DNA from: Rubrivivax sp.
Lineage (GTDB): Bacteria; Pseudomonadota; Gammaproteobacteria; Burkholderiales; Burkholderiaceae_C
NCBI GenBank assembly: GCA_027490215.1
Contig: JAIXYO010000029.1
Span: forward strand, 186,001 to 250,000
Length of the DNA stretch: 64,000 nucleotides
Direction of reading: 5' to 3'
Part shown: piece after piece, positions 1-64,000 of the stretch
Layout: each line of letters opens with the position of its first letter
Position numbering within the stretch: position 1 is the first letter of the stretch
Translations under genes and position numbers: made by a program
Notes under the pieces: model-generated
The model's database searches: none
Told to the model about the DNA's origin: nothing
The model's input: only the letters and a program-made list of their open reading frames with translations

Positions 1-294
1 CAGCACCGCCTCGACCGTCTGCCCATCGTGCAGGCCGACCAAGAGCCGCGCCGAGCCATCGTCGCCCGGATGTTCCGACAGCAGCCGCGCGAGCCCCGCC
101 AGATCGGCCTCGATACCCGGCATTTCGGCACGCACGCCCAGCGGCAGAAAGTCCTGTGGCTTGCGCTTGCCGCTGCCTTGCGACAGCGCGTTCGACCACA
201 ACCGCAGCACCCGGTGCTCATGGCAAGGCATGGCGCCGTGGGCGCGCAGGCGGTGTCGGATGTGGTGGAGGCAGACTGGCGGGCTGGGGACCAC
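1..294 (-). CDS. RlmN-like radical SAM RNA methyltransferase, N-terminal part (runs off the window)
   Basis: Reading the minus strand, an open frame enters from the left edge. It carries an N-terminal segment of the type found before the radical-SAM core of RlmN-like rRNA methyltransferases of Burkholderiales: a PCHEHRVLRLW stretch, a KRKPQDFLPL stretch and a DGQTVEAVL stretch at the edge. In the family the last of these is followed by the core domain. The catalytic part lies outside the window, so the assignment rests on N-terminal resemblance alone. No clear Shine-Dalgarno fixes the start: GTG at 294 is used here, with GTG at 321 and ATG at 231 as alternatives. The frame is closed upstream by the same TGA (328-330) that ends the short hepT. 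Confidence 0.55.
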   Translation of the reverse strand, partial: MVPSPPVCLHHIRHRLRAHGAMPCHEHRVLRLWSNALSQGSGKRKPQDFLPLGVRAEMPGIEADLAGLARLLSEHPGDDGSARLLVGLHDGQTVEAVL

Positions 295-327
295 CTTGTC
301 GTCGCCTACGTGCGTCGTCACTTGGGA

Positions 328-480
328 TCAGTCGGGGTAATTGGACCGTCCATGCGCAAACGCAAAATCTTGGCCCCGCTCAGCAACAAACTGTTCAAAG
401 TTGCTCCATGCGGTCATGCGCTCGATCTTTTCCGCGCTGGCAATCAGGTCGTCCAGATAGAGAAGCCAACTACGTGACAC
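328..480 (-). pseudogene. hepT: HepT-like toxin remnant, truncated at about 50 residues
   Basis: This is a short frame directly after and overlapping (11 nt) the MntA-type antitoxin gene, as in MntA/HepT modules. From a GTG at 478-480 it reads 50 codons. The N-terminal half (SWLLYLDDLIASAEKIE, then RMTAWSNFEQFVAE) matches the start of HepT/DUF86 proteins, which are usually about 110-140 residues. The frame then ends at TGA 328-330. The family's catalytic RNase motif (R-X4-6-H, near the C-terminus) is absent. It is probably a dead toxin, or a short product of an unknown new role. The frame downstream of the stop is taken over by the RlmN-like gene, so the missing part is not simply frameshifted nearby. 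Confidence 0.6.
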
Positions 481-763
481 GGATCAAGTCCTGCTCAACG
501 TGCTTCCGGGCCCTGGGCTTCAGCCCCTTGCTGGTCACCAGATCGACAGGCCGACTCAACAAGGCCTCAAGGCATTCCTTGAGGTCGAAATAGCCGTCGT
601 AGGTGGCCGGGCCATCGAATTCAACCAACACATCGACATCGCTGTCCGGACGCATGTCGTCGCGTGCAGCCGAGCCGAAGAGCGACAGGTGCCGAGCACC
701 GAATCGTTCGGCCAACATGTCGCGGTTGTCCGACAGCAGCGCGATGATGGTTTCGCGGTTCAT
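470..763 (-). CDS. mntA: MntA-type minimal nucleotidyltransferase antitoxin
   Basis: This is a 97-residue nucleotidyltransferase-fold protein with the GSAARDD motif (about residues 30-36) followed by the SDVDVLVEF metal-binding strand (about 41-49). That is the GSxxR...DxD arrangement of minimal nucleotidyltransferases. In MntA/HepT modules this protein AMPylates and silences the HepT RNase. A longer upstream extension of the same frame exists but lacks protein character; the ATG at 761-763 gives the family's normal length. Its own catalytic motifs look intact, whereas the overlapping hepT is truncated. The module may therefore be a decaying toxin-antitoxin pair with a surviving antitoxin. 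Confidence 0.8.
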   Translation of the reverse strand: MNRETIIALLSDNRDMLAERFGARHLSLFGSAARDDMRPDSDVDVLVEFDGPATYDGYFDLKECLEALLSRPVDLVTSKGLKPRARKHVEQDLIRVT

Positions 764-859
764 GGCGTCGGATTTTGCGGCATCCTCGGTTATGCGCAAG
801 CACCGAGCTGACAACTCGAACGACCCTCCGTCCCGGCGCATGCCAGTGAACAATTCGCC

Positions 860-2107
860 ATGCACATCATGATTTCCTGTGTCGGCAGCGCCGGCGACGT
901 GCACCCGTTCATTGCAATTGGCCAGGCGCTGGCGCGGCGAGGGCACGAGGTGGAGTTGCTCACCTCGACGCATTTCGCCGCACGCATCGAAGCGGCGGGC
1001 CTCGCCTGCACCCCCGTGGGCACCGAGGCCGATTTCGAGAACGTGGTGCACCACCCTGACCTGTGGAACCCGCGCACCTGCTTTCCGGTGCTGTGGCAGG
1101 CCGTTTCGCAACGAATGATCGAGGCGCACAGCCTGCTGATTTCCCGCGCGCAGCCGGGCCGCACGGTGCTGGTCGGCAGCACCCTGGCGATGCCTGTGCG
1201 GCTGGCGCAGGAAACCCACCGCATCCCGGCGGTGATGGTGCACCTGTCGCCGGTGTGCATGTGGTCGGCGCAGGCACCGGCCGTGATCCCCGGGCTGGGC
1301 GACCTGAGTGGCTGGCCACCGGCACTGGTGCGACTGATCCAGGCCGCAGTGGAGCGTGGCTACATCGACCGCGTGGTGGCGCCCGACTTCGACCGCATCC
1401 GGCGTGACCTCGGCCTGCCGCCGGTACGCCGGCTGCTGAGCCAGTGGATCAACAGCCCGGGCCGTGTGGTGTGCGCCTGGCCGGAATGGTTTTCACCGAA
1501 GCAGACTGACTGGCCTGTGCAGGCGGTCACCTCCGGCTTTGCACGATGGTCGGGCACGGCAGGCCAGTCGCTCGACCCTGCGCTGCTGAACTTTCTGAAC
1601 GCCGGCCCGGCACCGATCGGCTTCACGCCAGGGTCAGCCATGGCGAGGGGCCGCGACTTCTTTGCACGGGCAGTGGCCGCCTCGGCCGCGTTGAACCAGC
1701 GCGCGCTGCTGATCACACCCTTTGCCGACCAGCTGCCCCACCCGCTGCCATCGCACGCCCATGCGGTGGGCTACGCGCCCTTCGACGCGCTGCTGCCCCG
1801 GCTGGCCGCGCTGGTGCACCACGGCGGCATCGGCACCACCGCGCAGGCGCTGGCCGCCGGCCTGCCGCAGGGCGTGGTGCCCTTCGCGCACGACCAGTTC
1901 GACAACGCCACCCGCCTCGTCAAGCGCGGCGTGGGACTGCGGCTGAGCCCGCGCAGTTCGGTGCGGCAGTGGGCGGCCACCCTCGACCGCCTGCTGCGCG
2001 ACCCGTCGATCGCCGCAGCCTGCCAGCGGGATGCCGGCCTGATGGTCGAGGACGGCAATGCCGCGCAGCGCATCGCCGAACTGATCGAGGCGGTGTCGCC
2101 GCAGTAG
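860..2107 (+). CDS. GT1-family glycosyltransferase (UGT/MGT-like)
   Basis: This 415-residue protein has the GT-B organisation of family 1 glycosyltransferases. The N-terminus has a Rossmann strand and the SAGDVHPFIAIGQAL motif (residues about 10-24) typical of RhlB/macrolide-type enzymes. The C-terminal donor-binding segment contains HHGGIGTTAQALAAG, followed by P-FAHDQFDNA, the usual sugar-nucleotide loop. The acceptor cannot be deduced; lipids and small hydrophobic molecules are common in this group. It is transcribed divergently from the toxin-antitoxin remnant, with about 96 nt between them. No other glycolipid gene sits next to it. Confidence 0.8.
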   Translation: MHIMISCVGSAGDVHPFIAIGQALARRGHEVELLTSTHFAARIEAAGLACTPVGTEADFENVVHHPDLWNPRTCFPVLWQAVSQRMIEAHSLLISRAQPGRTVLVGSTLAMPVRLAQETHRIPAVMVHLSPVCMWSAQAPAVIPGLGDLSGWPPALVRLIQAAVERGYIDRVVAPDFDRIRRDLGLPPVRRLLSQWINSPGRVVCAWPEWFSPKQTDWPVQAVTSGFARWSGTAGQSLDPALLNFLNAGPAPIGFTPGSAMARGRDFFARAVAASAALNQRALLITPFADQLPHPLPSHAHAVGYAPFDALLPRLAALVHHGGIGTTAQALAAGLPQGVVPFAHDQFDNATRLVKRGVGLRLSPRSSVRQWAATLDRLLRDPSIAAACQRDAGLMVEDGNAAQRIAELIEAVSPQ

Positions 2108-2283
2108 CTGCACCAGCCCGCGCGGTGCCAGCACACCGCAGCTCGCGTAGGACAGACCGCCTCCCGAGGTCGCGTTGCCGTCCGATGGCCGTGCGGCATC
2201 GCGCCGCCCACACTGGGGTTGCTGTATCTGCGTCGGCGGCAGTCACGGCGACCCTTCTTGATGGCCTACACATGGTGCACCTG

Positions 2284-3426
2284 ATGAACAAGATCTTGAA
2301 AATGGCAATGGCCCTCGGTGGCTTGGCGTTGGTGACCCAGGCCTCCGCGCAGGTGACCTTCTACGAGAACGATGGCTTCCAGGGTCGCTCTTTCACCAGC
2401 GCGCGCTCGGTCAACAACTTCGAGCGGAACGGCTTCAACGATCGCGCTTCGTCGGTCGTGGTCAAGGGCACCCAGTCGACCCGATGGGAGGTCTGCGAAG
2501 ACCAGCGCTTCAGTGGCCGTTGCGTCGTGCTGCGGCCGGGTCAGTATCCGTCGCTGTCCGCGATGGGCCTGAACGACCGCGTCTCATCGGCGCGCACCAT
2601 CGATCGCAATGCGCAGATAGACGACGACCGCTACGCACCAGCACCCCCGCCGGTGCAGGTCAGTCAGCTGGTGTTCTACGAGGACGAAGGCTTTCGTGGC
2701 CGCACTTTCACCGCCAATGCGGCCGTCGCCAACATGCGCCGCAGCGGCTTCAACGAGCGCGCCTCTTCGGTGGTGGTGCGTGGCAATCGGTCGGATCGGT
2801 GGGAGGTCTGCGAAGACCGGCGCTTCAGCGGCCGATGCGTCGTCTTGCGGCCGGGCCAGTACCCGTCGCTGTCGGCCATGGGCTTGAACGACCGGGTGTC
2901 GTCGGCACGCGCCGTGGCACGCAACGCACAGGTCGAAGACGAGCGCTATGCGCCGCTGCCGGTGATCGCCCGTGACTACAGCCGACGCAAGAACGAGCGT
3001 CTGTACGAAGCCGAGGTGACCTCGGTGCGCGCCGTGGTCGAAGAGACAGGCCAACGGTGCTGGGTCGAACGCGAGCAGGCCGTGCAGGAGCGCGGCAACA
3101 ACGTCAACGTACCCGGCGCCTTGCTGGGCGCGGTGATCGGCGGCATCCTCGGCCACCAGGTGGGTGGAGGCTCCGGCAAGGACATCGCCACTGGCGTGGG
3201 CGTCGTCACCGGCGCTGCCGTCGGCAGCCAGGTCGGGCGCAACGGCGACGCCCAGCGGGTGGTGACCGAGCAGAACGTGCAACGCTGCCGCCAGACAAAT
3301 GCACAGGCACGCCCCGCCTACTGGGACGTGACGTACGACTTCCGGGGCCAGGAGTACCGGGTGCAGATGACCCGGCCGCCGGGCAACACCGTGACCGTCA
3401 ACGCCCAAGGCGAGCCCCGGGCCTGA
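2284..3426 (+). CDS. Secreted tandem beta/gamma-crystallin protein with glycine-zipper domain
   Basis: From ATG 2284 the 380-residue product opens with a signal peptide (hydrophobic MAMALGGLALV, cleavage likely after ASA). Two beta/gamma-crystallin-like domains follow. Each starts with an F-YE-(N/D)-GF-GR strand and ends with CVVLRPGQYPSL and a GLNDRVSSAR segment. The two units repeat at 315 nt (105 residues) with nearly identical cores. The C-terminal third carries a glycine-zipper region (GALLGAVIGGILGHQVGGG) as in the 17-kDa surface antigen/SlyB-like families, followed by a beta-rich tail. An in-frame ATG at 2272 is an alternative start; neither has a strong Shine-Dalgarno. A periplasmic or outer-membrane structural/stress role is likely, but the function is unknown. 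Confidence 0.8.
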   Translation: MNKILKMAMALGGLALVTQASAQVTFYENDGFQGRSFTSARSVNNFERNGFNDRASSVVVKGTQSTRWEVCEDQRFSGRCVVLRPGQYPSLSAMGLNDRVSSARTIDRNAQIDDDRYAPAPPPVQVSQLVFYEDEGFRGRTFTANAAVANMRRSGFNERASSVVVRGNRSDRWEVCEDRRFSGRCVVLRPGQYPSLSAMGLNDRVSSARAVARNAQVEDERYAPLPVIARDYSRRKNERLYEAEVTSVRAVVEETGQRCWVEREQAVQERGNNVNVPGALLGAVIGGILGHQVGGGSGKDIATGVGVVTGAAVGSQVGRNGDAQRVVTEQNVQRCRQTNAQARPAYWDVTYDFRGQEYRVQMTRPPGNTVTVNAQGEPRA

Positions 3427-3645
3427 ATCAGCACAAGCTCATCGACCTGAACTCCTCAGCACGCGACTGACATCGAGCGACATTGGCCGCGCGCCTCATT
3501 CCCGTTCGATCGTCGCTGGCGGCTTGCTGACCAGCGTCACCGTTCGCTCAGCTGCTCGGATCGAGCCCTTGCAACCGGGTTCAGATCACGCCGGCACGGG
3601 AAGTGCTGCAGGCGATGTGCAGGCCTTTGCCTGCTGGAGACCTCG
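3427..3645. other. Intergenic region, no gene seen
   Basis: This 219-nt stretch lies between the crystallin gene and the AraC-type regulator. No convincing open frame is seen on either strand. It must hold the regulator's promoter and probably the end of the upstream transcript. No strong hairpin with a T-run was found by eye. Confidence 0.5.
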
Positions 3646-4494
3646 ATGAATCCAATCGCTGCCCAGTCGTCGCACCCTGTTGCCACGATCTCGTTCGAAG
3701 ACGTGATGCTGCCCGCCACGGAGCTGCACGATGCACCAACCGCGCGCTACACGCTGTGCCTCGTGCTCCAGGGGGAAGCGCAGCTCTCCTATCGGGTGGA
3801 CGACCGCTGGCACACGCAATGGCTGCATCCGGGCATGTTCACGCCGATCACGCCACCGCATGTCGAGGCCACGCTGCAGCTGTCGGGCGAGCAGCGGCAC
3901 CTGATGATCTCGATCGGCGAAGAGACAGTCGCCCGCGTGGCTGCCGAATCCGGCAACGGCGAGCACGAGCTCGACACCTTGCGCCTTCGGGCCTTCAAGG
4001 ATCCGTTCCTCGGAGAGCTGTGCAGACGCGCCTGGGCGGAGGCGCGCAGGGGTGACGCGCTCGGGCGCAGCTTTGCCGAATCGATCGAAGGCACGCTGAT
4101 CTGTGGACTGCTGCGCAGCGCAACAGGAGCACGCAGGCCGCTCAGCGCACCGGCACGCGGCAAGTTGTCGCCAACCACACTGAACCGCATTCATGACCAC
4201 TGCCTGGCTCGGCTGCACGAGCCCATCGCCATGGCCGACCTGGCCACCATCGCCGGCCTGGGGCCGCACCAGTTCGGCAAGGCCTTCAAGGCCGCATCGG
4301 CCAGGTCGCCGCAGCAGTACCTGATTGCGCTTCGAACGCAACGAGCGCAGGAGTTGCTGCGAACCACCAACCTGGCCATCGCCGACATCGCGCTGCAATG
4401 CGGCTTTTTCGACCAGTCGCATCTGACGACGACCTTCACCCGCTGCGTGGGCGTGTCGCCGCACCGGTATCGGCACCCGATGCGGCAGCAGTGA
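3646..4494 (+). CDS. AraC/XylS-family transcriptional regulator
   Basis: This is a 282-residue regulator. The N-terminal half (residues about 1-160) is a cupin-like sensor of the AraC_N type. The C-terminal 100 residues form the double helix-turn-helix: LATIAGLGPHQFGKAFKAA in the first HTH, and IADIALQCGFFDQSHL followed by FTRCVGVSPHRYR in the second, which is the family signature. A GGAGA Shine-Dalgarno lies just before the ATG. It is convergent, by 5 nt, with the substrate-binding-protein/amidase pair. It may regulate that pair, but this is only positional. Confidence 0.88.
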   Translation: MNPIAAQSSHPVATISFEDVMLPATELHDAPTARYTLCLVLQGEAQLSYRVDDRWHTQWLHPGMFTPITPPHVEATLQLSGEQRHLMISIGEETVARVAAESGNGEHELDTLRLRAFKDPFLGELCRRAWAEARRGDALGRSFAESIEGTLICGLLRSATGARRPLSAPARGKLSPTTLNRIHDHCLARLHEPIAMADLATIAGLGPHQFGKAFKAASARSPQQYLIALRTQRAQELLRTTNLAIADIALQCGFFDQSHLTTTFTRCVGVSPHRYRHPMRQQ

Positions 4495-4499
4495 CGGGC

Positions 4500-5480
4500 T
4501 TACTTCGCAGGAAGGAAGTCGCCGGTCACCATGCTGTCAGCGGCCACCGGATTGGAAATCAATTTCTGCGTGACCATGAACTGACTCATCTCGCCCACCG
4601 TGGCGCCATAAGTGCCCGGGGTGCCCTTGGAGCCCAGGGCCGCCTGGTTGTCGGTGAGTGTGGGAATGCGGACGCCCTTCCACATCTCGCTGAATTCAGC
4701 CACCGACACGCCCGACGCCTTGGCCATGATCTTGAATGACTCGGCCTGGTGCTTCTTGACGTAGTCGAGCGCATCGAACCAGGCGGCTACCAAGCGTCGA
4801 ACCTGCTCCGGATGCGCCTTGAGCACCTCGTTCCTGACGCTCAGCACATCGACGATGGCGCCCGGGGTGTCCTTGCTGGTCAGCAGCAACTTGCCGCCCG
4901 ACTTGACGCCTTGCGTGCCGAACGGCTCCCAGGTGACGGCCGCCTTGATCGACTTCGCGGTGAACGCCGCACCGGCATCGGGTGCGGCCATGTTCACCAG
5001 CGTCACATCCTTCTCGGTCATCCCGTACTTGGCCAGCAGCTTGGTCAGGAAGAAGTGGCTGACGCCACCGACCTCCAGGGCGATGCGCTGGCCCTTCAAG
5101 GCCTGCGGCGTGTCGATGCCGCGGGTGATGAGCATGTCGGCACCAGCCGATTCATCGTGCAGCAGCACCACCGAGGCCTTCGGCCCGGCGGCGTTGATGG
5201 TGAGGACATCGTTGGTCGCGAGGCTCGCCGCGTCGAGGCTGCCGCCTGCCAGGGAAGTGACTGCATCGCCCTGCACCGGGAAGTTGCGCAACTCGACACT
5301 CACGCCGCGTTTGGCAAACAGGCCCTTTTCCTGCGCGACCCACCAGGGCATCCAGCCCACCCAGACGGGCACACCCAGACGCAGAGGCGCTTCAGCAGCG
5401 TGAATCGACGGCGCAGCGCACAGGCTCAACAAGGCAAGGCACAAGGCGCTCACACGGCGGCGGGACACAGGGTGCGACAT
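4500..5480 (-). CDS. ABC transporter substrate-binding protein (NitT/TauT/SsuA type)
   Basis: This 326-residue protein begins with a signal peptide (cleavage likely after IHA). It has the NMT1/SsuA-like periplasmic binding fold: GVPVWVGWMPWWVAQEKGLF (residues about 35-54), the GDAVTSLAGGSLD segment and the WEPFGTQGV hinge region. Such proteins feed ABC importers for nitrate, taurine, alkanesulfonates, amides or pyrimidine precursors. No permease or ATPase gene is adjacent in the window, so it is either an orphan or works with a distant importer. Co-orientation with the amidase 42 nt upstream suggests an amide or urea-like ligand. Confidence 0.85.
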   Translation of the reverse strand: MSHPVSRRRVSALCLALLSLCAAPSIHAAEAPLRLGVPVWVGWMPWWVAQEKGLFAKRGVSVELRNFPVQGDAVTSLAGGSLDAASLATNDVLTINAAGPKASVVLLHDESAGADMLITRGIDTPQALKGQRIALEVGGVSHFFLTKLLAKYGMTEKDVTLVNMAAPDAGAAFTAKSIKAAVTWEPFGTQGVKSGGKLLLTSKDTPGAIVDVLSVRNEVLKAHPEQVRRLVAAWFDALDYVKKHQAESFKIMAKASGVSVAEFSEMWKGVRIPTLTDNQAALGSKGTPGTYGATVGEMSQFMVTQKLISNPVAADSMVTGDFLPAK

Positions 5481-5522
5481 GGTGGTACTCCGGTTTGAAA
5501 AGCTGGGGAATCGGCGGGCCGC

Positions 5523-6479
5523 TCAGGCACCGGACGAGAAAGCGCGGTTCTGGAACAGGCGCTTCGGGACCATGCAGCCGACCACCCAGTTCGGCTGGTC
5601 GACGATCTCGTGGATGCGAAGTTCGCCCACCATCCCCAGCACCGCATAGGCCTCGAAGGGCTCGACCTTGAAGTGCGCCGCCAAGGCATCGACGGCATAA
5701 CGGGTGGCGTCGCGCGCCGCCTGGAACAGATCGGGGCCGATGCCCAGGAAATCGCGGTATTCGGTCTCGGCATACGGCGCGGTCGAGAAGTCGAGCACCG
5801 GCGCTGCCAGCTTCTGCTGCTTGAGCACCTTCAGGCGCAGCGTGGCCGTCATCGGCGCCTCGATGGCGGTGCCCGAGATCTCGCCCTCGCCCTGCAGCGC
5901 GTGCCCGTCGCCGCCCGACAGCAAGGCGCCGGTATTGAACACCGGCAGGTAGATGGTGGAGCCGGCCCCCAGGTAGCGAACATCGATGTTGCCGCCCGCG
6001 TTGGTGGGCGTGATCGACGCAAAAGCGCCGGGCGCTGCGGGTGCCACACCCAGCACGCCCATCATCGGGCGCAGCGCAAACGCACAGCCGAACACATCGA
6101 CCTCGGGCCGCGTCAGATCGAAGCTACGGAAGTAAGGCTGCGGAAACTCGTCGGCCAGCAGGCCAAAGCCCTTGAGCAGACCCGTCCAGCCCCACGAGCC
6201 CAGTTCGATGTCGAGCACATCGACCTGCAGCACGTCGCCCGGCTCGGCACCTTCGACGTGAATCGGCCCGCACAGCGGATCGAGCATGCCGAAGTCGATC
6301 TGGGCAATGTCATGCGCCGTCGAGTTCGGGCCCAGCAGACCGTTCGACGCATCGGGGCACGCCATCGAGATCACCGCGCCATCGGGCACCACATGGGCCG
6401 GCGGCACCGAGCGGTCCCAGTGCGGATGCAGGCTGGTGCAGTGCACGCAGCGCATGCCGTTCGCTTGGGTGGGCTTCAT
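5523..6479 (-). CDS. Acetamidase/formamidase family protein
   Basis: From the ATG at 6477-6479 the product is 318 residues, close to the family's usual length. It is recognised by the FmdA/AmdA signatures NSTAHDIAQIDFGMLDPLCGP, EGAEPGDVLQVDVLDIE, TPTNAGGNIDVRYL and GDGHALQGEGEISGTAIE, which hold the metal ligands and catalytic region. It would hydrolyse formamide, acetamide or another short amide to ammonia plus an acid in the cytoplasm. An upstream TTG (6518) would add 13 residues and is less likely. It is followed by the substrate-binding-protein gene, so uptake and hydrolysis of an amide is a sensible joint role. Confidence 0.85.
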   Translation of the reverse strand: MKPTQANGMRCVHCTSLHPHWDRSVPPAHVVPDGAVISMACPDASNGLLGPNSTAHDIAQIDFGMLDPLCGPIHVEGAEPGDVLQVDVLDIELGSWGWTGLLKGFGLLADEFPQPYFRSFDLTRPEVDVFGCAFALRPMMGVLGVAPAAPGAFASITPTNAGGNIDVRYLGAGSTIYLPVFNTGALLSGGDGHALQGEGEISGTAIEAPMTATLRLKVLKQQKLAAPVLDFSTAPYAETEYRDFLGIGPDLFQAARDATRYAVDALAAHFKVEPFEAYAVLGMVGELRIHEIVDQPNWVVGCMVPKRLFQNRAFSSGA

Positions 6480-6804
6480 AGGCTGCGGCCTCGGTGGGCA
6501 AGAGCCGCCTGCGGGCAAGAAGGATTGAACATCAGCATGACGCCGACTCTAGGAAGAGGCCGGTCCGCGTTCTTGGAAGAAACGGGCGTTTTGGAAAAGT
6601 CGGCGCGATTTCGACAACGCTGATTCGGTGCAACCCACATCGGGGCGGAAGCTGTTTCCATGTTCCTTTTTCAGGACTTGTCTTCCCCCCGATGGGGGTG
6701 CCTGCGAGACCTTACAGCCTCCCGGGTTCGGGGGATTTCCGAATGAATCACGCCTGTGCAGACTGAGCTCGAAACGTTTTGAAAAGTTGTCGAGAGAGAT
6801 TTGC
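6480..6804. promoter_or_regulatory. Divergent intergenic region between amidase and type I secretion genes
   Basis: This 325-nt stretch separates divergent transcription units and must contain both promoters. Visible structure includes a near-palindrome TTCTT-GG-AAGAA at 6570-6581, closer to the amidase, and two GC-rich hairpins toward the exporter gene. A longer frame through the right part would extend the exporter by 59 residues. It lacks protein character there, and the GAGAGA Shine-Dalgarno before 6805 supports the shorter start. Confidence 0.5.
6686..6698 (+). promoter_or_regulatory. GC hairpin in the leader of the secretion operon
   Basis: A perfect 5-bp C5/G5 stem with a GAT loop is followed 20 nt later by a second stem (6719-6724 with 6729-6734, loop GGTT). 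Both lie about 75-120 nt upstream of the exporter start codon, so they would be in the 5' untranslated leader if transcription starts further upstream. They match no riboswitch class I can name. Confidence 0.3.
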
Positions 6805-9084
6805 ATGGGCCCGCCAGAGACAGTCCGCTCGGACACACAGGATCCCTCTGACGTCACCCCGAGCCCGCGGGCTGCCGTTCAGATCCCCGCGATCGAGGTC
6901 TCGCCGAGCGGCGGCTTGCGGGCGTTGTGCCTGATCGCTCGCCTGCACCACATCGCTGCGGATCCGGACACGCTGGCGCATCAACTCGGCTGGCCGAGCA
7001 GCCATCGGATCGACCTCGACGACCTGCTGATCGCAGCCAGGCACATCGGCCTGAAGGCCAAGCGCAGCCGCAGCCGCATCGATCGCCTGAACCTCGCAGC
7101 ACTGCCCGCATTGGCCGTGTTGAGACCCGACGAAGGCAGTGATCCGCGCATCGTCGTGCTCGCGCAGTGCGACGGTCAGCGAGTGCTGTTCCAGGATCCC
7201 GCAGTTGCCGCAGACGCCTCGTCAGTGCAAGGTTCTCGCCCGACGATCGAGCCGCTCGACGTCTTTGCCACCCAATGGACCGGCGAGCTGATCCTGATCA
7301 CAAGTCGTGCATCGCTGGCCGGTGAACTGGCGAAGTTCGATTTCAGCTGGTTCATCCCCAGCCTCGTCAAACACCGCCGCCTGTTCGGCGAGGTGATCGC
7401 GATCAGCCTGTTCCTGCAGCTGTTCGCGCTGGTCAGTCCGCTGTTCTTTCAGGTGGTGATGGACAAGGTGCTGGTGCACCGTGGCCTGACGACGCTCGAC
7501 GTGCTGGTGATCGGGCTGGTTGTCGTGGTGGTGTTCGAGAGCGTGCTCACCGCGCTGCGCGCTTATGTCTTCAGCCACACCACCAGCCGCATCGACGTCG
7601 AGCTGGGTGCACGGCTTTTTCGGCACCTGCTGAATCTGCCATTGGCCTACTTTCAGGCGCGCCGCGTCGGCGATTCCGTCGCCCGCGTGCGCGAGTTGGA
7701 AAACATCCGCAACTTCCTGACTGGCAACGCGCTGACGCTGGTACTGGATGTGCTGTTCTCGGTGGTCTTCATCGCAGTGATGTTCGCCTACAGCGTGCCG
7801 CTGACACTGATCGTGATCGCCTCAATTCCGCTCTACCTGGGGCTGAGTTGGATGGTGGTGCCGCTGCTGCGTGCCCGGCTCGACGAGAAATTCGCCCGCG
7901 GCGCAGAGAACCAGGCGCTGCTGGTCGAGACCGTGACCGGCATTCAAACCGTTAAGGCCACCGCCCTCGAACCCGCGATGGCGCGCCGCTGGGACAACCA
8001 GCTCGCGGCCTATGTGTCGGCGAGCTTTCGCACGCAGACGCTGGCCGGCTTCGCACATGAAGGCGTGAACCTGATCGGCAAGCTGGTGAACGCCGCCACG
8101 CTCTGGTATGGCGCGCATCTGGTGATTGAAGGGCAATTGACGGTGGGCATGTTCGTGGCCTTCAACATGTTTGCTGGCCGTGTCAGCCAGCCCATCATGC
8201 GCATGGCGCAGATGTGGAGCGACTTCCAGCAGACCGGCATTTCGATGGCGCGTCTTGGCGACGTGCTGAATGCGCATACGGAAGTGCCTCCCAGCCATGC
8301 CCCTCAACTGCCGCCGGTCCGCGGCCGGATCACGCTCGATCAGGTCACCTTCCGCTACCGCCCCGAAGCTGGGCCTGCGTTGCAAGGCTTCAGCCTCGAC
8401 ATCCGGCCCGGCGAAGTGATCGGCATCGTCGGGCGCTCGGGCTCGGGCAAGAGCACGCTGACCAAGCTGGTGCAGCGGCTCTACACGCCAGAGCAGGGCC
8501 GCATCCTGATCGACGGTATCGACATCGGGCTGGTCGATGCGGCCCAGCTGCGCCGCCAGGTCGGCGTGGTGCTGCAAGAGAACCTGCTGTTTCACCGCAG
8601 CGTGCGCGAGAACATCGCCATCACCGACCCGGCCGCGCCAATCGAGGGCGTGCTGCGCGCCGCGCAACTGGCCGGCGCGCACGACTTCATCAGCGAGCTG
8701 CCAGAGGGCTACGACACGATGGTGGGCGAGCAAGGCGCCAGCCTCTCGGGAGGGCAGCGCCAGCGCATCGCCATCGCCCGGGCACTCTTCAACCAACCGC
8801 GCGTCCTGATCTTCGACGAGGCCACCAGCGCGCTCGACTACGAAAGCGAAGCCATCGTTCAACGCAACATGGCTCAGATCTGCCAGGGCCGCACGGTACT
8901 GGTGATCGCCCACCGCTTGAGCGCAGTGCGCAACGCGAACCGCATCGTCGTGATGGACAAGGGACGCGTGGTCGAGATGGGAACACACGACGAACTGCGA
9001 GCGCATCCGCAAGGGCTGTATGCCCATCTCTGGGCGATGCAGGAAGGCGTCGCAGACCAACGCACTCAACCCGTGACGCCATGA
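6805..9084 (+). CDS. Type I secretion ABC exporter with degenerate C39-like domain (HlyB/LapB type)
   Basis: This 759-residue inner-membrane exporter powers secretion of RTX proteins. Residues about 30-160 form a C39 peptidase-like domain, but the usual Asp-Cys-Gly catalytic context reads SPSGG. It is therefore a non-cleaving C39-like domain as in HlyB. The transmembrane domain spans about 185-465. The nucleotide-binding domain carries Walker A GRSGSGKST (543-551), signature LSGGQRQRIAIARAL and Walker B VLIFDEATSALD. Start ATG 6805 has a GAGAGA Shine-Dalgarno. The adaptor gene overlaps by 4 nt, and the RTX lipase downstream is the likely substrate. A TolC partner is not in the window. Confidence 0.93.
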   Translation: MGPPETVRSDTQDPSDVTPSPRAAVQIPAIEVSPSGGLRALCLIARLHHIAADPDTLAHQLGWPSSHRIDLDDLLIAARHIGLKAKRSRSRIDRLNLAALPALAVLRPDEGSDPRIVVLAQCDGQRVLFQDPAVAADASSVQGSRPTIEPLDVFATQWTGELILITSRASLAGELAKFDFSWFIPSLVKHRRLFGEVIAISLFLQLFALVSPLFFQVVMDKVLVHRGLTTLDVLVIGLVVVVVFESVLTALRAYVFSHTTSRIDVELGARLFRHLLNLPLAYFQARRVGDSVARVRELENIRNFLTGNALTLVLDVLFSVVFIAVMFAYSVPLTLIVIASIPLYLGLSWMVVPLLRARLDEKFARGAENQALLVETVTGIQTVKATALEPAMARRWDNQLAAYVSASFRTQTLAGFAHEGVNLIGKLVNAATLWYGAHLVIEGQLTVGMFVAFNMFAGRVSQPIMRMAQMWSDFQQTGISMARLGDVLNAHTEVPPSHAPQLPPVRGRITLDQVTFRYRPEAGPALQGFSLDIRPGEVIGIVGRSGSGKSTLTKLVQRLYTPEQGRILIDGIDIGLVDAAQLRRQVGVVLQENLLFHRSVRENIAITDPAAPIEGVLRAAQLAGAHDFISELPEGYDTMVGEQGASLSGGQRQRIAIARALFNQPRVLIFDEATSALDYESEAIVQRNMAQICQGRTVLVIAHRLSAVRNANRIVVMDKGRVVEMGTHDELRAHPQGLYAHLWAMQEGVADQRTQPVTP

Positions 9085-10502
9085 GCACCCCCTCCGAATT
9101 GGCCGCCCCACGCCACCCCGCCCTCGACCTGCTGGCCCGATACCGCGCCATCTTCGGCGCCGTGTGGGCCATACGGCACGAACTGTCGGGGCCCAAACGC
9201 CTGGCTGACGAAGCTGCCTTCCTGCCCGCCGCACTCAGCCTGCAGGAAACGCCGGTGCACCCCGCTCCACGGCGCTTTGCACTGGTGATCTGCGCGCTGT
9301 TCATCGTTGCGCTGGTGTGGAGCATCGTCGGGCAGATCGACATCGTCGCAGTGGCGCCCGGCCGCATCGTGGTGAGCGAGCGCACCAAGACACTCCAACC
9401 GCTGGAAACGAGCGTCGTGCGCAAGGTGCTGGTGAAAGACGGTGACTCGGTTCAAGCGGGGCAGGTGCTGGTAGAACTGGATGCCACCAATGCCAGCGCC
9501 GACGGCGCCAACGCGCAAGAGCAACTGGCGTGGGCTCAATCAGAAGAATTGCGCACCACGGCCTTGAGCCAGGCGCTGCGTTCTCAGCGTGCGCCAGCGC
9601 TTGCGACAGCAGCCACCAGCCACGTCAGTGCCCAACTGGACGCCGAGTGGCAGGACATCTCCGCCCGACTGGCCAAGCTCGATGCCGAGCAGGCGCGCCG
9701 CCAGGCCGAACTGGCCACCGTTCGCGAAACCATCGCCAAGCTGGAAGCCACGTTGCCCATCGCCCGACAGCGTGAAATGGACTTCAAGACACTGGCCGAC
9801 AAAGGCTTCATGTCCAGCCACGCCGGCCAGGACCGCACCCGCGATCGCATCGAACAGGAACGCGATCTGGCCACGCAGCAGGCCCGGCTCGCCGAAGCCC
9901 AGGCCGCGTCCCGAGAAACCACGCAAGCGCGTGCGGCATACCTCGCCGAAACCCAGCGCTCGCTGAGTGAACGGCAAGCCCAGGCGATCCTGAAGCGGCA
10001 GCAATTCACCCAGGAGCTGAGCAAGGCCCAGCAGCGCTCCCGACTGACGCAACTCACAGCGCCGGTGGACGGCACCGTGCAGCAGGTGGCGGTGCACACC
10101 GAAGGCGGCGTGGTGACCGAAGCGCAAGTGCTGATGGTGATCGTGCCGAAGGACGCCGAAGTCACTGCCGAGGTCGTGATCGACAACAAGGACATCGGCT
10201 TCGTCAACGCCGGACAGCTGGCAACCATCAAGCTGGAAACGTTTCCGTACACCCGCTACGGCACGGTCGACGCCACCGTCAGCAGTGTGACGGCCGATGC
10301 GGTGGCCGACGAAAAACGCGGCGCCATCTTTCCCGCCACCCTCAAGTTCAGCCAGGACAGCATCGCCGTGGAGGGCAAGCGCATCGCGCTGAGCCCGGGC
10401 ATGAACATCACTGCCGAAATCAAGACCGGCCATCGCCGGGTGATTGACTACCTGCTGAGCCCGGTACAGCAGACGGTCGGCGAAAGCCTGCGGGAGCGTT
10501 GA
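9081..10502 (+). CDS. HlyD-family type I secretion membrane fusion protein
   Basis: This 473-residue periplasmic adaptor has a cytoplasmic N-terminus of about 60 residues and one transmembrane helix (FALVICALFIVALVWSIVG). A biotinyl-lipoyl-like half-motif follows (VVSERTKTLQPLE, VRKVLVKDGDSVQAGQVLVELDA), then a long alpha-helical hairpin rich in Gln, Ala and Glu. The second lipoyl half is LTAPVDGTVQQVAVHTEGGVV, and the HlyD C-terminus ends in MNITAEIKTG. ATG 9081 overlaps the exporter stop (ATGA), which implies translational coupling. It would bridge the exporter to a TolC-like outer-membrane channel. Confidence 0.93.
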   Translation: MSTPSELAAPRHPALDLLARYRAIFGAVWAIRHELSGPKRLADEAAFLPAALSLQETPVHPAPRRFALVICALFIVALVWSIVGQIDIVAVAPGRIVVSERTKTLQPLETSVVRKVLVKDGDSVQAGQVLVELDATNASADGANAQEQLAWAQSEELRTTALSQALRSQRAPALATAATSHVSAQLDAEWQDISARLAKLDAEQARRQAELATVRETIAKLEATLPIARQREMDFKTLADKGFMSSHAGQDRTRDRIEQERDLATQQARLAEAQAASRETTQARAAYLAETQRSLSERQAQAILKRQQFTQELSKAQQRSRLTQLTAPVDGTVQQVAVHTEGGVVTEAQVLMVIVPKDAEVTAEVVIDNKDIGFVNAGQLATIKLETFPYTRYGTVDATVSSVTADAVADEKRGAIFPATLKFSQDSIAVEGKRIALSPGMNITAEIKTGHRRVIDYLLSPVQQTVGESLRER

Positions 10503-11806
10503 TGCGCGTGCTCGTCATCCACCAGAACTTCCCTGGGCAGTTTGCGCACCTGGTGCGCACCTGGAGCCAGCGCCCCGGCTGGGACGTGCGCGGGCTGGGC
10601 CGCGACACCGCGCCCGGTTTACCCGGCTTCAGGGCACTGATGCGCTACAAGCCCGCCCGCGCCGTGCGGTCGAATCAACACGCCTATCTGCGCCAGATGG
10701 AAGACGCCACGCTGCACGGGCAAGCCACCGCGCGCGCCATGCTGGCGATGCGTCAGTCAGGCTTTGTGCCTGATGTGATCGTCGCTCATCCGGGCTGGGG
10801 TGAAACGCTGTATGCCAAGGATGTGTTTCCGGATTCGCGCCTCGTGCATCTGTGCGAGTGGTTCTACAGCGCCGACGGCGCCGATGTCGGCTTCGACCCG
10901 GAGTTCCCTATCAGCTTCGACACGCGCGCACGCATTCGCACCTGGAACGCATTGCACACGCTGAACCTCACGCACTGCGATGTGGCCGTCGCGCCGACGC
11001 AGTGGCAGAAGAGCCGGCATCCGGAAATCTTTCACCCGAAGATTCGGGTGCAGCACGAAGGCATTGCCACCCACGAACTGGGGCCCGACCCTGATGCCAC
11101 GGTCACCACACCCTGCGGCCTGGTGCTGGGAGCTGGCGGCATCGATCGGCCGGTGCTCACCTACGTCGCCCGCAATCTGGAGCCGTACCGCGGCTTCCAC
11201 ATCTTCATGCGCGCGCTGGAACGCATCCAGCGGATCGACCCACGGTGCCATGCGCTGATCGTTGGCGGGGACGAGGTGAGTTACGGGCAACGCCCACCAG
11301 CGGCCGGAGAAACCAAGTCAGCCACGGCCAGCAACTGGCGTGAATACATGCTGACCCAAGTGAAGCTCGACGCGACCCGCACGCACTTCATGGGCCGCTT
11401 GCCCCGTGAGCAGTACCTGCGCGTGCTGCAGGTCTCAAGCGCGCATGTGTACCTGACCTACCCCTTCGTGCTGAGCTGGTCATTGCTCGAAGCCATGGCC
11501 TGCGGCACGCCGATCGTGGCGAGCGACACCGCCCCGGTGAGAGAAGTGATGCGCGACGGCGAGAACGGCCGACTGGTCGACTTCTTCGATGCAGACGCGA
11601 TCGCCGATGCCGCCATTCAAACGATGCACAGCGAGACCGCCAATGCGGGCTGGCGCATGCAAGCAGTGGCCGATGCGCAGGACTATGGAATGAGTCTGGG
11701 GGTGCGGGGGTATGACGGGTTGCTGGGGATCACAAGCAATTCGACGAATTCGGCTTCGGCGCAGAACAACCTGAATGTGGAGGAAATGGTCAATGAGATT
11801 GAATGA
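10502..11806 (+). CDS. GT4-family glycosyltransferase coupled to the type I secretion genes
   Basis: This 434-residue GT-B enzyme has an N-terminal VLVIHQNFPGQFAHLV segment, common in GT4 enzymes beside type I systems. Further segments are AHPGWGETLYAKD, a C-terminal FMGRLPREQYLRVLQ, and LLEAMACGTPIVASD with the donor-binding Glu. The ATG at 10502 overlaps the adaptor stop (TGATG), so it is translated with the exporter. This position suggests it modifies the secreted protein or a surface glycan to which the protein attaches. The acceptor is not known. The C-terminal 25 residues are Asn/Ser-rich. Confidence 0.82.
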   Translation: MRVLVIHQNFPGQFAHLVRTWSQRPGWDVRGLGRDTAPGLPGFRALMRYKPARAVRSNQHAYLRQMEDATLHGQATARAMLAMRQSGFVPDVIVAHPGWGETLYAKDVFPDSRLVHLCEWFYSADGADVGFDPEFPISFDTRARIRTWNALHTLNLTHCDVAVAPTQWQKSRHPEIFHPKIRVQHEGIATHELGPDPDATVTTPCGLVLGAGGIDRPVLTYVARNLEPYRGFHIFMRALERIQRIDPRCHALIVGGDEVSYGQRPPAAGETKSATASNWREYMLTQVKLDATRTHFMGRLPREQYLRVLQVSSAHVYLTYPFVLSWSLLEAMACGTPIVASDTAPVREVMRDGENGRLVDFFDADAIADAAIQTMHSETANAGWRMQAVADAQDYGMSLGVRGYDGLLGITSNSTNSASAQNNLNVEEMVNEIE

Positions 11807-12161
11807 ATTGAAGACTCGCGGCCACGCATTACCACTGCGATTTGTATGCCGCAACGCAATAGCAGGGCCGTTTGTTGCAGGCGAGTATCAAAAGGGCAAC
11901 GAGATTTTGATTGCCTACACCGGCAGCAGCCAAGTACGAGTCACTGACCTTGGCGGCAAGGTTAGCCACGCCATCCACTGGCTGACAAGCATTAACTTCA
12001 CGCCGCCCGCATGTGACGGCGAGCAAGTGACGCGCAGGTTTTCTTGGGTGGCTTATTGCATCGCGCACATTGCCAAACAGTCCCCAGCGATGCTTTCGCT
12101 GCCAGATTGCCGCCACCTGCTCTGCAGGTGGGGCAACAACGCCGGAGCGTCACATGTCTAA
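11793..12161 (+). CDS. Hypothetical protein
   Basis: This 122-codon frame starts inside the end of the glycosyltransferase gene and overlaps the next gene by 8 nt. The middle (GNEILIAYTGSSQVRVTDLGGKVSHAIHWL) looks protein-like, but I recognise no family, and there is no strong Shine-Dalgarno. Base composition is less GC-rich than the flanking exporter genes. An alternative is that this 347-nt interval is mostly non-coding leader for the module array. Its last part contains a perfect hairpin at 12113-12131. Confidence 0.3.
   Translation: MRLNELKTRGHALPLRFVCRNAIAGPFVAGEYQKGNEILIAYTGSSQVRVTDLGGKVSHAIHWLTSINFTPPACDGEQVTRRFSWVAYCIAHIAKQSPAMLSLPDCRHLLCRWGNNAGASHV
12113..12131. repeat. Perfect 8-bp hairpin upstream of the module array
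   Basis: CCACCTGC, a TCT loop, then GCAGGTGG form a perfect short stem 22 nt before the first module's start codon. No T-run follows on the plus strand. It could attenuate or process the transcript between the secretion genes and the array. Confidence 0.35.
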
Positions 12162-12627
12162 GGCCTTGCGTAACTGTGCCATCGCGGTCGGCGTCCTGAT
12201 TGGCGCCCTGTGGCTGGTCAAGTACTTCAGCGAGACCGAGATGCGACGGCTCGACAAGGAGGTTGACAGGTTATGCGCGATCGACGGTGGCATGCGCATC
12301 TTTGAGACGGTGACGCTCCCTGCCGCCAAATTCAGCCAGTCCGGGCGCCCTTTGCTTCCAAGTGGCCAAGATGACGCCGGGTTCGGTTACTTCGTACGAG
12401 GCGAGGCTAAGACCTTGTCTGGTCCGGGACAGGCACCAGGCGCACGACTGATTCGCGACATGACCCAAGTGGTTCGGTCTAAAGACGACAAAGTCATCGC
12501 TGAGCGAGTGATCTACGTGCGCAGCGGCGGGTATTGGTTGGAAGGCGTTCCCGGTATTGGCCAAGGCAAAAACTGTCCTGATCCGGAATCACTTGATGTT
12601 CGCGCAAAAGTCTTCAGTAAGGAGTGA
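12154..12627 (+). CDS. Membrane-anchored periplasmic protein, immunity-like (module 1)
   Basis: This 157-residue protein has one N-terminal transmembrane helix (IAVGVLIGALWLVKYF, residues about 9-24) and then a soluble domain that should face the periplasm. Conserved with its two paralogues in the array are LDKEVDRLCAIDGG, F/YETV-LPA-KF, GPGQAPGARLIR and a second Cys near the end (GKNCPD). The two cysteines may form a disulfide. A GGAG Shine-Dalgarno precedes the ATG. It lies directly upstream of a lipase-like gene, and the same pair recurs downstream. I know of no assigned function. A role as immunity protein or secretion/folding partner for the lipase is inferred from position and duplication. 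Confidence 0.7.
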   Translation: MSKALRNCAIAVGVLIGALWLVKYFSETEMRRLDKEVDRLCAIDGGMRIFETVTLPAAKFSQSGRPLLPSGQDDAGFGYFVRGEAKTLSGPGQAPGARLIRDMTQVVRSKDDKVIAERVIYVRSGGYWLEGVPGIGQGKNCPDPESLDVRAKVFSKE

Positions 12628-12632
12628 CAAAC

Positions 12633-13235
12633 ATGGCGACTATCGTTGAACTCGCAGCCACCTCTGAGTTGGCTCAAGCGGTCTACTCCAGTCTTTTGAC
12701 GCTCGGACCGATCGACTCAGAAAGGCTTCGGATCAAACAAAACGGCGATGCGAATATGTCCGCAGCGCAGGCAGACGATTTTGCCCGTCGATACACCGTA
12801 GAGCGCATCTTCAACGATCCCGACACCGGCGCTTACGCTGCCATCTTCAAGAACAAGCAGACCCAAGAACTCACCGTGGCCATTCGCGGCACTGACCTCA
12901 GCCGCAACATGGACTGGGTGTCCAACGCCTATCTAGCGACCGGCATACCCCCCTCGCTCAACCCGCAGTTTCTGGCCCTTCGGCCCGTCATCGCTCAATG
13001 GATCCAGTCGGGGGCGTTGCCGCTCGGCTCTACCCTCGCTGGCCATTCGCTGGGTGGCTACCTGGCCGTGTACGCGCTGCTTCAGAAGATCAGCATAGGC
13101 CTAACGGCAGTGACGTTTGATGGCCTGCTCGCAGCAACATCGAACAAGGAGTTCGCCAGCCTTGTCGGCAACCGAAGTCAACGAGACGACGGTGCGGTCG
13201 AGGACCAGACGTTCCATGTCGAGGTACGCGTATGA
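12633..13235 (+). CDS. Truncated lipase-like protein (module 1)
   Basis: This 200-residue product starts at ATG 12633 behind an AAGGAG Shine-Dalgarno at 12619-12624. Residues 1-147 parallel the N-terminus of the 2478-residue RTX lipase encoded downstream, including VAIRGTD, MDWVSNAYLATGIPPSLNP and the nucleophile elbow GHSLGGYLA (Ser139). Immediately after that motif the sequence diverges into about 50 unrelated residues and stops. The parts that carry the acid and His of the triad, the RTX repeats and the secretion signal are missing. It is probably an inactive truncation product of a tandem duplication, or a regulatory decoy. It overlaps the next gene by 4 nt (GTATGA). Confidence 0.75.
   Translation: MATIVELAATSELAQAVYSSLLTLGPIDSERLRIKQNGDANMSAAQADDFARRYTVERIFNDPDTGAYAAIFKNKQTQELTVAIRGTDLSRNMDWVSNAYLATGIPPSLNPQFLALRPVIAQWIQSGALPLGSTLAGHSLGGYLAVYALLQKISIGLTAVTFDGLLAATSNKEFASLVGNRSQRDDGAVEDQTFHVEVRV
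12873..13069 (+). repeat. 197-nt direct repeat, copy A (lipase core)
   Basis: This segment of the truncated lipase is almost identical, with no insertions or deletions, to 14523-14719 in the giant RTX lipase gene. It encodes AVAIRGTD-like strand residues through the nucleophile elbow. Similarity collapses on the right side exactly after the GGYLA codons and drops quickly on the left. This points to recent duplication or gene conversion limited to this core. Confidence 0.8.
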
Positions 13236-13708
13236 GGCCGGTTGAATGCAGCCGCATCGTTATCACTGCTCTGCTTGCCTCTTTGATAGGCATCTTGCTA
13301 ACCGGGTGTGAGCGCGATTCACTCGACCGCCAAATGGCGGAACTATGCGCCAAGGACGGCGGCATCAAGGTGCACGAGACGGTGACCCTGCCACCGGAGA
13401 TGTTCGATCAAAACGGCGATCCATTTCCGGGGTGGAGATCGCGGCCTGAATCTCAGAGGCTCGGGGACGACTATCGCCTTGTGGAGGAGACCAGGTACCT
13501 CAAACAGGGCGACCCGCTCAAGGGAGAAGGGCGGCTTACGAGGTACCAGTCACGTGTTGTCCGCATGTCAGACGGAAAAGTTCTCGGCGAGGGAATCATG
13601 TACGGAAGATCAGGCGGCGATTTCATCGTCGTGGATCACTTTTCATCCAAGGCATGCGGCGAATCCCGCGGTGTCATTCGCAGCGTTTTCCATAAGGGGA
13701 GTGTTTGA
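13232..13708 (+). CDS. Periplasmic lipoprotein, immunity-like (module 2)
   Basis: This 158-residue paralogue of the 12154 and 13809 products has a lipoprotein signal instead of a plain helix. The hydrophobic ITALLASLIGILLTGC ends in an LTGC lipobox (Cys about 26). The mature part keeps the family pattern: LDRQMAELCAKDGG, HETVTLPPEMFDQNG, then VVRMSDGKVLGEGIMYGRSGG, and a second Cys (SSKACGES). ATG 13232 overlaps the preceding stop. It would be anchored to a membrane and face the periplasm. The lipase gene that should follow it is reduced to 28 codons, so this copy now stands alone, like an orphan immunity gene. Confidence 0.72.
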   Translation: MRPVECSRIVITALLASLIGILLTGCERDSLDRQMAELCAKDGGIKVHETVTLPPEMFDQNGDPFPGWRSRPESQRLGDDYRLVEETRYLKQGDPLKGEGRLTRYQSRVVRMSDGKVLGEGIMYGRSGGDFIVVDHFSSKACGESRGVIRSVFHKGSV

Positions 13709-13710
13709 GC

Positions 13711-13797
13711 ATGCCGACGATCAATCAATACGCGTTGCACGCGGATTTGGCCCTCGCTAGATACGCGCCCAACTCATCAAGATCCACGTGCAGCTGA
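13711..13797 (+). pseudogene. 28-codon stub of a lipase/RTX gene (module 2)
   Basis: An AAGGGGAG Shine-Dalgarno at about 13694-13701 is followed by ATG 13711 and a frame starting MPTINQYALHADLALARYA, then TGA at 13795-13797. The alternating INQYA-ADLALARYA pattern resembles the N-terminal helix found before lipase domains in RTX hydrolases. It sits exactly where modules 1 and 3 have their lipase genes. The likely explanation is a remnant left by deletion of the middle lipase. It is too short for certainty. Confidence 0.45.
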
Positions 13798-13808
13798 CGG
13801 GGCGTCAC

Positions 13809-14285
13809 ATGCATAGGATGTTGCGCAAATGGGCAACCTTAGCCGGCGTGATCTTCGGCGCCGTTTGGCTGGTCAAGTACTTCAGCGAGACCGATTTGCG
13901 CCGGCTCGACAAAGAGGTAGACCGGTTGTGCGCGATCGATGGTCGCAGCGTCGTCTACGAGACGGTGAACTTGCCGGCGGACAAGTTCGATGCGAACGGG
14001 CGCGTGTTGCTGCCACAAGGTGCCCTATACGAGAGGAATTTCGGGTACTACGCGTCGTTCGAACAGAAAACTCTGGCTGGGCCTGGTCAGGCCCCTGGCG
14101 CTCGTCTGTTGCGTAGCGTCTATCGCATCGTCCGTAGCGCGGACAAGAAGGTCATGGCCGAGCACCTGTTCTACACGCGTGGTGGCGGGAATTGGCTCGA
14201 GGGTGCGCCAGGCGGGGACGACGGTAAGTCGTGTCCGGGCGTCGTACCTGTGGGTTTCGAAGAACGTGTCTTTATCAAGGAGTGA
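13809..14285 (+). CDS. Membrane-anchored periplasmic protein, immunity-like (module 3)
   Basis: This 158-residue protein is a close relative of the 12154 product. The N-terminal transmembrane helix LAGVIFGAVWLVKYF is followed by SETDLRRLDKEVDRLCAIDG, YETVNLPADKFDANG, TLAGPGQAPGARLL and GKSCPG near the end. The start ATG 13809 is chosen because the upstream context GGxGCGTCAC-ATG is shared with the 12154 gene; a longer frame exists from 13788. The second cysteine is again conserved. It ends 3 nt before the giant RTX lipase gene and carries that gene's Shine-Dalgarno (AAGGAG) inside its last codons, so the two products are made together. Confidence 0.72.
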   Translation: MHRMLRKWATLAGVIFGAVWLVKYFSETDLRRLDKEVDRLCAIDGRSVVYETVNLPADKFDANGRVLLPQGALYERNFGYYASFEQKTLAGPGQAPGARLLRSVYRIVRSADKKVMAEHLFYTRGGGNWLEGAPGGDDGKSCPGVVPVGFEERVFIKE

Positions 14286-14288
14286 CTC

Positions 14289-17200
14289 GTGTCCAGCATC
14301 GTTGAACTCAGCGTCTCAAGCGAGCTTTGCCAAGCCGCTTATTCGCCGCTTGTGAAGGGCTCTATTACGGTCGCGCAACTGGCACTTAAAGCGACTGGCA
14401 GTCCCAACATGTCCGCCGCCCAGGCGCAGGATTTCGCGAGCCGATACACCATCGTCGAAGTCTTTTCCGATAGCCAGACCGGGACGTTTGCGGCCGTCTT
14501 TGAGGACAAGAGTGGTGACCGCACCGTGGCCATTCGCGGCACTGACATCAGCCTGAACATGGACTGGGTGTCCAACGCCTACCTAGCGACCGGCATACCC
14601 CCCTCGCTCAACCCGCAGTTTCTGGCCCTTCAGCCCGTCATCGCTCAATGGATCCAGTCGGGAGCGCTACCGCCCGGCTCTACTGTCACGGGCCATTCGC
14701 TGGGTGGCTACCTGGCCGCCGCCATCAAGGCAACCTTCCCCAGCACATTCGCAAGCACGTACACATTCAATGCGCCGGGGTTTGTGCAATCGCTAGGTGG
14801 GCTGCAAGGCGTCCTGCAATCGATCTTCGGCATACCCGTTCCGCAGTCGGGGGTGGTCGACGTGCGCGGCAGCGCTGGCCTGTCGGTCATCGCAGGGGTG
14901 GGCAATCACCTCGGCACCCTGAGCGCCTTAGAGATCGAGTCGGCCGGCGCCCTGAGTTTTGATAACCACTCCGTCGCCCGTCTGACGCAGTCGCTCGCGG
15001 TGCTCAAGCTGCTCAGCGAGTTAGACCCTTCACTCACGCCCGAGCAGGGCAATCGACTTTTGGCGAACGCCTCGGGCGTTACGAACCAGACGCACGAAGC
15101 ATTGATCGGCTCCCTCCTGCGTCTTCTCAATGGCTCGTCCACCACCATCGCGATCGACGACTCACAGGAGCTATACAGCGCAATCCTCTCACTCAACGGC
15201 AAGGGAGCCAACGGCCAGTACACCAATGCAACCTTTGCAGCACTCGCCGGAAGAACAGGCGTGAAGGTGAGCGGCGGGAGCCTTGGCACCCAGGCACGCA
15301 CCGATTTCAGCGCCTTCCTGAGTCTGCTGACCCTGAGCCCGATCGTGCTCACCGGCACCGACGCCACGCTGCAGGATCGCCTCCGCTCGGTATGGGGCAG
15401 CACATTCACACAGTGGGACACAGACAAGAACCTCACCCCTGCCGACCGCGAGGCTGGCAAGGCGACCTACAGCGATCAGTGGTTGGCCGACCGGGCCGCG
15501 ATGCTGGGATGGATAGTCAGCCGCAACCAACTGGACGTCGGGGCAACAGAGCCCCTCAGCGCTGGGCCAGGCGTGCCAGGCATGCATTTCAAGGACATTC
15601 AGTCGCGCATTGAGTTCGACCTTGGCTTGCCAGACACCACCGTCACCAAACGCCAAACCCAGTTCGGAAGCGACGCCGACGAGACGCTCAATGGCAAGTC
15701 TCTTGGTGACCGCCTCTACGGCGGCTCTGGCAACGACACCCTCACCGGCCAAGGGGGGGCCGACTACCTCGAAGGCAACGACGGTACAGACATCCTTGAC
15801 GGTGGCTTGGGCAACGACACCCTGCTCGGGGGCTCGGGCGCCGACGTGTTTGTCGTGGGTTTGAACGCCGGCTGGGACACGATCCTCAACCCCGACGCCA
15901 CGGATCAGATACGGCTTTCAGGTCGCACCTTGAACGGCTCGGGCACCTTCAAGAGCAGCAGCAACGGCGTGACGGTGTGGGCCGACTCTTCGCAGGCCGG
16001 CACCCCCGTCGCCTACATCCACGACGCGGTGAATCGTGAGTTGACCGTCGTTGGGGCGGGCTCTTCCGTGCGGGTCAGGGACTTCGACAGTGGCGAGCTC
16101 GGTATCTCAGTGCCGGTCGCGCCGGCTCCAGCGCCCGCCCCCACGCCGGCCACCAGCTTCGATCTGTCCACTGCCAGCGGACGCGTGGCGCTATCAAACA
16201 GTCCCGCGTCATCGACCGCGAATTGGCGGGTCTTCAATGCCAACAGCGCGACATCAGGGCTCGTGAGCACGGCTCAGGGAGACGATGTGATCGTTGGCGG
16301 CACGGCCAGCATCACCCGGCAGACCTTTCTGCGCAGCGGCGCAGGAAATGACCGCGTGTACAGCGGTGCTGACCTGACGCTGGCTGAAGCCATTGCTGCG
16401 GGTGAGGTGCAGGCAGCCACGGGGCGCAGCGTCTACATGATGTCTGGCGACATTGGCGATGACTTGCTCGTCGGCGCGGGCGACGATGACGCGCTGTTCG
16501 GTGGTACGGGCAGCGACACGCTCATCGGTGGCAACGGCGGCGATGTGATCTTTGCCGATGGCAACAACGACTACGCATACAGCGTGGACAACGGCACTGG
16601 CGTGGGCTCGTGGATCACGGGGGCCAATAACGCTTTCACAGACCAGCAGCGTCAGCTCACCTTGGCCACGAATGTGGCAGCAGTCGGGACCACGGGAAGC
16701 CTGCAGGTACTGAAGGTCTTGGTGAAGTCCATCAATCCACTGGCCGACACCGACTTGTCTGGGCTTCTCGCCATGCAGCGGCAAAACGTGGTGCCAGATG
16801 CAGGGGACACGCGCCCCTATATCCCGGGCTCCCAACGCACCTATGGCGACCTCACGGGTGGTGCCTGGTTTGGCACGAATGCGGGCAACGGCAATGACCT
16901 CATCCATGCGGGAGCCGGAGATGACGTGGTCAATGCCGGAGGTGGTGACGATGTGGTCGATGCAGGCACTGGCAACGACCAGGTCGCGGGATACGACGGC
17001 AACGATGTGATCTACGGAGGGGCCGGCAACGACGGCCTGCAAGGCGACTATCAGTCCGCAGTGACCACAGGCGAAGCGGTCGAGAACCTGACCTACTACG
17101 GTGCCAGCGGCGTCGTCCGCTACACGTTGGACGCCAGCCGCCATGGGCAGGACTTCATCGACGGTGGTGCCGGCAATGACTTGATCTTTGGTGGCGGAGG

Positions 17201-20200
17201 CTCAGACCTTCTGTACGGCGGCTCCGACAACGACGTGATCTACGGCGACGACTACAAGCTGTCCAGCCAGTACGCTGGCGACGATCACCTGGACGGTGGG
17301 AGCGGGAACGATCAACTGGTTGGCGGCGGCGGCGCTGATGAGCTCATTGGCGGCGATGGAGCCGACCGCCTGGAAGGCGATGACCTCGTGGCAGACGTGG
17401 CGGCCACATCGCACGGCGCCGATCGGCTCGACGGTGGGCGCGGTGACGACGACCTCTACGGGGGTGGCGGCGATGATGTTTTGCAGGGCGGCGAAGGTAA
17501 CGATTGGCTTGCTGGTGAAGACCAACTCACAGTGAGTGCAAGCACCACGCTGACCGGCAATGACTCCCTGGATGGCGGCGCCGGCAACGACACGTTGTTA
17601 GGCGGGGCCGGGGACGATGTGCTTCGCGGCGGAAGTGAGGCAGACAGGCTGTTGGGCAACGAGGGCAATGACACCCTTGAAGGCGGTGCAGGTACTGACA
17701 CCCTGAACGGCGGGCTGGGCAGCAACACCTATTTGTTCGGTAGGGGCGATGGGCAAGAAGTCCTGTTGAGTAGCGAATACGACGGCACCACGAACAGGCT
17801 CAGCACATTGCAGTTCAAGGACGGGACGCTTCCCTCGGAGATCGTGCTCAAACAAGTCGACGATACCTATTGGGGTGGCAAAGTTGCCTTGGAGCTTTCC
17901 ATTGCGGGAACTGCGGACAAGGTCACGATCAGCCGGTTCTTCTACAACAACGATCCCACTAACGGCTACAACCCGGTGCAGCAATTCAGGTTCGCTGATG
18001 GAACCACTTGGAACATCTCCACCATCCTGTCCCATCTGTTCTCAGGAACGTCTGCTAATGATGAACTGGATGGAACATCGGGCAATGACTTCATTAACGG
18101 TGGAGTTGGGGACGACATACTGAGGGGCGGCGACGGCAACGACAACCTGCAGGGCGGCGTGGGCAACGACTTTCTCTCGGGCGACGAGGGTAACGACACC
18201 GTTGCCGGCGGCTCGGGCAACGATCAACTCTTCGGTGGCACAGGCAACGACACCTACGTGTTCGGCCGAGGTGACGGGCAAGACTCGATTTCCGAGTACA
18301 ACTTCAATGTCGAAAATGTTAATACCTTGCAGTTTAAAGATGGGGTACTGCCCGAAGAAATCGTATTGACACAATATCTTCTTTACTTTGGGTACATCAA
18401 TAATTTAGAAGTTTCCCTCGCAGGAACTAGCGAGAAGATATCTATCGAAAGTTTTTTGAGCCGAGATAACCCCTATTCAGAGGAAAACCCCATTCAGCAA
18501 TTCAAGTTCCATGACGGCACCACATGGGATTTATCAACCATCCTCACGAAGCTCTATGCAGGAACCCCAAACAACGATGTGCTTCGCGGCACCTTAGGTG
18601 ACAACACCATCACCGGCGGCCTCGGAAATGACACCCTCACTGGGTCTCTTGGCAACGACCGACTTGAAGGTGGTGAGGGCGATGACCTGTTGTATGGCAT
18701 GGGCGTCTTTGGCTCACTTCCAGGTGGCACCTTTGACGATTCAGACACCCTTGACGGAGGGGCGGGTAACGACTCGCTAGACGGCGGCGCGGGCAGTAAC
18801 ACTTACTTGTTCGGCAAGGGCGATGGTCAGGACTTCATCGAAACCAATGCCCTCGACAGCACTGCTGGGAGTATCGGCACGCTGCAGTTCAAGGATGGTG
18901 TTCTGCCCTCCGAGGTCGTGCTTAGCCAAGTTGACGGCAAGTATGGCGGGATAAGCAACGCACTGCGACTGTCGATCGCCGGCACGAATGACCACATCAC
19001 CATTGACGACTTTCTTGCTAGCGATGACCCCTACTCTCTTGGCTACAACCCCGTTCAGCAAATCAAGTTTGCTGACGGTCTCACATGGGATTTCCTCACC
19101 GTCCTAAGCAAGTTGTTTTCGGGCACGCCTGGCGATGACAACCTTCTCGACACTGTGTGGATCAACGCCATCTCGGGGGGTTTAGGTAATGATTTTCTGG
19201 ATGGCGCCGGTGGCAACGACACCCTGAGCGGCGGCGGCGGTAACGACACGCTGCGCGGAGGGTACGCAGGGGCGGATGTCTTTGACGGCGGAGCCGGCAA
19301 CGACACGCTGGAGGATGTGACCAATGACGACATCGTCTATTTCGGCAGAGGTGACGGACAGGATGTCATCACGAATGTCATCTACTCCAGCCCCTTCGGC
19401 GGCTACGGCACCATCGAGTTCAAGGCCGGCGTCTTGCCATCAGACGTCGTTGCCCGGCGAGTGCCGGACGGACAGTACCCAAGCCTTGCTGGACTGGAAC
19501 TGAGCATCATTGGAACCACGGACAAAATCGTTGCGAAGAGCGAGTTTGTGATTCAGCAAGTCCGCTTCTCCGATGGAACGATCTGGGATGCAGCACGCAT
19601 CCAGGTGGAAGTTGCTGCGAGCCTGTCGCAGACTTTGGTTGGAACCGAGGCAGCCGATACGCTGACAGGGGGTAGCAGCAACGACGTCTTGTCCGGCTTA
19701 AGTGGACGCGACATGATCGTCGGCAATGCGGGGGACGACACGCTGGACGGTGGCGCAGGTGCCGACACGATGGTGGGCGGCTACGGAGACGATGTCTATC
19801 GCGTCGACGACACCGGTGACGTCCTGATCGAGGCTGCCAACGCGGGCTGGGACACGGTCGAGTCCTCGATCACATGGACACTGCCAGAAAACATCGATGT
19901 TCTGCGATTGCAGGGCAGCGACAACATCAACGCAACCGGCAATGGCTCTACCAACTTCCTTGCCGGTAACGCTGGGGCGAACCGCCTGGACGGCGGCGGT
20001 GGATTCGATTCCCTGATGGGCGGCGCAGGCGACGACACCTATGTTGTCGGCAACCTTTCCGCTTACATCTACGAGTATGCGGGCGGCGGACTGGACACCG
20101 TCGAGTCTTCCATTGGATTTACGCTGACTGACGAGGTTGAGAATCTGACCCTCACCGGGACATCAGCCATCAACGCCACGGGCAACACACTTGCCAACGT

Positions 20201-21725
20201 GCTCACCGGCAACAGCGCCAAGAACCTGCTGACGGGCGGCGAGGGGAACGACACACTCGATGGGGGTGCCGCCAACGACACGATGGTGGGCAGCACGGGC
20301 GACGATGTGTACGTCGTGGACTCGAGTACCGACGTGATCACCGAAGCGGCTGGCGAAGGAACCGATACGGTTCGATCCTCCATCACGCTGACGCTGGGCG
20401 CGCACCTGGAAAACCTGACGTTGACCGGCACAGGTGCCATCAATGCCAATGGGAACGCGCTCAACAACGTGTTGGCTGGCAACAGTGCCAACAACACGCT
20501 GAACGGTGGCGCGGGCGCTGACACCCTGGTCGGCGGTGGAGGCAACGACGTCTATGTGGTCGATGTAGCAACCGATGTCGTGATCGAAGCGATTGGCGAA
20601 GGCACCGACACCGTCCAAGCGGGGGTGACCTGGACGCTCGGCGACACGCTCGAGAACCTGACCTTGACTGGCACTGCCACGATCAACGGCACCGGCAACA
20701 CACTGAACAACAGGCTCACGGGCAACGCCGCCAACAACACGCTGACAGGTGGTTCCGGCAACGACACACTGAACGGTGGCGCTGGCGCTGACACGCTGGT
20801 CGGCGGGGCAGGCAACGACATCTACATAGTCGATGTGGCAACCGACGTTGTGATCGAGGCAGCCAACGAAGGCGTCGACACGGTCCAATCAGCGGTGACA
20901 TGGACTCTCGGAGACACTCTCGAAAACCTGACCTTGACAGGCTATGCAGAAATCAACGGCACCGGCAACGCGCTGAACAACGCACTCACCGGCAACTACG
21001 GGAACAACGCATTGATGGGCGGCGCCGGCAACGACACGCTGAACGGCAGTGCGGGCACCGACACGATGGTCGGCGGCCTCGGCAACGACACCTATGTGGT
21101 CGACATCATCTCTGACTTGATCACCGAAGCAGAGAACGAAGGCACCGACACGGTTCGGTCGGCCGTGAGCTGGACGCTGGACGCCAATCTCGAGAACCTG
21201 ATGCTGACGGGATCGTCCGCGATCAATGCCACTGGCAACGCGCTGAACAACGTGCTCACTGGCAACTCTGGCGCCAACATGCTGACGGGCGGTGCCGGCA
21301 ACGACACCTACAGAGGCGGCCTCGGCGCTGACGCGCTGAGCGACACCTCGACGACGTCGAACGACATCTATGCGTGGGGTCGCGGCCAGGGCGCCGACAT
21401 CGTGACCGATGCTGGGGGAACCGACCGCCTGGACATCCTGGCTGGTGTCACTGAAGACCAGGTCTGGCTGCGCCAGCTCGGCAACGACCTGGAGCTGTCG
21501 GTGATCGGCACGACCGACCGCCTGACGATCAACGGCTGGTACACAAGCCCAAGCAATCAGATCGAAAGCTTCAGGCTCGCCGACGGGCAGGCCCTGCTGG
21601 CCTCGCAGGCGCAGCAATTGGTCAATGCGATGGCGGCTTTCGCCCCGCCGGCGGCGGGACAAACGACCTTGCCGACGAATTACGCGGCCGCGCTGAATCC
21701 GGTGATCGCGCCGAGCTGGGCTTGA
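14289..21725 (+). CDS. Giant RTX lipase, type I secretion substrate
   Basis: This 2478-residue protein starts at GTG 14289 behind AAGGAG. Residues 1 to about 330 form an alpha/beta-hydrolase (lipase class 3-like) domain. The nucleophile elbow is GHSLGGYLA (Ser137), with probable Asp191 and His227 completing the triad. From about residue 459 there are blocks of RTX nonapeptides (GGxGxDxLx type) that bind calcium outside the cell. They are separated by a Pro/Ala linker near 608-620. Four haemolysin-type calcium-binding-related units (each with FGRGDGQD and FKDGVLPSE-like motifs) span about 1140-1800. Six units of about 90 residues (VDxxTDVI-EA, GTDTV, LENLTLTG, NALNNxLTGN) follow at about 1800-2310. 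The final unit and the C-terminal tail should carry the type I signal. The exporter genes lie upstream. Confidence 0.9.
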   Translation: MSSIVELSVSSELCQAAYSPLVKGSITVAQLALKATGSPNMSAAQAQDFASRYTIVEVFSDSQTGTFAAVFEDKSGDRTVAIRGTDISLNMDWVSNAYLATGIPPSLNPQFLALQPVIAQWIQSGALPPGSTVTGHSLGGYLAAAIKATFPSTFASTYTFNAPGFVQSLGGLQGVLQSIFGIPVPQSGVVDVRGSAGLSVIAGVGNHLGTLSALEIESAGALSFDNHSVARLTQSLAVLKLLSELDPSLTPEQGNRLLANASGVTNQTHEALIGSLLRLLNGSSTTIAIDDSQELYSAILSLNGKGANGQYTNATFAALAGRTGVKVSGGSLGTQARTDFSAFLSLLTLSPIVLTGTDATLQDRLRSVWGSTFTQWDTDKNLTPADREAGKATYSDQWLADRAAMLGWIVSRNQLDVGATEPLSAGPGVPGMHFKDIQSRIEFDLGLPDTTVTKRQTQFGSDADETLNGKSLGDRLYGGSGNDTLTGQGGADYLEGNDGTDILDGGLGNDTLLGGSGADVFVVGLNAGWDTILNPDATDQIRLSGRTLNGSGTFKSSSNGVTVWADSSQAGTPVAYIHDAVNRELTVVGAGSSVRVRDFDSGELGISVPVAPAPAPAPTPATSFDLSTASGRVALSNSPASSTANWRVFNANSATSGLVSTAQGDDVIVGGTASITRQTFLRSGAGNDRVYSGADLTLAEAIAAGEVQAATGRSVYMMSGDIGDDLLVGAGDDDALFGGTGSDTLIGGNGGDVIFADGNNDYAYSVDNGTGVGSWITGANNAFTDQQRQLTLATNVAAVGTTGSLQVLKVLVKSINPLADTDLSGLLAMQRQNVVPDAGDTRPYIPGSQRTYGDLTGGAWFGTNAGNGNDLIHAGAGDDVVNAGGGDDVVDAGTGNDQVAGYDGNDVIYGGAGNDGLQGDYQSAVTTGEAVENLTYYGASGVVRYTLDASRHGQDFIDGGAGNDLIFGGGGSDLLYGGSDNDVIYGDDYKLSSQYAGDDHLDGGSGNDQLVGGGGADELIGGDGADRLEGDDLVADVAATSHGADRLDGGRGDDDLYGGGGDDVLQGGEGNDWLAGEDQLTVSASTTLTGNDSLDGGAGNDTLLGGAGDDVLRGGSEADRLLGNEGNDTLEGGAGTDTLNGGLGSNTYLFGRGDGQEVLLSSEYDGTTNRLSTLQFKDGTLPSEIVLKQVDDTYWGGKVALELSIAGTADKVTISRFFYNNDPTNGYNPVQQFRFADGTTWNISTILSHLFSGTSANDELDGTSGNDFINGGVGDDILRGGDGNDNLQGGVGNDFLSGDEGNDTVAGGSGNDQLFGGTGNDTYVFGRGDGQDSISEYNFNVENVNTLQFKDGVLPEEIVLTQYLLYFGYINNLEVSLAGTSEKISIESFLSRDNPYSEENPIQQFKFHDGTTWDLSTILTKLYAGTPNNDVLRGTLGDNTITGGLGNDTLTGSLGNDRLEGGEGDDLLYGMGVFGSLPGGTFDDSDTLDGGAGNDSLDGGAGSNTYLFGKGDGQDFIETNALDSTAGSIGTLQFKDGVLPSEVVLSQVDGKYGGISNALRLSIAGTNDHITIDDFLASDDPYSLGYNPVQQIKFADGLTWDFLTVLSKLFSGTPGDDNLLDTVWINAISGGLGNDFLDGAGGNDTLSGGGGNDTLRGGYAGADVFDGGAGNDTLEDVTNDDIVYFGRGDGQDVITNVIYSSPFGGYGTIEFKAGVLPSDVVARRVPDGQYPSLAGLELSIIGTTDKIVAKSEFVIQQVRFSDGTIWDAARIQVEVAASLSQTLVGTEAADTLTGGSSNDVLSGLSGRDMIVGNAGDDTLDGGAGADTMVGGYGDDVYRVDDTGDVLIEAANAGWDTVESSITWTLPENIDVLRLQGSDNINATGNGSTNFLAGNAGANRLDGGGGFDSLMGGAGDDTYVVGNLSAYIYEYAGGGLDTVESSIGFTLTDEVENLTLTGTSAINATGNTLANVLTGNSAKNLLTGGEGNDTLDGGAANDTMVGSTGDDVYVVDSSTDVITEAAGEGTDTVRSSITLTLGAHLENLTLTGTGAINANGNALNNVLAGNSANNTLNGGAGADTLVGGGGNDVYVVDVATDVVIEAIGEGTDTVQAGVTWTLGDTLENLTLTGTATINGTGNTLNNRLTGNAANNTLTGGSGNDTLNGGAGADTLVGGAGNDIYIVDVATDVVIEAANEGVDTVQSAVTWTLGDTLENLTLTGYAEINGTGNALNNALTGNYGNNALMGGAGNDTLNGSAGTDTMVGGLGNDTYVVDIISDLITEAENEGTDTVRSAVSWTLDANLENLMLTGSSAINATGNALNNVLTGNSGANMLTGGAGNDTYRGGLGADALSDTSTTSNDIYAWGRGQGADIVTDAGGTDRLDILAGVTEDQVWLRQLGNDLELSVIGTTDRLTINGWYTSPSNQIESFRLADGQALLASQAQQLVNAMAAFAPPAAGQTTLPTNYAAALNPVIAPSWA
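14523..14719 (+). repeat. 197-nt direct repeat, copy B (lipase core)
   Basis: Partner of 12873-13069, offset by exactly 1650 nt. Here the reading frame continues into the rest of an intact hydrolase domain, so this is the complete copy. Confidence 0.8.
19790..21310 (+). repeat. Tandem 90/81-codon repeats in the RTX lipase gene
   Basis: The LENLTLTG-encoding segment recurs at about 20142, 20412, 20655, 20925 and 21195, giving periods of 270, 243, 270 and 270 nt. A related first unit (LRLQGSDNINATGNG) lies upstream. One unit is 9 codons shorter because one RTX nonapeptide is missing. Such arrays expand and contract by recombination and lengthen the stalk of secreted RTX proteins. Confidence 0.85.
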
Positions 21726-21732
21726 GGCTTAG

Positions 21733-21770
21733 GTCAGCGTGCAGCTCGCTTTGGCGCGCTGCACGCTGAC
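21733..21770. terminator. Long hairpin between convergent genes (bidirectional terminator candidate)
   Basis: Twelve perfectly paired bases (21733-21744 with 21759-21770) continue, after one mismatch, into three further GC pairs around a TTTG loop. It fills the 50-nt gap between the RTX lipase and the convergent waaA. There is no T-run on either side, so termination would need Rho or the stem alone. Confidence 0.55.
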
Positions 21771-21775
21771 TCGGT

Positions 21776-23122
21776 TCACGCGGCGGCAGCAGTCGTCGCC
21801 GTCAAGCTATCGATCCGCTCCGCCATGCGCTTCGCGGCGCCGCAGTGTCGGTTGGCGAATGCCATGGCGCGATCGGCGCTGGGGTATCGCGCGTCGGGCG
21901 GCCTAGACACCTCTTCGGCCGATCGCACCAACACAGCCAACATCTCCACCGCCACACGCACCGCCGCCTCGATGTGATCCACCCGCATCGCCGCGCCTTC
22001 GCGCTGCGCCAGTTCTGCCGCATCGGCGAAGTTGAAGGTGTGCGGGCCCATCAGCACCGGGCAGCCGCAGGCGGCGGCTTCGATGAGGTTCTGGCCGCCC
22101 AGTGGCTCGAAGCTGCCGCCGAGCAGTGCCACCTGCGCGCAGCTGAAATAGGTGGCCATCTCGCCGATGGAGTCGCCCAGCCACACATCGGCCTGCGCGG
22201 CTTCTGGCGGCGGGGTGTCGGCCCAGGTGCTGCGGCGCACGGTGGTGAGGCCGCTGGCGGTGACGAGCGCGGCCACTTCATCGAAGCGCTGCGGGTGGCG
22301 CGGCACGATCAGCAGCAGTGGGTACGGGTTCAGGTCCGTTGCGGGCTGCTGCTGGCGCATCAGTTTCCAGGCCGACAGCAAGGCGGCCTCTTCGCCTTCG
22401 CGCGTGCTGGCCGCCAGCACCACCGGGCGGCCGATGGCTTGCCGCCAGGCGTGGCCGAGTGCGAGCTGTGCGGCGTCGGGCGTCATGTCGAACTTCACAT
22501 TGCCGCTCACCTCGACGCGCGGCGCGCCCACGGCCCGCAGGCGCTCGGCGTCTTCAGGCGTTTGCGCCAGCACCAGCGCCACGCTGCGCGCGGCCGGGCG
22601 GAACAGCGCCTGCAAGCGCTCGGCCTTGCGCGCACTGCGTTCGCTGAGCCGCGCATTGGCCAGCACCATCGGGATGCTGCGGCGCTGTGCGGCATGCAGC
22701 AGGTTGGGCCAGATCTCGGTTTCCATCAGCACGCCGACGGCGGGCTGGAAGTGCTTGAAGAAGCGCGACACCGCACCCGGCGTGTCGAACGGCAGCCACA
22801 CCTGGCGGTCACCGGTTCGCAGCAAGGCAGCGCCCGCGGTGCGGCCGGTGGCGGTGCCGTGGGTCAGCAGCAAGCGCATGGCGGGCCGCTGTTCGCGCAG
22901 CGCCGCAATCAAGGCGGCTGCGGCCCGGGTTTCGCCAAGCGACACCGCGTGCACCCACACCCAGCCCGATGAGGCGGTGCTTTTGCCGTACCAGCCGAAG
23001 CGCTCGCCTATAGCGTGGCGATACAAGGGCTCGGCACGCCCGCGCCGCCACAGCTTCAGCAAGTAAACCGGGGTAGCCAGCCACAGCAGCGTGGCGTAGG
23101 CGAAGCGCGCCAGGTGCTGCAC
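21776..23122 (-). CDS. waaA: 3-deoxy-D-manno-octulosonic acid (Kdo) transferase
   Basis: This 448-residue GT30 enzyme transfers Kdo from CMP-Kdo to lipid IVA at the inner membrane in LPS core synthesis. Family marks in order are an N-terminal membrane anchor with the IGERFGWYG segment, WVHAVSLGETRAA with the catalytic Glu region, and PFDTPGAVSRFFKHFQP. They continue with VLMETEIWPNLL, SGNVKFDM, and GGSFEPLGGQNLIEAAACGCPVLMGPHTFNF for CMP-Kdo binding. Length is slightly above the usual 420-430. It sits 37 nt after the phosphomannomutase-like gene in the same direction, consistent with an envelope-sugar operon. Confidence 0.95.
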   Translation of the reverse strand: MQHLARFAYATLLWLATPVYLLKLWRRGRAEPLYRHAIGERFGWYGKSTASSGWVWVHAVSLGETRAAAALIAALREQRPAMRLLLTHGTATGRTAGAALLRTGDRQVWLPFDTPGAVSRFFKHFQPAVGVLMETEIWPNLLHAAQRRSIPMVLANARLSERSARKAERLQALFRPAARSVALVLAQTPEDAERLRAVGAPRVEVSGNVKFDMTPDAAQLALGHAWRQAIGRPVVLAASTREGEEAALLSAWKLMRQQQPATDLNPYPLLLIVPRHPQRFDEVAALVTASGLTTVRRSTWADTPPPEAAQADVWLGDSIGEMATYFSCAQVALLGGSFEPLGGQNLIEAAACGCPVLMGPHTFNFADAAELAQREGAAMRVDHIEAAVRVAVEMLAVLVRSAEEVSRPPDARYPSADRAMAFANRHCGAAKRMAERIDSLTATTAAAA

Positions 23123-23159
23123 AGCGGTCAGCGGGCAGCCCTGGGCCGGACGGCTTGGG

Positions 23160-24551
23160 TCAGTGCGCCGCCTTGGCGATCTGCGCGTCGGGCTTCACCG
23201 CCAGCAGCGCAGCCATGAAGTCGGCTTCGATGCGGTGCAGCGCTTTTTCGGTGTGGCCTTCGAAGCGCATCACCAGCACCGGTGTGGTGTTCGATGAGCG
23301 GATGAGGCCGAAGCCGTCCTTGTATTCAGCGCGCAGCCCGTCGATGGTGATGATTTCCAGCGCGCCGGGGAACTTGGCCGTTTCCAGCAGCTTTTGCACC
23401 AGCAGCTTGGGCTCGCCTTCGGCGCAGGGCACGTTCAGCTCGGGGGTGTTGAAGCTGGTGGGCAGGGCATTGAGCACCTTGCTCGGGTCCTTGCTGCGGC
23501 TCAATATCTCCAGCAGGCGAGCCGCGGTGTAGGTGGCGTCGTCGAAGCCGTACCAGCGTTCGCCGAAGAAGATGTGGCCGCTCATCTCACCGGCCAGCGG
23601 CGCCTTCACCTTCTTCATCTGCGCCTTGACGAGCGAGTGACCGGTCTTCCACATCAGCGGCTTGCCGCCTGCCTTGCGGATCACCGGCGCCAGGCGCTGG
23701 GTGCACTTCACGTCGAAGATGATGGTGGCGCCGGCGTTGCGGCTGAGCACGTCCTTCGCGAACAGCATCAACTGGCGATCGGGGTAGATGATGTTGCCGT
23801 CTTTGGTCACCACGCCCAGGCGGTCGCCGTCGCCGTCGAAGGCAAGGCCGATCTCGGCATCGGTGGTTTGCACGGTGCGGATCAGGTCGGCCAGGTTCTC
23901 GGGCTTGCTCGGATCCGGGTGGTGGTTGGGGAAGTCGCCGTCGACCTTCGAATACAGCTCGGTCACCTCGCAGCCCAGCGCGCGCAGGATGCCTGGGGCC
24001 GAAGCGCCCGGGATGCCGTTGCCGGAGTCGACCACGATCTTCATCGGGCGCTTGAGCTTGGCGTCGCCGGTGATGCGCGCGCTGTACTCGGGCACGATGT
24101 CCATCGTTGCCGAGCGGCCGGCCTTGACCACATAGTCTTCGGCCTCCATGCGCACGCGCAGGGCCTGGATCTCGTCGCCATAGATGGCACGGCCGGCCAG
24201 CACCATCTTGAAGCCGTTGTAGTCCTTCGGGTTGTGGCTGCCGGTGACCATGATCCCGCTGTGGCAGCCGCGGCGCCCGCGCGTGGCGGCCACGTAGTAC
24301 AGCATCGGCGTGGTGACGGCGCCCAGGTCGACCACGTCCAGCCCAGTGGACGTCAGCCCGCGGATCAGCGCCGCCGCCAGACCCGGCCCGGACAAACGCC
24401 CATCGCGGCCCACCGCCACCGCCTTCTCGCCGGCCTTGACAGCCTCGCTGCCGAAGGCCCGGCCGAGGTGTTCGGCAAAGGTCTCATCGACCGTCTTGCC
24501 GACGATGCCACGGATGTCATAAGCCTTGAAATTGGACGCGGTGACTTTCAT
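23160..24551 (-). CDS. Phosphomannomutase/phosphoglucomutase (alpha-D-phosphohexomutase)
   Basis: This 463-residue four-domain enzyme interconverts hexose-6-phosphate and hexose-1-phosphate, supplying sugar nucleotides for LPS and exopolysaccharide. It shows the catalytic phosphoserine loop TGSHNPKDYNG (about residues 105-115), the metal loop FDGDGDRLG, the sugar-specificity loop GEMSGHIFF and the C-terminal phosphate-binding loop RSSNTTPVLVMRFEG. ATG at 24549-24551 is chosen; a longer frame to 24614 lacks family similarity. AlgC/ManB-like dual specificity is likely, but the sequence does not settle it. Confidence 0.93.
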   Translation of the reverse strand: MKVTASNFKAYDIRGIVGKTVDETFAEHLGRAFGSEAVKAGEKAVAVGRDGRLSGPGLAAALIRGLTSTGLDVVDLGAVTTPMLYYVAATRGRRGCHSGIMVTGSHNPKDYNGFKMVLAGRAIYGDEIQALRVRMEAEDYVVKAGRSATMDIVPEYSARITGDAKLKRPMKIVVDSGNGIPGASAPGILRALGCEVTELYSKVDGDFPNHHPDPSKPENLADLIRTVQTTDAEIGLAFDGDGDRLGVVTKDGNIIYPDRQLMLFAKDVLSRNAGATIIFDVKCTQRLAPVIRKAGGKPLMWKTGHSLVKAQMKKVKAPLAGEMSGHIFFGERWYGFDDATYTAARLLEILSRSKDPSKVLNALPTSFNTPELNVPCAEGEPKLLVQKLLETAKFPGALEIITIDGLRAEYKDGFGLIRSSNTTPVLVMRFEGHTEKALHRIEADFMAALLAVKPDAQIAKAAH

Positions 24552-24629
24552 GGAAGGCGGGCCTTTCTGAGTTGCGGCGGATTGTAGGAGTGCGGGTTGA
24601 CAGCTCGGTAGCACCGCCGCAGGCTGGAA

Positions 24630-25532
24630 TCACCCTCGCGGGTGATGTGCCGCGTGCAGCGTCTTCAGGCGTTCGCGCGCGACGTGGGTGTAGATGGTTG
24701 TTGTCGAGATGTCGGTATGCCCTAGCAACATCTGCACCGCCCGCAGGTCGGCTCCGTGGTTCAGCAGGTGGGTGGCGAACGCATGCCGCAAGGTGTGGGG
24801 CGACAGCGGCACATGCACCCCGCCGCGCAGCGCGTGCTGCTTGATCAGCCGCCAGAACATCTGCCGCGTCATCGGCCCGCCGCGGGCGGTCACGAACAGC
24901 GCATCGCTCGTCTGCTGCTTCAGGATGTCGGCCCGCGCCGATTCCAGATAGCGCACCAGCCACACCCGAGCTTCCTCGCCAAACGGCACCAGCCGCTCTT
25001 TCGCGCCCTTGCCGGTGATGCGCAAGGCACCCTCGACCAGGCCCAGGTGCACCGTCTTCAGCGTGACCAGCTCGGTGACACGCAGCCCGCTCGCGTACAT
25101 CAGCTCCAGCATCGTGCGGTCTCGCAGGCCGAGCGGCGTGTCCACATCGGGCGCGGCCAGCAGCGCCTCGACTTGCGCTTCGCTGAGGATCTTGGGTACG
25201 CGCAGTGGCTGCTTGGCGGCCAGCAGCTTCAGCGTGGGGTCGGCGGTGATCAGATGCTCGCGCAGCGCCCAGCGGAAGTAGCGCTTGAACACCGTCAGCC
25301 GGCGGTTGGTGCTGCTGGCCTTGCTGCCGGCGTGGCGCGCCACCGCGTAGTCGCGCAGGTGGGTTTCAGTGGTGGCGTTGAGCGCGGCTGCCGGCGCACC
25401 GGCGAGCCATTGGGCATACAGCGTCAGGTCGCGCCGGTAGGCGGCCAGGGTGTTGGCCGACAGGCCGTCCTCGATCCACAGCGCATCGATGAAGCGGTCG
25501 ATCGCGGCGGCGCTGTCGTGTAGCGGGCTCAT
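24630..25532 (-). CDS. xerD: Tyrosine recombinase XerD
   Basis: This 300-residue site-specific recombinase resolves chromosome dimers at dif with XerC. An N-terminal SAM-like DNA-binding domain contains GLSANTLAAYRRDL. The catalytic domain carries the pentad: Arg in ASGLRVTEL, Lys in TGKGAKERLVPF, His-x-x-Arg in SPHTLRHAFATH, then LGHTDISTTTIYTHV with the second His and the nucleophile Tyr. Length matches XerD. No integrase-associated att sites or mobile genes are nearby, so this is the housekeeping enzyme rather than an island integrase. Confidence 0.95.
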   Translation of the reverse strand: MSPLHDSAAAIDRFIDALWIEDGLSANTLAAYRRDLTLYAQWLAGAPAAALNATTETHLRDYAVARHAGSKASSTNRRLTVFKRYFRWALREHLITADPTLKLLAAKQPLRVPKILSEAQVEALLAAPDVDTPLGLRDRTMLELMYASGLRVTELVTLKTVHLGLVEGALRITGKGAKERLVPFGEEARVWLVRYLESARADILKQQTSDALFVTARGGPMTRQMFWRLIKQHALRGGVHVPLSPHTLRHAFATHLLNHGADLRAVQMLLGHTDISTTTIYTHVARERLKTLHAAHHPRG

Positions 25533-25563
25533 GCGGTGATTCTCGCTGTCACACTCGCCCGAT

Positions 25564-26463
25564 ATGTCGAACGCCCTGGTGCTGGTGCCCGATCTGCTGC
25601 TGATCGTGGTTGGATTCCTGCTCTGCCGCTACACGCCGCTGAACCGGACGGTGTGGGACGCGGTCGAGCGGCTGACCTACCACCTGCTGTTCCCGGTGCT
25701 GCTGTTCGTCTCGATCACCAGAAGCCCGCTGCACCCGGCGCAAACAGCCAACCTGGCGCTGGTGGGCGTGGGCACGCTGCTGTGCGGCGTGGCGCTGGCG
25801 TATGCGCTGAAGTGGTGGCCGGGCGTCGATGCGCGGCTGCACGCCTCGGGTGCGCAAACGGCGTTCCGCTTCAACTCCTTCATCGCGCTGGCGGTCGCTG
25901 AACGACTCGGCGGTGCCGAGGCGCTGACCTCGATGGCGCTGCTGATCGCGCTCGGCGTACCGATCGGCAATGTGGGCGCGGTGTGGCCGCTGGCGCGCCA
26001 CGGCGGGCATCACTATGGCCGCGAGTTGCTGAGCAACCCGTTGATCCTCAGCACGCTGGGGGGGTTGCTGTTCAACGTGGCCCAGCTGCAGCTGCCCGAT
26101 GTCGTCGGCACCACGCTGCACCGGATGGGTCTGGCGGCGATCCCGCTGGGCTTGATGGCGGTGGGGGCGGGCCTGAAGCTCGGTGGTTTGAAAGCCGCCC
26201 CGAAACTGGCGGCGGCGCTCATGGCGATTCGCCATGTGGCGCTGCCGCTGATCGCACTGGGGTTGTCCTCCTTGCTGACGCTGCCGCCCACGCAACGTGC
26301 GGTCGTGCTGGCCTTCGCTGCCTTGCCCACCGCGTCGAGCGCCTACGTGCTGGCAGTGCGCATGGGTGGGCACGGCCCGTTCGTGGCCGGGCTGGTGACA
26401 CTGTCGACGCTGCTCGGGATGGTCAGCGTGCCGCTCTGGCTGGCGATTGGCGCTGGCGGGTGA
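25564..26463 (+). CDS. AEC-family (auxin efflux carrier-like) transporter
   Basis: This 299-residue integral membrane protein has about ten hydrophobic helices. AEC-type features include FPVLLFVSI in the N-terminal half, FRFNSFIALAVAERLGG, a short hydrophilic centre, and PLGLMAVGAGLKLGGL followed by LPTASSAYVLAVRMGG, which is conserved at the start of the last helices. Bacterial members export malonate, auxin-like or other organic acids; the substrate here cannot be told. It is divergent from xerD by 31 nt and ends 1 nt before the convergent queG stop. Confidence 0.85.
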   Translation: MSNALVLVPDLLLIVVGFLLCRYTPLNRTVWDAVERLTYHLLFPVLLFVSITRSPLHPAQTANLALVGVGTLLCGVALAYALKWWPGVDARLHASGAQTAFRFNSFIALAVAERLGGAEALTSMALLIALGVPIGNVGAVWPLARHGGHHYGRELLSNPLILSTLGGLLFNVAQLQLPDVVGTTLHRMGLAAIPLGLMAVGAGLKLGGLKAAPKLAAALMAIRHVALPLIALGLSSLLTLPPTQRAVVLAFAALPTASSAYVLAVRMGGHGPFVAGLVTLSTLLGMVSVPLWLAIGAGG

Positions 26464-26464
26464 A

Positions 26465-27577
26465 TCAGGCGCCAAGCGCCCAGTCGATGTGCTCGCGCAC
26501 CAGGTCGCTGGCGCCATCGCGCGCCGCCACCAGAGACGCCCGCAGTGCCGATTCAAGCGCGGCGTCAGACGCTGCTCTCAGCGCATTGCCCATCGCCACC
26601 GCGAGGTTGCGCCGCCAGCGCTCGTGGCCGATGCGGCGGATGGCGCTGCCTTCGGTGTGGCGCAGGAAATCGGTTTCGCTCCATTCCCATAGCTCCAGCA
26701 AGCTCGGGTTGGCGAGCGCCGGGCGCACATCGAAATCGGGCAACACACTGCGCTGTGCGTACTTGTTCCACGGGCACACCAGCTGGCAGTCGTCGCAGCC
26801 GTAGATGCGGTTGCCCATCGGCGCGCGGAACTCGATCGGGATCGGCCCTGCGTGCTCGATCGTCAGGTAGCTGATGCAGCGCCGCGCATCGAGCCGGTAC
26901 GGCGCCACGATCGCCTGGGTCGGGCAGATGTCGATGCAGGCGCTGCAGCTGCCGCAGTGCGCGGCCACTGGCTCGGTGACCGGCAAAAGCAGCGGCAGCG
27001 GCATGTCGAGGTAGATCTCGCCAAGGAAGAACATCGAGCCGGCGTCGCGGTGCAGCGCCAGCGTGTGCTTGCCACGCCAGCCGGTGCCGCTGCGGGTGGC
27101 AAGCTCCACCTCGAGCACCGGCGCCGAATCGGTGAACACGCGGTAGCCGAACGGGCCGATCGCGCTGGCAATGTGATCGGCCAGCGTCTGCAGGCGTTGG
27201 CGCAGCACCTTGTGATAGTCGCGGCCCCGGGCATAGACCGACACCGTGGCTTGCTCAGGCGCTTTCAGCCGTTGCCATTCGATGGCCTGCCAATCGCTGG
27301 AATCACCTGGCGCCGCGGCAGGCAGGTAGTTCATCCGCGCGGTCAGCACGCGCAAGGTGCCGGGCACCAGTTCGGCCGGCCGGGCGCGTTTCAGGCCATG
27401 CCGCGCCATGTAGTCCATGGAACCGTGGCAGCCATCCGACAACCACGCCTGCAGGCCGGGTTCTGCACTGCTCAGATCGACGTCGGACACACCGATCTGG
27501 GAAAATCCCAGCTCGGTTGCCCACGCCTGCAAGCGCGACCACAACAGCGATGGGTCCACACGGTCCGCAGTCCACAT
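26465..27577 (-). CDS. queG: Epoxyqueuosine reductase
   Basis: This 370-residue cobalamin and Fe-S enzyme performs the last step of queuosine tRNA modification (epoxyqueuosine to queuosine). It shows the DUF1730 N-terminal domain (SVYARGRDYHKVLRQRL) and LATRSGTGWRGKHTLAL. Two 4Fe-4S motifs follow: CGSCSACIDICPTQAI, and CDDCQLVCPWN with the NRIYGCDDC context. A C-terminal HEAT-like helical tail (IRRIGHERWRRNLAVAMGNAL) completes it. ATG at 27575-27577 has an upstream GAGG. It is divergent from tsaE. Confidence 0.95.
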   Translation of the reverse strand: MWTADRVDPSLLWSRLQAWATELGFSQIGVSDVDLSSAEPGLQAWLSDGCHGSMDYMARHGLKRARPAELVPGTLRVLTARMNYLPAAAPGDSSDWQAIEWQRLKAPEQATVSVYARGRDYHKVLRQRLQTLADHIASAIGPFGYRVFTDSAPVLEVELATRSGTGWRGKHTLALHRDAGSMFFLGEIYLDMPLPLLLPVTEPVAAHCGSCSACIDICPTQAIVAPYRLDARRCISYLTIEHAGPIPIEFRAPMGNRIYGCDDCQLVCPWNKYAQRSVLPDFDVRPALANPSLLELWEWSETDFLRHTEGSAIRRIGHERWRRNLAVAMGNALRAASDAALESALRASLVAARDGASDLVREHIDWALGA

Positions 27578-27622
27578 GCCTCTGTCCTCTCCTCGCCAAC
27601 GACAGCACCGCCACACGCCGGC

Positions 27623-28126
27623 ATGCCGATCTTAGAAGCCCGCACCACGCGCACTGTGCAGTGGGCCCATGAGGCCGACTGTGCAGCCACCGCCCAGGCA
27701 CTGGCGGGACAAGCGTCGCTGCGAACCGCCTGCATCGAACTGCACGGCAACCTGGGCGCAGGCAAGACCTCTTTCGTGCGCCACCTGCTGCGCGCACTCG
27801 GCGTGAGCGGCCCGATCAAGAGCCCGACGTACGCGGTGATGGAGCCCTACGCCCTGCCCGGCCTGAGCATCTGGCACTTCGATTTCTACCGCTTCGATGA
27901 CCCGCAGGAATTCGAGGATGCCGGTTTCCGAGAGGTGTTTGCCAGCGCCGGCTTGAAGCTCATCGAGTGGCCCGAGCGCGCCGCTGGCTTGCTTCCAGCG
28001 AGCGACCTGCGCATTGACATCGAGATGGTCGATGCGCCATCGGGGGATGCGGCCGATCAGGACGACACCCGTCGGCAGGTCACGTTCCAGGCTGCGACAC
28101 CACTCGGCCTCACGCTGCTGCCATGA
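27623..28126 (+). CDS. tsaE: tRNA t6A biosynthesis ATPase TsaE
   Basis: This 167-residue P-loop ATPase works with TsaB and TsaD to place threonylcarbamoyl on A37 of ANN-decoding tRNAs. It carries Walker A LHGNLGAGKTSF (about residues 40-51), SPTYAVMEPY and the HFDFYRFDDPQEFEDAGF segment with the family's conserved acidic and aromatic residues, then IEWPERA. A 4-nt overlap with amiC is the common tsaE-amiC arrangement in betaproteobacteria. Confidence 0.95.
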   Translation: MPILEARTTRTVQWAHEADCAATAQALAGQASLRTACIELHGNLGAGKTSFVRHLLRALGVSGPIKSPTYAVMEPYALPGLSIWHFDFYRFDDPQEFEDAGFREVFASAGLKLIEWPERAAGLLPASDLRIDIEMVDAPSGDAADQDDTRRQVTFQAATPLGLTLLP

Positions 28127-29532
28127 AAGCAGCGCCGCGCCCGCGATCGCCGGCTCGTCGTCGGGCGCTGGCGCGCATGGGCACGTTGGTGCTGGCTTTC
28201 GCCGCACGCCATCTTGCGCACGGGGCGGCCATCGTCGCGGTGCGGGTGTGGCCGGCCGCCGACTACACCCGGGTCACGATCGAGTCTGACAGCGCGCTGG
28301 CCGCGAAGCACTTCCTGGCAGAGAACCCGCCGAGGCTGGTGATCGACGTCGACGGGCTCGACCTGAGCCCACAGCTGCGGGACCTGGTCGGCCAGGTGCG
28401 CGCGGACGACCCGTTCATCGCTGGCGTGCGCGTCGGCCAGTACCAGCCGCGCGTGGTGCGCCTTGTGATTGACCTGAAGCAGGCCATCAAGCCGCAGCTG
28501 TTTGCGCTGACGCCCGTGGCCGCCTACCGGCACCGGCTGGTGTTTGACCTGTACCCGACGCAGGAGCGAGACCTGCTGCTCGCCCTGGTGCAGGAGCGGG
28601 AGGAGGCAGAGCATCAGGCGGCGCAGGCCGTGCAGGATGCGCTCGGCGAGTTCATCGGTCAGGTCGATCGACCGGCGGCCGCGGCACCGGGGCCGCCGGC
28701 GTCCGGCCCTGGCACCCACACGGCCCCGGGTGCACCAGACGATGCCGCCGCCTCGCAGCCGGGTCCGACCCGGGCGGCGGCAGAAGCGAGCAAATCGACG
28801 AGCAAGGCGGGGAGCCGCACCAGCCGGCTGGTGATCGTCGCGCTCGACCCCGGCCACGGCGGCGAAGACCCAGGCGCCATCGGTCCGACCGGGCTGCGCG
28901 AGAAGGACGTGGTGCTGGCGGTCGCCTTGCAACTGCGGGAACGGCTGAATGCGGTGCCCGGCATGCGCGCCATGCTGACGCGCGACGCTGATTTCTTCGT
29001 CCCGCTGCAAGACCGGGTGCGCAAGGCGCGTCGGGTGCAGGCTGACCTGTTCGTGTCGATCCACGCCGATGCCTTCTTCACGCCCGCGGCGCGCGGCGCC
29101 TCGGTGTTTGCGCTGAGCCAGGGCGGCGCCAGCAGTGCAGCCGCCCGCTGGATGGCCAACCGCGAGAACCTGGCCGATGCGGTCGGCGGGATCAATGTCA
29201 AGGTCAAGGACACGTCGGTGATGCACGCCCTGCTCGACATGAGCACCACCGCGCAGATCAAGGACAGCCTGCGCCTGGGCAAAGAGGTGCTGGGACAGAT
29301 CGGCCGCGTCGGGCGGCTGCACAAGGCCAGCGTCGAGCAGGCCGGCTTCGCGGTGCTGAAGGCGCCCGACATCCCGTCGATCCTGGTGGAGACCGCATTC
29401 ATCTCCAATCCCGACGAGGAAGCGAAGCTGCGGGACGAGCGTTATCGGTCGCGGCTGGTCGAAGCGTTGTCCACAGGCATCAAACGCTACTTTGCGAAGA
29501 ACCCGCCATTGGCCCGAAACCGCGGAACATGA
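28123..29532 (+). CDS. amiC: N-acetylmuramoyl-L-alanine amidase (AmiC type)
   Basis: This 469-residue periplasmic amidase cleaves peptide stems from murein at the septum. The N-terminus is rich in Arg and carries a likely Tat or Sec signal (RRRALARMGTLVLAFAARHLAHG). An AMIN domain at about 35-145 targets it to the envelope. After a Pro/Ala/Ser linker, the Amidase_3 domain shows ALDPGHGGEDPGAIG, the FVSIHADAF zinc His and LVETAFISN catalytic Glu. It overlaps tsaE by 4 nt. It is the last clear housekeeping gene before the lipid cluster. Confidence 0.94.
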   Translation: MKAAPRPRSPARRRALARMGTLVLAFAARHLAHGAAIVAVRVWPAADYTRVTIESDSALAAKHFLAENPPRLVIDVDGLDLSPQLRDLVGQVRADDPFIAGVRVGQYQPRVVRLVIDLKQAIKPQLFALTPVAAYRHRLVFDLYPTQERDLLLALVQEREEAEHQAAQAVQDALGEFIGQVDRPAAAAPGPPASGPGTHTAPGAPDDAAASQPGPTRAAAEASKSTSKAGSRTSRLVIVALDPGHGGEDPGAIGPTGLREKDVVLAVALQLRERLNAVPGMRAMLTRDADFFVPLQDRVRKARRVQADLFVSIHADAFFTPAARGASVFALSQGGASSAAARWMANRENLADAVGGINVKVKDTSVMHALLDMSTTAQIKDSLRLGKEVLGQIGRVGRLHKASVEQAGFAVLKAPDIPSILVETAFISNPDEEAKLRDERYRSRLVEALSTGIKRYFAKNPPLARNRGT

Positions 29533-29577
29533 GGTCGAACGGGTATCCTTGGGGCATTGTTTTTTTGATGCTCCATC

Positions 29578-30696
29578 GTGACCGCTACCGCCACCCTTGA
29601 CGAGCCCGTCGTCAACGCATCGCCAGGTGTCGCACTCGACCCCGCCTGGCAGGAACGGGCCCGAAGCCTGATCGGCGACCTTTTCAGCCGCTCCGCTGCG
29701 ATCTACTGGACCGACCTGCTTCTGAGTTCGGCTGCGGCCTGGGCGCTGACGGCGACCTACTTCATCGCGCCCGCCTGGAGCGCGCTGCAGATCTTTGCAT
29801 TCCTCGGCGCCAGCGTGCTGTTCTTCCGCGTCGGCACCTTCATCCACGAGATCGTCCACATGCCGGGCAGCCAGATGACCGGTTTCAAGCGCGCCTGGAA
29901 CGTGCTGCTGGGCATCCCCTTGCTGATGCCGTGGGTGCTGTACCGCAACCACATCGAGCACCACAACCACCTGCAGTTCGGCACGCCGGCCGACGGCGAG
30001 TACCTGCCGCTGGGTTCATCGCCACAGACCGAGACACTGAAATACGTCGGTCAGGCGCCCCTGCTGCCACTGTTCATGATCGTGCGTTTCGGCGTGCTGG
30101 GCCCGCTGTCATGGCTGCACAGCGGAATGCGTGAATGGGTGCTGACGCGAGTTTCCGCGGCGGTGTCGAACCCTTTTTACGCCAAGCGCTTTCCGAAGCG
30201 CGACGAGCGGCACCTGCTGATCGTCGAGGCGCTGTGCTTCGCCTACCTGGCCACGATCGCCTTCCTGATCTGGCAGGGTTCGATCAGCATCACGCAGTTC
30301 TTCATGGGCTATGCGCTACTGGCCTTCACCCTGGCGCTGAACTGGGTGCGCAACCTGGCGGCGCACCGTTATGTCAATGGTGGTCAGCGCATGACGATGG
30401 CCGAGCAGGTGGCCGAGTCGATCAACATCACCGGGCAGACCTGGCTGACGGTGTTCATGTTTCCGGTCGGCCTCCGATACCACGCGCTCCACCACATGTT
30501 CCCTGCCTTGCCCTACCACCACCTGGGCGAGGCGCACCGGCGACTGATGGCAGGTCTTCCCGCTGATGCGCTCTACCGGGGCTGCAACCGCGACAGCTAC
30601 TTCACCGCCGTGCGCGAGTTGTGGCAATCGGCCCGGCAGACGCCTCGCGGCGAGTCAGCGATGCGTGCCTGGTCGCCGGGCAACGGGCGCTCTTGA
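29578..30696 (+). CDS. Membrane fatty acid desaturase/hydroxylase
   Basis: This 372-residue di-iron membrane enzyme has His boxes HEIVH (about residue 90), HIEHHNH (about 125) and HALHHMFP (about 305), between four hydrophobic spans. That is the FA_desaturase layout. The start is a GTG (29578) shortly after a TTTTTTT run at 29558-29565. It overlaps the lipid-kinase gene (TTGA), placing it first in the lipid operon. An acyl chain or sphingoid-base desaturation/hydroxylation role fits the cluster; the actual substrate is not shown. Confidence 0.87.
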   Translation: MTATATLDEPVVNASPGVALDPAWQERARSLIGDLFSRSAAIYWTDLLLSSAAAWALTATYFIAPAWSALQIFAFLGASVLFFRVGTFIHEIVHMPGSQMTGFKRAWNVLLGIPLLMPWVLYRNHIEHHNHLQFGTPADGEYLPLGSSPQTETLKYVGQAPLLPLFMIVRFGVLGPLSWLHSGMREWVLTRVSAAVSNPFYAKRFPKRDERHLLIVEALCFAYLATIAFLIWQGSISITQFFMGYALLAFTLALNWVRNLAAHRYVNGGQRMTMAEQVAESINITGQTWLTVFMFPVGLRYHALHHMFPALPYHHLGEAHRRLMAGLPADALYRGCNRDSYFTAVRELWQSARQTPRGESAMRAWSPGNGRS

Positions 30697-31700
30697 ACGC
30701 GCGCGCCCCCGCGCTGGCGACGCCGGTCCCCCTGGTCCTTGCCACGGCAAGCGCGCCCCCGTGCCTGATCGTCAACCCGCGCAGCTTCAGCGCTTCGCGA
30801 GGCCTGGCGATTCAGGCCACGGCGCTGGCGAAATCTCACGGCGCCGAAGTGATCAGCGTCGATGACCCGGACGCCACGCGCGCCGCCATCGCAGCGATCC
30901 TCGCGCGGCGCCAAAGCCAGGTCATGCTGCTGGCTGGCGACGGTACGGTATGTGCCATCGTCGATCAGCTGTCGAGCTTGCCTGCAGGTGCCTGGACGCC
31001 GGATCTGCTGGTGCTACCTGGAGGGCGAACCAACCTGACGGCAGCCGACCTGGTGCCGGGTGGTCGGGCGTTGCCGACCTTGAAGCGGGCGCTGCTGCTC
31101 GCCCATGAGCAGCGCTGGGATGCTGCAGTGGAAGAGCGCTGTGCGCTGCGCATCGAGCAGTCCGGCGCGCCGATGCGACACGGCTTTTTCTTCTCGGCAG
31201 CGCTGATCGACAGTGTGATCCGCCAGTGTCATCAACACCGTGCCGAGCTCAAATCGCAAGGTGACCTCAGCACGATCGGTTACCTGCTGCGGCTAGGCGC
31301 TCGCTCGCTGCTCGGGCGCTCCGGCATGCATTGCCCGCGCCTGCACGTGGACGCCGGCGCCAGCGGCACACAAGACGGGCCAGTGCGGCTGGTGCTCGCG
31401 ACCACGCTGCTGCACCGTACCGGTCTGTTCGATCCGTATGCGCCGCGGGGCCAAGGCAATGTGCGAGTGACCTCCGTCAGCGAAGACGCACCGCGCTTCT
31501 GGCGCACGCTGCCGCGGCTGTTGACCGGGCGGTACACCCCGGCGATGAGTGCCGACAACGGCTACCTCAGCGGACGCTGCGATCAGGTGACGATCAGCGG
31601 CCTCGCCAGCTACATGCTGGACGGCGAACCTTTCGACGCCGACCCGAGCCGGCCGGTCACCATCGGCACAGGCCCACGCCTGCGTTTCATTCGGCCATGA
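30693..31700 (+). CDS. Lipid kinase, DAGK-catalytic family (ceramide kinase candidate)
   Basis: This protein of about 335 residues shows the diacylglycerol/sphingosine-kinase fold. LIVNPRSFSASRG near residues 25-37 is the NP-S motif. LLAGDGTVCAIVDQL follows, with GDGT at 82-85 as the ATP loop. The C-terminal beta-sandwich ends in YMLDGEPFD, the family's DGE motif. Start TTG 30693 overlaps the desaturase stop; a GTG at 30621 is a longer alternative. Bacterial ceramide kinase CpgB of Caulobacter belongs to this broad family, and here the gene lies in a sphingolipid cluster. Phosphorylation of ceramide is therefore the leading guess, with diacylglycerol as the alternative. Confidence 0.75.
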   Translation: MNARAPALATPVPLVLATASAPPCLIVNPRSFSASRGLAIQATALAKSHGAEVISVDDPDATRAAIAAILARRQSQVMLLAGDGTVCAIVDQLSSLPAGAWTPDLLVLPGGRTNLTAADLVPGGRALPTLKRALLLAHEQRWDAAVEERCALRIEQSGAPMRHGFFFSAALIDSVIRQCHQHRAELKSQGDLSTIGYLLRLGARSLLGRSGMHCPRLHVDAGASGTQDGPVRLVLATTLLHRTGLFDPYAPRGQGNVRVTSVSEDAPRFWRTLPRLLTGRYTPAMSADNGYLSGRCDQVTISGLASYMLDGEPFDADPSRPVTIGTGPRLRFIRP

Positions 31701-33466
31701 GCAAGAAGCAAAAGGCCAAGACGCAACCCAGCCGCGCGCTGCAAATGATCGGTGCGTTTGTTCGCGCCTACCCGGGGCGCAGTGCGGCAGCGCTGGTGGC
31801 GGTCTTCGTGGCAGGGCTGACAGACAGCCTGGGCATGTCGATGTTGCTGTCGATGCTGTCGTTCGCCACGAACACGGGCGCCCACACACCGTCGATGCCA
31901 GAGAGGGTCGCAATACAGGTGACGCAGTTCCTGGGGCTGCAGCCCACCACGGCAGTGCTGTTGACGCTGTCGACGGTGCTGATCGGGCTGAAGGCAGTGT
32001 TGTCCCTGGTTGCCAACCGACAAGTCGGCTACACCGTTGCCAACATCGCCACCGACCTGCGGCTCGCACTGATCCGCTCAGTGATGTCCGCACGCTGGAC
32101 TCACTATCTGGATCAATCGGTCGGGCGCCTGACCAATGCCGTCGCCAGCGAGGCACAGCGCGCCTCCGAGGCGTTCCAGCACAGCGCCGAGATGGCGGCC
32201 ATGGTCCTCAATGGCCTGATCTTCCTGGCTGTCGCGCTGTCGATTTCATGGCAGGCCGGCGTGGCCGCGATCATCGCCGGCGCCCTGCTGCTGTTCGCGC
32301 TGCACACGCTGGTGCGCAGTTCGCTGCAGGCAGGCCGACAGCAGACCGTGCTGCTGAGATCACTGTTGTCGGTGATGGGAGGGCAGATGGCAGCCGCGAA
32401 GGCGCTGAAGGCGATGGCCCGCGAGGACCATGTCGATGCACTGCTGTCTGACCAGACACGAGCCCTGCGTCGGGCCCTGCGCCGTCAGGTGATCAGCCGC
32501 GAGGCGATGAGCGCGCTGCAGGAGCCGTTGCTGGCGATCATGGTCGGCGTCGGCTTCTTCTTCAGCCTGGTCGTGCTGAAGATGCCGCTGGCCGAAGTGC
32601 TGGTGATGGTGTTCCTGCTCGCTCGCACCGTCAGCTACCTGTCGAAGGCTCAGCGTGCGTACCAGCAGGTTGTCCTGCGCGAAAGTGCGTACTGGTCAGT
32701 GATGGATCACATCAATGATGCTCGCGCCGAAGTCGAACCCCCGGGTGGCGATCAGCGGGTGGCCCTGATCGAAGGCATACGCTTCGAGGACGTGAGCTTC
32801 AGCCACGGCGAACGTCGTGCGATCGTCGAGCACGGCACCTTCACCGTACCTGCGCAGCAATTGACGGTCATCATCGGGCCGTCGGGCGCGGGCAAGACCA
32901 CCTTGCTGGATCTGGTCGTTGGTCTGCTGAGGCCGACTGACGGTCGCATCCTCGTCGATGGCGTGGAGCTCAGCGAGCTGGATCTGCGCCAGTGGCGGCG
33001 ACAGATCGGCTACGTGCCGCAGGAATCGGTGATGGTCGATGAATCGGTGGCCTACAACGTCACGCTGGGTGAGGTCGGGATCAGCGACGAACAGATCCGC
33101 ACGGCGTTGCGCGCCGCCGACGCGCTCAGTTTCGTCGAGGCCATGCCCGAAGGGCTGCAGACCCGCGTCGGCGAAGGGGGTTCGCGCTTGTCCGGTGGCC
33201 AACGACAGCGCCTGGCCATCGCCCGCGCGCTGGTGCACGAGCCACGGCTGCTGATCCTCGATGAGGCCACCAGCCATCTGGATGCGGAAGCGCAGGCAGC
33301 GGTGATCGAAGCCGTCAAGCACCTGCGAGGCCGGTTGACGATTCTGGCCGTCGCGCACCAGGACCTGTTGATCCAGGCGGCCGACTGCGTGTACCGACTG
33401 GCCGACGGGCAGCTCAGCGCTTTGCAGCCGCCGGTCAAGTCCACCCCACTCACGGCGCACGTCTGA
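31697..33466 (+). CDS. ABC exporter, MsbA-like lipid type
   Basis: This 589-residue half-transporter has six transmembrane helices (about residues 25-320) fused to an ATPase domain. Walker A is GPSGAGKTT (394-402), the Q-loop is YVPQESVM, the signature is LSGGQRQRLAIARAL, Walker B is LLILDEATSHLD and the switch His is in AVAHQD. ATG 31697 overlaps the kinase stop (ATGA). Its place between a lipid kinase and an acyltransferase suggests flipping of a lipid across the inner membrane, as MsbA does for lipid A. Substrate identity is inferred. Confidence 0.85.
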   Translation: MSKKQKAKTQPSRALQMIGAFVRAYPGRSAAALVAVFVAGLTDSLGMSMLLSMLSFATNTGAHTPSMPERVAIQVTQFLGLQPTTAVLLTLSTVLIGLKAVLSLVANRQVGYTVANIATDLRLALIRSVMSARWTHYLDQSVGRLTNAVASEAQRASEAFQHSAEMAAMVLNGLIFLAVALSISWQAGVAAIIAGALLLFALHTLVRSSLQAGRQQTVLLRSLLSVMGGQMAAAKALKAMAREDHVDALLSDQTRALRRALRRQVISREAMSALQEPLLAIMVGVGFFFSLVVLKMPLAEVLVMVFLLARTVSYLSKAQRAYQQVVLRESAYWSVMDHINDARAEVEPPGGDQRVALIEGIRFEDVSFSHGERRAIVEHGTFTVPAQQLTVIIGPSGAGKTTLLDLVVGLLRPTDGRILVDGVELSELDLRQWRRQIGYVPQESVMVDESVAYNVTLGEVGISDEQIRTALRAADALSFVEAMPEGLQTRVGEGGSRLSGGQRQRLAIARALVHEPRLLILDEATSHLDAEAQAAVIEAVKHLRGRLTILAVAHQDLLIQAADCVYRLADGQLSALQPPVKSTPLTAHV

Positions 33467-34405
33467 ATGGACCTGGCTCGGCAACTGCGACGCCGGCGTC
33501 GCCGCGCGACGTTCCTCGGCCTGCGCAGGCTGTTGCGTGTCATCGGCTTCCGGCACGCACGCACCCTGGGCAGTTGGCTGGGCGACTTGCAGTTCTGGCT
33601 CGGGTGGCGACGGCGCCGACGCCTGCAGCGCGAGATCGCCCAGGTGCTGGGGCGACAGGCCGATGATCCTTCGGTGCGTACGCTGCTGCTGCAGGCGTAC
33701 AGGGTGAACAACGGCGCGGTGATGGAGATCATGGCGATGTTCGATGAGCGCCAGGACGAAAGCACGCTCGCGGCACGCTGCGAACTGGGCGGCCTGGAGC
33801 ACCTGCGCGCGGCCATGAGCCAGGGACGCGGCGCGATCGTGCTGGCGAACCACATGGGCAACGCCAGCCTGGCCATGGTCCGGCTGGCGCAGTCCGGCTT
33901 GCCGGTCTCGTTGCTGTACCGCAAGGCCCGGATGATGTCGGACGGATTTTTCCAGAGTGGGCTGGAGCAGTACGGCATCCAGGCCATCCTCGCCAACAGC
34001 GGTATCCGCGCCTACGGCCAGATGCTGGCTGCGCTGAAGCAGGGTCGCGTGCTGTTCCTGATGATGGATCAGGGCTTGCAAAAGGCCGATGACGGCGTCA
34101 TGCAGCGCTTCCTCGGCAAGGACGTGCCGATGCCTGCAGGCCCCGCACAGTTGGCACGCGTCTCACGTTCGCCGGTGTTGCCGATGGCGGCCGTCGCGGC
34201 CTCGCCGGTGTGGCGTTTTGAGATCCAGCCACAACTGACCCTCGGGCAGGGAACGCTGGAAGCCGATGTGGACTTCCTGACCCGACTGACCGAAGCGCAG
34301 GTGCTGCAACACCCGGAGCTGTGGAGTTGGCATCACCGGCGCTGGAGCAAGTTGCCGATGCCAAGCGCTCCACCGCCAGCCGGTGAAGGTATGCCTCACG
34401 CCTAG
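33467..34405 (+). CDS. LpxL/HtrB-like acyltransferase with altered catalytic motif
   Basis: This 312-residue protein has a very basic N-terminus (several Arg runs) and the Lip_A_acyltransferase fold. The block AIVLANHMGNASLAM matches the family position NHFGNWE, but the acidic residue of the H-X4-D/E dyad is Ser134 (His129). Later blocks, LLYRKARMM and VLFLMMDQGLQKADDGVMQRFLGK, fit the family. With the dyad broken, acyl transfer by the usual mechanism is doubtful; the enzyme may use another base or have become a lipid-binding protein. It starts right after the exporter stop. Confidence 0.7.
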   Translation: MDLARQLRRRRRRATFLGLRRLLRVIGFRHARTLGSWLGDLQFWLGWRRRRRLQREIAQVLGRQADDPSVRTLLLQAYRVNNGAVMEIMAMFDERQDESTLAARCELGGLEHLRAAMSQGRGAIVLANHMGNASLAMVRLAQSGLPVSLLYRKARMMSDGFFQSGLEQYGIQAILANSGIRAYGQMLAALKQGRVLFLMMDQGLQKADDGVMQRFLGKDVPMPAGPAQLARVSRSPVLPMAAVAASPVWRFEIQPQLTLGQGTLEADVDFLTRLTEAQVLQHPELWSWHHRRWSKLPMPSAPPPAGEGMPHA

Positions 34406-34407
34406 CG

Positions 34408-35523
34408 ATGTCCAACGCCACCAACCCGGCGCTCGAACGCTCACTCATGGACTCCGAGACGAACCCCGTCCCAGTCTGGGTGCTGCTGGGAAAGTGGCAC
34501 GGCGATAACCAGCAGTTGCGGGCCATTGCTGAAGCCCTGGAATTGCCGTTTCGTGCCATCCCACAACACTTCAGTTACGCGTCCAAGCTTCCAGCGGCCA
34601 TTCGGGGATCCGGTCTCATCAGCGGGCACACAGGCTGGCGTACCGACCAGCCGCTGACGCCTCCATGGCCACGCATCGTGCTGGCTGCAGGCGGCAAGAG
34701 CGTGGCGACCGCCCGATGGATACGACGGCAGTCGGGTGGCTACACGAAGCTGGTCCATGTCAACCGGCCTTGGGCGCCGCTGTCATGGTTTGACCTGATC
34801 ATCACCACGCCGCAGTACGCCTTACCCGCGCGCGCCAACGTGTTGTGCAATCTCATGCCGTTCCTGCCTTCGGAGTCGATCCAATCTGCAGAGAACTGGC
34901 TGCCATCCATCGCGTCGTCCATGCCTCGCCCATGGACAGCGGTGTTGATCGGCGGGAGTACCCCGCCTTTCGAGCTCTCGGAGGCTGCAGCGCGCGAACT
35001 GGCTGCTGTGGTGAACCAACAGGTGCACGAATCCGGAGGGAGCGCATGGCTGCTTGACAGCCCTCGCACTCCGCCAGGCGTCATGCCCATCCTTGAGCAG
35101 TCGGTTCAGGTTCCATCGCATAGCGCGCACTGGCGCGGGGAAGGCAAGAAGATTTACCGCGCCATGTTGGCCACAGCGGATAGATTCATCGTCACCGAAG
35201 ACAGCGCATCGATGACGGCAGAAGCCCTGCTCAGCGACAGGCCGGTATCGCTGTTCGACCTGCCGACCACATTGACCTGGCGGAGAAAAATCGCCCAAGC
35301 CTGGCGGGCGGCAGCCGAGCGCGATCCGTCGTCGCTGACAGCGAAGCTCTTCGAGCGAATGATCGAATTCGGGATGTTGACGACAGTGCGTGACGTCAGA
35401 CTCTTGCATCGAGCCTTGGCGATGGCGGGGATGTTCGGTGGGAAAAGCAGCCCTCGGGAACTTGCCCAACGCGAGCGCCAGGTCACGCTCGCTCGCATCA
35501 GGCAACTCCTCGAAACGACCTGA
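34408..35523 (+). CDS. ELM1-family (mitochondrial fission ELM1-like) protein
   Basis: This 371-residue protein matches the ELM1 (DUF1022) family, whose fold is GT-B-like. VWVLLGKWHGDNQQLRAIAEAL lies near the N-terminus, and IVLAAGGKSVATARWI and YTKLVHVNRPWAPLSWFDLIITTPQY follow. The second half has VLIGGSTPPFELS and FIVTEDSASMTAEALLSDRPVSL, typical of nucleotide-sugar-binding C-terminal halves. Bacterial members lie in envelope and lipid clusters and are suspected glycosyltransferases; the biochemical role is not established. It lies 2 nt after the LpxL-like gene, in the same operon. Confidence 0.75.
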   Translation: MSNATNPALERSLMDSETNPVPVWVLLGKWHGDNQQLRAIAEALELPFRAIPQHFSYASKLPAAIRGSGLISGHTGWRTDQPLTPPWPRIVLAAGGKSVATARWIRRQSGGYTKLVHVNRPWAPLSWFDLIITTPQYALPARANVLCNLMPFLPSESIQSAENWLPSIASSMPRPWTAVLIGGSTPPFELSEAAARELAAVVNQQVHESGGSAWLLDSPRTPPGVMPILEQSVQVPSHSAHWRGEGKKIYRAMLATADRFIVTEDSASMTAEALLSDRPVSLFDLPTTLTWRRKIAQAWRAAAERDPSSLTAKLFERMIEFGMLTTVRDVRLLHRALAMAGMFGGKSSPRELAQRERQVTLARIRQLLETT

Positions 35524-35592
35524 TTTCGTTTGCTTCAAGTCAAGAAACTTCACCCCTTCATGGATCACCGGGCCATCGATCTTCCGCAGGAC

Positions 35593-36543
35593 ATGACACG
35601 GCAAACAGTCGCTGTCACTGGCGCCACTGGTTTCATTGGTCAGCATCTGGTCGCGGCGCTGCACGCAGCAGGTTGGCGTACTCGATTGCTGTTGCGCCAG
35701 CAATTGAACAACTCAATGTGGCGTGATTTGCGACCTCAAGTCGTGTTGGGGTCGCTCGAAGATGAAGCTTCGCTCGCGCGCTTGGTCGACGGCGTCGACG
35801 CGGTGATCCACGTGGCTGGCTTGATCAAGGCCGCACGGCGCCGGGATTTCTTTGCCATCAATCTGGATGCGACCGCGAAGCTGGCGCGTACCGCGGAGCG
35901 ACTCGCACCGCGCGCACATTTCCTTCATCTTTCCAGCCTCGCCGCACGCGAGCCTGCTCTGTCCGACTATGCCGCCAGCAAGCGCGCGGGCGAGGAAGCA
36001 GTGCTCGACATCCTCGGTTCACGCACCACAGTGCTGCGACCACCGGCCGTGTATGGGCCGGGCGACCGCGAAACCTTGCGCATCTTCAAACTCGCCCGCC
36101 AACGGCTGGTGCCCGTACTGGGTACGCCCGATGCCGTCGTGGCGATGATCCACGTACAGGACCTCACGCGATTGATCATCACGCTGATCGCAGCACAACC
36201 CCGCGGAGAGGTCCTGACCGCCGCCGATGGCATGCCCGCGGGATACCGCTGGCGAGAACTGCTGGCAGCGGCCGCGCAGGCGGTCGGCAATCCGTCGCCC
36301 CGATTCGTGGATGCGCCGCAGAGCCTGCTGGGGGTGGCCGCACTGCTTGGAGACCTGGCTCGCGCCGTCGGCACGGCCAGCATGCTCAGCACCCAGAAGC
36401 TGCGAGAACTGCGCCATGCTGACTGGGGGGTGGCACCTTCAGAACTGGCTCGACCCGCTGGCTGGGAAGCTCAGTTCGATCTCCATCGCGGCTTCGCCGA
36501 TGCCGTGGCCTGGTACCGTTCCGCGGGCTGGCTACCGAGCTAG
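35593..36543 (+). CDS. cerR: NAD-dependent epimerase/dehydratase-fold reductase, CerR-like
   Basis: This 316-residue extended SDR protein has a Rossmann loop VTGATGFIG (residues 8-16), an IHVAGLIKA strand, LSSLAAREP, an SDYAASKRAGEEAV active site (Tyr-x3-Lys), and LRPPAVYGPGDRET. In Caulobacter the ceramide-pathway reductase CerR is an epimerase-fold protein of this kind that reduces 3-keto-ceramide/sphinganine intermediates. The presence of spt, ACP and a bCerS-like gene in the same cluster supports that role here. Upstream starts exist (ATG 35560, TTG 35530). It ends the plus-strand operon begun by the desaturase. Confidence 0.72.
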   Translation: MTRQTVAVTGATGFIGQHLVAALHAAGWRTRLLLRQQLNNSMWRDLRPQVVLGSLEDEASLARLVDGVDAVIHVAGLIKAARRRDFFAINLDATAKLARTAERLAPRAHFLHLSSLAAREPALSDYAASKRAGEEAVLDILGSRTTVLRPPAVYGPGDRETLRIFKLARQRLVPVLGTPDAVVAMIHVQDLTRLIITLIAAQPRGEVLTAADGMPAGYRWRELLAAAAQAVGNPSPRFVDAPQSLLGVAALLGDLARAVGTASMLSTQKLRELRHADWGVAPSELARPAGWEAQFDLHRGFADAVAWYRSAGWLPS

Positions 36544-36713
36544 AAGGCTGGAACGCACCACGACCTGCCCTGCGTATGACTCGTTGGTGCGCGTTGAGCC
36601 TCACGCCCGTTTTCACCGGGCGAACGAGGCCGCAACCTTCTGTCCCCTCTCCAGGCCTCGGCTAACATCGCCCCGGCATTGGACCAACTGCTTGACTTTC
36701 GGAGCTCTCTCAG
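36544..36713. promoter_or_regulatory. Operon boundary with small inverted repeats
   Basis: In these 170 nt a GCCCG/CGGGC stem with a seven-base loop and a CGCACCA/TGGTGCG pair occur just after the CerR-like gene, and could end that transcript. A GGAG Shine-Dalgarno precedes the next start codon. I cannot place a convincing -35/-10 pair. Confidence 0.35.
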
Positions 36714-37508
36714 ATGCCTGAGCACACCGCGATTTCCCTGGACGCGCAACCCATCCCGCTGGATGAACAGGTATTCATCGCCAGTATCGACCGTGCCCCG
36801 CTCGAGTCGCAGCCCTGCGATCACATCAGCTTGCGCGACCTGTTTCCACCGGCGTTCTATCGACAGTTGCTGGATAGCGTTCCACCAGTCAAGTACTTTC
36901 ACGAACTGAGGCATCGCGACGCCATACAGCCCGATGGCACCAGTGCACGGCTGCGTCTTTATCTGTACCCCGAGCAGTTGTGGTTTCTGCCGGCGGCGCT
37001 GCGTGCACGCTGGGCACCACTGGCGCGGCTGCTGATGTCGAAGACGCTGGAAGATGCGTTCAAACGGAAATTCCAGAGCGCGCTGGAAGCGCGGTTCGGC
37101 TGCTCGATCGACCGCCTTCGGTTTTATCCGATCCCGATCATCGTGCGTGACCTTCCCGGCTACCGAATCGGCATCCACGCCGACGTCCCGAAGAAAGCCA
37201 TCACCGTGCAGTTCTATCTGCCAAGGGACGAGTCGCAGAAGCACCTGGGCACCGTGTTCCATGACGGCCCTACCGGTGAAGCAGCACTGCGCACACGCAA
37301 GATGCAGTTCCTGCCCGCCAGTGGCTATGCGTTTCCGGTCCAGATGGAAGAAAGCTGGCACAGCGCCGAAACGACGACCCCTGCGGATGGTGAGCGTATG
37401 TCGATCATGCTCACGTACTACGTTCAGGACACCCCTTCGCTGTGGTTCTCCAGACGTGCCGAACGTCTGCTTAGCTTCCTGGGAATGCCACCAAATCCCA
37501 AAATCTGA
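36714..37508 (+). CDS. Putative Fe(II)/2-oxoglutarate-dependent oxygenase
   Basis: This 264-residue protein has the double-stranded beta-helix ligand pattern: GIHADVPKK gives His155-x-Asp157, SWHSAE gives His216, and GERMSIMLTYY gives Arg228, the likely 2-oxoglutarate anchor. The N-terminal 100 residues resemble no named domain I know. Because it lies inside the lipid cluster, hydroxylation of an acyl chain, sphingoid base or glycan is possible. The substrate is unknown. It is transcribed alone and is convergent, by 10 nt, with a glycosyltransferase gene. Confidence 0.65.
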   Translation: MPEHTAISLDAQPIPLDEQVFIASIDRAPLESQPCDHISLRDLFPPAFYRQLLDSVPPVKYFHELRHRDAIQPDGTSARLRLYLYPEQLWFLPAALRARWAPLARLLMSKTLEDAFKRKFQSALEARFGCSIDRLRFYPIPIIVRDLPGYRIGIHADVPKKAITVQFYLPRDESQKHLGTVFHDGPTGEAALRTRKMQFLPASGYAFPVQMEESWHSAETTTPADGERMSIMLTYYVQDTPSLWFSRRAERLLSFLGMPPNPKI

Positions 37509-37518
37509 TCGCCGACGA

Positions 37519-38685
37519 TCATGCGTGAGCCATGGGTGGCAGCAGCACCTCAAGATAGCGTTCAACACTGGGTCTGATACCGAACTCCGCGGCCCGATCC
37601 TTGAGCAGGGCAGCGTCGTGCGGATGGTCCAGTACACGACGTATGGCGGCGGCCATCGCGCTGTAATCACCAACCGGCACCAGTGGGCCATAGGCGCCGC
37701 CGGCGAGCGTCTCCGACGAGCCGCCCGGGCAATCGGTACTGATCACAGGGCAACCGCAGGCCATGGCCTCGATCAGCGCGCCAGAAAGCCCTTCCCACGC
37801 GGACGAAAGCACGAATACCCCGGAGCGAGCCATGTATGCGAAAGGGTTTTCAACCATGCCCCCAAAGTACAAGTCGTCCGCGACGCCGAGGCGCTCTGCG
37901 AGTTCGACCAGATGTGCTCGAACGCCAGCGTCCTTCGGCTCGCCAAGAATCACCAGATGCAATGCCCTTTCCCGCCTTACCTCGGCGAACGCCTTGAGCA
38001 AGGTCGGAAAGTCCTTCTGCCTCACCAGCCGTCCAACTCCGAGAACGACCGGCGGACTGTTCGGACTGAACCATGGGTGGTCCAGCGGCTCGTTGGCGAG
38101 CAGGGCAATCTCAGGAGAAACGACCGGACTGGGAATGACGGTGACTTGCTCAGTCGGCACACCAATTCTTCTGGATGTGTCGTCGGCCATGTCGCGAGTC
38201 AGCGTGACGATCACGTCGGCGCGTGGATAAAAGCGCCGAGCAAGCCAACTGAGCAAAGGCCTCTTGCGAGGAGCATTGGAAGCGGCAGCCCCCAGGTGCG
38301 TGCAAATTCTGAGTACCAGTCGCACAGGCTGGCGCGCGATCATGTGAGCCCAGATGGCCGCCAGATGCATGGTGTTCACACCCGACAGGATCACGTCGGG
38401 CTGCTCGCGTCGCAGATACGCAGCAAGGGCCCAGATCGACGCCCAAGCCCCCCACCGCCGCTTTTTTGGCCTGATGGGCAGTTTGAGATAGACGCTGTTC
38501 AATGGCACCAAGCGAACGGTGTCGGGTATCAAGCTCCTCAGCGGACCGGCGGGGTCAACGACCACCAAGTCAACGCGATGCCCGAGTTGGGCAAACTCAC
38601 AAGCCAGAGTCAAACATCGACGGCTTGCGCCACCGCCGGTCGGACCATACAAAAGCACCGCTATGTGCTTCGACACATTGGGCAT
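37519..38685 (-). CDS. GT4-family glycosyltransferase
   Basis: This 388-residue GT-B enzyme has an N-terminal glycine-rich loop YGPTGGGASRRCLTLA. The C-terminal donor domain contains PPVVLGVGRLVRQKDFPTLLKAFA, then WEGLSGALIEAMACGCPVISTDCPGGSSE with the conserved Glu-x7-Glu region. It is clearly related to the next gene upstream on the minus strand (38972-40204), sharing HPWF, VGRL--QKDFPTL and ENPFAYMA-S-VF-LSS blocks, so the two probably arose by duplication. It lies in a minus-strand block with a CDP-alcohol phosphotransferase, which suggests sugar addition to a lipid head group. Confidence 0.86.
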   Translation of the reverse strand: MPNVSKHIAVLLYGPTGGGASRRCLTLACEFAQLGHRVDLVVVDPAGPLRSLIPDTVRLVPLNSVYLKLPIRPKKRRWGAWASIWALAAYLRREQPDVILSGVNTMHLAAIWAHMIARQPVRLVLRICTHLGAAASNAPRKRPLLSWLARRFYPRADVIVTLTRDMADDTSRRIGVPTEQVTVIPSPVVSPEIALLANEPLDHPWFSPNSPPVVLGVGRLVRQKDFPTLLKAFAEVRRERALHLVILGEPKDAGVRAHLVELAERLGVADDLYFGGMVENPFAYMARSGVFVLSSAWEGLSGALIEAMACGCPVISTDCPGGSSETLAGGAYGPLVPVGDYSAMAAAIRRVLDHPHDAALLKDRAAEFGIRPSVERYLEVLLPPMAHA

Positions 38686-38971
38686 ATCCCGTCAATCCTC
38701 TCATTCAGCAAGTCAGTACTGAAGGCCGACAGGCCCATCGATTGCCCTTCACGGCCAGTTCTGATTCCCACATCAAATTGCAGCGGGGCTGATCAATGAT
38801 CCTAGCCCAGTGACACGTCGCCAGCGAGACGGCCTGTAACAAAACGAGTCCGTGAGCGCCTTGCGCTGATGGCCATGCATCTGGCCATGGCGGCCGATCT
38901 TGCAGCCGGTACAGCCACAACCGCCATCCCCCACAGAGGTAGAGGCGGCGCCCCAGGCGAACCGTCTGCCC
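38686..38971. other. Intergenic region between two paralogous glycosyltransferase genes
   Basis: In these 286 nt no gene with protein character is seen on either strand. A 7-bp inverted repeat (ATGGCCA/TGGCCAT with a six-base loop) is at 38869-38888. The gap is long compared with the other spacings in this block, so a separate promoter for the downstream glycosyltransferase is likely here. Confidence 0.45.
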
Positions 38972-40204
38972 TCAAACACCGCTTCCCGAGAAGGCCTGGA
39001 ACAGAACTTCCAGATGCTGATCCACGGCGCGGTCCATCGAAAACTCGGATGCGCGTGCCTTCAATCGTTCGGGCTGACGCGGAGCGTCCAACTGGGTTTG
39101 AATCGCAATGGCCAGCTCGGCGTCGTTGCCCACGGGAACGAGTGGGCCATAGAGCCCATTCTGCAAAATCTCCATCGGGCCGCTGGGACAATCCGTACTG
39201 ACCACCGGACATCCACAGGCCATCGCCTGAATCAGAACGCCGGGCAGCCCTTCATACAGAGACGACAACGCAAACACCGACGCGTGCGCCATGTAGGCAA
39301 ATGGGTTTTCCTCGAACCCAGGCAATGCCAGATCCTGAAGTACCCCCAATGACTCTGCCAGTTGCTCGAGTTCTCGGCGCTTTTTCCCTTCGCCCAGGAT
39401 CATCAGACGCACGGGGCGAAGCGCATGAACCTTGGCGAAGGCCCTGATCAAGGTGGGAAAGTCCTTTTGCGCCGCCAGTCTCCCTACCCCCAGGATCACC
39501 GGTGGCGCGCCCGGCGCGAACCAGGGGTGATTCACGGGTGCCGAGGCACGCGCCTGCAGATCCGGTGTGACCACCGGGTTGTAGATCGTGCGAATGGACT
39601 GGCGGGGTAGCGAACCGACCACGGCGAGGTCATCCGCGACGCCATTCGACACCGCCACAATCGCGTCCGCTTCGGGGAAGTATCGGCGCACCATCCATCC
39701 CAGGAACGGCCGTCGACCGGTCGGCCAACTCGTGTTGGTGAGCGCATGGGACAGATGCGTGCACTGCCGGATGACCAAAGGGGTTCCAGTGGCCGCCAGT
39801 CGGCGCCCCCATATGGCGCCCAGGTTGACGTAATGCGACGCAGCCATCAGGACATCAGGTCGGTTGCTGCGCAGATAACTCGCCACGGCAGGCGCGCTCG
39901 CCAAACTTCGCTTGCGCTTCGACCAGCCGCCAATAAGAGGGGCGCGCATCCATCGCGGTTCGAGGTCAATCAAGCGGACCAGTGGCGACACTGCATCCTC
40001 AAAGAACCCTTGCCCCTTGGTGACCAGCAGATCGACCCTGTGTCCGCGCTGGGCCAGAGCGTGTGCCAACGCCAGCATCGTGCGTTCGACACCCCCGACC
40101 GCAAGGCCTGAAATGAACAACGCCAGGTGAAGCTTTTTCTGACCAGCACTTTGGTCAATCACGATGGGTGCGGGGCTCAGAGACTCTGTCGATTGCATAT
40201 TCAT
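38972..40204 (-). CDS. GT4-family glycosyltransferase
   Basis: From the ATG at 40202-40204 this is a 410-residue GT-B enzyme. The N-terminal block is LFISGLAVGGVERTMLALAHAL, the pattern of hexuronic acid or N-acetylgalactosamine transferases of the GT4 group. The C-terminal block has PPVILGVGRLAAQKDFPTLI and LYEGLPGVLIQAMACGCPVVSTD. It is a paralogue of the downstream 37519-38685 gene. An unannotated longer frame to 40315 lacks family features. It is likely to be the middle of three consecutive sugar-adding steps. Confidence 0.86.
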   Translation of the reverse strand: MNMQSTESLSPAPIVIDQSAGQKKLHLALFISGLAVGGVERTMLALAHALAQRGHRVDLLVTKGQGFFEDAVSPLVRLIDLEPRWMRAPLIGGWSKRKRSLASAPAVASYLRSNRPDVLMAASHYVNLGAIWGRRLAATGTPLVIRQCTHLSHALTNTSWPTGRRPFLGWMVRRYFPEADAIVAVSNGVADDLAVVGSLPRQSIRTIYNPVVTPDLQARASAPVNHPWFAPGAPPVILGVGRLAAQKDFPTLIRAFAKVHALRPVRLMILGEGKKRRELEQLAESLGVLQDLALPGFEENPFAYMAHASVFALSSLYEGLPGVLIQAMACGCPVVSTDCPSGPMEILQNGLYGPLVPVGNDAELAIAIQTQLDAPRQPERLKARASEFSMDRAVDQHLEVLFQAFSGSGV

Positions 40205-40319
40205 TGAAAGATCTCGAGGATGAGAGTTGAGAAGTACGCGTTCGCGACGAGCCCCCAACCTGAAGACGGCTCGCCTTGCAGGGCACATCCCAGGGACTTC
40301 CCTCCTGCCGCCCAAACTC

Positions 40320-41411
40320 CTAGGCGCAGTTCAATAAGTCGAGCCATTGGGAAAGGACACGCTCTGTGCTGTCGGCACTTATCACCATCGCCTGACCTCT
40401 GGAGGCATCTGCAGCACGACGCGCTGGGTTAGTCAAATACTGCCGCAGCCCCTCTTCCATGTTGCCGAGCATGATGGTGCCGTCATAAGGCGCATAGCTC
40501 GGCACAGTATCTGCAACCACCGCGAGGCCTGCGCGCAATGCGGTGACAACGCGGTTGTCGGTCTTGCAGGCCGTGTACTCATTCGATTGCGCTGGAATCA
40601 GAACGATGTGCTGCTGCCGCAACAAACTGTCGAAAGTCCTAGGGTTCCAAGCGATGTATCGGCTCGACGGCAGGGTAGGTGCAATCCATTCCTTGTGGAG
40701 CTTCAGGTTGTCGGTGACGACGGTCAGGTGCAGCGGGTGGGTCTGAGCCAGCTGGGAAATCATCGGCGCGATCCGCGCCAGATCGATCAGTCCAGAAAGC
40801 TTCCTATGCCCCCCGGAAGCACCGAACCATATGAGCCGAGCCACTCCTGCCGGTGCAACGCTGTTCAAGCGAGCGCACTCGCGACTCAACTGCCAGTTGC
40901 TGACGTACCGATGCCACAGTGGAGTCTTGATGATCGAAAGATCGTCTGGCGGGTCTCCAATCACTACGATGCGATCTGCCGTTGGACATTCACGACGGAC
41001 GATCTGAGCCAGCGTATCCGAGGAAGTAACGATCGCATTCGCCATGGCAGCCAGCGCACGCACGTTTTCACATCTATGAAGATGTTTGGGCTTCTGTGAA
41101 GCAGGGATGAAGTGGTTGTCGCAGAGATCGAGAACAAATCGACCTCCGTCCTGCTTGAAACGTTGCAGCCGGAGCAACGTTTCGTCATCGTGTCGCCCGC
41201 TAACCACCACGCAGCGATAACGCTGGACGTCCTCTTCTTTGAACCAATCGATTGCGACGCCTCGTTGTGCCGCCGCACGCATCACGATCGCCGCGCGTAT
41301 GCGCACTCCCGCGTTCCGAAAATCCATCGTCTTCGCCCACCACGCGAAGCGCGGTGCGGCCGAAGCTGAGGCTGGACCTGCAATCAGACCGCTAATATCG
41401 CGATTGCTCAT
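40320..41411 (-). CDS. Glycosyltransferase-like GT-B protein
   Basis: This 363-residue protein has a two-domain Rossmann layout. WFKEEDVQRYRCVVVSGRHDDETL and FVLDLCDNHF are in the first half, and VARLIWFGASGGHRKLSGLIDLARI and an LIPAQSNEYTACKTDNRVVTALRAGLAVV donor-side segment in the second. The last block, in which Lys-x-x-Asn-Arg precedes an Ala-Gly-Leu turn, is seen in GT4-like enzymes of capsule and glycolipid clusters. It differs strongly from the two downstream GT4 genes. Only 16 nt separate it from the Tam41-like gene, so they are co-transcribed. Confidence 0.65.
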   Translation of the reverse strand: MSNRDISGLIAGPASASAAPRFAWWAKTMDFRNAGVRIRAAIVMRAAAQRGVAIDWFKEEDVQRYRCVVVSGRHDDETLLRLQRFKQDGGRFVLDLCDNHFIPASQKPKHLHRCENVRALAAMANAIVTSSDTLAQIVRRECPTADRIVVIGDPPDDLSIIKTPLWHRYVSNWQLSRECARLNSVAPAGVARLIWFGASGGHRKLSGLIDLARIAPMISQLAQTHPLHLTVVTDNLKLHKEWIAPTLPSSRYIAWNPRTFDSLLRQQHIVLIPAQSNEYTACKTDNRVVTALRAGLAVVADTVPSYAPYDGTIMLGNMEEGLRQYLTNPARRAADASRGQAMVISADSTERVLSQWLDLLNCA

Positions 41412-41427
41412 GTGGTTTTCGTCGCCT

Positions 41428-42366
41428 TCAGCGCAATAAGTTCAGCTTGCGCAAGCGCCGGTACAGGCCCGGTGCGGCCAGCAGCGGATGGCGTCGCTGC
41501 CAGGCCGTGGCCTCGGGTCTGACGCCTGAATGGCGCTCCACTTTCCACAGCGCGTAATCCATCGCGCCATCAAAGGTGAATGCAGCCTTCAGCAGCCGCA
41601 ACATGTTCAATGGCTTGCCAAGCCGTCTGCGCACCGCCCAACGGCGCTCGGCGGCAGCACGCGAAGAGGCCGACAACTGCGGCACCAGTTGGCCTTCGAC
41701 GGTGGACTCAAAGGCGATCCCCGCTGACCGCCAGGCCTTGGGCAGCAAGGTCGCATAGCGCTCGGCATCCCGCGCGACCAGGTCGTCGCCGCGAGCACTT
41801 CTTTCGACCCGCAATTCGGCGGCATAGGTGTTGGCGAACAGGGCACGCCAGTACGCCAGCGCGTCACCACGCGCGGGGCCGAGGTCGGCAGCCCATCCCG
41901 AGGCGGTGATCACCGCCTGCCGCACCGCATCGGTCGTGGCCTCACGATCCGCGTCGCTGCGCGCCCAAACGCAGCAACTGGGTTGCGAAAAGCGCGCCCA
42001 TAGGGTGGTGTCGATTGCAGCAGGCAACACGCCGCGGTGGAACTGCGCGACGCTGATCAGCGCGTACTTCGCACGCAACGCCTGACCATCCACCGTGGCC
42101 TCGATGTAGCCAACGTTTGGTGGCAGCAGCCAGTTCGCCAGCGCCGCCAGCCGCGGTCCCGGCCACGCGCTCACGCGGTCGAGCAAGACATAGAAATCGA
42201 GTACGCCGTCCAGACGCGCATCGCGCAGGTTGGACCCATAGAACAGTACTGCTGCAGCCTCACCGTTGGCGCGCTGGGCCAGCTGCACAGCCAGCGCGGT
42301 GACCGCGGGTGGCAACTCGCGCTGCAGTTCCTCAGCAAGGAGGTCGCGCAGCAGCTCTTCGCTCAC
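41428..42366 (-). CDS. Tam41-like putative phosphatidate (lipid) cytidylyltransferase
   Basis: This 312-residue protein starts at a GTG overlapping the stop of the CDP-alcohol phosphotransferase gene (GTGA). LFYGSNLRDARLDGVLDFYVLLDRVSAW matches the nucleotidyltransferase motif of Tam41/Mmp37 (G-S-x...D-x-x-V-x-D-x-x-x-W), and KYALISVAQFHRG matches the family's KYG-ISM-DL block. Tam41 converts phosphatidic acid plus CTP to CDP-diacylglycerol in mitochondria. Here it could activate a lipid phosphate for the neighbouring phosphotransferase. Similarity is judged by eye and is moderate. Confidence 0.5.
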   Translation of the reverse strand: MSEELLRDLLAEELQRELPPAVTALAVQLAQRANGEAAAVLFYGSNLRDARLDGVLDFYVLLDRVSAWPGPRLAALANWLLPPNVGYIEATVDGQALRAKYALISVAQFHRGVLPAAIDTTLWARFSQPSCCVWARSDADREATTDAVRQAVITASGWAADLGPARGDALAYWRALFANTYAAELRVERSARGDDLVARDAERYATLLPKAWRSAGIAFESTVEGQLVPQLSASSRAAAERRWAVRRRLGKPLNMLRLLKAAFTFDGAMDYALWKVERHSGVRPEATAWQRRHPLLAAPGLYRRLRKLNLLR

Positions 42367-43490
42367 ACCGACAACCACGACCGCAGAGGCCCGCGCCGCC
42401 GCGCAAAGGCCGCCTGCACGATGCGCAGCGCATGGATGACCAGACAGATCGCTGTCCACCACGCGACCACGAGGATGCCGATATCGGGACGCCCGGCCAG
42501 CAGGGACGCGCTCAGGATCAGCAGGTTGGGATTGCGCCGTGCGGTGTAGAGGCGCAGCCAGCTGTCGAAGCGCTGCCAGACGTGCATGTCCATCTTGAAA
42601 CAGGCCATGAAGATGCCTTCCTCGATGCGCTGCAGCACGTAGCCGCCGACGATCACCGTCAGCACCAGACCGGTTTGGGTCAAGCTGAACCCCGCGGCCG
42701 GCAGACCGACGATCCACGCCCACCACCAGAACGGCGGGTGGATCAGGTCGATCGAGTGATCGAACACATTGCCCCAGCGGGTCGAGGTCAGCGTCACCCG
42801 GGCGAGCTTGCCGTCGACGGTGTCGAGGAAGGTCATGACCCAGGCCGCCAGCATGCCCCAGCCATAGTGGCCGGTCCAGAACAGCCACATGGCCACGAAG
42901 ACCAACACCAGGCTGGCCGAGGTGACCTGGTTCGGCGAAATGCCGTTGTTGGCGCACCACCGCGTCACGGCCCGCGCAGGGGCGGGCCAGACGTGCAGCG
43001 TGACCACATCGGTGACGCCCTTGTAGGAGCCCGCGAAGATGCGCTTTTCGATGGCTGGCAGTTCGGCTGCCGTCAGGGGCATCAGGTACGGTGGCTCGCG
43101 CTTGCGCAAGACATCGTTGTAGCCGTCGGTCAACTGCTCCGGCGTCACGAGGCGAGCGGCGGCGGGTGCGCGCCGATCGGCCAGCATCGATGACGCCTCG
43201 GACGCCGGCAGTGACGCAGCCGACAAGCTCATTGCGATGACGCCACCGTCCGGCGCGGTCAGCGCCAGGTCTTCATCGGCCGAGGCGAGGCTGCGCACGA
43301 AGGCGTCGTCGTAGACCCAGTCGGCACGCAGCAGGACCAGCCGTTGCGCATCGCAAACATCAGCCTTGGCCTGGGCGCGTGCGAGCTGACGTTGCAGCCG
43401 CTGTGTCGAGGTGAGGCCCCACAAGCGCAGCGGCGAATCACCGACGACGATGCCGGCAGTCCGGCGCTCTGGCGTTGGTGCGGCGCTCAA
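42363..43490 (-). CDS. CDP-alcohol phosphotransferase with degenerate nucleotidyltransferase-like N-terminus
   Basis: This 375-residue protein has two parts. The N-terminal 130 or so residues resemble a worn nucleotidyltransferase domain (VLLRADWVYDDAFVRSL). The C-terminal half has six helices and the CDP-alcohol phosphatidyltransferase motif DTVDGKLARVTLTSTRWGNV followed by FDHSIDLIHPP (D-G-x2-A-R-x8-G-x3-D-x3-D). Inositol-phosphate cytidylyltransferase/DIPP synthases of thermophiles have a similar two-part plan. It probably joins a CDP-activated group to a phosphorylated lipid or alcohol. The start is a TTG at 43488-43490; no better start is present. It heads the minus-strand lipid/glycosyltransferase block. 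Confidence 0.82.
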   Translation of the reverse strand: MSAAPTPERRTAGIVVGDSPLRLWGLTSTQRLQRQLARAQAKADVCDAQRLVLLRADWVYDDAFVRSLASADEDLALTAPDGGVIAMSLSAASLPASEASSMLADRRAPAAARLVTPEQLTDGYNDVLRKREPPYLMPLTAAELPAIEKRIFAGSYKGVTDVVTLHVWPAPARAVTRWCANNGISPNQVTSASLVLVFVAMWLFWTGHYGWGMLAAWVMTFLDTVDGKLARVTLTSTRWGNVFDHSIDLIHPPFWWWAWIVGLPAAGFSLTQTGLVLTVIVGGYVLQRIEEGIFMACFKMDMHVWQRFDSWLRLYTARRNPNLLILSASLLAGRPDIGILVVAWWTAICLVIHALRIVQAAFARRRGPLRSWLSV

Positions 43491-43600
43491 GAGCAGAGCC
43501 CGTTGCCCGGTGGCGAAAATTCTTTTGGCATCATCGGAGGGTGAATTCTCAAGGCGTGGACATCGCGACAGCGAGTCAAATCAGCAGCCGCGCATTATCG
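43491..43600. promoter_or_regulatory. Divergent promoter region of the lipid cluster
   Basis: This 110-nt interval separates the minus-strand block (CDP-alcohol phosphotransferase onward) from the plus-strand block (metallophosphoesterase onward), so it must carry both promoters. A GGAGG followed by GTG (43541) is an alternative start context for the metallophosphoesterase, in frame with the called ATG. Confidence 0.45.
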
Positions 43601-44524
43601 ATGAGCGATTTGACGCTCGCCCACATCTCCGACCTGCACCTGCCCTTCGAGCCGCATCTGAGCTGGCGCCAGCGGTTCTCGAAGCGGCAGCTCAGCGTCT
43701 GGTCCTGGCAGAAGCGCCACGCAGTGCAAAGCGGTGAGGTCCTCGCCGCGCTCGCTCAGGACCTGCGCGATCACGCGGTGAATCATGTGCTGGTCACGGG
43801 CGACATCACCAATTTCTCGCTGCCGGGCGAATTCCGGCGGGCCGCCGAGTGGTTGTCGGCGCTGGTGCCGGCTGATCGGATCAGCCTGGTTCCCGGCAAC
43901 CACGACGCGCTGGTGCCCGTGCCGGCCGCCGAAGGCCTCGGCCTGTGGGACCGCTGGACGCGGCTGCAAGATGACTGGCCATTTGTGCATCGGGTGGACG
44001 AGGTGTCGCTCATCGGCTTGAATTCGGCGTTGCCGACCCCGCCGCTGCTGGCGCGCGGCCGCCTGGGTGCCGCGCAGCTCGCACGCCTCGAACAGGCACT
44101 TCGTGCCGAAGGTGACGCCGCACAGGTGCGCATCGTGATGCTTCACCATCCCGCGGCAGCAGGGGCCATCGGCTGGCGCAAGGCTCTGGCTGATGGCAGC
44201 GACTTGCGCGCGGTGCTCCGGCGTACCGGGGCTGAGCTGGTCTTGCACGGACACGCTCGGAGCGCGAGGCTGGACACGATCGCGGGGCCGAGCGGGTCCA
44301 TTCCTTGCCTGTGCGTCCCGTCGTCCACGGCGCTGCCCAATCCGCAGGACGAGGGCGCACGATGGCATCGGCTGCGACTGGTCGGCAGTGCTGGCGAGCG
44401 CGGCATCGAAGTCACGGTGCGGCGATGGTCGGTCTCGGACCAGGCATTCAAGACAGACAGCGTCTACGAGCTGCGCCTGCCGCAAATGCGCCCCGGGCAT
44501 GCAAGCGATAATCGATTGGTCTGA
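43601..44524 (+). CDS. Calcineurin-like metallophosphoesterase
   Basis: This 307-residue protein shows all the metallophosphoesterase blocks in order: ISDLHLPF (D-x-H), VTGDITNF (GD), VPGNHDALV (GNHD), VMLHHPAA (H) and LHGHARSA (GH). It is of the CpdA/YkuE type. In this cluster it may dephosphorylate a lipid phosphate or a pyrophosphate by-product, but the sequence does not tell. A GTG at 43541 would extend it by 20 residues. It leads the plus-strand run HIT, permeases, phosphotransferase, ceramide-synthase-like. Confidence 0.82.
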   Translation: MSDLTLAHISDLHLPFEPHLSWRQRFSKRQLSVWSWQKRHAVQSGEVLAALAQDLRDHAVNHVLVTGDITNFSLPGEFRRAAEWLSALVPADRISLVPGNHDALVPVPAAEGLGLWDRWTRLQDDWPFVHRVDEVSLIGLNSALPTPPLLARGRLGAAQLARLEQALRAEGDAAQVRIVMLHHPAAAGAIGWRKALADGSDLRAVLRRTGAELVLHGHARSARLDTIAGPSGSIPCLCVPSSTALPNPQDEGARWHRLRLVGSAGERGIEVTVRRWSVSDQAFKTDSVYELRLPQMRPGHASDNRLV

Positions 44525-44543
44525 GAAAAGAGCTGAATCGACC

Positions 44544-45002
44544 ATGGCTGACGCTGCACCCAAGACGGCCACCGAGATCAAGTTCGGTGACCCGGCCTCA
44601 CGAATCGCTCAGACGGATCACTGGACGGTGCTGCTGCGTCCGAAGCAGCCCGCTCTGGGGTCGCTGGTGCTGATCTGCCGTGAGCCGGTGCGTGCGTTCT
44701 CCGATGTGAGTCCGCAAGCCTATGCCGACATGCGAGCGGTGATACGCCGCATCGAAGGCGCGCTGCGCGATGTGGTGCGCTACGAGCGGATCAATTACCT
44801 GATGTTGATGATGGTCGACCCGGACGTGCACTTTCACGTGATCCCGCGCTACGAAGGCTCGCGCCGGTTCGGCAACACCGACTTCCCGGACGCTGGCTGG
44901 CCCGGCCCGCCGATGCTCGATGCCGCGGTGGCACCCGATGCCATCACGAGCGACGCGCTGCTGGCGCAGTTGCGAGACGCCTGGCTGCGGCAAACGGGCT
45001 GA
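44544..45002 (+). CDS. HIT-family protein with altered histidine triad
   Basis: This 152-residue HIT-fold protein has a LLRPKQPALGSLVLICREPV strand region and the active-site segment DVHFHVIPRY. In HIT hydrolases this reads H-x-H-x-H; here the first position is Asp94, with His96 and His98 kept. HIT proteins hydrolyse or transfer nucleotides at phosphate groups. With cytidylyl-transfer enzymes nearby, cleavage of a CDP/CMP intermediate is imaginable. It ends 4 nt before the first permease gene, so they are surely co-transcribed. Confidence 0.78.
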   Translation: MADAAPKTATEIKFGDPASRIAQTDHWTVLLRPKQPALGSLVLICREPVRAFSDVSPQAYADMRAVIRRIEGALRDVVRYERINYLMLMMVDPDVHFHVIPRYEGSRRFGNTDFPDAGWPGPPMLDAAVAPDAITSDALLAQLRDAWLRQTG

Positions 45003-45006
45003 GACC

Positions 45007-46212
45007 TTGCGTCCCTGGTTCGCTTTCGACCGACTCGACCGCTACGCGCTGCGCCTCATAGCCGGTCCGCTGGCGCTGTCTTTGTTGGCGCTGCTTCTCG
45101 CACAGTTGCTCGAACGCCTGCTGCGCTTGTTCGATCTGGCGGCCTCCGCCGGTGCCCCACCATCGATCGTGCTGGTGATGGCGGCCACGCTGGTACCACA
45201 CTACCTGGGTCTGGCGCTGCCGATGGCCTTCACGGCCGCGATCTTCATGGCCGCCGCCCGCATGTGCGATGACAACGAGCTCGATGTGATGCTGGTCACC
45301 GGCCGGTCGATCGCCCGCGTCACCGCGCCCTATTTCGTGCTGGCCGTGCTGCTGGCCATGTTCAGCCTGTATCTCTACGGCCAGTTGCAGCCGCTGGCGC
45401 GCTACGGCTACAACGTGGTGGTGAACCGGGTGCTGCAGACCGGCTGGGATTCGCGGGTAGAGGAAAACCGGTTCGTCGACATCGGGAACGGGGTGACATT
45501 CACCGCCGATGTGATCGAGCCCGATGGCAAGAACCTGCGCGGCGTCTTCATGGAGCGACGCGGCGCCCACGGCGAAGACGTGCTGACAGCCTCGCGCGGC
45601 AGACTCGTCCCAACACCAGACGGGCTGCGGATGCGTTTCGAAGACGGACTGGTCCTGCGAGTAAGCGAAGGCACCAAGGAAGTTGGCGCGGCCGTCTCGC
45701 TGTCTCGTTTCGTGCAGGGCGCGACCGACCGGGATGTCTCACCCAAGGCAGAACCGCTGGCCGAGCGCGGCGGGTCGGTGCGAGAGCTGACGCTGCCCGA
45801 GTTGTGGCACACCATGCACCAGGACGGCTATCAGACCAAGCCCGCGGCCGAGTTTCACAGCCGCTTGGCACGCTCACTCATCTTCCCGTTTCTTCCCCTT
45901 TTGGCACTGCCGCTGGGGATGGCGTCCAAACGGGGCCGCCGTACGCCCGGCGTTGTGTTTGCCACAGTGGCTTTGCTGGGACTCGATCACGCACTTCAGC
46001 TCGGCGCCAGCCTGGGCCAATCGGGCCGCCTGCCGCCCGCTGCGGCGGTGTGGACGCCTTTCGTCGTGTTCGCCCTGATGAGCTTCTGGATCTTCCGCCG
46101 CAGCCTCGCGTGGCCGGGAGACAACCCCGTATTGCGTGCGGTGATGGCGATCGAAGCGCTGATCGACCGCACCCGAACCCGGGCGCACCGACGCGCGCCA
46201 AGCGCGTCATGA
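45007..46212 (+). CDS. LptF-like permease (YjgP/YjgQ family)
   Basis: This 401-residue inner-membrane protein has the LptF/LptG plan. There are three N-terminal transmembrane helices (RYALRLIAGPLALSLLALLL; ATLVPHYLGLALPMAFTAAIFM; APYFVLAVLLAMFSLYLYGQL). A periplasmic beta-jellyroll runs from about 125 to 260. Three C-terminal helices follow (LIFPFLPLLALPLGMAS, with RTPGVVFATVALLGLDHAL). LptF and LptG hold LPS for transfer to LptC and the periplasmic bridge. Start TTG 45007 lies 4 nt after the HIT gene. Canonical lptFG usually sits elsewhere in these bacteria, so this is probably a paralogue devoted to another lipid. Confidence 0.85.
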   Translation: MRPWFAFDRLDRYALRLIAGPLALSLLALLLAQLLERLLRLFDLAASAGAPPSIVLVMAATLVPHYLGLALPMAFTAAIFMAAARMCDDNELDVMLVTGRSIARVTAPYFVLAVLLAMFSLYLYGQLQPLARYGYNVVVNRVLQTGWDSRVEENRFVDIGNGVTFTADVIEPDGKNLRGVFMERRGAHGEDVLTASRGRLVPTPDGLRMRFEDGLVLRVSEGTKEVGAAVSLSRFVQGATDRDVSPKAEPLAERGGSVRELTLPELWHTMHQDGYQTKPAAEFHSRLARSLIFPFLPLLALPLGMASKRGRRTPGVVFATVALLGLDHALQLGASLGQSGRLPPAAAVWTPFVVFALMSFWIFRRSLAWPGDNPVLRAVMAIEALIDRTRTRAHRRAPSAS

Positions 46213-46256
46213 ACACGCGGCGATCGTCAGCCAGCGCACTCCGGGGTTCCCGATGA
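46209..46256 (+). CDS. 15-codon micro-ORF bridging the two permease genes
   Basis: ATG 46209 overlaps the stop of the first permease gene (ATGA), and its own TGA 46254-46256 overlaps the ATG of the second (ATGA again). The peptide would be MNTRRSSASALRGSR. Double 4-nt overlaps suggest that it passes ribosomes from one gene to the next across the 40-nt gap, rather than encoding a functional peptide. It could also be chance. Confidence 0.35.
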   Translation: MNTRRSSASALRGSR

Positions 46257-47317
46257 TCGGCACGATGCAGGCGTACCTGTGCCGCCGCGTCGGGACACAA
46301 ATCCTGGCACTGCTGGCGGTGTTGACGGCCATGATGCAGGTGCTCGAACTGCTCGATGTCACCACCGACATCTTCGAACGCGGACAGGGCTTCGGCGGCC
46401 TGCTCTATTACGCGATGCTGCGCCTGCCGGCCGAGTTGGGGCTGGCCCTGCCCTTGGCGGTCCTGCTGGGAACAATGACCTCGCTGAATGCGATGGCACG
46501 CACGCTGGAGATCTCGGCCATGCGCGCCTGCGGCATCAGCTTCATGCGCATGCTCGTCTATCTGCTGCCCGTGCTGCTGGTCTTCACGATGTTGCAGGTG
46601 GCCCTGGTGCAAGCGGTACTGCCGCGCGCCGAGATCGCCTTGAAACAGTGGTGGAACGCGAGCACGCCTGCAGAGGAGGTCAAGAAGCCGTTGTGGGCGA
46701 ACACCCGCGGTGGGCTGGTGTCGATCGACAGCATCAGCCCGGACGGGATGCAGTTGAAGGGCATCCGCGTCTACGCAAGCGAGGCGGGGCTGCTGACCTC
46801 GCGCCTGCGAGCCGCTCGCGCGCAGTGGGATGGTCAGGCATGGCAATTGGAAGACGTGACAGAACTGCGCGTCGAGCCGTCTGGTGTGCGGCGGATTCAC
46901 GACGAGTCCCTGGTCTGGCAGACCAATCTGCACCCCGAAGAAGTGCTGCGCCTCGGCGTGGCCCGACCGTACCTCTCCACTATCATGCTGGCCGATGTGA
47001 TCGTGGGTTCGCGCGTGGGATCACAACCCCTGAGCTACTACCAAACCGCCTTGTACCGATCATTCGCAGCGCCGCTTGTGGTGTTCATCATGTTGCTGCT
47101 GGCACTGCCGACGGCTGCCACACTCACCCGCGGCGGCGGAGGCGGAAGTGCCATGTTGATTGCCTTGTCGCTGGGTCTGGCGTTCTTGCTGTTCGACGGC
47201 ATCGTGGCTTCGCTGGGTGCCAGCGGTCAGCTTCCACCACTGGTCACGGCGGTCGCGGCACCACTGCTGTTCATCTCGATTGGCTTGTGGCGCCTGCGAG
47301 CCTGCGAGCGACCATGA
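46253..47317 (+). CDS. LptG-like permease (YjgP/YjgQ family)
   Basis: This 354-residue protein is the second member of the pair. The N-terminal MQAYLCRRVGTQILALLAVLTA helix, MLRLPAELGLALPLAVLLGTMTSLNAMARTLEI and SAMRACGISFMRML are classic LptG blocks, including the ELxAMRAxG-like turn. A periplasmic jellyroll follows at about 130-250. The C-terminal helices contain FAAPLVVFIMLLLALPTAA. Its stop overlaps the start of the second CDP-alcohol phosphotransferase. The pair would need LptB/LptC-type partners, which are not in the window. Confidence 0.85.
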   Translation: MIGTMQAYLCRRVGTQILALLAVLTAMMQVLELLDVTTDIFERGQGFGGLLYYAMLRLPAELGLALPLAVLLGTMTSLNAMARTLEISAMRACGISFMRMLVYLLPVLLVFTMLQVALVQAVLPRAEIALKQWWNASTPAEEVKKPLWANTRGGLVSIDSISPDGMQLKGIRVYASEAGLLTSRLRAARAQWDGQAWQLEDVTELRVEPSGVRRIHDESLVWQTNLHPEEVLRLGVARPYLSTIMLADVIVGSRVGSQPLSYYQTALYRSFAAPLVVFIMLLLALPTAATLTRGGGGGSAMLIALSLGLAFLLFDGIVASLGASGQLPPLVTAVAAPLLFISIGLWRLRACERP

Positions 47318-48528
47318 GGCTGTGGATCGACACTGCCAGCACGGCGCAAGCCCAAGCGCTGTTTGGCTTGCCATCTCTCGAGCGCTTGAGACGCAGTGTC
47401 GACAAGCGCATCCCTGCGCGATCCGTGTGCTTGTCTGGTGGACAGTTGACGCCATCGGCCTGGCCTGAAGCCACGATCGACGCCGACACGGCACCCCTCG
47501 GCAGCCGCCTGCGCCGCGCATTGGCCGACGGCCCGCTGGTGGTGCTCGATGGCAGCAACGTGATCGATCCGCGGCTGATCGACTTCCTGCTGGCTACCGA
47601 TGACACGCCCTCGTGCCTGGCAGCGCGGGGAGACGGGAAGGAGCGAGCGGTGGTGCTTTTGCTGCAGCCCGAACTGCTGGAGGCCATCCCTGTCGGGGCA
47701 GCAAACCTCTGCGAAGTGGCGGATGCACTGGTCGCAGCAGCGCGCATCGCGCCACTCGATGAGGCCAAGTTTCCCGCGTACATCAACAAGCTGCGGCGCA
47801 CTTTGCCTTATTGGCTTTATGCGGTGCACGACGCCGATGCGCGCCAGCGGCTGCAACGCCAGATGTTCTGGGACAACTACAAGGGTTCAACCGATTTGTT
47901 GACCCGCTACGTCTACCCGCCACTCGTGTGGCCGCTGGTGCGCCTGTGCGTGTGGCTGCGCATCCATCCCAACACGGTGACGGTCCTTTCGATCCTGCTG
48001 GCCATCGCCGTGGTGCCGCTGTTCATGAACAGCCACTTTCTGTACGGCTTCCTGTGTGCCTACGCCATGAGCGTGCTCGACAGCGTCGACGGCAAGCTGG
48101 CACGACTGACCTTGACCGATTCGAAGATCGGCAACGCGATGGACCACGGAACGGACATCGTGCATCCACCCTTCTGGTACTTTGCGTTTGCCTGGGGTCT
48201 GGGCGCACAGACGACAAGCGACCCTCTGTACCAGGCCGCGATCTGGTTGACCGTGTTTTACATCGCTGATCGGATCGTTCTTGGCGTCGCCAAGTATCGC
48301 CTTGGCTTCGCGCTCCATGCCGCAACTCGACTCGATGCATGGGTGCGCAGTTTCATCGCGCGACGCAACATCACCATGTCCATCATGGCACTCAGCGTGC
48401 TGGTGGGCGAAGGCCCCATGGGCCTTTACATCATCACAGCATGGCAGGGCCTGACGTTTTTCTGGCACAGCGCCCGCACGCTGTGGCTGGGCTTCCTTGC
48501 ACCCCATAAAGCAAGGCCAGTGGCATGA
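47314..48528 (+). CDS. CDP-alcohol phosphotransferase with nucleotidyltransferase-like N-terminus (second copy)
   Basis: This 404-residue protein is built like the 42363-43490 product. An N-terminal 170-residue part carries remnants of a nucleotidyltransferase fold (LADGPLVVLDGSNVIDPRLIDFLL). The membrane half has the DSVDGKLARLTLTDSKIGNA...MDHGTD motif and a further IARRNITMSIMALSV segment shared with the other copy (TARRNPNLLILSASL). Two copies in one cluster suggest two head-group transfers or two different acceptors. ATG 47314 overlaps the permease stop, and the end overlaps the ceramide-synthase-like gene. Confidence 0.83.
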   Translation: MRLWIDTASTAQAQALFGLPSLERLRRSVDKRIPARSVCLSGGQLTPSAWPEATIDADTAPLGSRLRRALADGPLVVLDGSNVIDPRLIDFLLATDDTPSCLAARGDGKERAVVLLLQPELLEAIPVGAANLCEVADALVAAARIAPLDEAKFPAYINKLRRTLPYWLYAVHDADARQRLQRQMFWDNYKGSTDLLTRYVYPPLVWPLVRLCVWLRIHPNTVTVLSILLAIAVVPLFMNSHFLYGFLCAYAMSVLDSVDGKLARLTLTDSKIGNAMDHGTDIVHPPFWYFAFAWGLGAQTTSDPLYQAAIWLTVFYIADRIVLGVAKYRLGFALHAATRLDAWVRSFIARRNITMSIMALSVLVGEGPMGLYIITAWQGLTFFWHSARTLWLGFLAPHKARPVA

Positions 48529-49655
48529 CAAGCCGCATCGAGATCATCCCTGTCAGCACATCGTCGGAGCTGGATAGGTTCATCACGCTGCCTGGGCGCT
48601 TGTATGCCAGTGACCCCGCGTACGTGGCCCCCCTGGTGATGGAACGTAGAGAGGCGCTGTCACCTGCGAAGAATCCGTATTTCCAGCACGCAGAGACGCA
48701 ATTCTGGCTGGCGCGCCGCGACGGCCGGGATGTCGGACGCATCAGTGCGCAGATTGACCAACTGATCGCTGACCCGGAGGTCGGCCACTTCGGCATGATC
48801 GCCGCCGAAGACGATGGCGAGGTGTTCGCCGCACTCTTCGCAGCCGCCGAAGCCTGGCTTCGTGCACGCGGCAAACGGCACATCCTGGGACCGTTCAACC
48901 TGTCGATCAACGAAGAGACCGGGCTGCTCATCGATGGCTTCGACACCCCGCCGGTGATGCTGATGGGCCATAACCCCAGCTATGCCGCAGCGCGCATCGA
49001 GGCCCTGGGCTATGCCAAGGCGAAGGATCTGATCGCCTACATGTACGACATGGACCACGAGTTGCCACGTGCTGCGCGTCGCAAGATCGACAGCCGCACG
49101 GCGCAGGCACTGACGGTGCGTCACCTCGACAAGTCGCGCTACCTTGAAGAGTTCGACACCGTCACCGCGATCTTCAACGATGCGTGGTCGCAGAACTGGG
49201 GCTTCATCGCCTTCACGAAGGCCGAGATTGCGCACATGGCCAAGAGCATGAAGATGCTGATCGATCCGACCTGCGTCGCGATCGTCGAGATGAACGGGGA
49301 AGCGGTCGGCTTCGGCATCGCTCTGCCCAACCTGAATGAGCTGATCGCCGATTTCAACGGCCGGCTGCTGCCCTTCAACTGGCTGAAGCTGCTGTGGCGT
49401 CTGAAGGGCGGCGCACGCACCGCGCGGGTGCCGCTGATGGGCATCCGGCGCAGCTTCAGCGGCAGCATGGCCGGCGGGCTGGCGCCGTTTCTGGTGATCG
49501 ATTCGCTGCGCAAGGGCTTGCGGGCCAAGGGCGTGCGGCAGGTCGAGCTGTCCTGGATCCTCGAGGACAACCGGCCCATGCGACACGTCATTGAAGCGCT
49601 CGGGGCCAAGCCGTACAAGACCTACCGCGTCTTCGACAAGTTGCTCACGCCGTGA
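48525..49655 (+). CDS. GNAT-fold N-acyltransferase, bacterial ceramide synthase (bCerS)-like
   Basis: This 376-residue protein has two GNAT-like halves. Blocks are FITLPGRLYASDPAYVAPLVMERREAL at the start (family pattern R-x-P-x-x-LYA-DP-W/YV-PL), NPYFQHAETQFWLARRDGRDVGRISAQ, FNLSINEETGLLIDGFDTPPVM and FNDAWSQNWGFIAFTKAEI. Caulobacter ceramide synthase, unlike the eukaryotic membrane enzyme, belongs to this soluble GNAT-like group and N-acylates the sphingoid intermediate. With spt, ACP and the CerR-like gene nearby, this is the best candidate for that step. Confidence 0.75.
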   Translation: MTSRIEIIPVSTSSELDRFITLPGRLYASDPAYVAPLVMERREALSPAKNPYFQHAETQFWLARRDGRDVGRISAQIDQLIADPEVGHFGMIAAEDDGEVFAALFAAAEAWLRARGKRHILGPFNLSINEETGLLIDGFDTPPVMLMGHNPSYAAARIEALGYAKAKDLIAYMYDMDHELPRAARRKIDSRTAQALTVRHLDKSRYLEEFDTVTAIFNDAWSQNWGFIAFTKAEIAHMAKSMKMLIDPTCVAIVEMNGEAVGFGIALPNLNELIADFNGRLLPFNWLKLLWRLKGGARTARVPLMGIRRSFSGSMAGGLAPFLVIDSLRKGLRAKGVRQVELSWILEDNRPMRHVIEALGAKPYKTYRVFDKLLTP

Positions 49656-50428
49656 AGCAGCTGACAGCGCTGGTGCTGGCCGGGACCCGCACTGGTGGCG
49701 ACCCGATGGCAGCCCATGCGGGCGTCAGTCACAAGGCGCTGATCGAGGTGGGCGGCCGCACGATGATCGAGCGCGTGGTCTGCGCACTCGCTGCGGTGCC
49801 AGAGGTCACTCGAATCGTCGTCGCGATAGAGCAACCTGAGTTGCTCAGCGGACTGGCGGGCTTGCAGCCTGCGGTGCTTGGCAAGCCACTGTCAACAATG
49901 TCCACGGCCTCGGGCCCCAGCGCCACTGTTGCTGCAGCACTTGCCGCCCAGGGTGTCCCGCTGCTGGTGACAACCGCCGACCACGCCTTGCTGGAGACAG
50001 CCTGGCTCACAGAATTTCTGGCCGCTTGTCCGGCCGACGCCGACGTGACGGCCGCACTGGCCGAGCGCGCTGCGGTGGAGGCGGCAGCACCGCACACCAG
50101 GCGCACCTGGCTGCGCTTTGCCGATGGCGATTACTCCGGTTGCAATCTGTTCCTGATGGCACGACCCGCAGCGGCGGGTGTGGTTGAGCTTTGGCGCGAG
50201 CTGGAGCGCCATCGCAAGGACCCGCTCCGGATGATGCAGCGCCTGGGCTGGCTGTTTGCGTTGCGCTACCGCCTGGGTCAACTGACACTGTCGGCAGCGG
50301 CCGCACGCCTGGGCACGCTGGCTGGCGGCGCGCGGCTCGCCATCGTCACGCTGCGCGATGGACGAGCGGCCATCGACGTGGACAAGCCCACAGACCTGGA
50401 GTTGGCGCGCGAACTGGTCAACCGGTGA
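49652..50428 (+). CDS. MobA-like nucleotidyltransferase
   Basis: This 258-residue GT-A-fold nucleotidyltransferase has ALVLAGTRTGGDPMA at the start (the LAG-x-R nucleotide loop), HKALIEVGGRTMIERVV, VTTADHALL as the metal-binding Asp region, and a closing AIDVDKPTDLELA typical of MobA/CTP-transferase-like proteins. GTG 49652 overlaps the preceding stop. It may activate a polar head group (for example with CTP) for the CDP-alcohol phosphotransferases; this is inferred from context. It ends the plus-strand run. Confidence 0.75.
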   Translation: MKQLTALVLAGTRTGGDPMAAHAGVSHKALIEVGGRTMIERVVCALAAVPEVTRIVVAIEQPELLSGLAGLQPAVLGKPLSTMSTASGPSATVAAALAAQGVPLLVTTADHALLETAWLTEFLAACPADADVTAALAERAAVEAAAPHTRRTWLRFADGDYSGCNLFLMARPAAAGVVELWRELERHRKDPLRMMQRLGWLFALRYRLGQLTLSAAAARLGTLAGGARLAIVTLRDGRAAIDVDKPTDLELARELVNR

Positions 50429-50482
50429 GTCACGCGACTGCAGCGGCCATGGCCCTGCGCCGCAGCGAACTCATCCAGACCC

Positions 50483-51271
50483 TCAGGCCGTTACCGAAGC
50501 AGACTGCTTCTCGACGTTCCAGGTCGACGCCAATTCCCGTACCTGAACCAGATCGGCCGGGAAATCGAGCTCGCCCCACTGCAGCCCTTCAATGGAGACA
50601 ACGCGTACATCGGCACCCGCGTTGGCGAGTCGATTGATCGCTGAGAGGTACCACAGGCCCGGGCCCTCGGGCGTGCGCATCGTGCGTTCGAGTTCGGCGA
50701 CGAACAAGGCCGCGCCGTCTGCGTCGAATCGGAGAAAACCGATCGATTCGCCGTTGACGCGATCAGCGGTCAGCGCCTTGCCAATCGCTCGCAAGTGATC
50801 CCCCTCAGTCACGACCTTCATGTCGTCAGCGTCGTAAGCCTCCTTGCGGTCGATGGTGACCGTGATGGGCGCACTGGGTGCGGCCAGCAAGCGGCCCGCA
50901 ATCTCCGGTTCGAACAGCGTATCGCCGTTGAGAATCATGCACGGCCCGCTGAGCTCGGCGCGCGCCATCCAGCAACTCGCGAGGTTGTCGGCCAGCTTGT
51001 AGAAAGGGTTGTACAACGTGCGCACGCGCAACTGTGTGAGCGCCACCCGATTCAACTCGGCCTCGACCAGATCCGGAAAGAACCCAGTCACCACCACGGC
51101 CTCGGCGACGCCCATCTGGTCCAGGGCGCGCAGTTGCCATTCCAACATGCTGCGCCCCCCCAGATCGATCAGGCACTTGGGCATCTTTTCGGTCAATGGC
51201 AGCAGGCGGCTGCCTTGTCCGGCACTCAGGATGATGGCGCGGTGGGGTTTGGTCACGTTGCTGGCTTTCAC
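50483..51271 (-). CDS. LicC-like nucleotidyltransferase (phosphocholine/alcohol-phosphate cytidylyltransferase family)
   Basis: This 262-residue protein has the nucleotide loop AIILSAGQGSRLLPLTEKMPKCLIDLGG and the motif LYNPFYKLADNLASCWMAR, which is typical of the phosphocholine cytidylyltransferase group. MILNGDTLFEP carries the metal Asp. It would make a CDP-linked small alcohol (choline, ethanolamine, glycerol or inositol type), the substrate needed by the cluster's phosphotransferases. The start is a GTG at 51269-51271. It follows the phosphopantetheinyl transferase gene by 23 nt on the minus strand. Confidence 0.8.
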   Translation of the reverse strand: MKASNVTKPHRAIILSAGQGSRLLPLTEKMPKCLIDLGGRSMLEWQLRALDQMGVAEAVVVTGFFPDLVEAELNRVALTQLRVRTLYNPFYKLADNLASCWMARAELSGPCMILNGDTLFEPEIAGRLLAAPSAPITVTIDRKEAYDADDMKVVTEGDHLRAIGKALTADRVNGESIGFLRFDADGAALFVAELERTMRTPEGPGLWYLSAINRLANAGADVRVVSIEGLQWGELDFPADLVQVRELASTWNVEKQSASVTA

Positions 51272-51294
51272 AGTACGGCAGTTAAACGGCGAGC

Positions 51295-51975
51295 TTACCG
51301 TACCGTGCTGGAGAAGGTGAGCTCGGTGTCGCGTTCAAGCGCCGACCTCGCGACGCGGTGAAAGCTCAGCTGGCATGGCAGCTCCGCAAGCGCCAGGTGA
51401 GCCACGTGGCGCCGGCCGACGGGCACGCTGGCGGTGTGCCACAGATTGCCGGCAAAGGCAGCGAGGTTCTCGCCGTGTGTCGTGTCGACCCGGGCTACAT
51501 CGCGCAGCCCCCGCTGGCTGGCCGCCTTGGCCACGGCCTCCTTTCGGGTCCACACAGAATAAAAACGTCGTGTGCTGCGCCCAGCCCAAGCACGCTCGGC
51601 CGCACTGAGGTACAGATGGAAGTCTCCTGCGATCAGACCACCCAGCGCTTCGACATCGATGCCGACCGCACCCTGCGTAGACAGCGCACAGACAATGCGC
51701 CCATCGCAATGGGACAGGCTGAAACTGACCGGCAACGCCAGCGTCGGTCGGGAATTCGTCGGATAGCGCAGCGTGGCCAGTGCATCGTCCCCATGACCCA
51801 GTCGCCGCAGCCCGAGGGTCAGCAGGCGGCTGCCGACCAGGGAACGATGGCGCGATGGCGTGTCGGGCCAAGCGCCAATCTGCATGCGTCGCGGCGGCGG
51901 CAGGCTCGCCAACCACTGCGCTTCGAGAGCGGGCGACAACGCGAACTCAGAGGTGATCAGCACCGACACGGTCAT
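51295..51975 (-). CDS. Sfp-type 4'-phosphopantetheinyl transferase
   Basis: This 226-residue enzyme has the paired signature blocks VGIDVEAL (Mg-binding Asp/Glu) and FYSVWTRKEAVAKA (W-x-x-KEA-x-K), plus FSLSHCDGRIV upstream, as in Sfp/AcpT proteins. It attaches phosphopantetheine to carrier-protein serines. Two carrier domains lie nearby, fused to the first acyl-AMP ligase (Ser610) and in the free ACP (Ser53), so this is probably their dedicated activator. It is divergent from the P450 gene over a 51-nt gap. Confidence 0.88.
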   Translation of the reverse strand: MTVSVLITSEFALSPALEAQWLASLPPPRRMQIGAWPDTPSRHRSLVGSRLLTLGLRRLGHGDDALATLRYPTNSRPTLALPVSFSLSHCDGRIVCALSTQGAVGIDVEALGGLIAGDFHLYLSAAERAWAGRSTRRFYSVWTRKEAVAKAASQRGLRDVARVDTTHGENLAAFAGNLWHTASVPVGRRHVAHLALAELPCQLSFHRVARSALERDTELTFSSTVR

Positions 51976-52026
51976 CGCAGGGGCGCCTGTCGTGTGCGTG
52001 ACACAATTTGAGGGTCGAAACAGAAA
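51976..52026. promoter_or_regulatory. Short divergent promoter region (PPTase / P450)
   Basis: Only 51 nt lie between the two divergent start codons, so the two promoters must overlap or extend into the genes. GTGT and ACAC flank a five-base spacer at about 51991-52003. A GAGG at about 52011-52014 could serve the P450 start. Confidence 0.4.
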
Positions 52027-53331
52027 ATGATTATGGTTCAGGAAGTGCAGGCCCCCGGCCCATCAGAGCGCCACGACCTTGACGCCAACGACGAAAGCGC
52101 AAGCCTGCTGTTCGATCTGTCGCAGCGCTATGGCGACACCTTTCGCCTCACCTCGCAAAGCCGCAGCAACGACAGCCTGGTGATCCTGAACGCCGACGAC
52201 ATCCGTCGGGTCTTGCAGACAAACCGGGGCAACTACATCAAGGGCATCGGCATCGAGCGCGTGCGCGTGCTGCTCGGGAATGGGCTGATGGCCAGCGAGG
52301 GTGAGCTCTGGTCTCGGCAGCGGCGCCTGGTGCAACCGGCCTTCCACAGTCAGGTGATCCGCAGTTTCTCGGCGCTGATGCACCAAGCGAATGTCGACCT
52401 GATTGACCGATGGAGCGGCCATGCCGCACGCGGCGAACCCGTGAACCTGACGCACGACCTCAGCGAGCTGGCCCTGAACATCGTGCTGCGCGCCTTGTTC
52501 GGCACCGACCTCGATCGCCTGATCGACGCCAAGGGCTGCAATCCGTTCGATCTGCTGACCAGCGAGACACGGCGCGACCTGCCCTTTGCCGCAAAATTCC
52601 GAGCGCTGACCCACCATGTGCTGAACATGATCGCGGCCCGGCGCCAGGAGCAGCGCATCGAGATGGACCTGCTGTCGACGCTGATGGAAGTGCGCGACCG
52701 CGACACGGGCGAAGCGATGCCCGATCGGGCCCTTCTGGACGAACTGATGACGCTGATCGTGGCCGGCCATGAGACCACCGCCAGCGCGCTCAACTGGACC
52801 TGGTACCTGCTGTCACAGAACCCGCAGGTCGAAGCCCGGCTGCACTCGGCCATCGCCGAACCTGCATCGGCCCCGGGGCCCGCGGAGGCGTCTTCAGCCA
52901 CGGCGCCTTACGTCGAGCAGGTGCTGCAGGAAGCCTTGCGCCTGTATCCGCCGGGGTGGTTGTTCACCCGGCGTGCCTTGGCTGACGACGTGCTGGGCGG
53001 CTTTCACGTGCCAGCAGGCACCGATGTGTTCATTTGTCCCTACATGCTGCACCGCCAGACCACGCACTGGGACCAGCCCGAAGTTTTCGATCCACTGCGC
53101 TTCGAGCCGGCCGCGGTCGATGCGCGCCATCGCTTCGCATACCTGCCGTTTTCTGCGGGACCGCGGTACTGCATCGGTGCCACCTTCGCGATGGCCGAGA
53201 TGACGATGCACCTCGCCATGGTCGCCGATCGATTCCAGTTGCGATACGACGGCACCGTTCCACCCGCGGCAGAATTCCAGGTCAACCTGCGCTCGCGTCA
53301 CGACCTCCACATGCGTCTTGTGGCGCGCTGA
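52027..53331 (+). CDS. Cytochrome P450
   Basis: This 434-residue soluble P450 has no membrane anchor. The I-helix oxygen-binding motif is AGHETTASALNW, the K-helix is EALRLYPPGW (E-x-x-R), the PERF-like region is FDPLRFEP, and the heme loop is FSAGPRYCIGATFA with Cys382 as ligand. Family resemblance is to the CYP102/CYP4-like fatty-acid group rather than to the terpene group. It heads the operon P450, acyl-AMP ligase, acyl-AMP ligase, ACP, serine palmitoyltransferase-like. Hydroxylation of the acyl chain or sphingoid base is therefore likely. Confidence 0.9.
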   Translation: MIMVQEVQAPGPSERHDLDANDESASLLFDLSQRYGDTFRLTSQSRSNDSLVILNADDIRRVLQTNRGNYIKGIGIERVRVLLGNGLMASEGELWSRQRRLVQPAFHSQVIRSFSALMHQANVDLIDRWSGHAARGEPVNLTHDLSELALNIVLRALFGTDLDRLIDAKGCNPFDLLTSETRRDLPFAAKFRALTHHVLNMIAARRQEQRIEMDLLSTLMEVRDRDTGEAMPDRALLDELMTLIVAGHETTASALNWTWYLLSQNPQVEARLHSAIAEPASAPGPAEASSATAPYVEQVLQEALRLYPPGWLFTRRALADDVLGGFHVPAGTDVFICPYMLHRQTTHWDQPEVFDPLRFEPAAVDARHRFAYLPFSAGPRYCIGATFAMAEMTMHLAMVADRFQLRYDGTVPPAAEFQVNLRSRHDLHMRLVAR

Positions 53332-53342
53332 AAACGAATCCC

Positions 53343-55298
53343 ATGCTGCCTTTCGAGACACTCAACGCGATCCTGCCGGCGGACGTGCGCGAGGATCGCC
53401 AGATCACCTTCATCGAAGGTGAGAACGAACAGCGCACGATGAGCTTCCGGCGGCTGCGCCAACGCGCTGTCGGCGCCTTGGGCGCGCTTCAGCGCCGTGG
53501 CCTCAAGCGCGGCGACACGCTGATCCTGTTCATTGCCGACAACGAACGCTTCGTGGAAATGTTCTGGGCCTGCGTGCTCGGTGGCATCGTGGCGGTACCG
53601 CTGGCACCAGGCGTCGCAGACGAACACTGGCGCAAGCTGCTGCGGGTGTTCGCCCAGCTCGATCAATCGCTGGTCGCCATCGACGCGCCCACATTGGACC
53701 GCTTCGAAAGTTTCGTTTCCACGCACCGCCTTGAGCACGAAGGGCAGCAGCTTCGCGCACGCACGGTGATCGTGGGAGGCCTCGACATGGCCGGCGAGCC
53801 TGGCGTTCCGGCGCTGTCCGATCCGGGCGACCTTGCGTTCATCCAGTACTCATCGGGCTCGACTGGCGACCCGAAGGGCGTGATGCTGACGCACAGAAAC
53901 CTCACGGCGAACATCGCGTCGATCATCGAGGGCGCGGCCTTCAACGATCAGGACTCGGTGATGAGCTGGATGCCCTTGTCGCACGACATGGGCCTGATCG
54001 GTTTCCACCTGACCCAGTTGGCCAGCGGCATCAACCACGCGATCATGCGCACCGAGTTGTTCGCACGGCGGCCACTGCTGTGGCTGGACCTCGCGAGCCA
54101 GCGACGCTGTACCGTGCTGTGTTCGCCGAACTTTGGTTTCCAGCACTATCTGCGGCAGTACGAACACCGGCCACCGCAGGGCCTCGATCTGTCATCGGTG
54201 CGGCTGATCTTCAATGGAGCGGAGCCGATCTCGGCGGAAGTCTGCCGACGCTTCACGCGCACGATGTTGCCGCATGGGCTGAAAGCGGGCGCCATGTTTG
54301 CCGTTTATGGCCTGGCCGAAGCGAGCCTGGCCGTCAGCTTCGCGCAGCGCGGAACGCCACTCGAAACGGTCGTCGTCGACCCCACGCGGTTGCGCGTTGG
54401 CGAACCCGTGCGCCACGAGGCGCTGAACGGCGGCCGGGTGACCGAGTTGGTCAAGCTCGGGCTACCGCTCAGCGGTGTCGAGTTGCGCATCGTTGATGAG
54501 AGCGGCAAGACACTGGGCGAACGCATGATGGGCCAGTTGCTGATCCGCGGGGACAACGTGACCGCAGGCTACTTCCAGGATCCGGCACGCAGCGCAGAGA
54601 TCATCTCGGCCGATGGGTGGCTGGCCACAGGCGACCTGGGCTTTCTGTGGGATGGGCAACTCGTCATTGCCGGCCGGGAGAAGGATCTGGTCATCATCAA
54701 TGGTCAGAACCACTACCCGCATGACCTGGAGCGCATCGCAGCCGAGGTCGTTGACATCGAGGCCAACCGCGTCGCCGCCGCGGGCGTGCGCGGTCCGGTG
54801 GCCGACACGGAAGAATTGGCCTTCTTCGTGATCCATCGTGCAAGCGTCGCCGACTTCCTGCCCAAGGTCATTGAACTGCGTCGCAAGATCCAGCAGCAAA
54901 CCGGCCTGGAAGTTGCTCATGTCGTACCCGTGCGGCAAATTCCAAAGACCAGCAGCGGAAAACTGCAACGCTATGCGCTCGCCGAGGCGTTCGAAATGGG
55001 TGAATTCGACGCACCCCTGGCCGAGATTGAGCGTCTGCTTGAGCAAAGAATTGTTGCGGAGCAGCGCACAGGAACTCCGACAACACAGCGCCTGCAGCAA
55101 ATCTGCGCGGCATTTGTCGTCGATCGACAACTGACGCCACAGACCAACTTGCTGGAAATTGACCTCAACTCGCTGACTTTGGCTCGCATCCACGAAGCCA
55201 TCGAGCGCGAATTTCCGCAACGCGTTCAGGTCACTGACCTGTTCGACTACCCCACGCTGGAGCAACTCGCGGAGTTTCTGGATACCACTACAGCGTGA
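53343..55298 (+). CDS. Fatty acyl-AMP ligase fused to a C-terminal acyl carrier domain
   Basis: This 651-residue protein has an N-terminal adenylation domain of the FAAL group: IQYSSGSTGDPKGVMLTHRNL (P-loop), SWMPLSHDMGLIG, VYGLAEASLAVSF, ATGDLGFL and IVINGQNHYPHDLE. A C-terminal PP-binding domain follows, with phosphopantetheine Ser610 in EIDLNSLTLARI. It would activate a free fatty acid as acyl-AMP and load it onto its own carrier or the neighbouring ACP. The start ATG 53343 lies 11 nt after the P450 gene. Confidence 0.9.
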   Translation: MLPFETLNAILPADVREDRQITFIEGENEQRTMSFRRLRQRAVGALGALQRRGLKRGDTLILFIADNERFVEMFWACVLGGIVAVPLAPGVADEHWRKLLRVFAQLDQSLVAIDAPTLDRFESFVSTHRLEHEGQQLRARTVIVGGLDMAGEPGVPALSDPGDLAFIQYSSGSTGDPKGVMLTHRNLTANIASIIEGAAFNDQDSVMSWMPLSHDMGLIGFHLTQLASGINHAIMRTELFARRPLLWLDLASQRRCTVLCSPNFGFQHYLRQYEHRPPQGLDLSSVRLIFNGAEPISAEVCRRFTRTMLPHGLKAGAMFAVYGLAEASLAVSFAQRGTPLETVVVDPTRLRVGEPVRHEALNGGRVTELVKLGLPLSGVELRIVDESGKTLGERMMGQLLIRGDNVTAGYFQDPARSAEIISADGWLATGDLGFLWDGQLVIAGREKDLVIINGQNHYPHDLERIAAEVVDIEANRVAAAGVRGPVADTEELAFFVIHRASVADFLPKVIELRRKIQQQTGLEVAHVVPVRQIPKTSSGKLQRYALAEAFEMGEFDAPLAEIERLLEQRIVAEQRTGTPTTQRLQQICAAFVVDRQLTPQTNLLEIDLNSLTLARIHEAIEREFPQRVQVTDLFDYPTLEQLAEFLDTTTA

Positions 55299-55511
55299 AA
55301 CGATGGCAATCGGTCAAAATATCAGGCTTGAGTCAACTGCCGCGGGGTCTCGGTTGGCGGTTTCCGCAACATGTTGTGCCGATCATGACAGTTTGATTGC
55401 ATCGCGGACGCGCTCAATTTACATTTCCCAGCGGCCGAAGGCTTGCAGTACGAAAGGGTGAGGGTTGAAAGATTACTTGCGAGGCCAGCATGGCCGTCAG
55501 AGGTGTTACCA
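55299..55511. other. Intergenic region before the second acyl-AMP ligase
   Basis: This 213-nt interval is longer than the other gaps of this operon. The open frame to its right can be extended upstream to 55443 without resemblance to the family. It is slightly less GC-rich than its neighbours and may hold an internal promoter; no firm -35/-10 pair could be assigned. Confidence 0.4.
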
Positions 55512-57323
55512 GTGAATGCTGCGGCACCTTTCCACGCCAGTGTGACCCCGACCGCGAGCGGTATCGCACTGCGCAGCGCGGACTTTCCGACCCTGGCTGC
55601 GGCGCTTGATTACGCGGCCGGCGGTGATTCCGGCTTCAACTATTACGACGGCCGTGGCGCACTCATCGCCACACTCCCCTACAGCGAACTCCGCGCGCGT
55701 GCGCTCGAGATGTCGCGACGCCTGGCACCACTGGGGCGAGGGCAGCGGCTGGCGCTTGTCGCGCACACCCACCCTGATTTCGCGGTGATGTTTTACGCCT
55801 GCCAGTACGCGGGCCTGGTGCCTGTGCCACTGCCAGCGGCAGTGCACCTCGGCGGCCGCGAAGCCTATATCAGGCATTTGCGCCAATTGGTGCGCGACTC
55901 CCAGGCGGTGGCCGCCTTTGCGCCGCCAGAGTTTGTCGGCTTCCTGCGCGAGGCCAGCGAGGGCCTGTCTCTGACACTGGTCGGGACGGCGCAGGATTTC
56001 GCAATGCTGCCCGCCCTGGACACCACGCCGCGGCCGCCGGAGCCCAGCGAGCTCGCTTACCTGCAGTACACCTCCGGCAGCACCCGTTTTCCGCGGGGAA
56101 CGATGATCACCCAGTCGGCGGTCATGGCCAATCTGAAGGCGATCTTCAACCATGGTTTCCAGTTGACGCCAGAGGATCGTTTCTGTTCCTGGCTTCCGTA
56201 CTACCACGACATGGGTCTGGTCGGTATCGTTCTGGGCTGCGTTGCCACGCAGCGCTCGGTCGACTATTTGCCGACACGCGATTTCGCGATGCGTCCTCGT
56301 TTGTGGCTCAAGCTGATGTCGCTCAACCGCTCCACGATCTCGTTCAGCCCACCATTCGGATACACCCTGTGCGCTCGGCGCTTGCGACCTAGCGACACCG
56401 AAGCGCTGGATCTGTCGGCATGGCGCGTGGCCGGCGTTGGCGCCGAGATGATCCACCCCAAAACCCTGCATGAGTTCGCCTCGGTACTGGCGTCGGCGGG
56501 TTTCAATGAGACTTCCTTCCTGCCCTGCTACGGGATGGCGGAATGCTCGCTGGCAGTCAGCTTCGCGCCGCTCGAAACCGGTGCCAGCAGTGATGTGGTC
56601 GACATCGACCGACTGGCGCATCACGGTGAAGCCATTGCGATGTCAGCTGAGGAAACAGCTGCGAAAGGAAAGGCTTTCATCAATTGCGGCCAACCACTGC
56701 CGGGCTACGAGATGGAGATCCGGGACGAACGCGGCAGGCCCTTGCCGGAGCGTCGTTGCGGTCGAATCCATCTGCGCGGACCGAGCCTGATGTCCGGATA
56801 CTTCGGCAACCCGGAGGCGTCTCGCGAGGTGCTTTCCGCTGATGGCTGGCTGGACACAGGCGACATTGGCTACCAAGCGAATGGCTCCTTGTATATCACC
56901 GGTCGGGCCAAGGACCTGATGATCATCAAGGGCCGCAACATCTGGCCGCAGGATCTGGAGCATCTGGCCGAGCAGGAACCTGAAGTGCGGCCGACCGACG
57001 CATCGGCGTTCTCGATCACAGATGACGACGGAAGCGAAACCGCTGTGCTTGTCGTGCAATGCCGCGAAGCTGATCCACGCAAGCTGGCCAGCCTGGCCGA
57101 ACGTGTCCAGCAGGCGATCCATGTGGAATTTGGCATCCACTGCGTCATCGAACTCGTGCCGCCGCACACTCTGCCCCGGACATCGTCGGGCAAGCTGTCG
57201 CGCAGCACCGCACGCAAGGAGTTCATAGAGCGACGCAGCGCCGAGGAACCGACCGAGTCCCGCGGCCGTTTCGTGGGTCATGCCCGGCGCTCAGCCATTG
57301 AGGCCGAGAGCGCAGCGTCGTGA
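55512..57323 (+). CDS. Fatty acyl-AMP ligase / acyl-ACP synthetase
   Basis: This 603-residue adenylating enzyme starts at GTG 55512, chosen for its AGAGG Shine-Dalgarno. Blocks are LQYTSGSTRFPRGTMITQSAV, SWLPYYHDMGLVGIVLG, CYGMAECSLAVSF, LDTGDIGYQANGSLYITGRAKDLMIIKG and a C-terminal LPRTSSGKLSRS with the catalytic Lys. It has no carrier domain and is followed, with a 4-nt overlap, by a free ACP gene. In Caulobacter an acyl-ACP synthetase next to acp and spt supplies the sphingolipid pathway; the same arrangement is seen here. Confidence 0.88.
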   Translation: MNAAAPFHASVTPTASGIALRSADFPTLAAALDYAAGGDSGFNYYDGRGALIATLPYSELRARALEMSRRLAPLGRGQRLALVAHTHPDFAVMFYACQYAGLVPVPLPAAVHLGGREAYIRHLRQLVRDSQAVAAFAPPEFVGFLREASEGLSLTLVGTAQDFAMLPALDTTPRPPEPSELAYLQYTSGSTRFPRGTMITQSAVMANLKAIFNHGFQLTPEDRFCSWLPYYHDMGLVGIVLGCVATQRSVDYLPTRDFAMRPRLWLKLMSLNRSTISFSPPFGYTLCARRLRPSDTEALDLSAWRVAGVGAEMIHPKTLHEFASVLASAGFNETSFLPCYGMAECSLAVSFAPLETGASSDVVDIDRLAHHGEAIAMSAEETAAKGKAFINCGQPLPGYEMEIRDERGRPLPERRCGRIHLRGPSLMSGYFGNPEASREVLSADGWLDTGDIGYQANGSLYITGRAKDLMIIKGRNIWPQDLEHLAEQEPEVRPTDASAFSITDDDGSETAVLVVQCREADPRKLASLAERVQQAIHVEFGIHCVIELVPPHTLPRTSSGKLSRSTARKEFIERRSAEEPTESRGRFVGHARRSAIEAESAAS

Positions 57324-57613
57324 GCTTGTTGTCCAGCAAATCGGCGGAGCCTGCCTCCTTGAGCGAAACCACAGCATCGGTGGAATCGACCATACGAGAA
57401 GCGCTGGGCGTGATTCGCCCCGATGCAATGGGCATCCGCGGTGATGCCGATCTGGCACAGGAGGCCGATCTGGATTCCGCCGAGGTCATGGACCTCGTGA
57501 TGGAGATTGAGGATCGACTCGACCTGTCGATTCCCGTGGAGACCATGGCTCAGGCGCGCACCATCGACGAGCTTTGTGCAGGCATCGTCCAACTGAAACA
57601 TGGCACGCCATGA
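57320..57613 (+). CDS. Acyl carrier protein of the sphingolipid pathway
   Basis: This 97-residue acidic carrier protein has the phosphopantetheine site in DLDSAEVMDLVMEIEDRL (Ser53), with the DSA rather than the usual DSL motif. An N-terminal 25-residue extension precedes the four-helix domain. It is flanked, with 4-nt overlaps on both sides (GTGA, ATGA), by the acyl-AMP ligase and the serine palmitoyltransferase-like gene. It very probably carries the acyl chain presented to that enzyme. Confidence 0.9.
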   Translation: MSLLSSKSAEPASLSETTASVESTIREALGVIRPDAMGIRGDADLAQEADLDSAEVMDLVMEIEDRLDLSIPVETMAQARTIDELCAGIVQLKHGTP

Positions 57614-58815
57614 GTCTTCTCGATAAGTTTTCCGTTCAGCGCGGACTGGCTGCCAGCCTGGCTGAAAACAGCCGGGTGGCCCCGATCGCCACACCGATGG
57701 ACGACGTCCATTCAGCCACCTCGGCCACGATCAATGGTCGCCGTGTGATCCTCGCCGGGACCAACAACTACCTCGGATTGACCTACGACGCCGACTGCAG
57801 AGCTGCAGCAATCTCCGCGATTGAATCGTTGGGCACCGGCACAACCGGCTCTCGCATGGCCAGCGGCAACTATGCGGGGCATCGCGCCCTGGAACACTCC
57901 CTGGCCAGCGCCTTCGGCTGGCCGGCGGCGATCGTCTTTTCGACCGGCTACCAGGCCAACCTCGGCACGCTGTCGGCCCTGGCCGGCGAGGGTGACACCC
58001 TGCTCGTCGATGCCGATAGCCACGCCAGCATTCACGATGGCTGCAGACTCAGCCACGCCACCACCATCCGCTTTCGCCACAACGACCCGGAAAATCTGGA
58101 CCGTCGCCTGGAGCGCCTGGGTGAGGCGGCCAGCCGCACATTGGTCGTCGTCGAGAGCCTGTACAGCACGCTGGGCGACCGCGCACCGCTGCGCGAGATC
58201 GTCGAGATCAAGAAGCGCCACGGGGCCTGGCTGCTGGTCGATGAGGCCCATTCCTTTGGCGTGTTCGGGCCACGCGGGCTGGGTCTGTGCGAAGACCAGG
58301 ATCTGCTCGGCGAGGTTGACTTCATCGTTGGCACCTTTTCGAAGAGCCTCGGCGGCGTTGGCGGGTTCTGCCTCGGCCGACATGCCGAAGTGGAATTCAT
58401 GCGCATGGTCAGCCGACCCTACATCTTCACCGCGTCACCACCACCGCCAGTGATCGCCGCGACGCATCAGGCGCTGCGCAAGGTGCTGCAAGGTCACGAT
58501 CTGCGTGCGCGGCTGTCGCGCCACGCGGAACGGGTCTACGGCGAGTTGAACAAGCTGGGATTCCGGCTCGGCACGACGACGCCCGGCCCGGTCGCTGCGG
58601 TCGTCTTCGACTCGCGCGACGATGCACTGGCGTTGTGGCAGAGCCTGCTCGATGCGGGCATCTACACCAACCTGATGATTCCGCCGGCCACACCGTCCGG
58701 CCTGAGCCTGGTGCGCATCAGCCTGAGCGCCGCGCAAAGCGACGACGACATCGCACAGATCATTGCCGCTCTGGCAGCACACGCGCGGCGAGCCCGCCCT
58801 CCGCTGGCGGCCTGA
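57610..58815 (+). CDS. spt: Serine palmitoyltransferase-like alpha-oxoamine synthase
   Basis: This 401-residue PLP enzyme of the oxoamine synthase family condenses an amino acid with an acyl thioester, giving 3-keto-sphinganine when the pair is serine and palmitoyl-ACP/CoA. Marks are GTNNYLGLTYDADC, GTGTTGSRMASGNYAGHRALE, DADSHASIHDGCRLS, LLVDEAHSFGVFG (PLP-ring Asp) and FIVGTFSKSLGGVGG with the Schiff-base Lys245. Length and the upstream ACP fit bacterial SPTs of the Caulobacter/Sphingomonas kind. KBL, AONS or CqsA-like roles are alternatives, but the bCerS-like and CerR-like genes favour sphingolipids. Confidence 0.85.
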   Translation: MSLLDKFSVQRGLAASLAENSRVAPIATPMDDVHSATSATINGRRVILAGTNNYLGLTYDADCRAAAISAIESLGTGTTGSRMASGNYAGHRALEHSLASAFGWPAAIVFSTGYQANLGTLSALAGEGDTLLVDADSHASIHDGCRLSHATTIRFRHNDPENLDRRLERLGEAASRTLVVVESLYSTLGDRAPLREIVEIKKRHGAWLLVDEAHSFGVFGPRGLGLCEDQDLLGEVDFIVGTFSKSLGGVGGFCLGRHAEVEFMRMVSRPYIFTASPPPPVIAATHQALRKVLQGHDLRARLSRHAERVYGELNKLGFRLGTTTPGPVAAVVFDSRDDALALWQSLLDAGIYTNLMIPPATPSGLSLVRISLSAAQSDDDIAQIIAALAAHARRARPPLAA

Positions 58816-58928
58816 CCACGCGTTCGCTCACGCGCAGTCTCTGCCTTGGCGGGGCAAAACGGACAGTCCTCACGCTGTACCGCGGATATCCCTAGGAACC
58901 TTCGGCATGGCTTGAGAATCGAGCCATT

Positions 58929-58950
58929 GCTGCGTCGGTGGAGACGCAGC
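58929..58950. terminator. Hairpin between the lipid cluster and the moxR operon
   Basis: An 8-bp perfect stem, GCTGCGTC/GACGCAGC, has a six-base loop and is followed by GACTTCTTC. It lies in the 175-nt gap after the serine palmitoyltransferase-like gene and 40 nt before the MoxR start. It could be a weak terminator or a structured leader. Confidence 0.4.
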
Positions 58951-58990
58951 GACTTCTTCACGCGGGATCATCCCCGCCGGACACTCGCCC

Positions 58991-59977
<987 letters not shown>

Positions 59978-59990
59978 ACCCGGGCAGGTG

Positions 59991-60887
59991 ATGGGGCTGC
60001 TGCCGGACCTCGACGAGCTGGTCGCGCTGCGCGGCGCCGCGCACGGGCTGGAAATGCTGCTGCGCCATCCGGCGGCAGCGCAGTTGCAGGGCGGGCACCG
60101 CAGTGCGCATCGCGGTCGCGGTCTCGAATTCGACGAGGTGCGTGCCTATGCCCAGGGCGACGATGCCCGCACGATCGACTGGCGCGTCACCGCCCGCCGC
60201 GGCCGGCCCCACACCAAGCTGTTCCGCGAGGAGCGCGAGCGAGTGGTCTGGCTGCTCGCCGATCTGCACCCTGGGCTGTACTTCGGTAGCCGCCAACAAC
60301 TCAAATCGGCCCTGCTGCTGCGCGCAGCCGCCTGGCTGGCCTGGGTCACGATCAGCGCCGGGGATCGGCTCGGTGCCGTCCTGACACAAGGCACGGGGTT
60401 ACCCCAGCTGTTGCCACCACGCTCCCGTGACATCGGTGCGCTGGCCACGCTGCAGGCGCTGGTGCAGAGCCAACCACGGGTCCCAGGCGAGCCCGCAGGG
60501 GACGGACTGGCGGTGGCGCTCAGCACCCTGCGACCTCTGCTGCGCTCAGGCAGCACGGTGTTTGTGCTCAGCGACTTCAGCACACTCGATGCGACCACGG
60601 AAACCGCGTTGCTGACCATCGGCTTGCGCGCCGAATGCCGGCTGCTGTGGCTCACCGATCCGCTGGAGCGCGATGGTCTGCCCGACGGGGCATTTCGCGT
60701 TGGCGTGCCCGGTCAGAGCTGGTCGATCGACGGCGCCGCCAGCCGCTCCGCCTGGGTGGCCGCCTGGGCCCAGCGCGAGCAGCGTCTGGCCGACCTCAGC
60801 CGCACTCATCGCCTGCCACTGCTGCGCCTGGACACCGGCGGCGATCTGGCACAGACGCTGCCGCGCTTCATCAGCGAGTCGCGATGA
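59991..60887 (+). CDS. DUF58-domain protein of the MoxR operon
   Basis: This 298-residue protein has the DUF58 core GLEFDEVRAYAQGDDARTIDWRVTARRGRPHTKLFREERER (split here by residue context, positions about 45-85), followed by a VWA-like fold (VFVLSDFSTLD). It lies immediately downstream of moxR, as in most bacterial MoxR operons, where it probably binds the MoxR hexamer's clients. ATG 59991 is preferred; GTG 59988 is adjacent. It overlaps the next gene by 4 nt. Confidence 0.88.
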   Translation: MGLLPDLDELVALRGAAHGLEMLLRHPAAAQLQGGHRSAHRGRGLEFDEVRAYAQGDDARTIDWRVTARRGRPHTKLFREERERVVWLLADLHPGLYFGSRQQLKSALLLRAAAWLAWVTISAGDRLGAVLTQGTGLPQLLPPRSRDIGALATLQALVQSQPRVPGEPAGDGLAVALSTLRPLLRSGSTVFVLSDFSTLDATTETALLTIGLRAECRLLWLTDPLERDGLPDGAFRVGVPGQSWSIDGAASRSAWVAAWAQREQRLADLSRTHRLPLLRLDTGGDLAQTLPRFISESR

Positions 60888-61390
60888 ACAACACCTTGCT
60901 GGAGCAGCTGGCCCCAGACCGCGCGCCACCGCCGCTCGGCTGGTGGCCGCTGGCGCCCGGGTGGTGGGGTCTGCTGGTCCTGTTGCTGCTGGGCCTGGCG
61001 ATGGCAGCGTGGCTGCGCAAGCGGGCCCGGCAGCCATCGGTCCGCTGGCAGCGCGCGGCCTTGCGCGAGCTGGCGCAGCTGCAGACGGTGTCGGGGCAGG
61101 CCGGCATCGACGATGCCCACATCGCACGCGAGGTGCAGCTGCTGCTGCGCCGCTACGCCATCGCGCGTTACGGGCGCGACACGGTCGCGGCACTCAGCGG
61201 CGACACCTGGCTGGCCTTCGTCGTGCGCCACGGCGGCAGTGACTGGGCCGGTGACAGCGGTCAAGCGCTGTTGCGCTGCGCCTATGGCGGACATGCCGCC
61301 GCACCGAATCGGCCCGCGTCACCGGCCGATCGTGCGCGCTGGCTCAACGGCGCTCGCGCCTTCATCCAGTGCAAGAGGGTCAGCCGGTGA
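60884..61390 (+). CDS. DUF4381-domain membrane protein
   Basis: This 168-residue protein has the N-terminal motif PPPLGWWPLAPGWWGLLVLLLLGLAMAAW: a proline/tryptophan-rich turn and then one transmembrane helix (residues about 27-44). The cytoplasmic part contains LLRRYAIARYGRDTVAALSGDTWLAF. This pattern is the DUF4381 family, found between DUF58 and VWA genes in MoxR/Bat operons. ATG 60884 and its stop overlap the neighbouring genes by 4 nt each. Confidence 0.85.
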   Translation: MNNTLLEQLAPDRAPPPLGWWPLAPGWWGLLVLLLLGLAMAAWLRKRARQPSVRWQRAALRELAQLQTVSGQAGIDDAHIAREVQLLLRRYAIARYGRDTVAALSGDTWLAFVVRHGGSDWAGDSGQALLRCAYGGHAAAPNRPASPADRARWLNGARAFIQCKRVSR

Positions 61391-62343
61391 TCCACTTCGA
61401 ATGGCCGTGGATGCTGCTGGCCGCGCCGCTGCCCTGGCTGTTCGCGCGCTGGCTGCCTCCGGCCCGGCCGCTCGGCGCCGCGCTGTTCCTGCCCTTTGCG
61501 GCACAGGTTGGCCCGCGCGCGGCACCCGCTGCGCCACGCGTGCCGCGCTGGCGGCTGCTGATGTTCGCGGCGGTCTGGGCGCTGACACTGGTAGCTGCGG
61601 CGCGACCGCAATGGTTGGGTGAGCCGCAGCCGGTTGCCACCACAGGGCGCCGCCTGCTGCTGGCCGTCGACACCTCGGGCTCGATGGCCGCGCAGGACAT
61701 GGCCGGGCGCATGAGCCGGCTGCAGGTCGTCAAGGCCGTGGCGGGCGACTTCATCCGACGCCGCCATGGCGACCAGGTCGGGCTGATCATGTTCGGCACC
61801 CGGCCCTATCTGCAGGCCCCGCTGAGCAGCGACCTCGACACCATCGGCCAATTCCTGGAAGAAGCGTCGATCGGCATGGCCGGTCCGGCCACCGCACTGG
61901 GCGACGCGATCGGGCTGGCGCTGAAGCGGCTGCAGGCCGAGCGCAGCAGCGAACGGCCTGCGCCGGACACCCGCCGCGAGACGGTGCTGGTACTGCTGAC
62001 CGACGGCAGCAGCAACGCCGGCGAGATGCCCCCATTGCCGGCTGCGCGCCTCGCCGCAGCGCAGCGCCTGCGCATCTACACCATTGGCGTTGGCAGCGAA
62101 GAGGACAGCGATCTCGACGAAGACACCCTGAAAGCCATCGCCAGCGAAACCGGTGGCGCGTACTTCAGAGCGACCGATGCAGCCGCGCTGCAACAGGCCT
62201 ACGCGCTGATGGATGAGCTCGAGCCGGCTGCCGCACAGGACCGTTGGGTCCGCCCGAGCGACGAGTGGTTCACCTGGCCGCTGGCGCTGGCCTTGCTGCT
62301 GAGCGTGCCGACAGTCGCCTTGCGGGAGCCGCGATGGCGCTGA
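61387..62343 (+). CDS. VWA-domain membrane protein (BatA-like)
   Basis: This 318-residue protein has N-terminal membrane helices (WPWMLLAAPLPWLFARWLPP and LLMFAAVWALTLVAAARPQW), a von Willebrand A domain with an intact MIDAS (AVDTSGSMAAQDM; D-x-S-x-S), VLLTDGSSNAG with the second metal Asp, and a C-terminal transmembrane helix. This is the BatA plan of aerotolerance operons. GTG 61387 overlaps the preceding stop. Confidence 0.88.
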   Translation: MIHFEWPWMLLAAPLPWLFARWLPPARPLGAALFLPFAAQVGPRAAPAAPRVPRWRLLMFAAVWALTLVAAARPQWLGEPQPVATTGRRLLLAVDTSGSMAAQDMAGRMSRLQVVKAVAGDFIRRRHGDQVGLIMFGTRPYLQAPLSSDLDTIGQFLEEASIGMAGPATALGDAIGLALKRLQAERSSERPAPDTRRETVLVLLTDGSSNAGEMPPLPAARLAAAQRLRIYTIGVGSEEDSDLDEDTLKAIASETGGAYFRATDAAALQQAYALMDELEPAAAQDRWVRPSDEWFTWPLALALLLSVPTVALREPRWR

Positions 62344-63296
62344 TGGCCGAATGGCAGGCCGCACTGGCCCGCTTTCATTTCGAACGGCCGTGGTGGCTGC
62401 TCGCGGTGCCGCTGCTGCTGGCACTGGCCGTGTGGCTGGCGCGGCGCAGTGCGTCTGGCCACGGCTGGGCTGCACTGGTGGATGCCCCACTGCTCGAGGC
62501 GCTGCGGCTGCCCGAGCCCACGATCGCGACCCGGTCCGCGCCATGGCCCTGGCTGGCATTGGCCTGGACACTGGCGGTGCTCGCGCTGGCCGGCCCGACC
62601 TGGCAACGCGAACCTGCGGCGGCGAACGCCATGCCCGATGGCTGGGTGGTGGTGCTGGACCTGTCGCCCTCGATGCTCGCGCCCGACGCCGCCCCGAACC
62701 GCGTGAGTCGTGCCCGCTACGCCATCGAAGACGTGCTGGGTGCGGCGCAGGGAGCCCGCATTGGTCTGGTGGTGTTCAGCGCCGAGCCGTACACCGTGAC
62801 CCCGCTGACCGACGACGTCGCCACGGTGCGCGGACTCACCGGCCCGCTTTCGCCGGACTTGATGCCCAGCACTGGTGACAAGCTGGGCCCGGCGCTGGCA
62901 ATGGCTCAGCAGTTGCTGGAACGATCGACGACAAGGGGCGGCCACGTGGTGGTGCTGACCGACGGTTTTGCCGATCCGGAACCGGCGAGCGCCGCAGCCG
63001 AGTCCTTGCGCGAGCGCAGCACCACGGTCGATGTGCTGGCGATCGGTGGAGCAGGCAGCGCGACGATCGAGCCGGTGGACCTTGCGCAGCTTCAGCAACT
63101 GGCCCGCGCGGGCGGAGGCCGGGTCTTCGGGCTCAACGAAATGCCCGCACTGCTGACGCAACTGCAGACGAAAGTGACAAGCAGCGCCATCGCACTGAGT
63201 GACGTGCAGGCGGAGCGCTGGCGCGACGCTGGTGTCTGGTTGTTGCCGCCCTTGCTGTTGCTGGTTTCCTTTTTGACACGGCGGGGGTGGTGGTGA
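62334..63296 (+). CDS. VWA-domain membrane protein with modified MIDAS (BatB-like)
   Basis: This 320-residue protein is organised like its upstream neighbour: ERPWWLLAVPLLLALAVWLARR, then a second helix, a VWA domain and a C-terminal helix. The MIDAS reads VLDLSPSMLAPD (D-x-S-x-S, with Leu and Pro at the variable positions), followed by VVVLTDGFADPE. ATG 62334 has a GGGAG Shine-Dalgarno at proper distance and overlaps the previous gene by 10 nt. ATG 62343 is an alternative. Confidence 0.86.
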   Translation: MALMAEWQAALARFHFERPWWLLAVPLLLALAVWLARRSASGHGWAALVDAPLLEALRLPEPTIATRSAPWPWLALAWTLAVLALAGPTWQREPAAANAMPDGWVVVLDLSPSMLAPDAAPNRVSRARYAIEDVLGAAQGARIGLVVFSAEPYTVTPLTDDVATVRGLTGPLSPDLMPSTGDKLGPALAMAQQLLERSTTRGGHVVVLTDGFADPEPASAAAESLRERSTTVDVLAIGGAGSATIEPVDLAQLQQLARAGGGRVFGLNEMPALLTQLQTKVTSSAIALSDVQAERWRDAGVWLLPPLLLLVSFLTRRGWW

Positions 63297-64000
63297 AGGC
63301 GCTCTGGTGCATCGCCGCGCTGATGCTCTGCGCCCCCACCGCGCAGGCCGAGGGCGGGTGGTCCTCACTGTGGCGCACACCCGACCAGCGTGGCGAGGCC
63401 GAGCTGCGCGCTGGCCGCGCTGCGGCCGCGGCGCAGACCTACTCTGACCCGCGCCGCAAGGCCTGGGCCCAGCTGCAAGCCGGCGACGACCGCGCTGCGG
63501 CCGACAGCTACGCTGGCCTCGACGCGCCCGAGGCGCCGTACAACCGGGGCAATGCGCTGGTGCGCGCGGGCGCTCTGCAACAAGCCCTGCAGGCCTACGA
63601 CGAAGCGCTGGTCCGGAACCCCGGAGACCGCGATGCACAACGCAACCGCGACCTGGTCGCCAAGGCATTGCAACCGCAGCAGCGACCCGCATCACAGCAG
63701 GGCCGCACTGCATCGAACACCGCTGGCGGCGCTGGTGCCCAGCCCACGCCGCAACCAGCTTCGGGCCCGCTCGGCCAGGCACCGCAGGGGTCACCCACAC
63801 CCGACGCCGCTGGCCAGCAGGCTGCGCCGCAACCCCAACCGGGGCAAGCCAGCGGCCCAGGCCAGGCGGCGTCGGCTGGCGGTGTGGGGACCAGCGCAGG
63901 CGCCCTCGGTGGCACCGATGCCAAGGAGACGGGCGCCAACGGCCGCGTCGACCCCAACAGCGCGGACAGCGCAGCGCAAGCCGAGCGCGATGTGCTCGGT
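63293..64000 (+). CDS. TPR-repeat protein, partial (runs off the window)
   Basis: GTG 63293 overlaps the stop of the second VWA gene, and 236 codons remain open to the window end. A signal peptide (LWCIAALMLCAPTAQAEG) is followed by tetratricopeptide units (KAWAQLQAGDDRAAADSYAGL; APYNRGNALVRAGALQQALQAYDEALVRNP). A long Gln/Pro/Ala/Gly-rich low-complexity region follows. This matches the BatB/BatE-type TPR protein that closes many Bat operons. The C-terminus is not seen. Confidence 0.82.
   Translation, partial: MKALWCIAALMLCAPTAQAEGGWSSLWRTPDQRGEAELRAGRAAAAAQTYSDPRRKAWAQLQAGDDRAAADSYAGLDAPEAPYNRGNALVRAGALQQALQAYDEALVRNPGDRDAQRNRDLVAKALQPQQRPASQQGRTASNTAGGAGAQPTPQPASGPLGQAPQGSPTPDAAGQQAAPQPQPGQASGPGQAASAGGVGTSAGALGGTDAKETGANGRVDPNSADSAAQAERDVLG

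Follow-up and report, generated by a model that had tools for sequence, protein, structure and literature searches.

We found that positions 29578-58815 of the analysed Rubrivivax sp. DNA (the window, 64,000 nucleotides in all) combine head-group genes related to those for CPG/CPG2 in Caulobacter with a serine palmitoyltransferase (SPT), an ACP, an acyl-ACP synthetase, CerR- and bCerS-like proteins and a second LptF/LptG pair (Table 1). CPG and CPG2 are ceramide mono- and diphosphoglycerate. Judged from its gene content, the locus is very probably a phosphosphingolipid cluster of the Rhodobacteria-type pathway class, enlarged by an acyl-oxidation/acylation module. Gene identities, conservation, the Tam41-like predicted fold of one product and the restricted spread of the extra module are direct observations of this analysis. 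A phosphosphingolipid cluster in a betaproteobacterium is already known, that of Nitrosomonas eutropha (PMC11324152; PMC9386255). The new part is the tailoring module, which by sequence comparison is missing from the CPG2-type genomes compared.

Table 1. Genes of the cluster, with positions in the window
Position	Strand	Assignment	Basis
29578..30696	+	Membrane fatty-acid desaturase/hydroxylase family	PF00487 1.4e-27
30621..31700	+	DAGK-type lipid kinase, probable ceramide kinase (CpgB/CC_1160), start codon uncertain	PF00781 2.7e-8, neighbours in L113
31697..33466	+	MsbA-like ABC exporter, candidate sphingolipid flippase	PF00005/PF00664
33467..34405	+	LpxL-like lipid acyltransferase	PF03279
34408..35523	+	ELM1-like protein	PF06258
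35593..36543	+	CerR-like ceramide reductase, NAD epimerase/dehydratase family	BL21 CerR match
36714..37508	+	Possible Fe/2OG oxygenase, accessory	Motif only
37519..38685	-	GT4 glycosyltransferase, variable region	GT4 family match
38972..40204	-	GT4 glycosyltransferase, variable region, start inferred	GT4 family match
40320..41411	-	Possible glycosyltransferase, variable region	Sub-threshold PF13524
41428..42366	-	CpgC (CC_1161)-like protein, Tam41-like predicted fold	Fold search, gene order
42363..43490	-	CDP-alcohol phosphotransferase, CpgA (CC_1159)-like, motif intact	PF01066
43475..44524	+	Calcineurin-like metallophosphoesterase, CC_1158-like, start ~43601	PF00149
44541..45002	+	HIT-family protein, start approximate	PF01230
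44920..46212	+	LptF2, second LptF, true start probably after 45002	PF03739
46253..47317	+	LptG2, second LptG	PF03739
47314..48528	+	Second CDP-alcohol phosphotransferase, motif present	PF01066
48525..49655	+	bCerS-like ceramide synthase, YghO family	BL21 YghO match
49652..50428	+	MobA/CofC-like nucleotidyltransferase (CC_1153 position)	PF12804, gene order
50483..51271	-	CpgD-like CTP:phosphoglycerate cytidylyltransferase candidate (CC_1152 position)	NTP_transferase
51295..51975	-	4'-phosphopantetheinyl transferase (PPTase; ACPS), motif present	PF01648
52027..53331	+	Cytochrome P450, candidate acyl-ACP hydroxylase	PF00067 3.5e-76
53343..55298	+	FAAL with fused C-terminal ACP domain, outside AasR clade	PF00501 + PF00550
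55443..57323	+	AasR-type acyl-ACP synthetase, start codon uncertain	NF006624
57320..57613	+	AcpR-like ACP, directly upstream of spt	PF00550
57610..58815	+	Serine palmitoyltransferase	NF047599

The first-pass annotation had proposed an extended, perhaps new, phospho- and glyco-sphingolipid. Its sphingolipid core, phosphorylated head group and export functions are borne out by family matches, trees and gene order. The enzyme families it named were recovered for the ACP, the two acyl-AMP ligases (both FAALs, one with the fused ACP), the PPTase, the lipid kinase, the desaturase, the P450, the two phosphotransferases (both of CDP-alcohol type) and the ABC, LptF and LptG transporters. A loss of LPS in the source organism was considered and rejected, as LpxC is present.

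The cluster recurs widely in the genus, in which we found 14 further genomes and read eight. Sixteen cluster genes recur in all eight, and all 15 genomes of the genus, the source genome included, have a close SPT (at least 82% identity). This indicates that the gene set is not a product of chance. Among isolates, the cluster recurs in Variovorax N23, Ramlibacter alkalitolerans and Schlegelella, and in part in Panacagrimonas; no SPT was found in the loci of Panacagrimonas and Ramlibacter H39-3-26, both of which break off or are reordered ahead of that gene. Because of this recurrence across the genus and isolates, the locus does not represent a new class. SPT is not strictly confined to the genus within its family, as one genome of another genus (G617) carries it.

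The SPT call of the first-pass annotation is borne out. The 57610 product scores 574.1 bits against NCBIfam NF047599 (cut-off 500), its ten best PDB matches are all SPTs, and in the SPT tree it groups with rows from sphingolipid loci, apart from background rows; the membership check gave the SPT type and not the AONS/KBL type, and these three lines rule out AONS or KBL. The adjacent ACP is 44% identical to AcpR of E. coli BL21, over 43 aa only. The 55443 product (NF006624, 778.7 against a cut-off of 600) shares 49% identity with BL21 AasR. In a FAAL tree of 40 rows, with one listed row left out as below the coverage limit, it falls in the AasR clade and the FAAL-ACP fusion outside it; the window proteins stand with sphingolipid-locus rows, away from background rows. 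The CerR-like protein matches BL21 CerR at 37% identity and 167 bits, against at most 54 bits for four background SDRs. A CerR tree, proposed together with the SPT tree in the first-pass annotation, places these SDRs on one side (support 85) and the window protein with the sphingolipid-locus rows; it used the matched L190 segment as a background row and left out L049 and a long-branch RfbD. The bCerS-like protein is 45% identical to BL21 YghO over 372 aa. Judged by these matches, the window carries orthologs of CerR and bCerS of the ceramide core. Caulobacter CerR is periplasmic (PMC11087976), so reduction may precede or follow phosphorylation.

By A. vinelandii gene order and identity, orthologs of the ceramide kinase, CpgA, CpgC, CpgD and the CofC-like gene are likewise present; A. 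vinelandii is listed as carrying a CPG2-type cluster (PMC11324152). The same gene order makes the 30621 kinase the probable counterpart of CpgB/CC_1160. The CpgA-like phosphotransferase is 40-46% identical, over 98-99% of its length, to the N. eutropha and A. vinelandii genes. Its paralog at 47314, 28% identical to it, has matches of at least 60% in 13 of 53 long loci and occurs in six of the eight same-genus genomes read. The three nucleotidyltransferase types claimed earlier could be told apart as a protein of Tam41-like predicted fold, a MobA-like protein and one (50483) whose best PDB match is CTP:phosphocholine cytidylyltransferase and whose R/K/D spacing is the same as in CpgD. Since these genes look like CPG/CPG2 orthologs, phosphoglycerate, a head group already known, is the default reading, where the first-pass annotation had suggested a perhaps new phospho-lipid.

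The CpgC-like protein (41428) has no Pfam family, either as the whole ORF (E up to 0.001) or as the fragment 41431-42312 (E up to 1), and is therefore called Tam41-like in fold only. A PDB profile search gave E values of 0.53 or worse, which leaves the fold search as the informative one. With an AF2 model of pLDDT 88.5, the top five Foldseek matches are all Tam41 (best E 7.8e-8; TM ~0.5, 0.49-0.54 by query), at 10-15% identity. Tam41 is a CDP-DAG synthase, whereas the substrate of the window protein would be ceramide-1-phosphate. This match supports a CDP-ceramide step, and on the predicted model the protein is probably a CTP:ceramide-1-phosphate cytidylyltransferase. The available text of PMC12275187 leaves the working of CpgC open; the cluster supplies a Tam41-fold candidate for that step.

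Likeness to Caulobacter was judged by family, A. vinelandii gene order and the text of PMC11324152, and the proteins themselves were compared with those of A. vinelandii, N. eutropha and BL21. As described there, the C. crescentus cluster CC_1152-CC_1168 comprises 17 genes making the CPG/CPG2 phosphosphingolipid. It shares with the window AasR, AcpR, SPT, CerR, bCerS, the ceramide kinase, CpgC and LptF2/G2, as well as one CDP-alcohol phosphotransferase, the phosphoesterase and the CofC-like and CpgD-like nucleotidyltransferases. Beyond these 17 genes as described, the window holds the PPTase, P450, FAAL-ACP, LpxL-like protein, second CDP-alcohol phosphotransferase, an in-cluster desaturase and variable glycosyltransferases. 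Homologs of the kinase, CpgC-like, CpgA-like, bCerS and CofC-like proteins occur at 28-50% in the fetched loci of both A. vinelandii and N. eutropha, each of which has only one CDP-alcohol phosphotransferase gene; the metallophosphoesterase, PPTase and P450 are unmatched in both loci. The CpgD-like gene has a match (55%) in A. vinelandii only; the N. eutropha locus, as fetched, contains none. The E. coli BL21(DE3) spt locus shares YghO, AasR, CerR, AcpR, SPT and LptF/LptG with the window, but has no homologs of the kinase or of CDP-glycerate type head-group genes among the 13 proteins compared; five Escherichia loci (L122, L123, L124, L128, L131) lack them too.

The export genes also appear to be dedicated copies. 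Against the MsbA model, a gene on contig C9 scores 746 bits (cut-off 602) and the 31697 gene 219 bits, so that by score the latter is distinct from the housekeeping MsbA. Four LptF/G genes occur in the genome, two in the window and a separate pair on contig C56. A flippase for the Caulobacter lipid is left open in the available part of PMC11087976, and the cluster supplies an MsbA-like candidate.

The extra module comprises the FAAL-ACP fusion, usually with the P450 and PPTase, together with the LpxL-like acyltransferase and the second phosphotransferase. Genome-wide searches of A. vinelandii, A. chroococcum, N. eutropha and two Solimonas gave no orthologs of the FAAL-ACP or the LpxL-like protein, and the loci of these genomes also lack the PPTase, P450 and second phosphotransferase; the cluster is thus extended, as had been claimed. 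Among 14 genomes searched, LpxL-like orthologs (47-64%) occur in eight, with 25-30% matches or none in the other six, and FAAL-ACP orthologs occur in six, whose loci all show the second phosphotransferase; the remaining eight have no FAAL-ACP ortholog genome-wide. All 15 genomes of the genus have the P450; two clusters that are extended in other respects (L069, L070) lack it. Two genomes (G394, G434) carry the LpxL-like gene without FAAL-ACP and P450, and two genus members (G002, G010) carry the module without the second phosphotransferase. These parts are thus not strictly linked. P450/FAAL-ACP pairs without a close SPT were found in three genomes (G587, G326, G322), where a PF03279 acyltransferase adjoins each FAAL-ACP; one of these LpxL-type proteins matched that of the window, at 26% over 66% only. 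Such pairs point to an ACP-bound chain that is oxidised and then transferred to a lipid, and a lipid bearing an oxidised fatty chain is the probable product of the extra module. In L194, a fourth FAAL-ACP context, the neighbours are RmuC and competence genes. We found no description of such a chain-oxidising and -transferring gene set for bacterial sphingolipids in the literature, and we came across no other case of a sphingolipid locus that contains a P450/FAAL-ACP acyl module. Genera with isolates amenable to genetics, Variovorax and Ramlibacter, also have the P450/FAAL-ACP module.

We infer each chemical step in the source organism from these genes. AasR (55443) would load the ACP (57320), SPT (57610) would condense the acyl chain with serine, bCerS (48525) would N-acylate and CerR (35593) would reduce the product. 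The kinase (30621) would form ceramide-1-phosphate, which the Tam41-like enzyme (41428) probably turns into CDP-ceramide. CDP-glycerate would come from the CpgD-like enzyme (50483), and the two phosphotransferases (42363, 47314) would build the phosphoglycerate head group, with the phosphoesterase and HIT proteins clearing by-products. The ABC exporter may then flip the lipid for export by LptF2/G2. In the extra module, the PPTase (51295) would arm the FAAL-ACP (53343), which would load itself with a fatty acid; the P450 (52027) would oxidise the tethered chain, to be passed to the lipid by the LpxL-like enzyme (33467) or bCerS. We propose this route for the module tentatively, at somewhat below even chances. 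A more specific and rather unlikely version is a lipid A-like sphingolipid, in which the LpxL-type enzyme attaches the P450-oxidised, ACP-tethered fatty acid as a further chain to a ceramide phosphoglycerate built via CDP-ceramide, and the finished lipid reaches the outer membrane through MsbA-like and LptF/G exporters of its own, in parallel to LPS. Survival of Caulobacter without LPS depends partly on CPG2.

The cluster might instead yield ordinary CPG/CPG2 only, the P450, FAAL-ACP, PPTase and LpxL-like genes being a separate lipid or natural-product module placed there by chance. The SPT-free pairs suggest that the P450/FAAL-ACP pair can work alone, and in the window the LpxL-like gene lies ~18 kb from it. 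However, in the window, all eight same-genus genomes read, Variovorax N23 and Ramlibacter alkalitolerans, the module is flanked by the head-group genes on one side and AasR-ACP-SPT on the other; in Panacagrimonas the same head-group genes are followed by a ~4.5 kb gap and then the module. This placement, and the lack of FAAL-ACP orthologs in the eight genomes noted above, make a separate module unlikely in our estimate.

For the head group, two CDP-alcohol phosphotransferases and an IMPCT-like nucleotidyltransferase could also transfer another CDP-activated alcohol, such as inositol phosphate. Both phosphotransferases match NCBIfam inositol-phosphate synthases, 50483 matches IPCT/DIPPS, and the PDB matches of 42363 include phosphatidylinositol synthases; the NCBIfam matches all lie far below cut-off, and this was dropped as first choice. 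Moreover, Caulobacter CpgD resembles IMPCT, yet its substrate is phosphoglycerate (PMC12275187), and the gene order is that of the CPG2 cluster, which renders an inositol head group quite improbable. A complex glycosphingolipid as the main product, with glycosyltransferases as the defining feature, would fit the two clear GT4 genes inside the cluster and the glycosphingolipid that Caulobacter forms under phosphate starvation (PMC6445935). The glycosyltransferase genes are variable, however: those at 37519-40315 have no homolog of at least 50% in any of the eight same-genus genomes read, and that at 40320-41411, itself a sub-threshold match, has one in three of the eight. We consider this product very improbable, and the glyco- part of the first-pass proposal is weakened accordingly. 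Phosphoglycerate stays the default head group.

The desaturase-family gene (29578), possibly an acyl or long-chain-base hydroxylase or desaturase, is conserved at 73-95% in seven of the eight same-genus genomes read; the contig of the eighth ends before it. The Fe/2OG oxygenase claimed at 36714-37508 was not confirmed: the product has no Pfam, NCBIfam or PDB-profile match (0 hits for the last) and a poor predicted model (pLDDT 52). Its HxD...H...RxS-type motif, which we take to be that of Fe/2OG oxygenases, is invariant in three aligned rows, and the gene occurs in two of the eight genomes. An overlapping minus-strand ORF (36540-37691) was rejected, having no Pfam match and homologous stretches of 40-47% versus 66-70% for the plus-strand ORF. 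ORFs 50191-50637, 50592-50798, 50795-51361 and 51358-52011 were likewise rejected, as they have no Pfam match and overlap supported genes. The ELM1-like gene is present in five of the eight genomes. Together with the LpxL-like, metallophosphoesterase and HIT genes, it adds to the genes listed in the first-pass annotation.

We place the locus as a variant within a known sphingolipid pathway, not as a new class. Scans of the window with Pfam and NCBIfam models bore out the gene list of the first-pass annotation with few exceptions, and its observation of a sphingolipid locus was right. Three parts set the locus apart and can be tested: the acyl-oxidation/LpxL module, a second CDP-alcohol phosphotransferase and the Tam41-like CpgC.

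Features of the window; a single number is a gene's lowest coordinate
Position	Feature
1546-3426	Beta/gamma-crystallin-domain protein
6628-10502	ABC exporter and HlyD-family protein
10499-11806	Glycosyltransferase
14289-21725	RTX-repeat protein
26852-28126	TsaE-domain protein
29578-34405	First block of the sphingolipid locus
30621	Lipid kinase
33467	LpxL-like PF03279 acyltransferase
35593	CerR-like
36714-41411	Segment with possible Fe/2OG oxygenase (36714) and possible glycosyltransferase (40320)
41428-42366	CpgC-like
42363	CpgA-like CDP-alcohol phosphotransferase
42363-42366	GTGA overlap
43475	Metallophosphoesterase (MPE)
47314	Second CDP-alcohol phosphotransferase
48525	bCerS-like
49652	MobA/CofC-like
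50483	CpgD-like
51295	PPTase
52027	P450
53343	FAAL-ACP fusion
55443	AasR-type acyl-ACP synthetase
57320	ACP
57610-58815	SPT

The SPT gives the strongest single result: it matches the NCBIfam equivalog NF047599 'serine palmitoyltransferase' (574.1 bits; cut-off 500), and the AONS, KBL and ALAS models each remain below their own cut-offs. All of its top ten PDB matches are SPTs (best 2x8u, 1.4e-120), and AONS appears only from 1e-58. In E. coli BL21(DE3), whose SPT is an assayed enzyme according to PMC9386255, the counterparts are 50% (SPT), 49% (AasR), 45% (YghO/CerS family) and 37% (CerR) identical. The ACPs share 44% over 43 residues only, LptG 24%, and LptF barely matches (22%, E 0.003). The bCerS-like product was assigned by full-length alignment and identity.

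The first-pass annotation had placed the SPT and CerR products among sphingolipid enzymes, and in the trees neither groups with unrelated enzymes. A quick tree of 51 SPT-like rows places the window SPT within an 11-row Burkholderiales set (support 100) inside a larger 23-row set (support 92) that also holds the E. coli and Azotobacter SPTs. On the opposite side are 12 of the 13 background AONS/KBL-like rows, and the thirteenth (locus L031) sits on a very long branch. The CerR tree (38 rows) sets four background SDRs apart across a branch supported at 85. A full-support split of the FAAL tree (40 rows) separates 26 rows with the acyl-ACP synthetase and E. coli AasR from 14 rows with FAAL-ACP.

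The head-group genes resemble those of the ceramide diphosphoglycerate (CPG2) system of Caulobacter. According to PMC11324152, eleven Caulobacter genes serve CPG2 formation, and orthologs are carried by, among others, A. vinelandii, P. luteola and N. eutropha, the last a betaproteobacterium. We drew the Caulobacter correspondence from gene numbering and the A. vinelandii order: in A. vinelandii (L113) the window homologs run 42363-30621-41428, agreeing with CC_1159-1160-1161, and 48525-49652-50483, agreeing with CC_1154-1153-1152. Neither the A. vinelandii nor the N. eutropha locus contains a match to the MPE, consistent with the absence of CC_1158 from both species stated in PMC11324152. No CpgD-like gene appeared in the N. 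eutropha locus; that paper describes the N. eutropha orthologs as spread over three regions. CDP-glycerate is the product of CpgD in PMC12275187, and the CpgD residues R16, K26 and D112 given there correspond, matched by hand, to R22, K32 and D117 of the window protein. The cpgC-like gene has a possible GTG start within a GTGA that overlaps the CDP-alcohol phosphotransferase gene at its stop codon, which suggests translational coupling.

The ORF holding the CpgC-like protein has no Pfam match. Its AlphaFold2 model, built from 23 homologs, has a mean pLDDT of 88.5, and a Foldseek search of the PDB ranks five Tam41 CDP-DAG synthases first (E 7.8e-8 to 3.5e-7; query-normalised TM 0.49-0.54), followed by antibiotic nucleotidyltransferases at 1e-4. 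PMC11324152 reports that CC_1161 has an InterPro CDP-DAG-synthase domain and suggests an NDP-activated ceramide; PMC12275187 calls the CpgC mechanism unidentified. The predicted Tam41-like fold favours, without proving, an activation step that would give CDP-ceramide.

We followed the extra module through a bCerS scan, in which 53 of the best 80 of 248 confirmed matches lie in loci of at least 20 kb. Among these 53, FAAL-ACP (at least 50% identity, >90% coverage) occurs in 14 and P450 in 12, every one with FAAL-ACP. PPTase is found in all 14 and in one other locus, L118, and the second phosphotransferase (at least 60%) in 13, comprising 12 of the 14 and L066. A genome-wide search of 14 chosen genomes recovered full-length FAAL-ACP orthologs (58-64%) in six: Variovorax N23, two Ramlibacter, Schlegelella, one Burkholderiales MAG (L070) and Panacagrimonas. 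In Schlegelella koreensis the locus is without the P450. The other eight genomes have no ortholog of FAAL-ACP, two of them showing a 33-35% match. The LpxL-like gene (47-64%) is present in the same six genomes and in G394 and G434, and is only 25-30% identical or absent in the other six. P450 at E <=1e-60 occurs in all 15 of the genus's genomes and in none of ten other genomes with an NF047599 match, nine of which exceed the NF047599 cut-off.

The gammaproteobacterium Panacagrimonas perspica (L072, 2860-21125) carries Burkholderiales-type head-group genes together with the module at 49-74%, its SPT lying outside the locus seen. FAAL-ACP is lacking in Solimonas terrae and S. marina, which belong to the same family, and this distribution suggests horizontal transfer.

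Relatives of FAAL-ACP (41-44%) occur in five genomes of the order sample besides the window's own, none of them among the 17 SPT rows listed from apparently the same 399-genome draw, whose negatives are listed in part. In three (G587, G326, G322) a P450 (47-49%) adjoins FAAL-ACP and a PF03279 acyltransferase lies on its other side, two in tandem in G322; in G587 a PPTase comes next. G665 has no P450 within its short locus (L194), where RmuC and competence genes adjoin, and in G368 the context is cut off by the contig end. We read the trio as a putative self-contained unit in which a fatty acid would be loaded on ACP, oxidised and passed to a lipid acyltransferase, and such a unit as probably taken up into the sphingolipid cluster. 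These P450/FAAL-ACP pairs (loci L191, L192 and L193), each flanked by one or two acyltransferase genes of the lipid A type in Burkholderiales without a close SPT in the sample, possibly serve an unknown lipid pathway. With most subscription papers outside reach, we found no paper that joins FAAL, P450 and sphingolipids. Judged by titles and abstract openings, the combination was not described either among the matches listed for Ramlibacter/Variovorax/Schlegelella sphingolipids, CDP-ceramide/Tam41/bacterial sphingolipids, ceramide/LptF in Burkholderiales, FAAL with P450 and ACP, or hydroxylase/desaturase.

Within the genus, we read regions from eight of the 14 other genomes, picked by the length of their contigs (matches at E <=1e-10). 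Sixteen genes are present in all eight: CerR, CpgC-like, CpgA-like, MPE, HIT, LptF, LptG, bCerS, both NTP genes, PPTase, P450, both FAALs, ACP and SPT. The first block is found in seven, the G006 contig stopping short of it, the second phosphotransferase (at least 69%) in six and the ELM1-like gene in five. The possible oxygenase occurs in two of the eight and the possible glycosyltransferase in three; neither of two GT4 genes has a homolog of at least 50% in any, with one gene in G013 at 33-41%. By these gene counts, the core and head-group set is stable, and the stretch at 36.7-41.4 kb, lying between cerR and the cpgC-like gene, forms a variable cassette whose oxygenase-like and glycosyltransferase genes vary among species between conserved flanks.

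The source genome (3.51 Mb, 72 contigs, 99.6% complete) belongs to a genus whose named records are MAGs, such as 'Burkholderiales bacterium PBB1' and 'Ga0077547'. A close SPT (at least 82%) is present in 15 of its 15 genomes, including the source genome, and in none of nine genomes from other genera of the family, five of which have matches of <=36%. One of the 11 same-family genomes listed from the scan of the order, G617, has a close SPT, its fetched locus showing core genes only. The SPT family cut-off is passed by 16 of 399 genomes of the order and by 16 of 274 across the class, each count including the window's genome. In both scans the control set gave a signal in three species, E. coli, Caulobacter vibrioides and Bacteroides ihuae, above the cut-off in two of them.

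The genome has four LptF/LptG genes, two in the window and two on contig C56, as well as LpxC. A separate MsbA elsewhere scores 746 bits, above the cut-off of the MsbA model, against 219 bits for the window ABC gene. ABC genes 37-48% identical to the latter over at least 90% occur in 11 of the best 80 of 248 bCerS loci (L086, L090, L097, L098, L102, L113, L115, L117, L125, L132, L133), all outside the extended set. PMC11087976 calls the sphingolipid flippase not identified; ABC exporters being common, the window-type exporter is a candidate lead to it.

Elsewhere in the window, an ABC exporter bearing a peptidase-C39-like domain and a protein of the HlyD family precede a 2478-residue protein with 21 RTX stretches; the first two make a type I secretion pair, and the third is likely a large secreted RTX protein. 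A glycosyltransferase (Glyco_trans_4_3 and GT1) immediately follows the HlyD-like gene. The 626-residue crystallin-domain protein also has a glycine-zipper segment. The TsaE-domain ORF has ~270 residues ahead of the domain, which may form a second domain or reflect a misplaced start codon.
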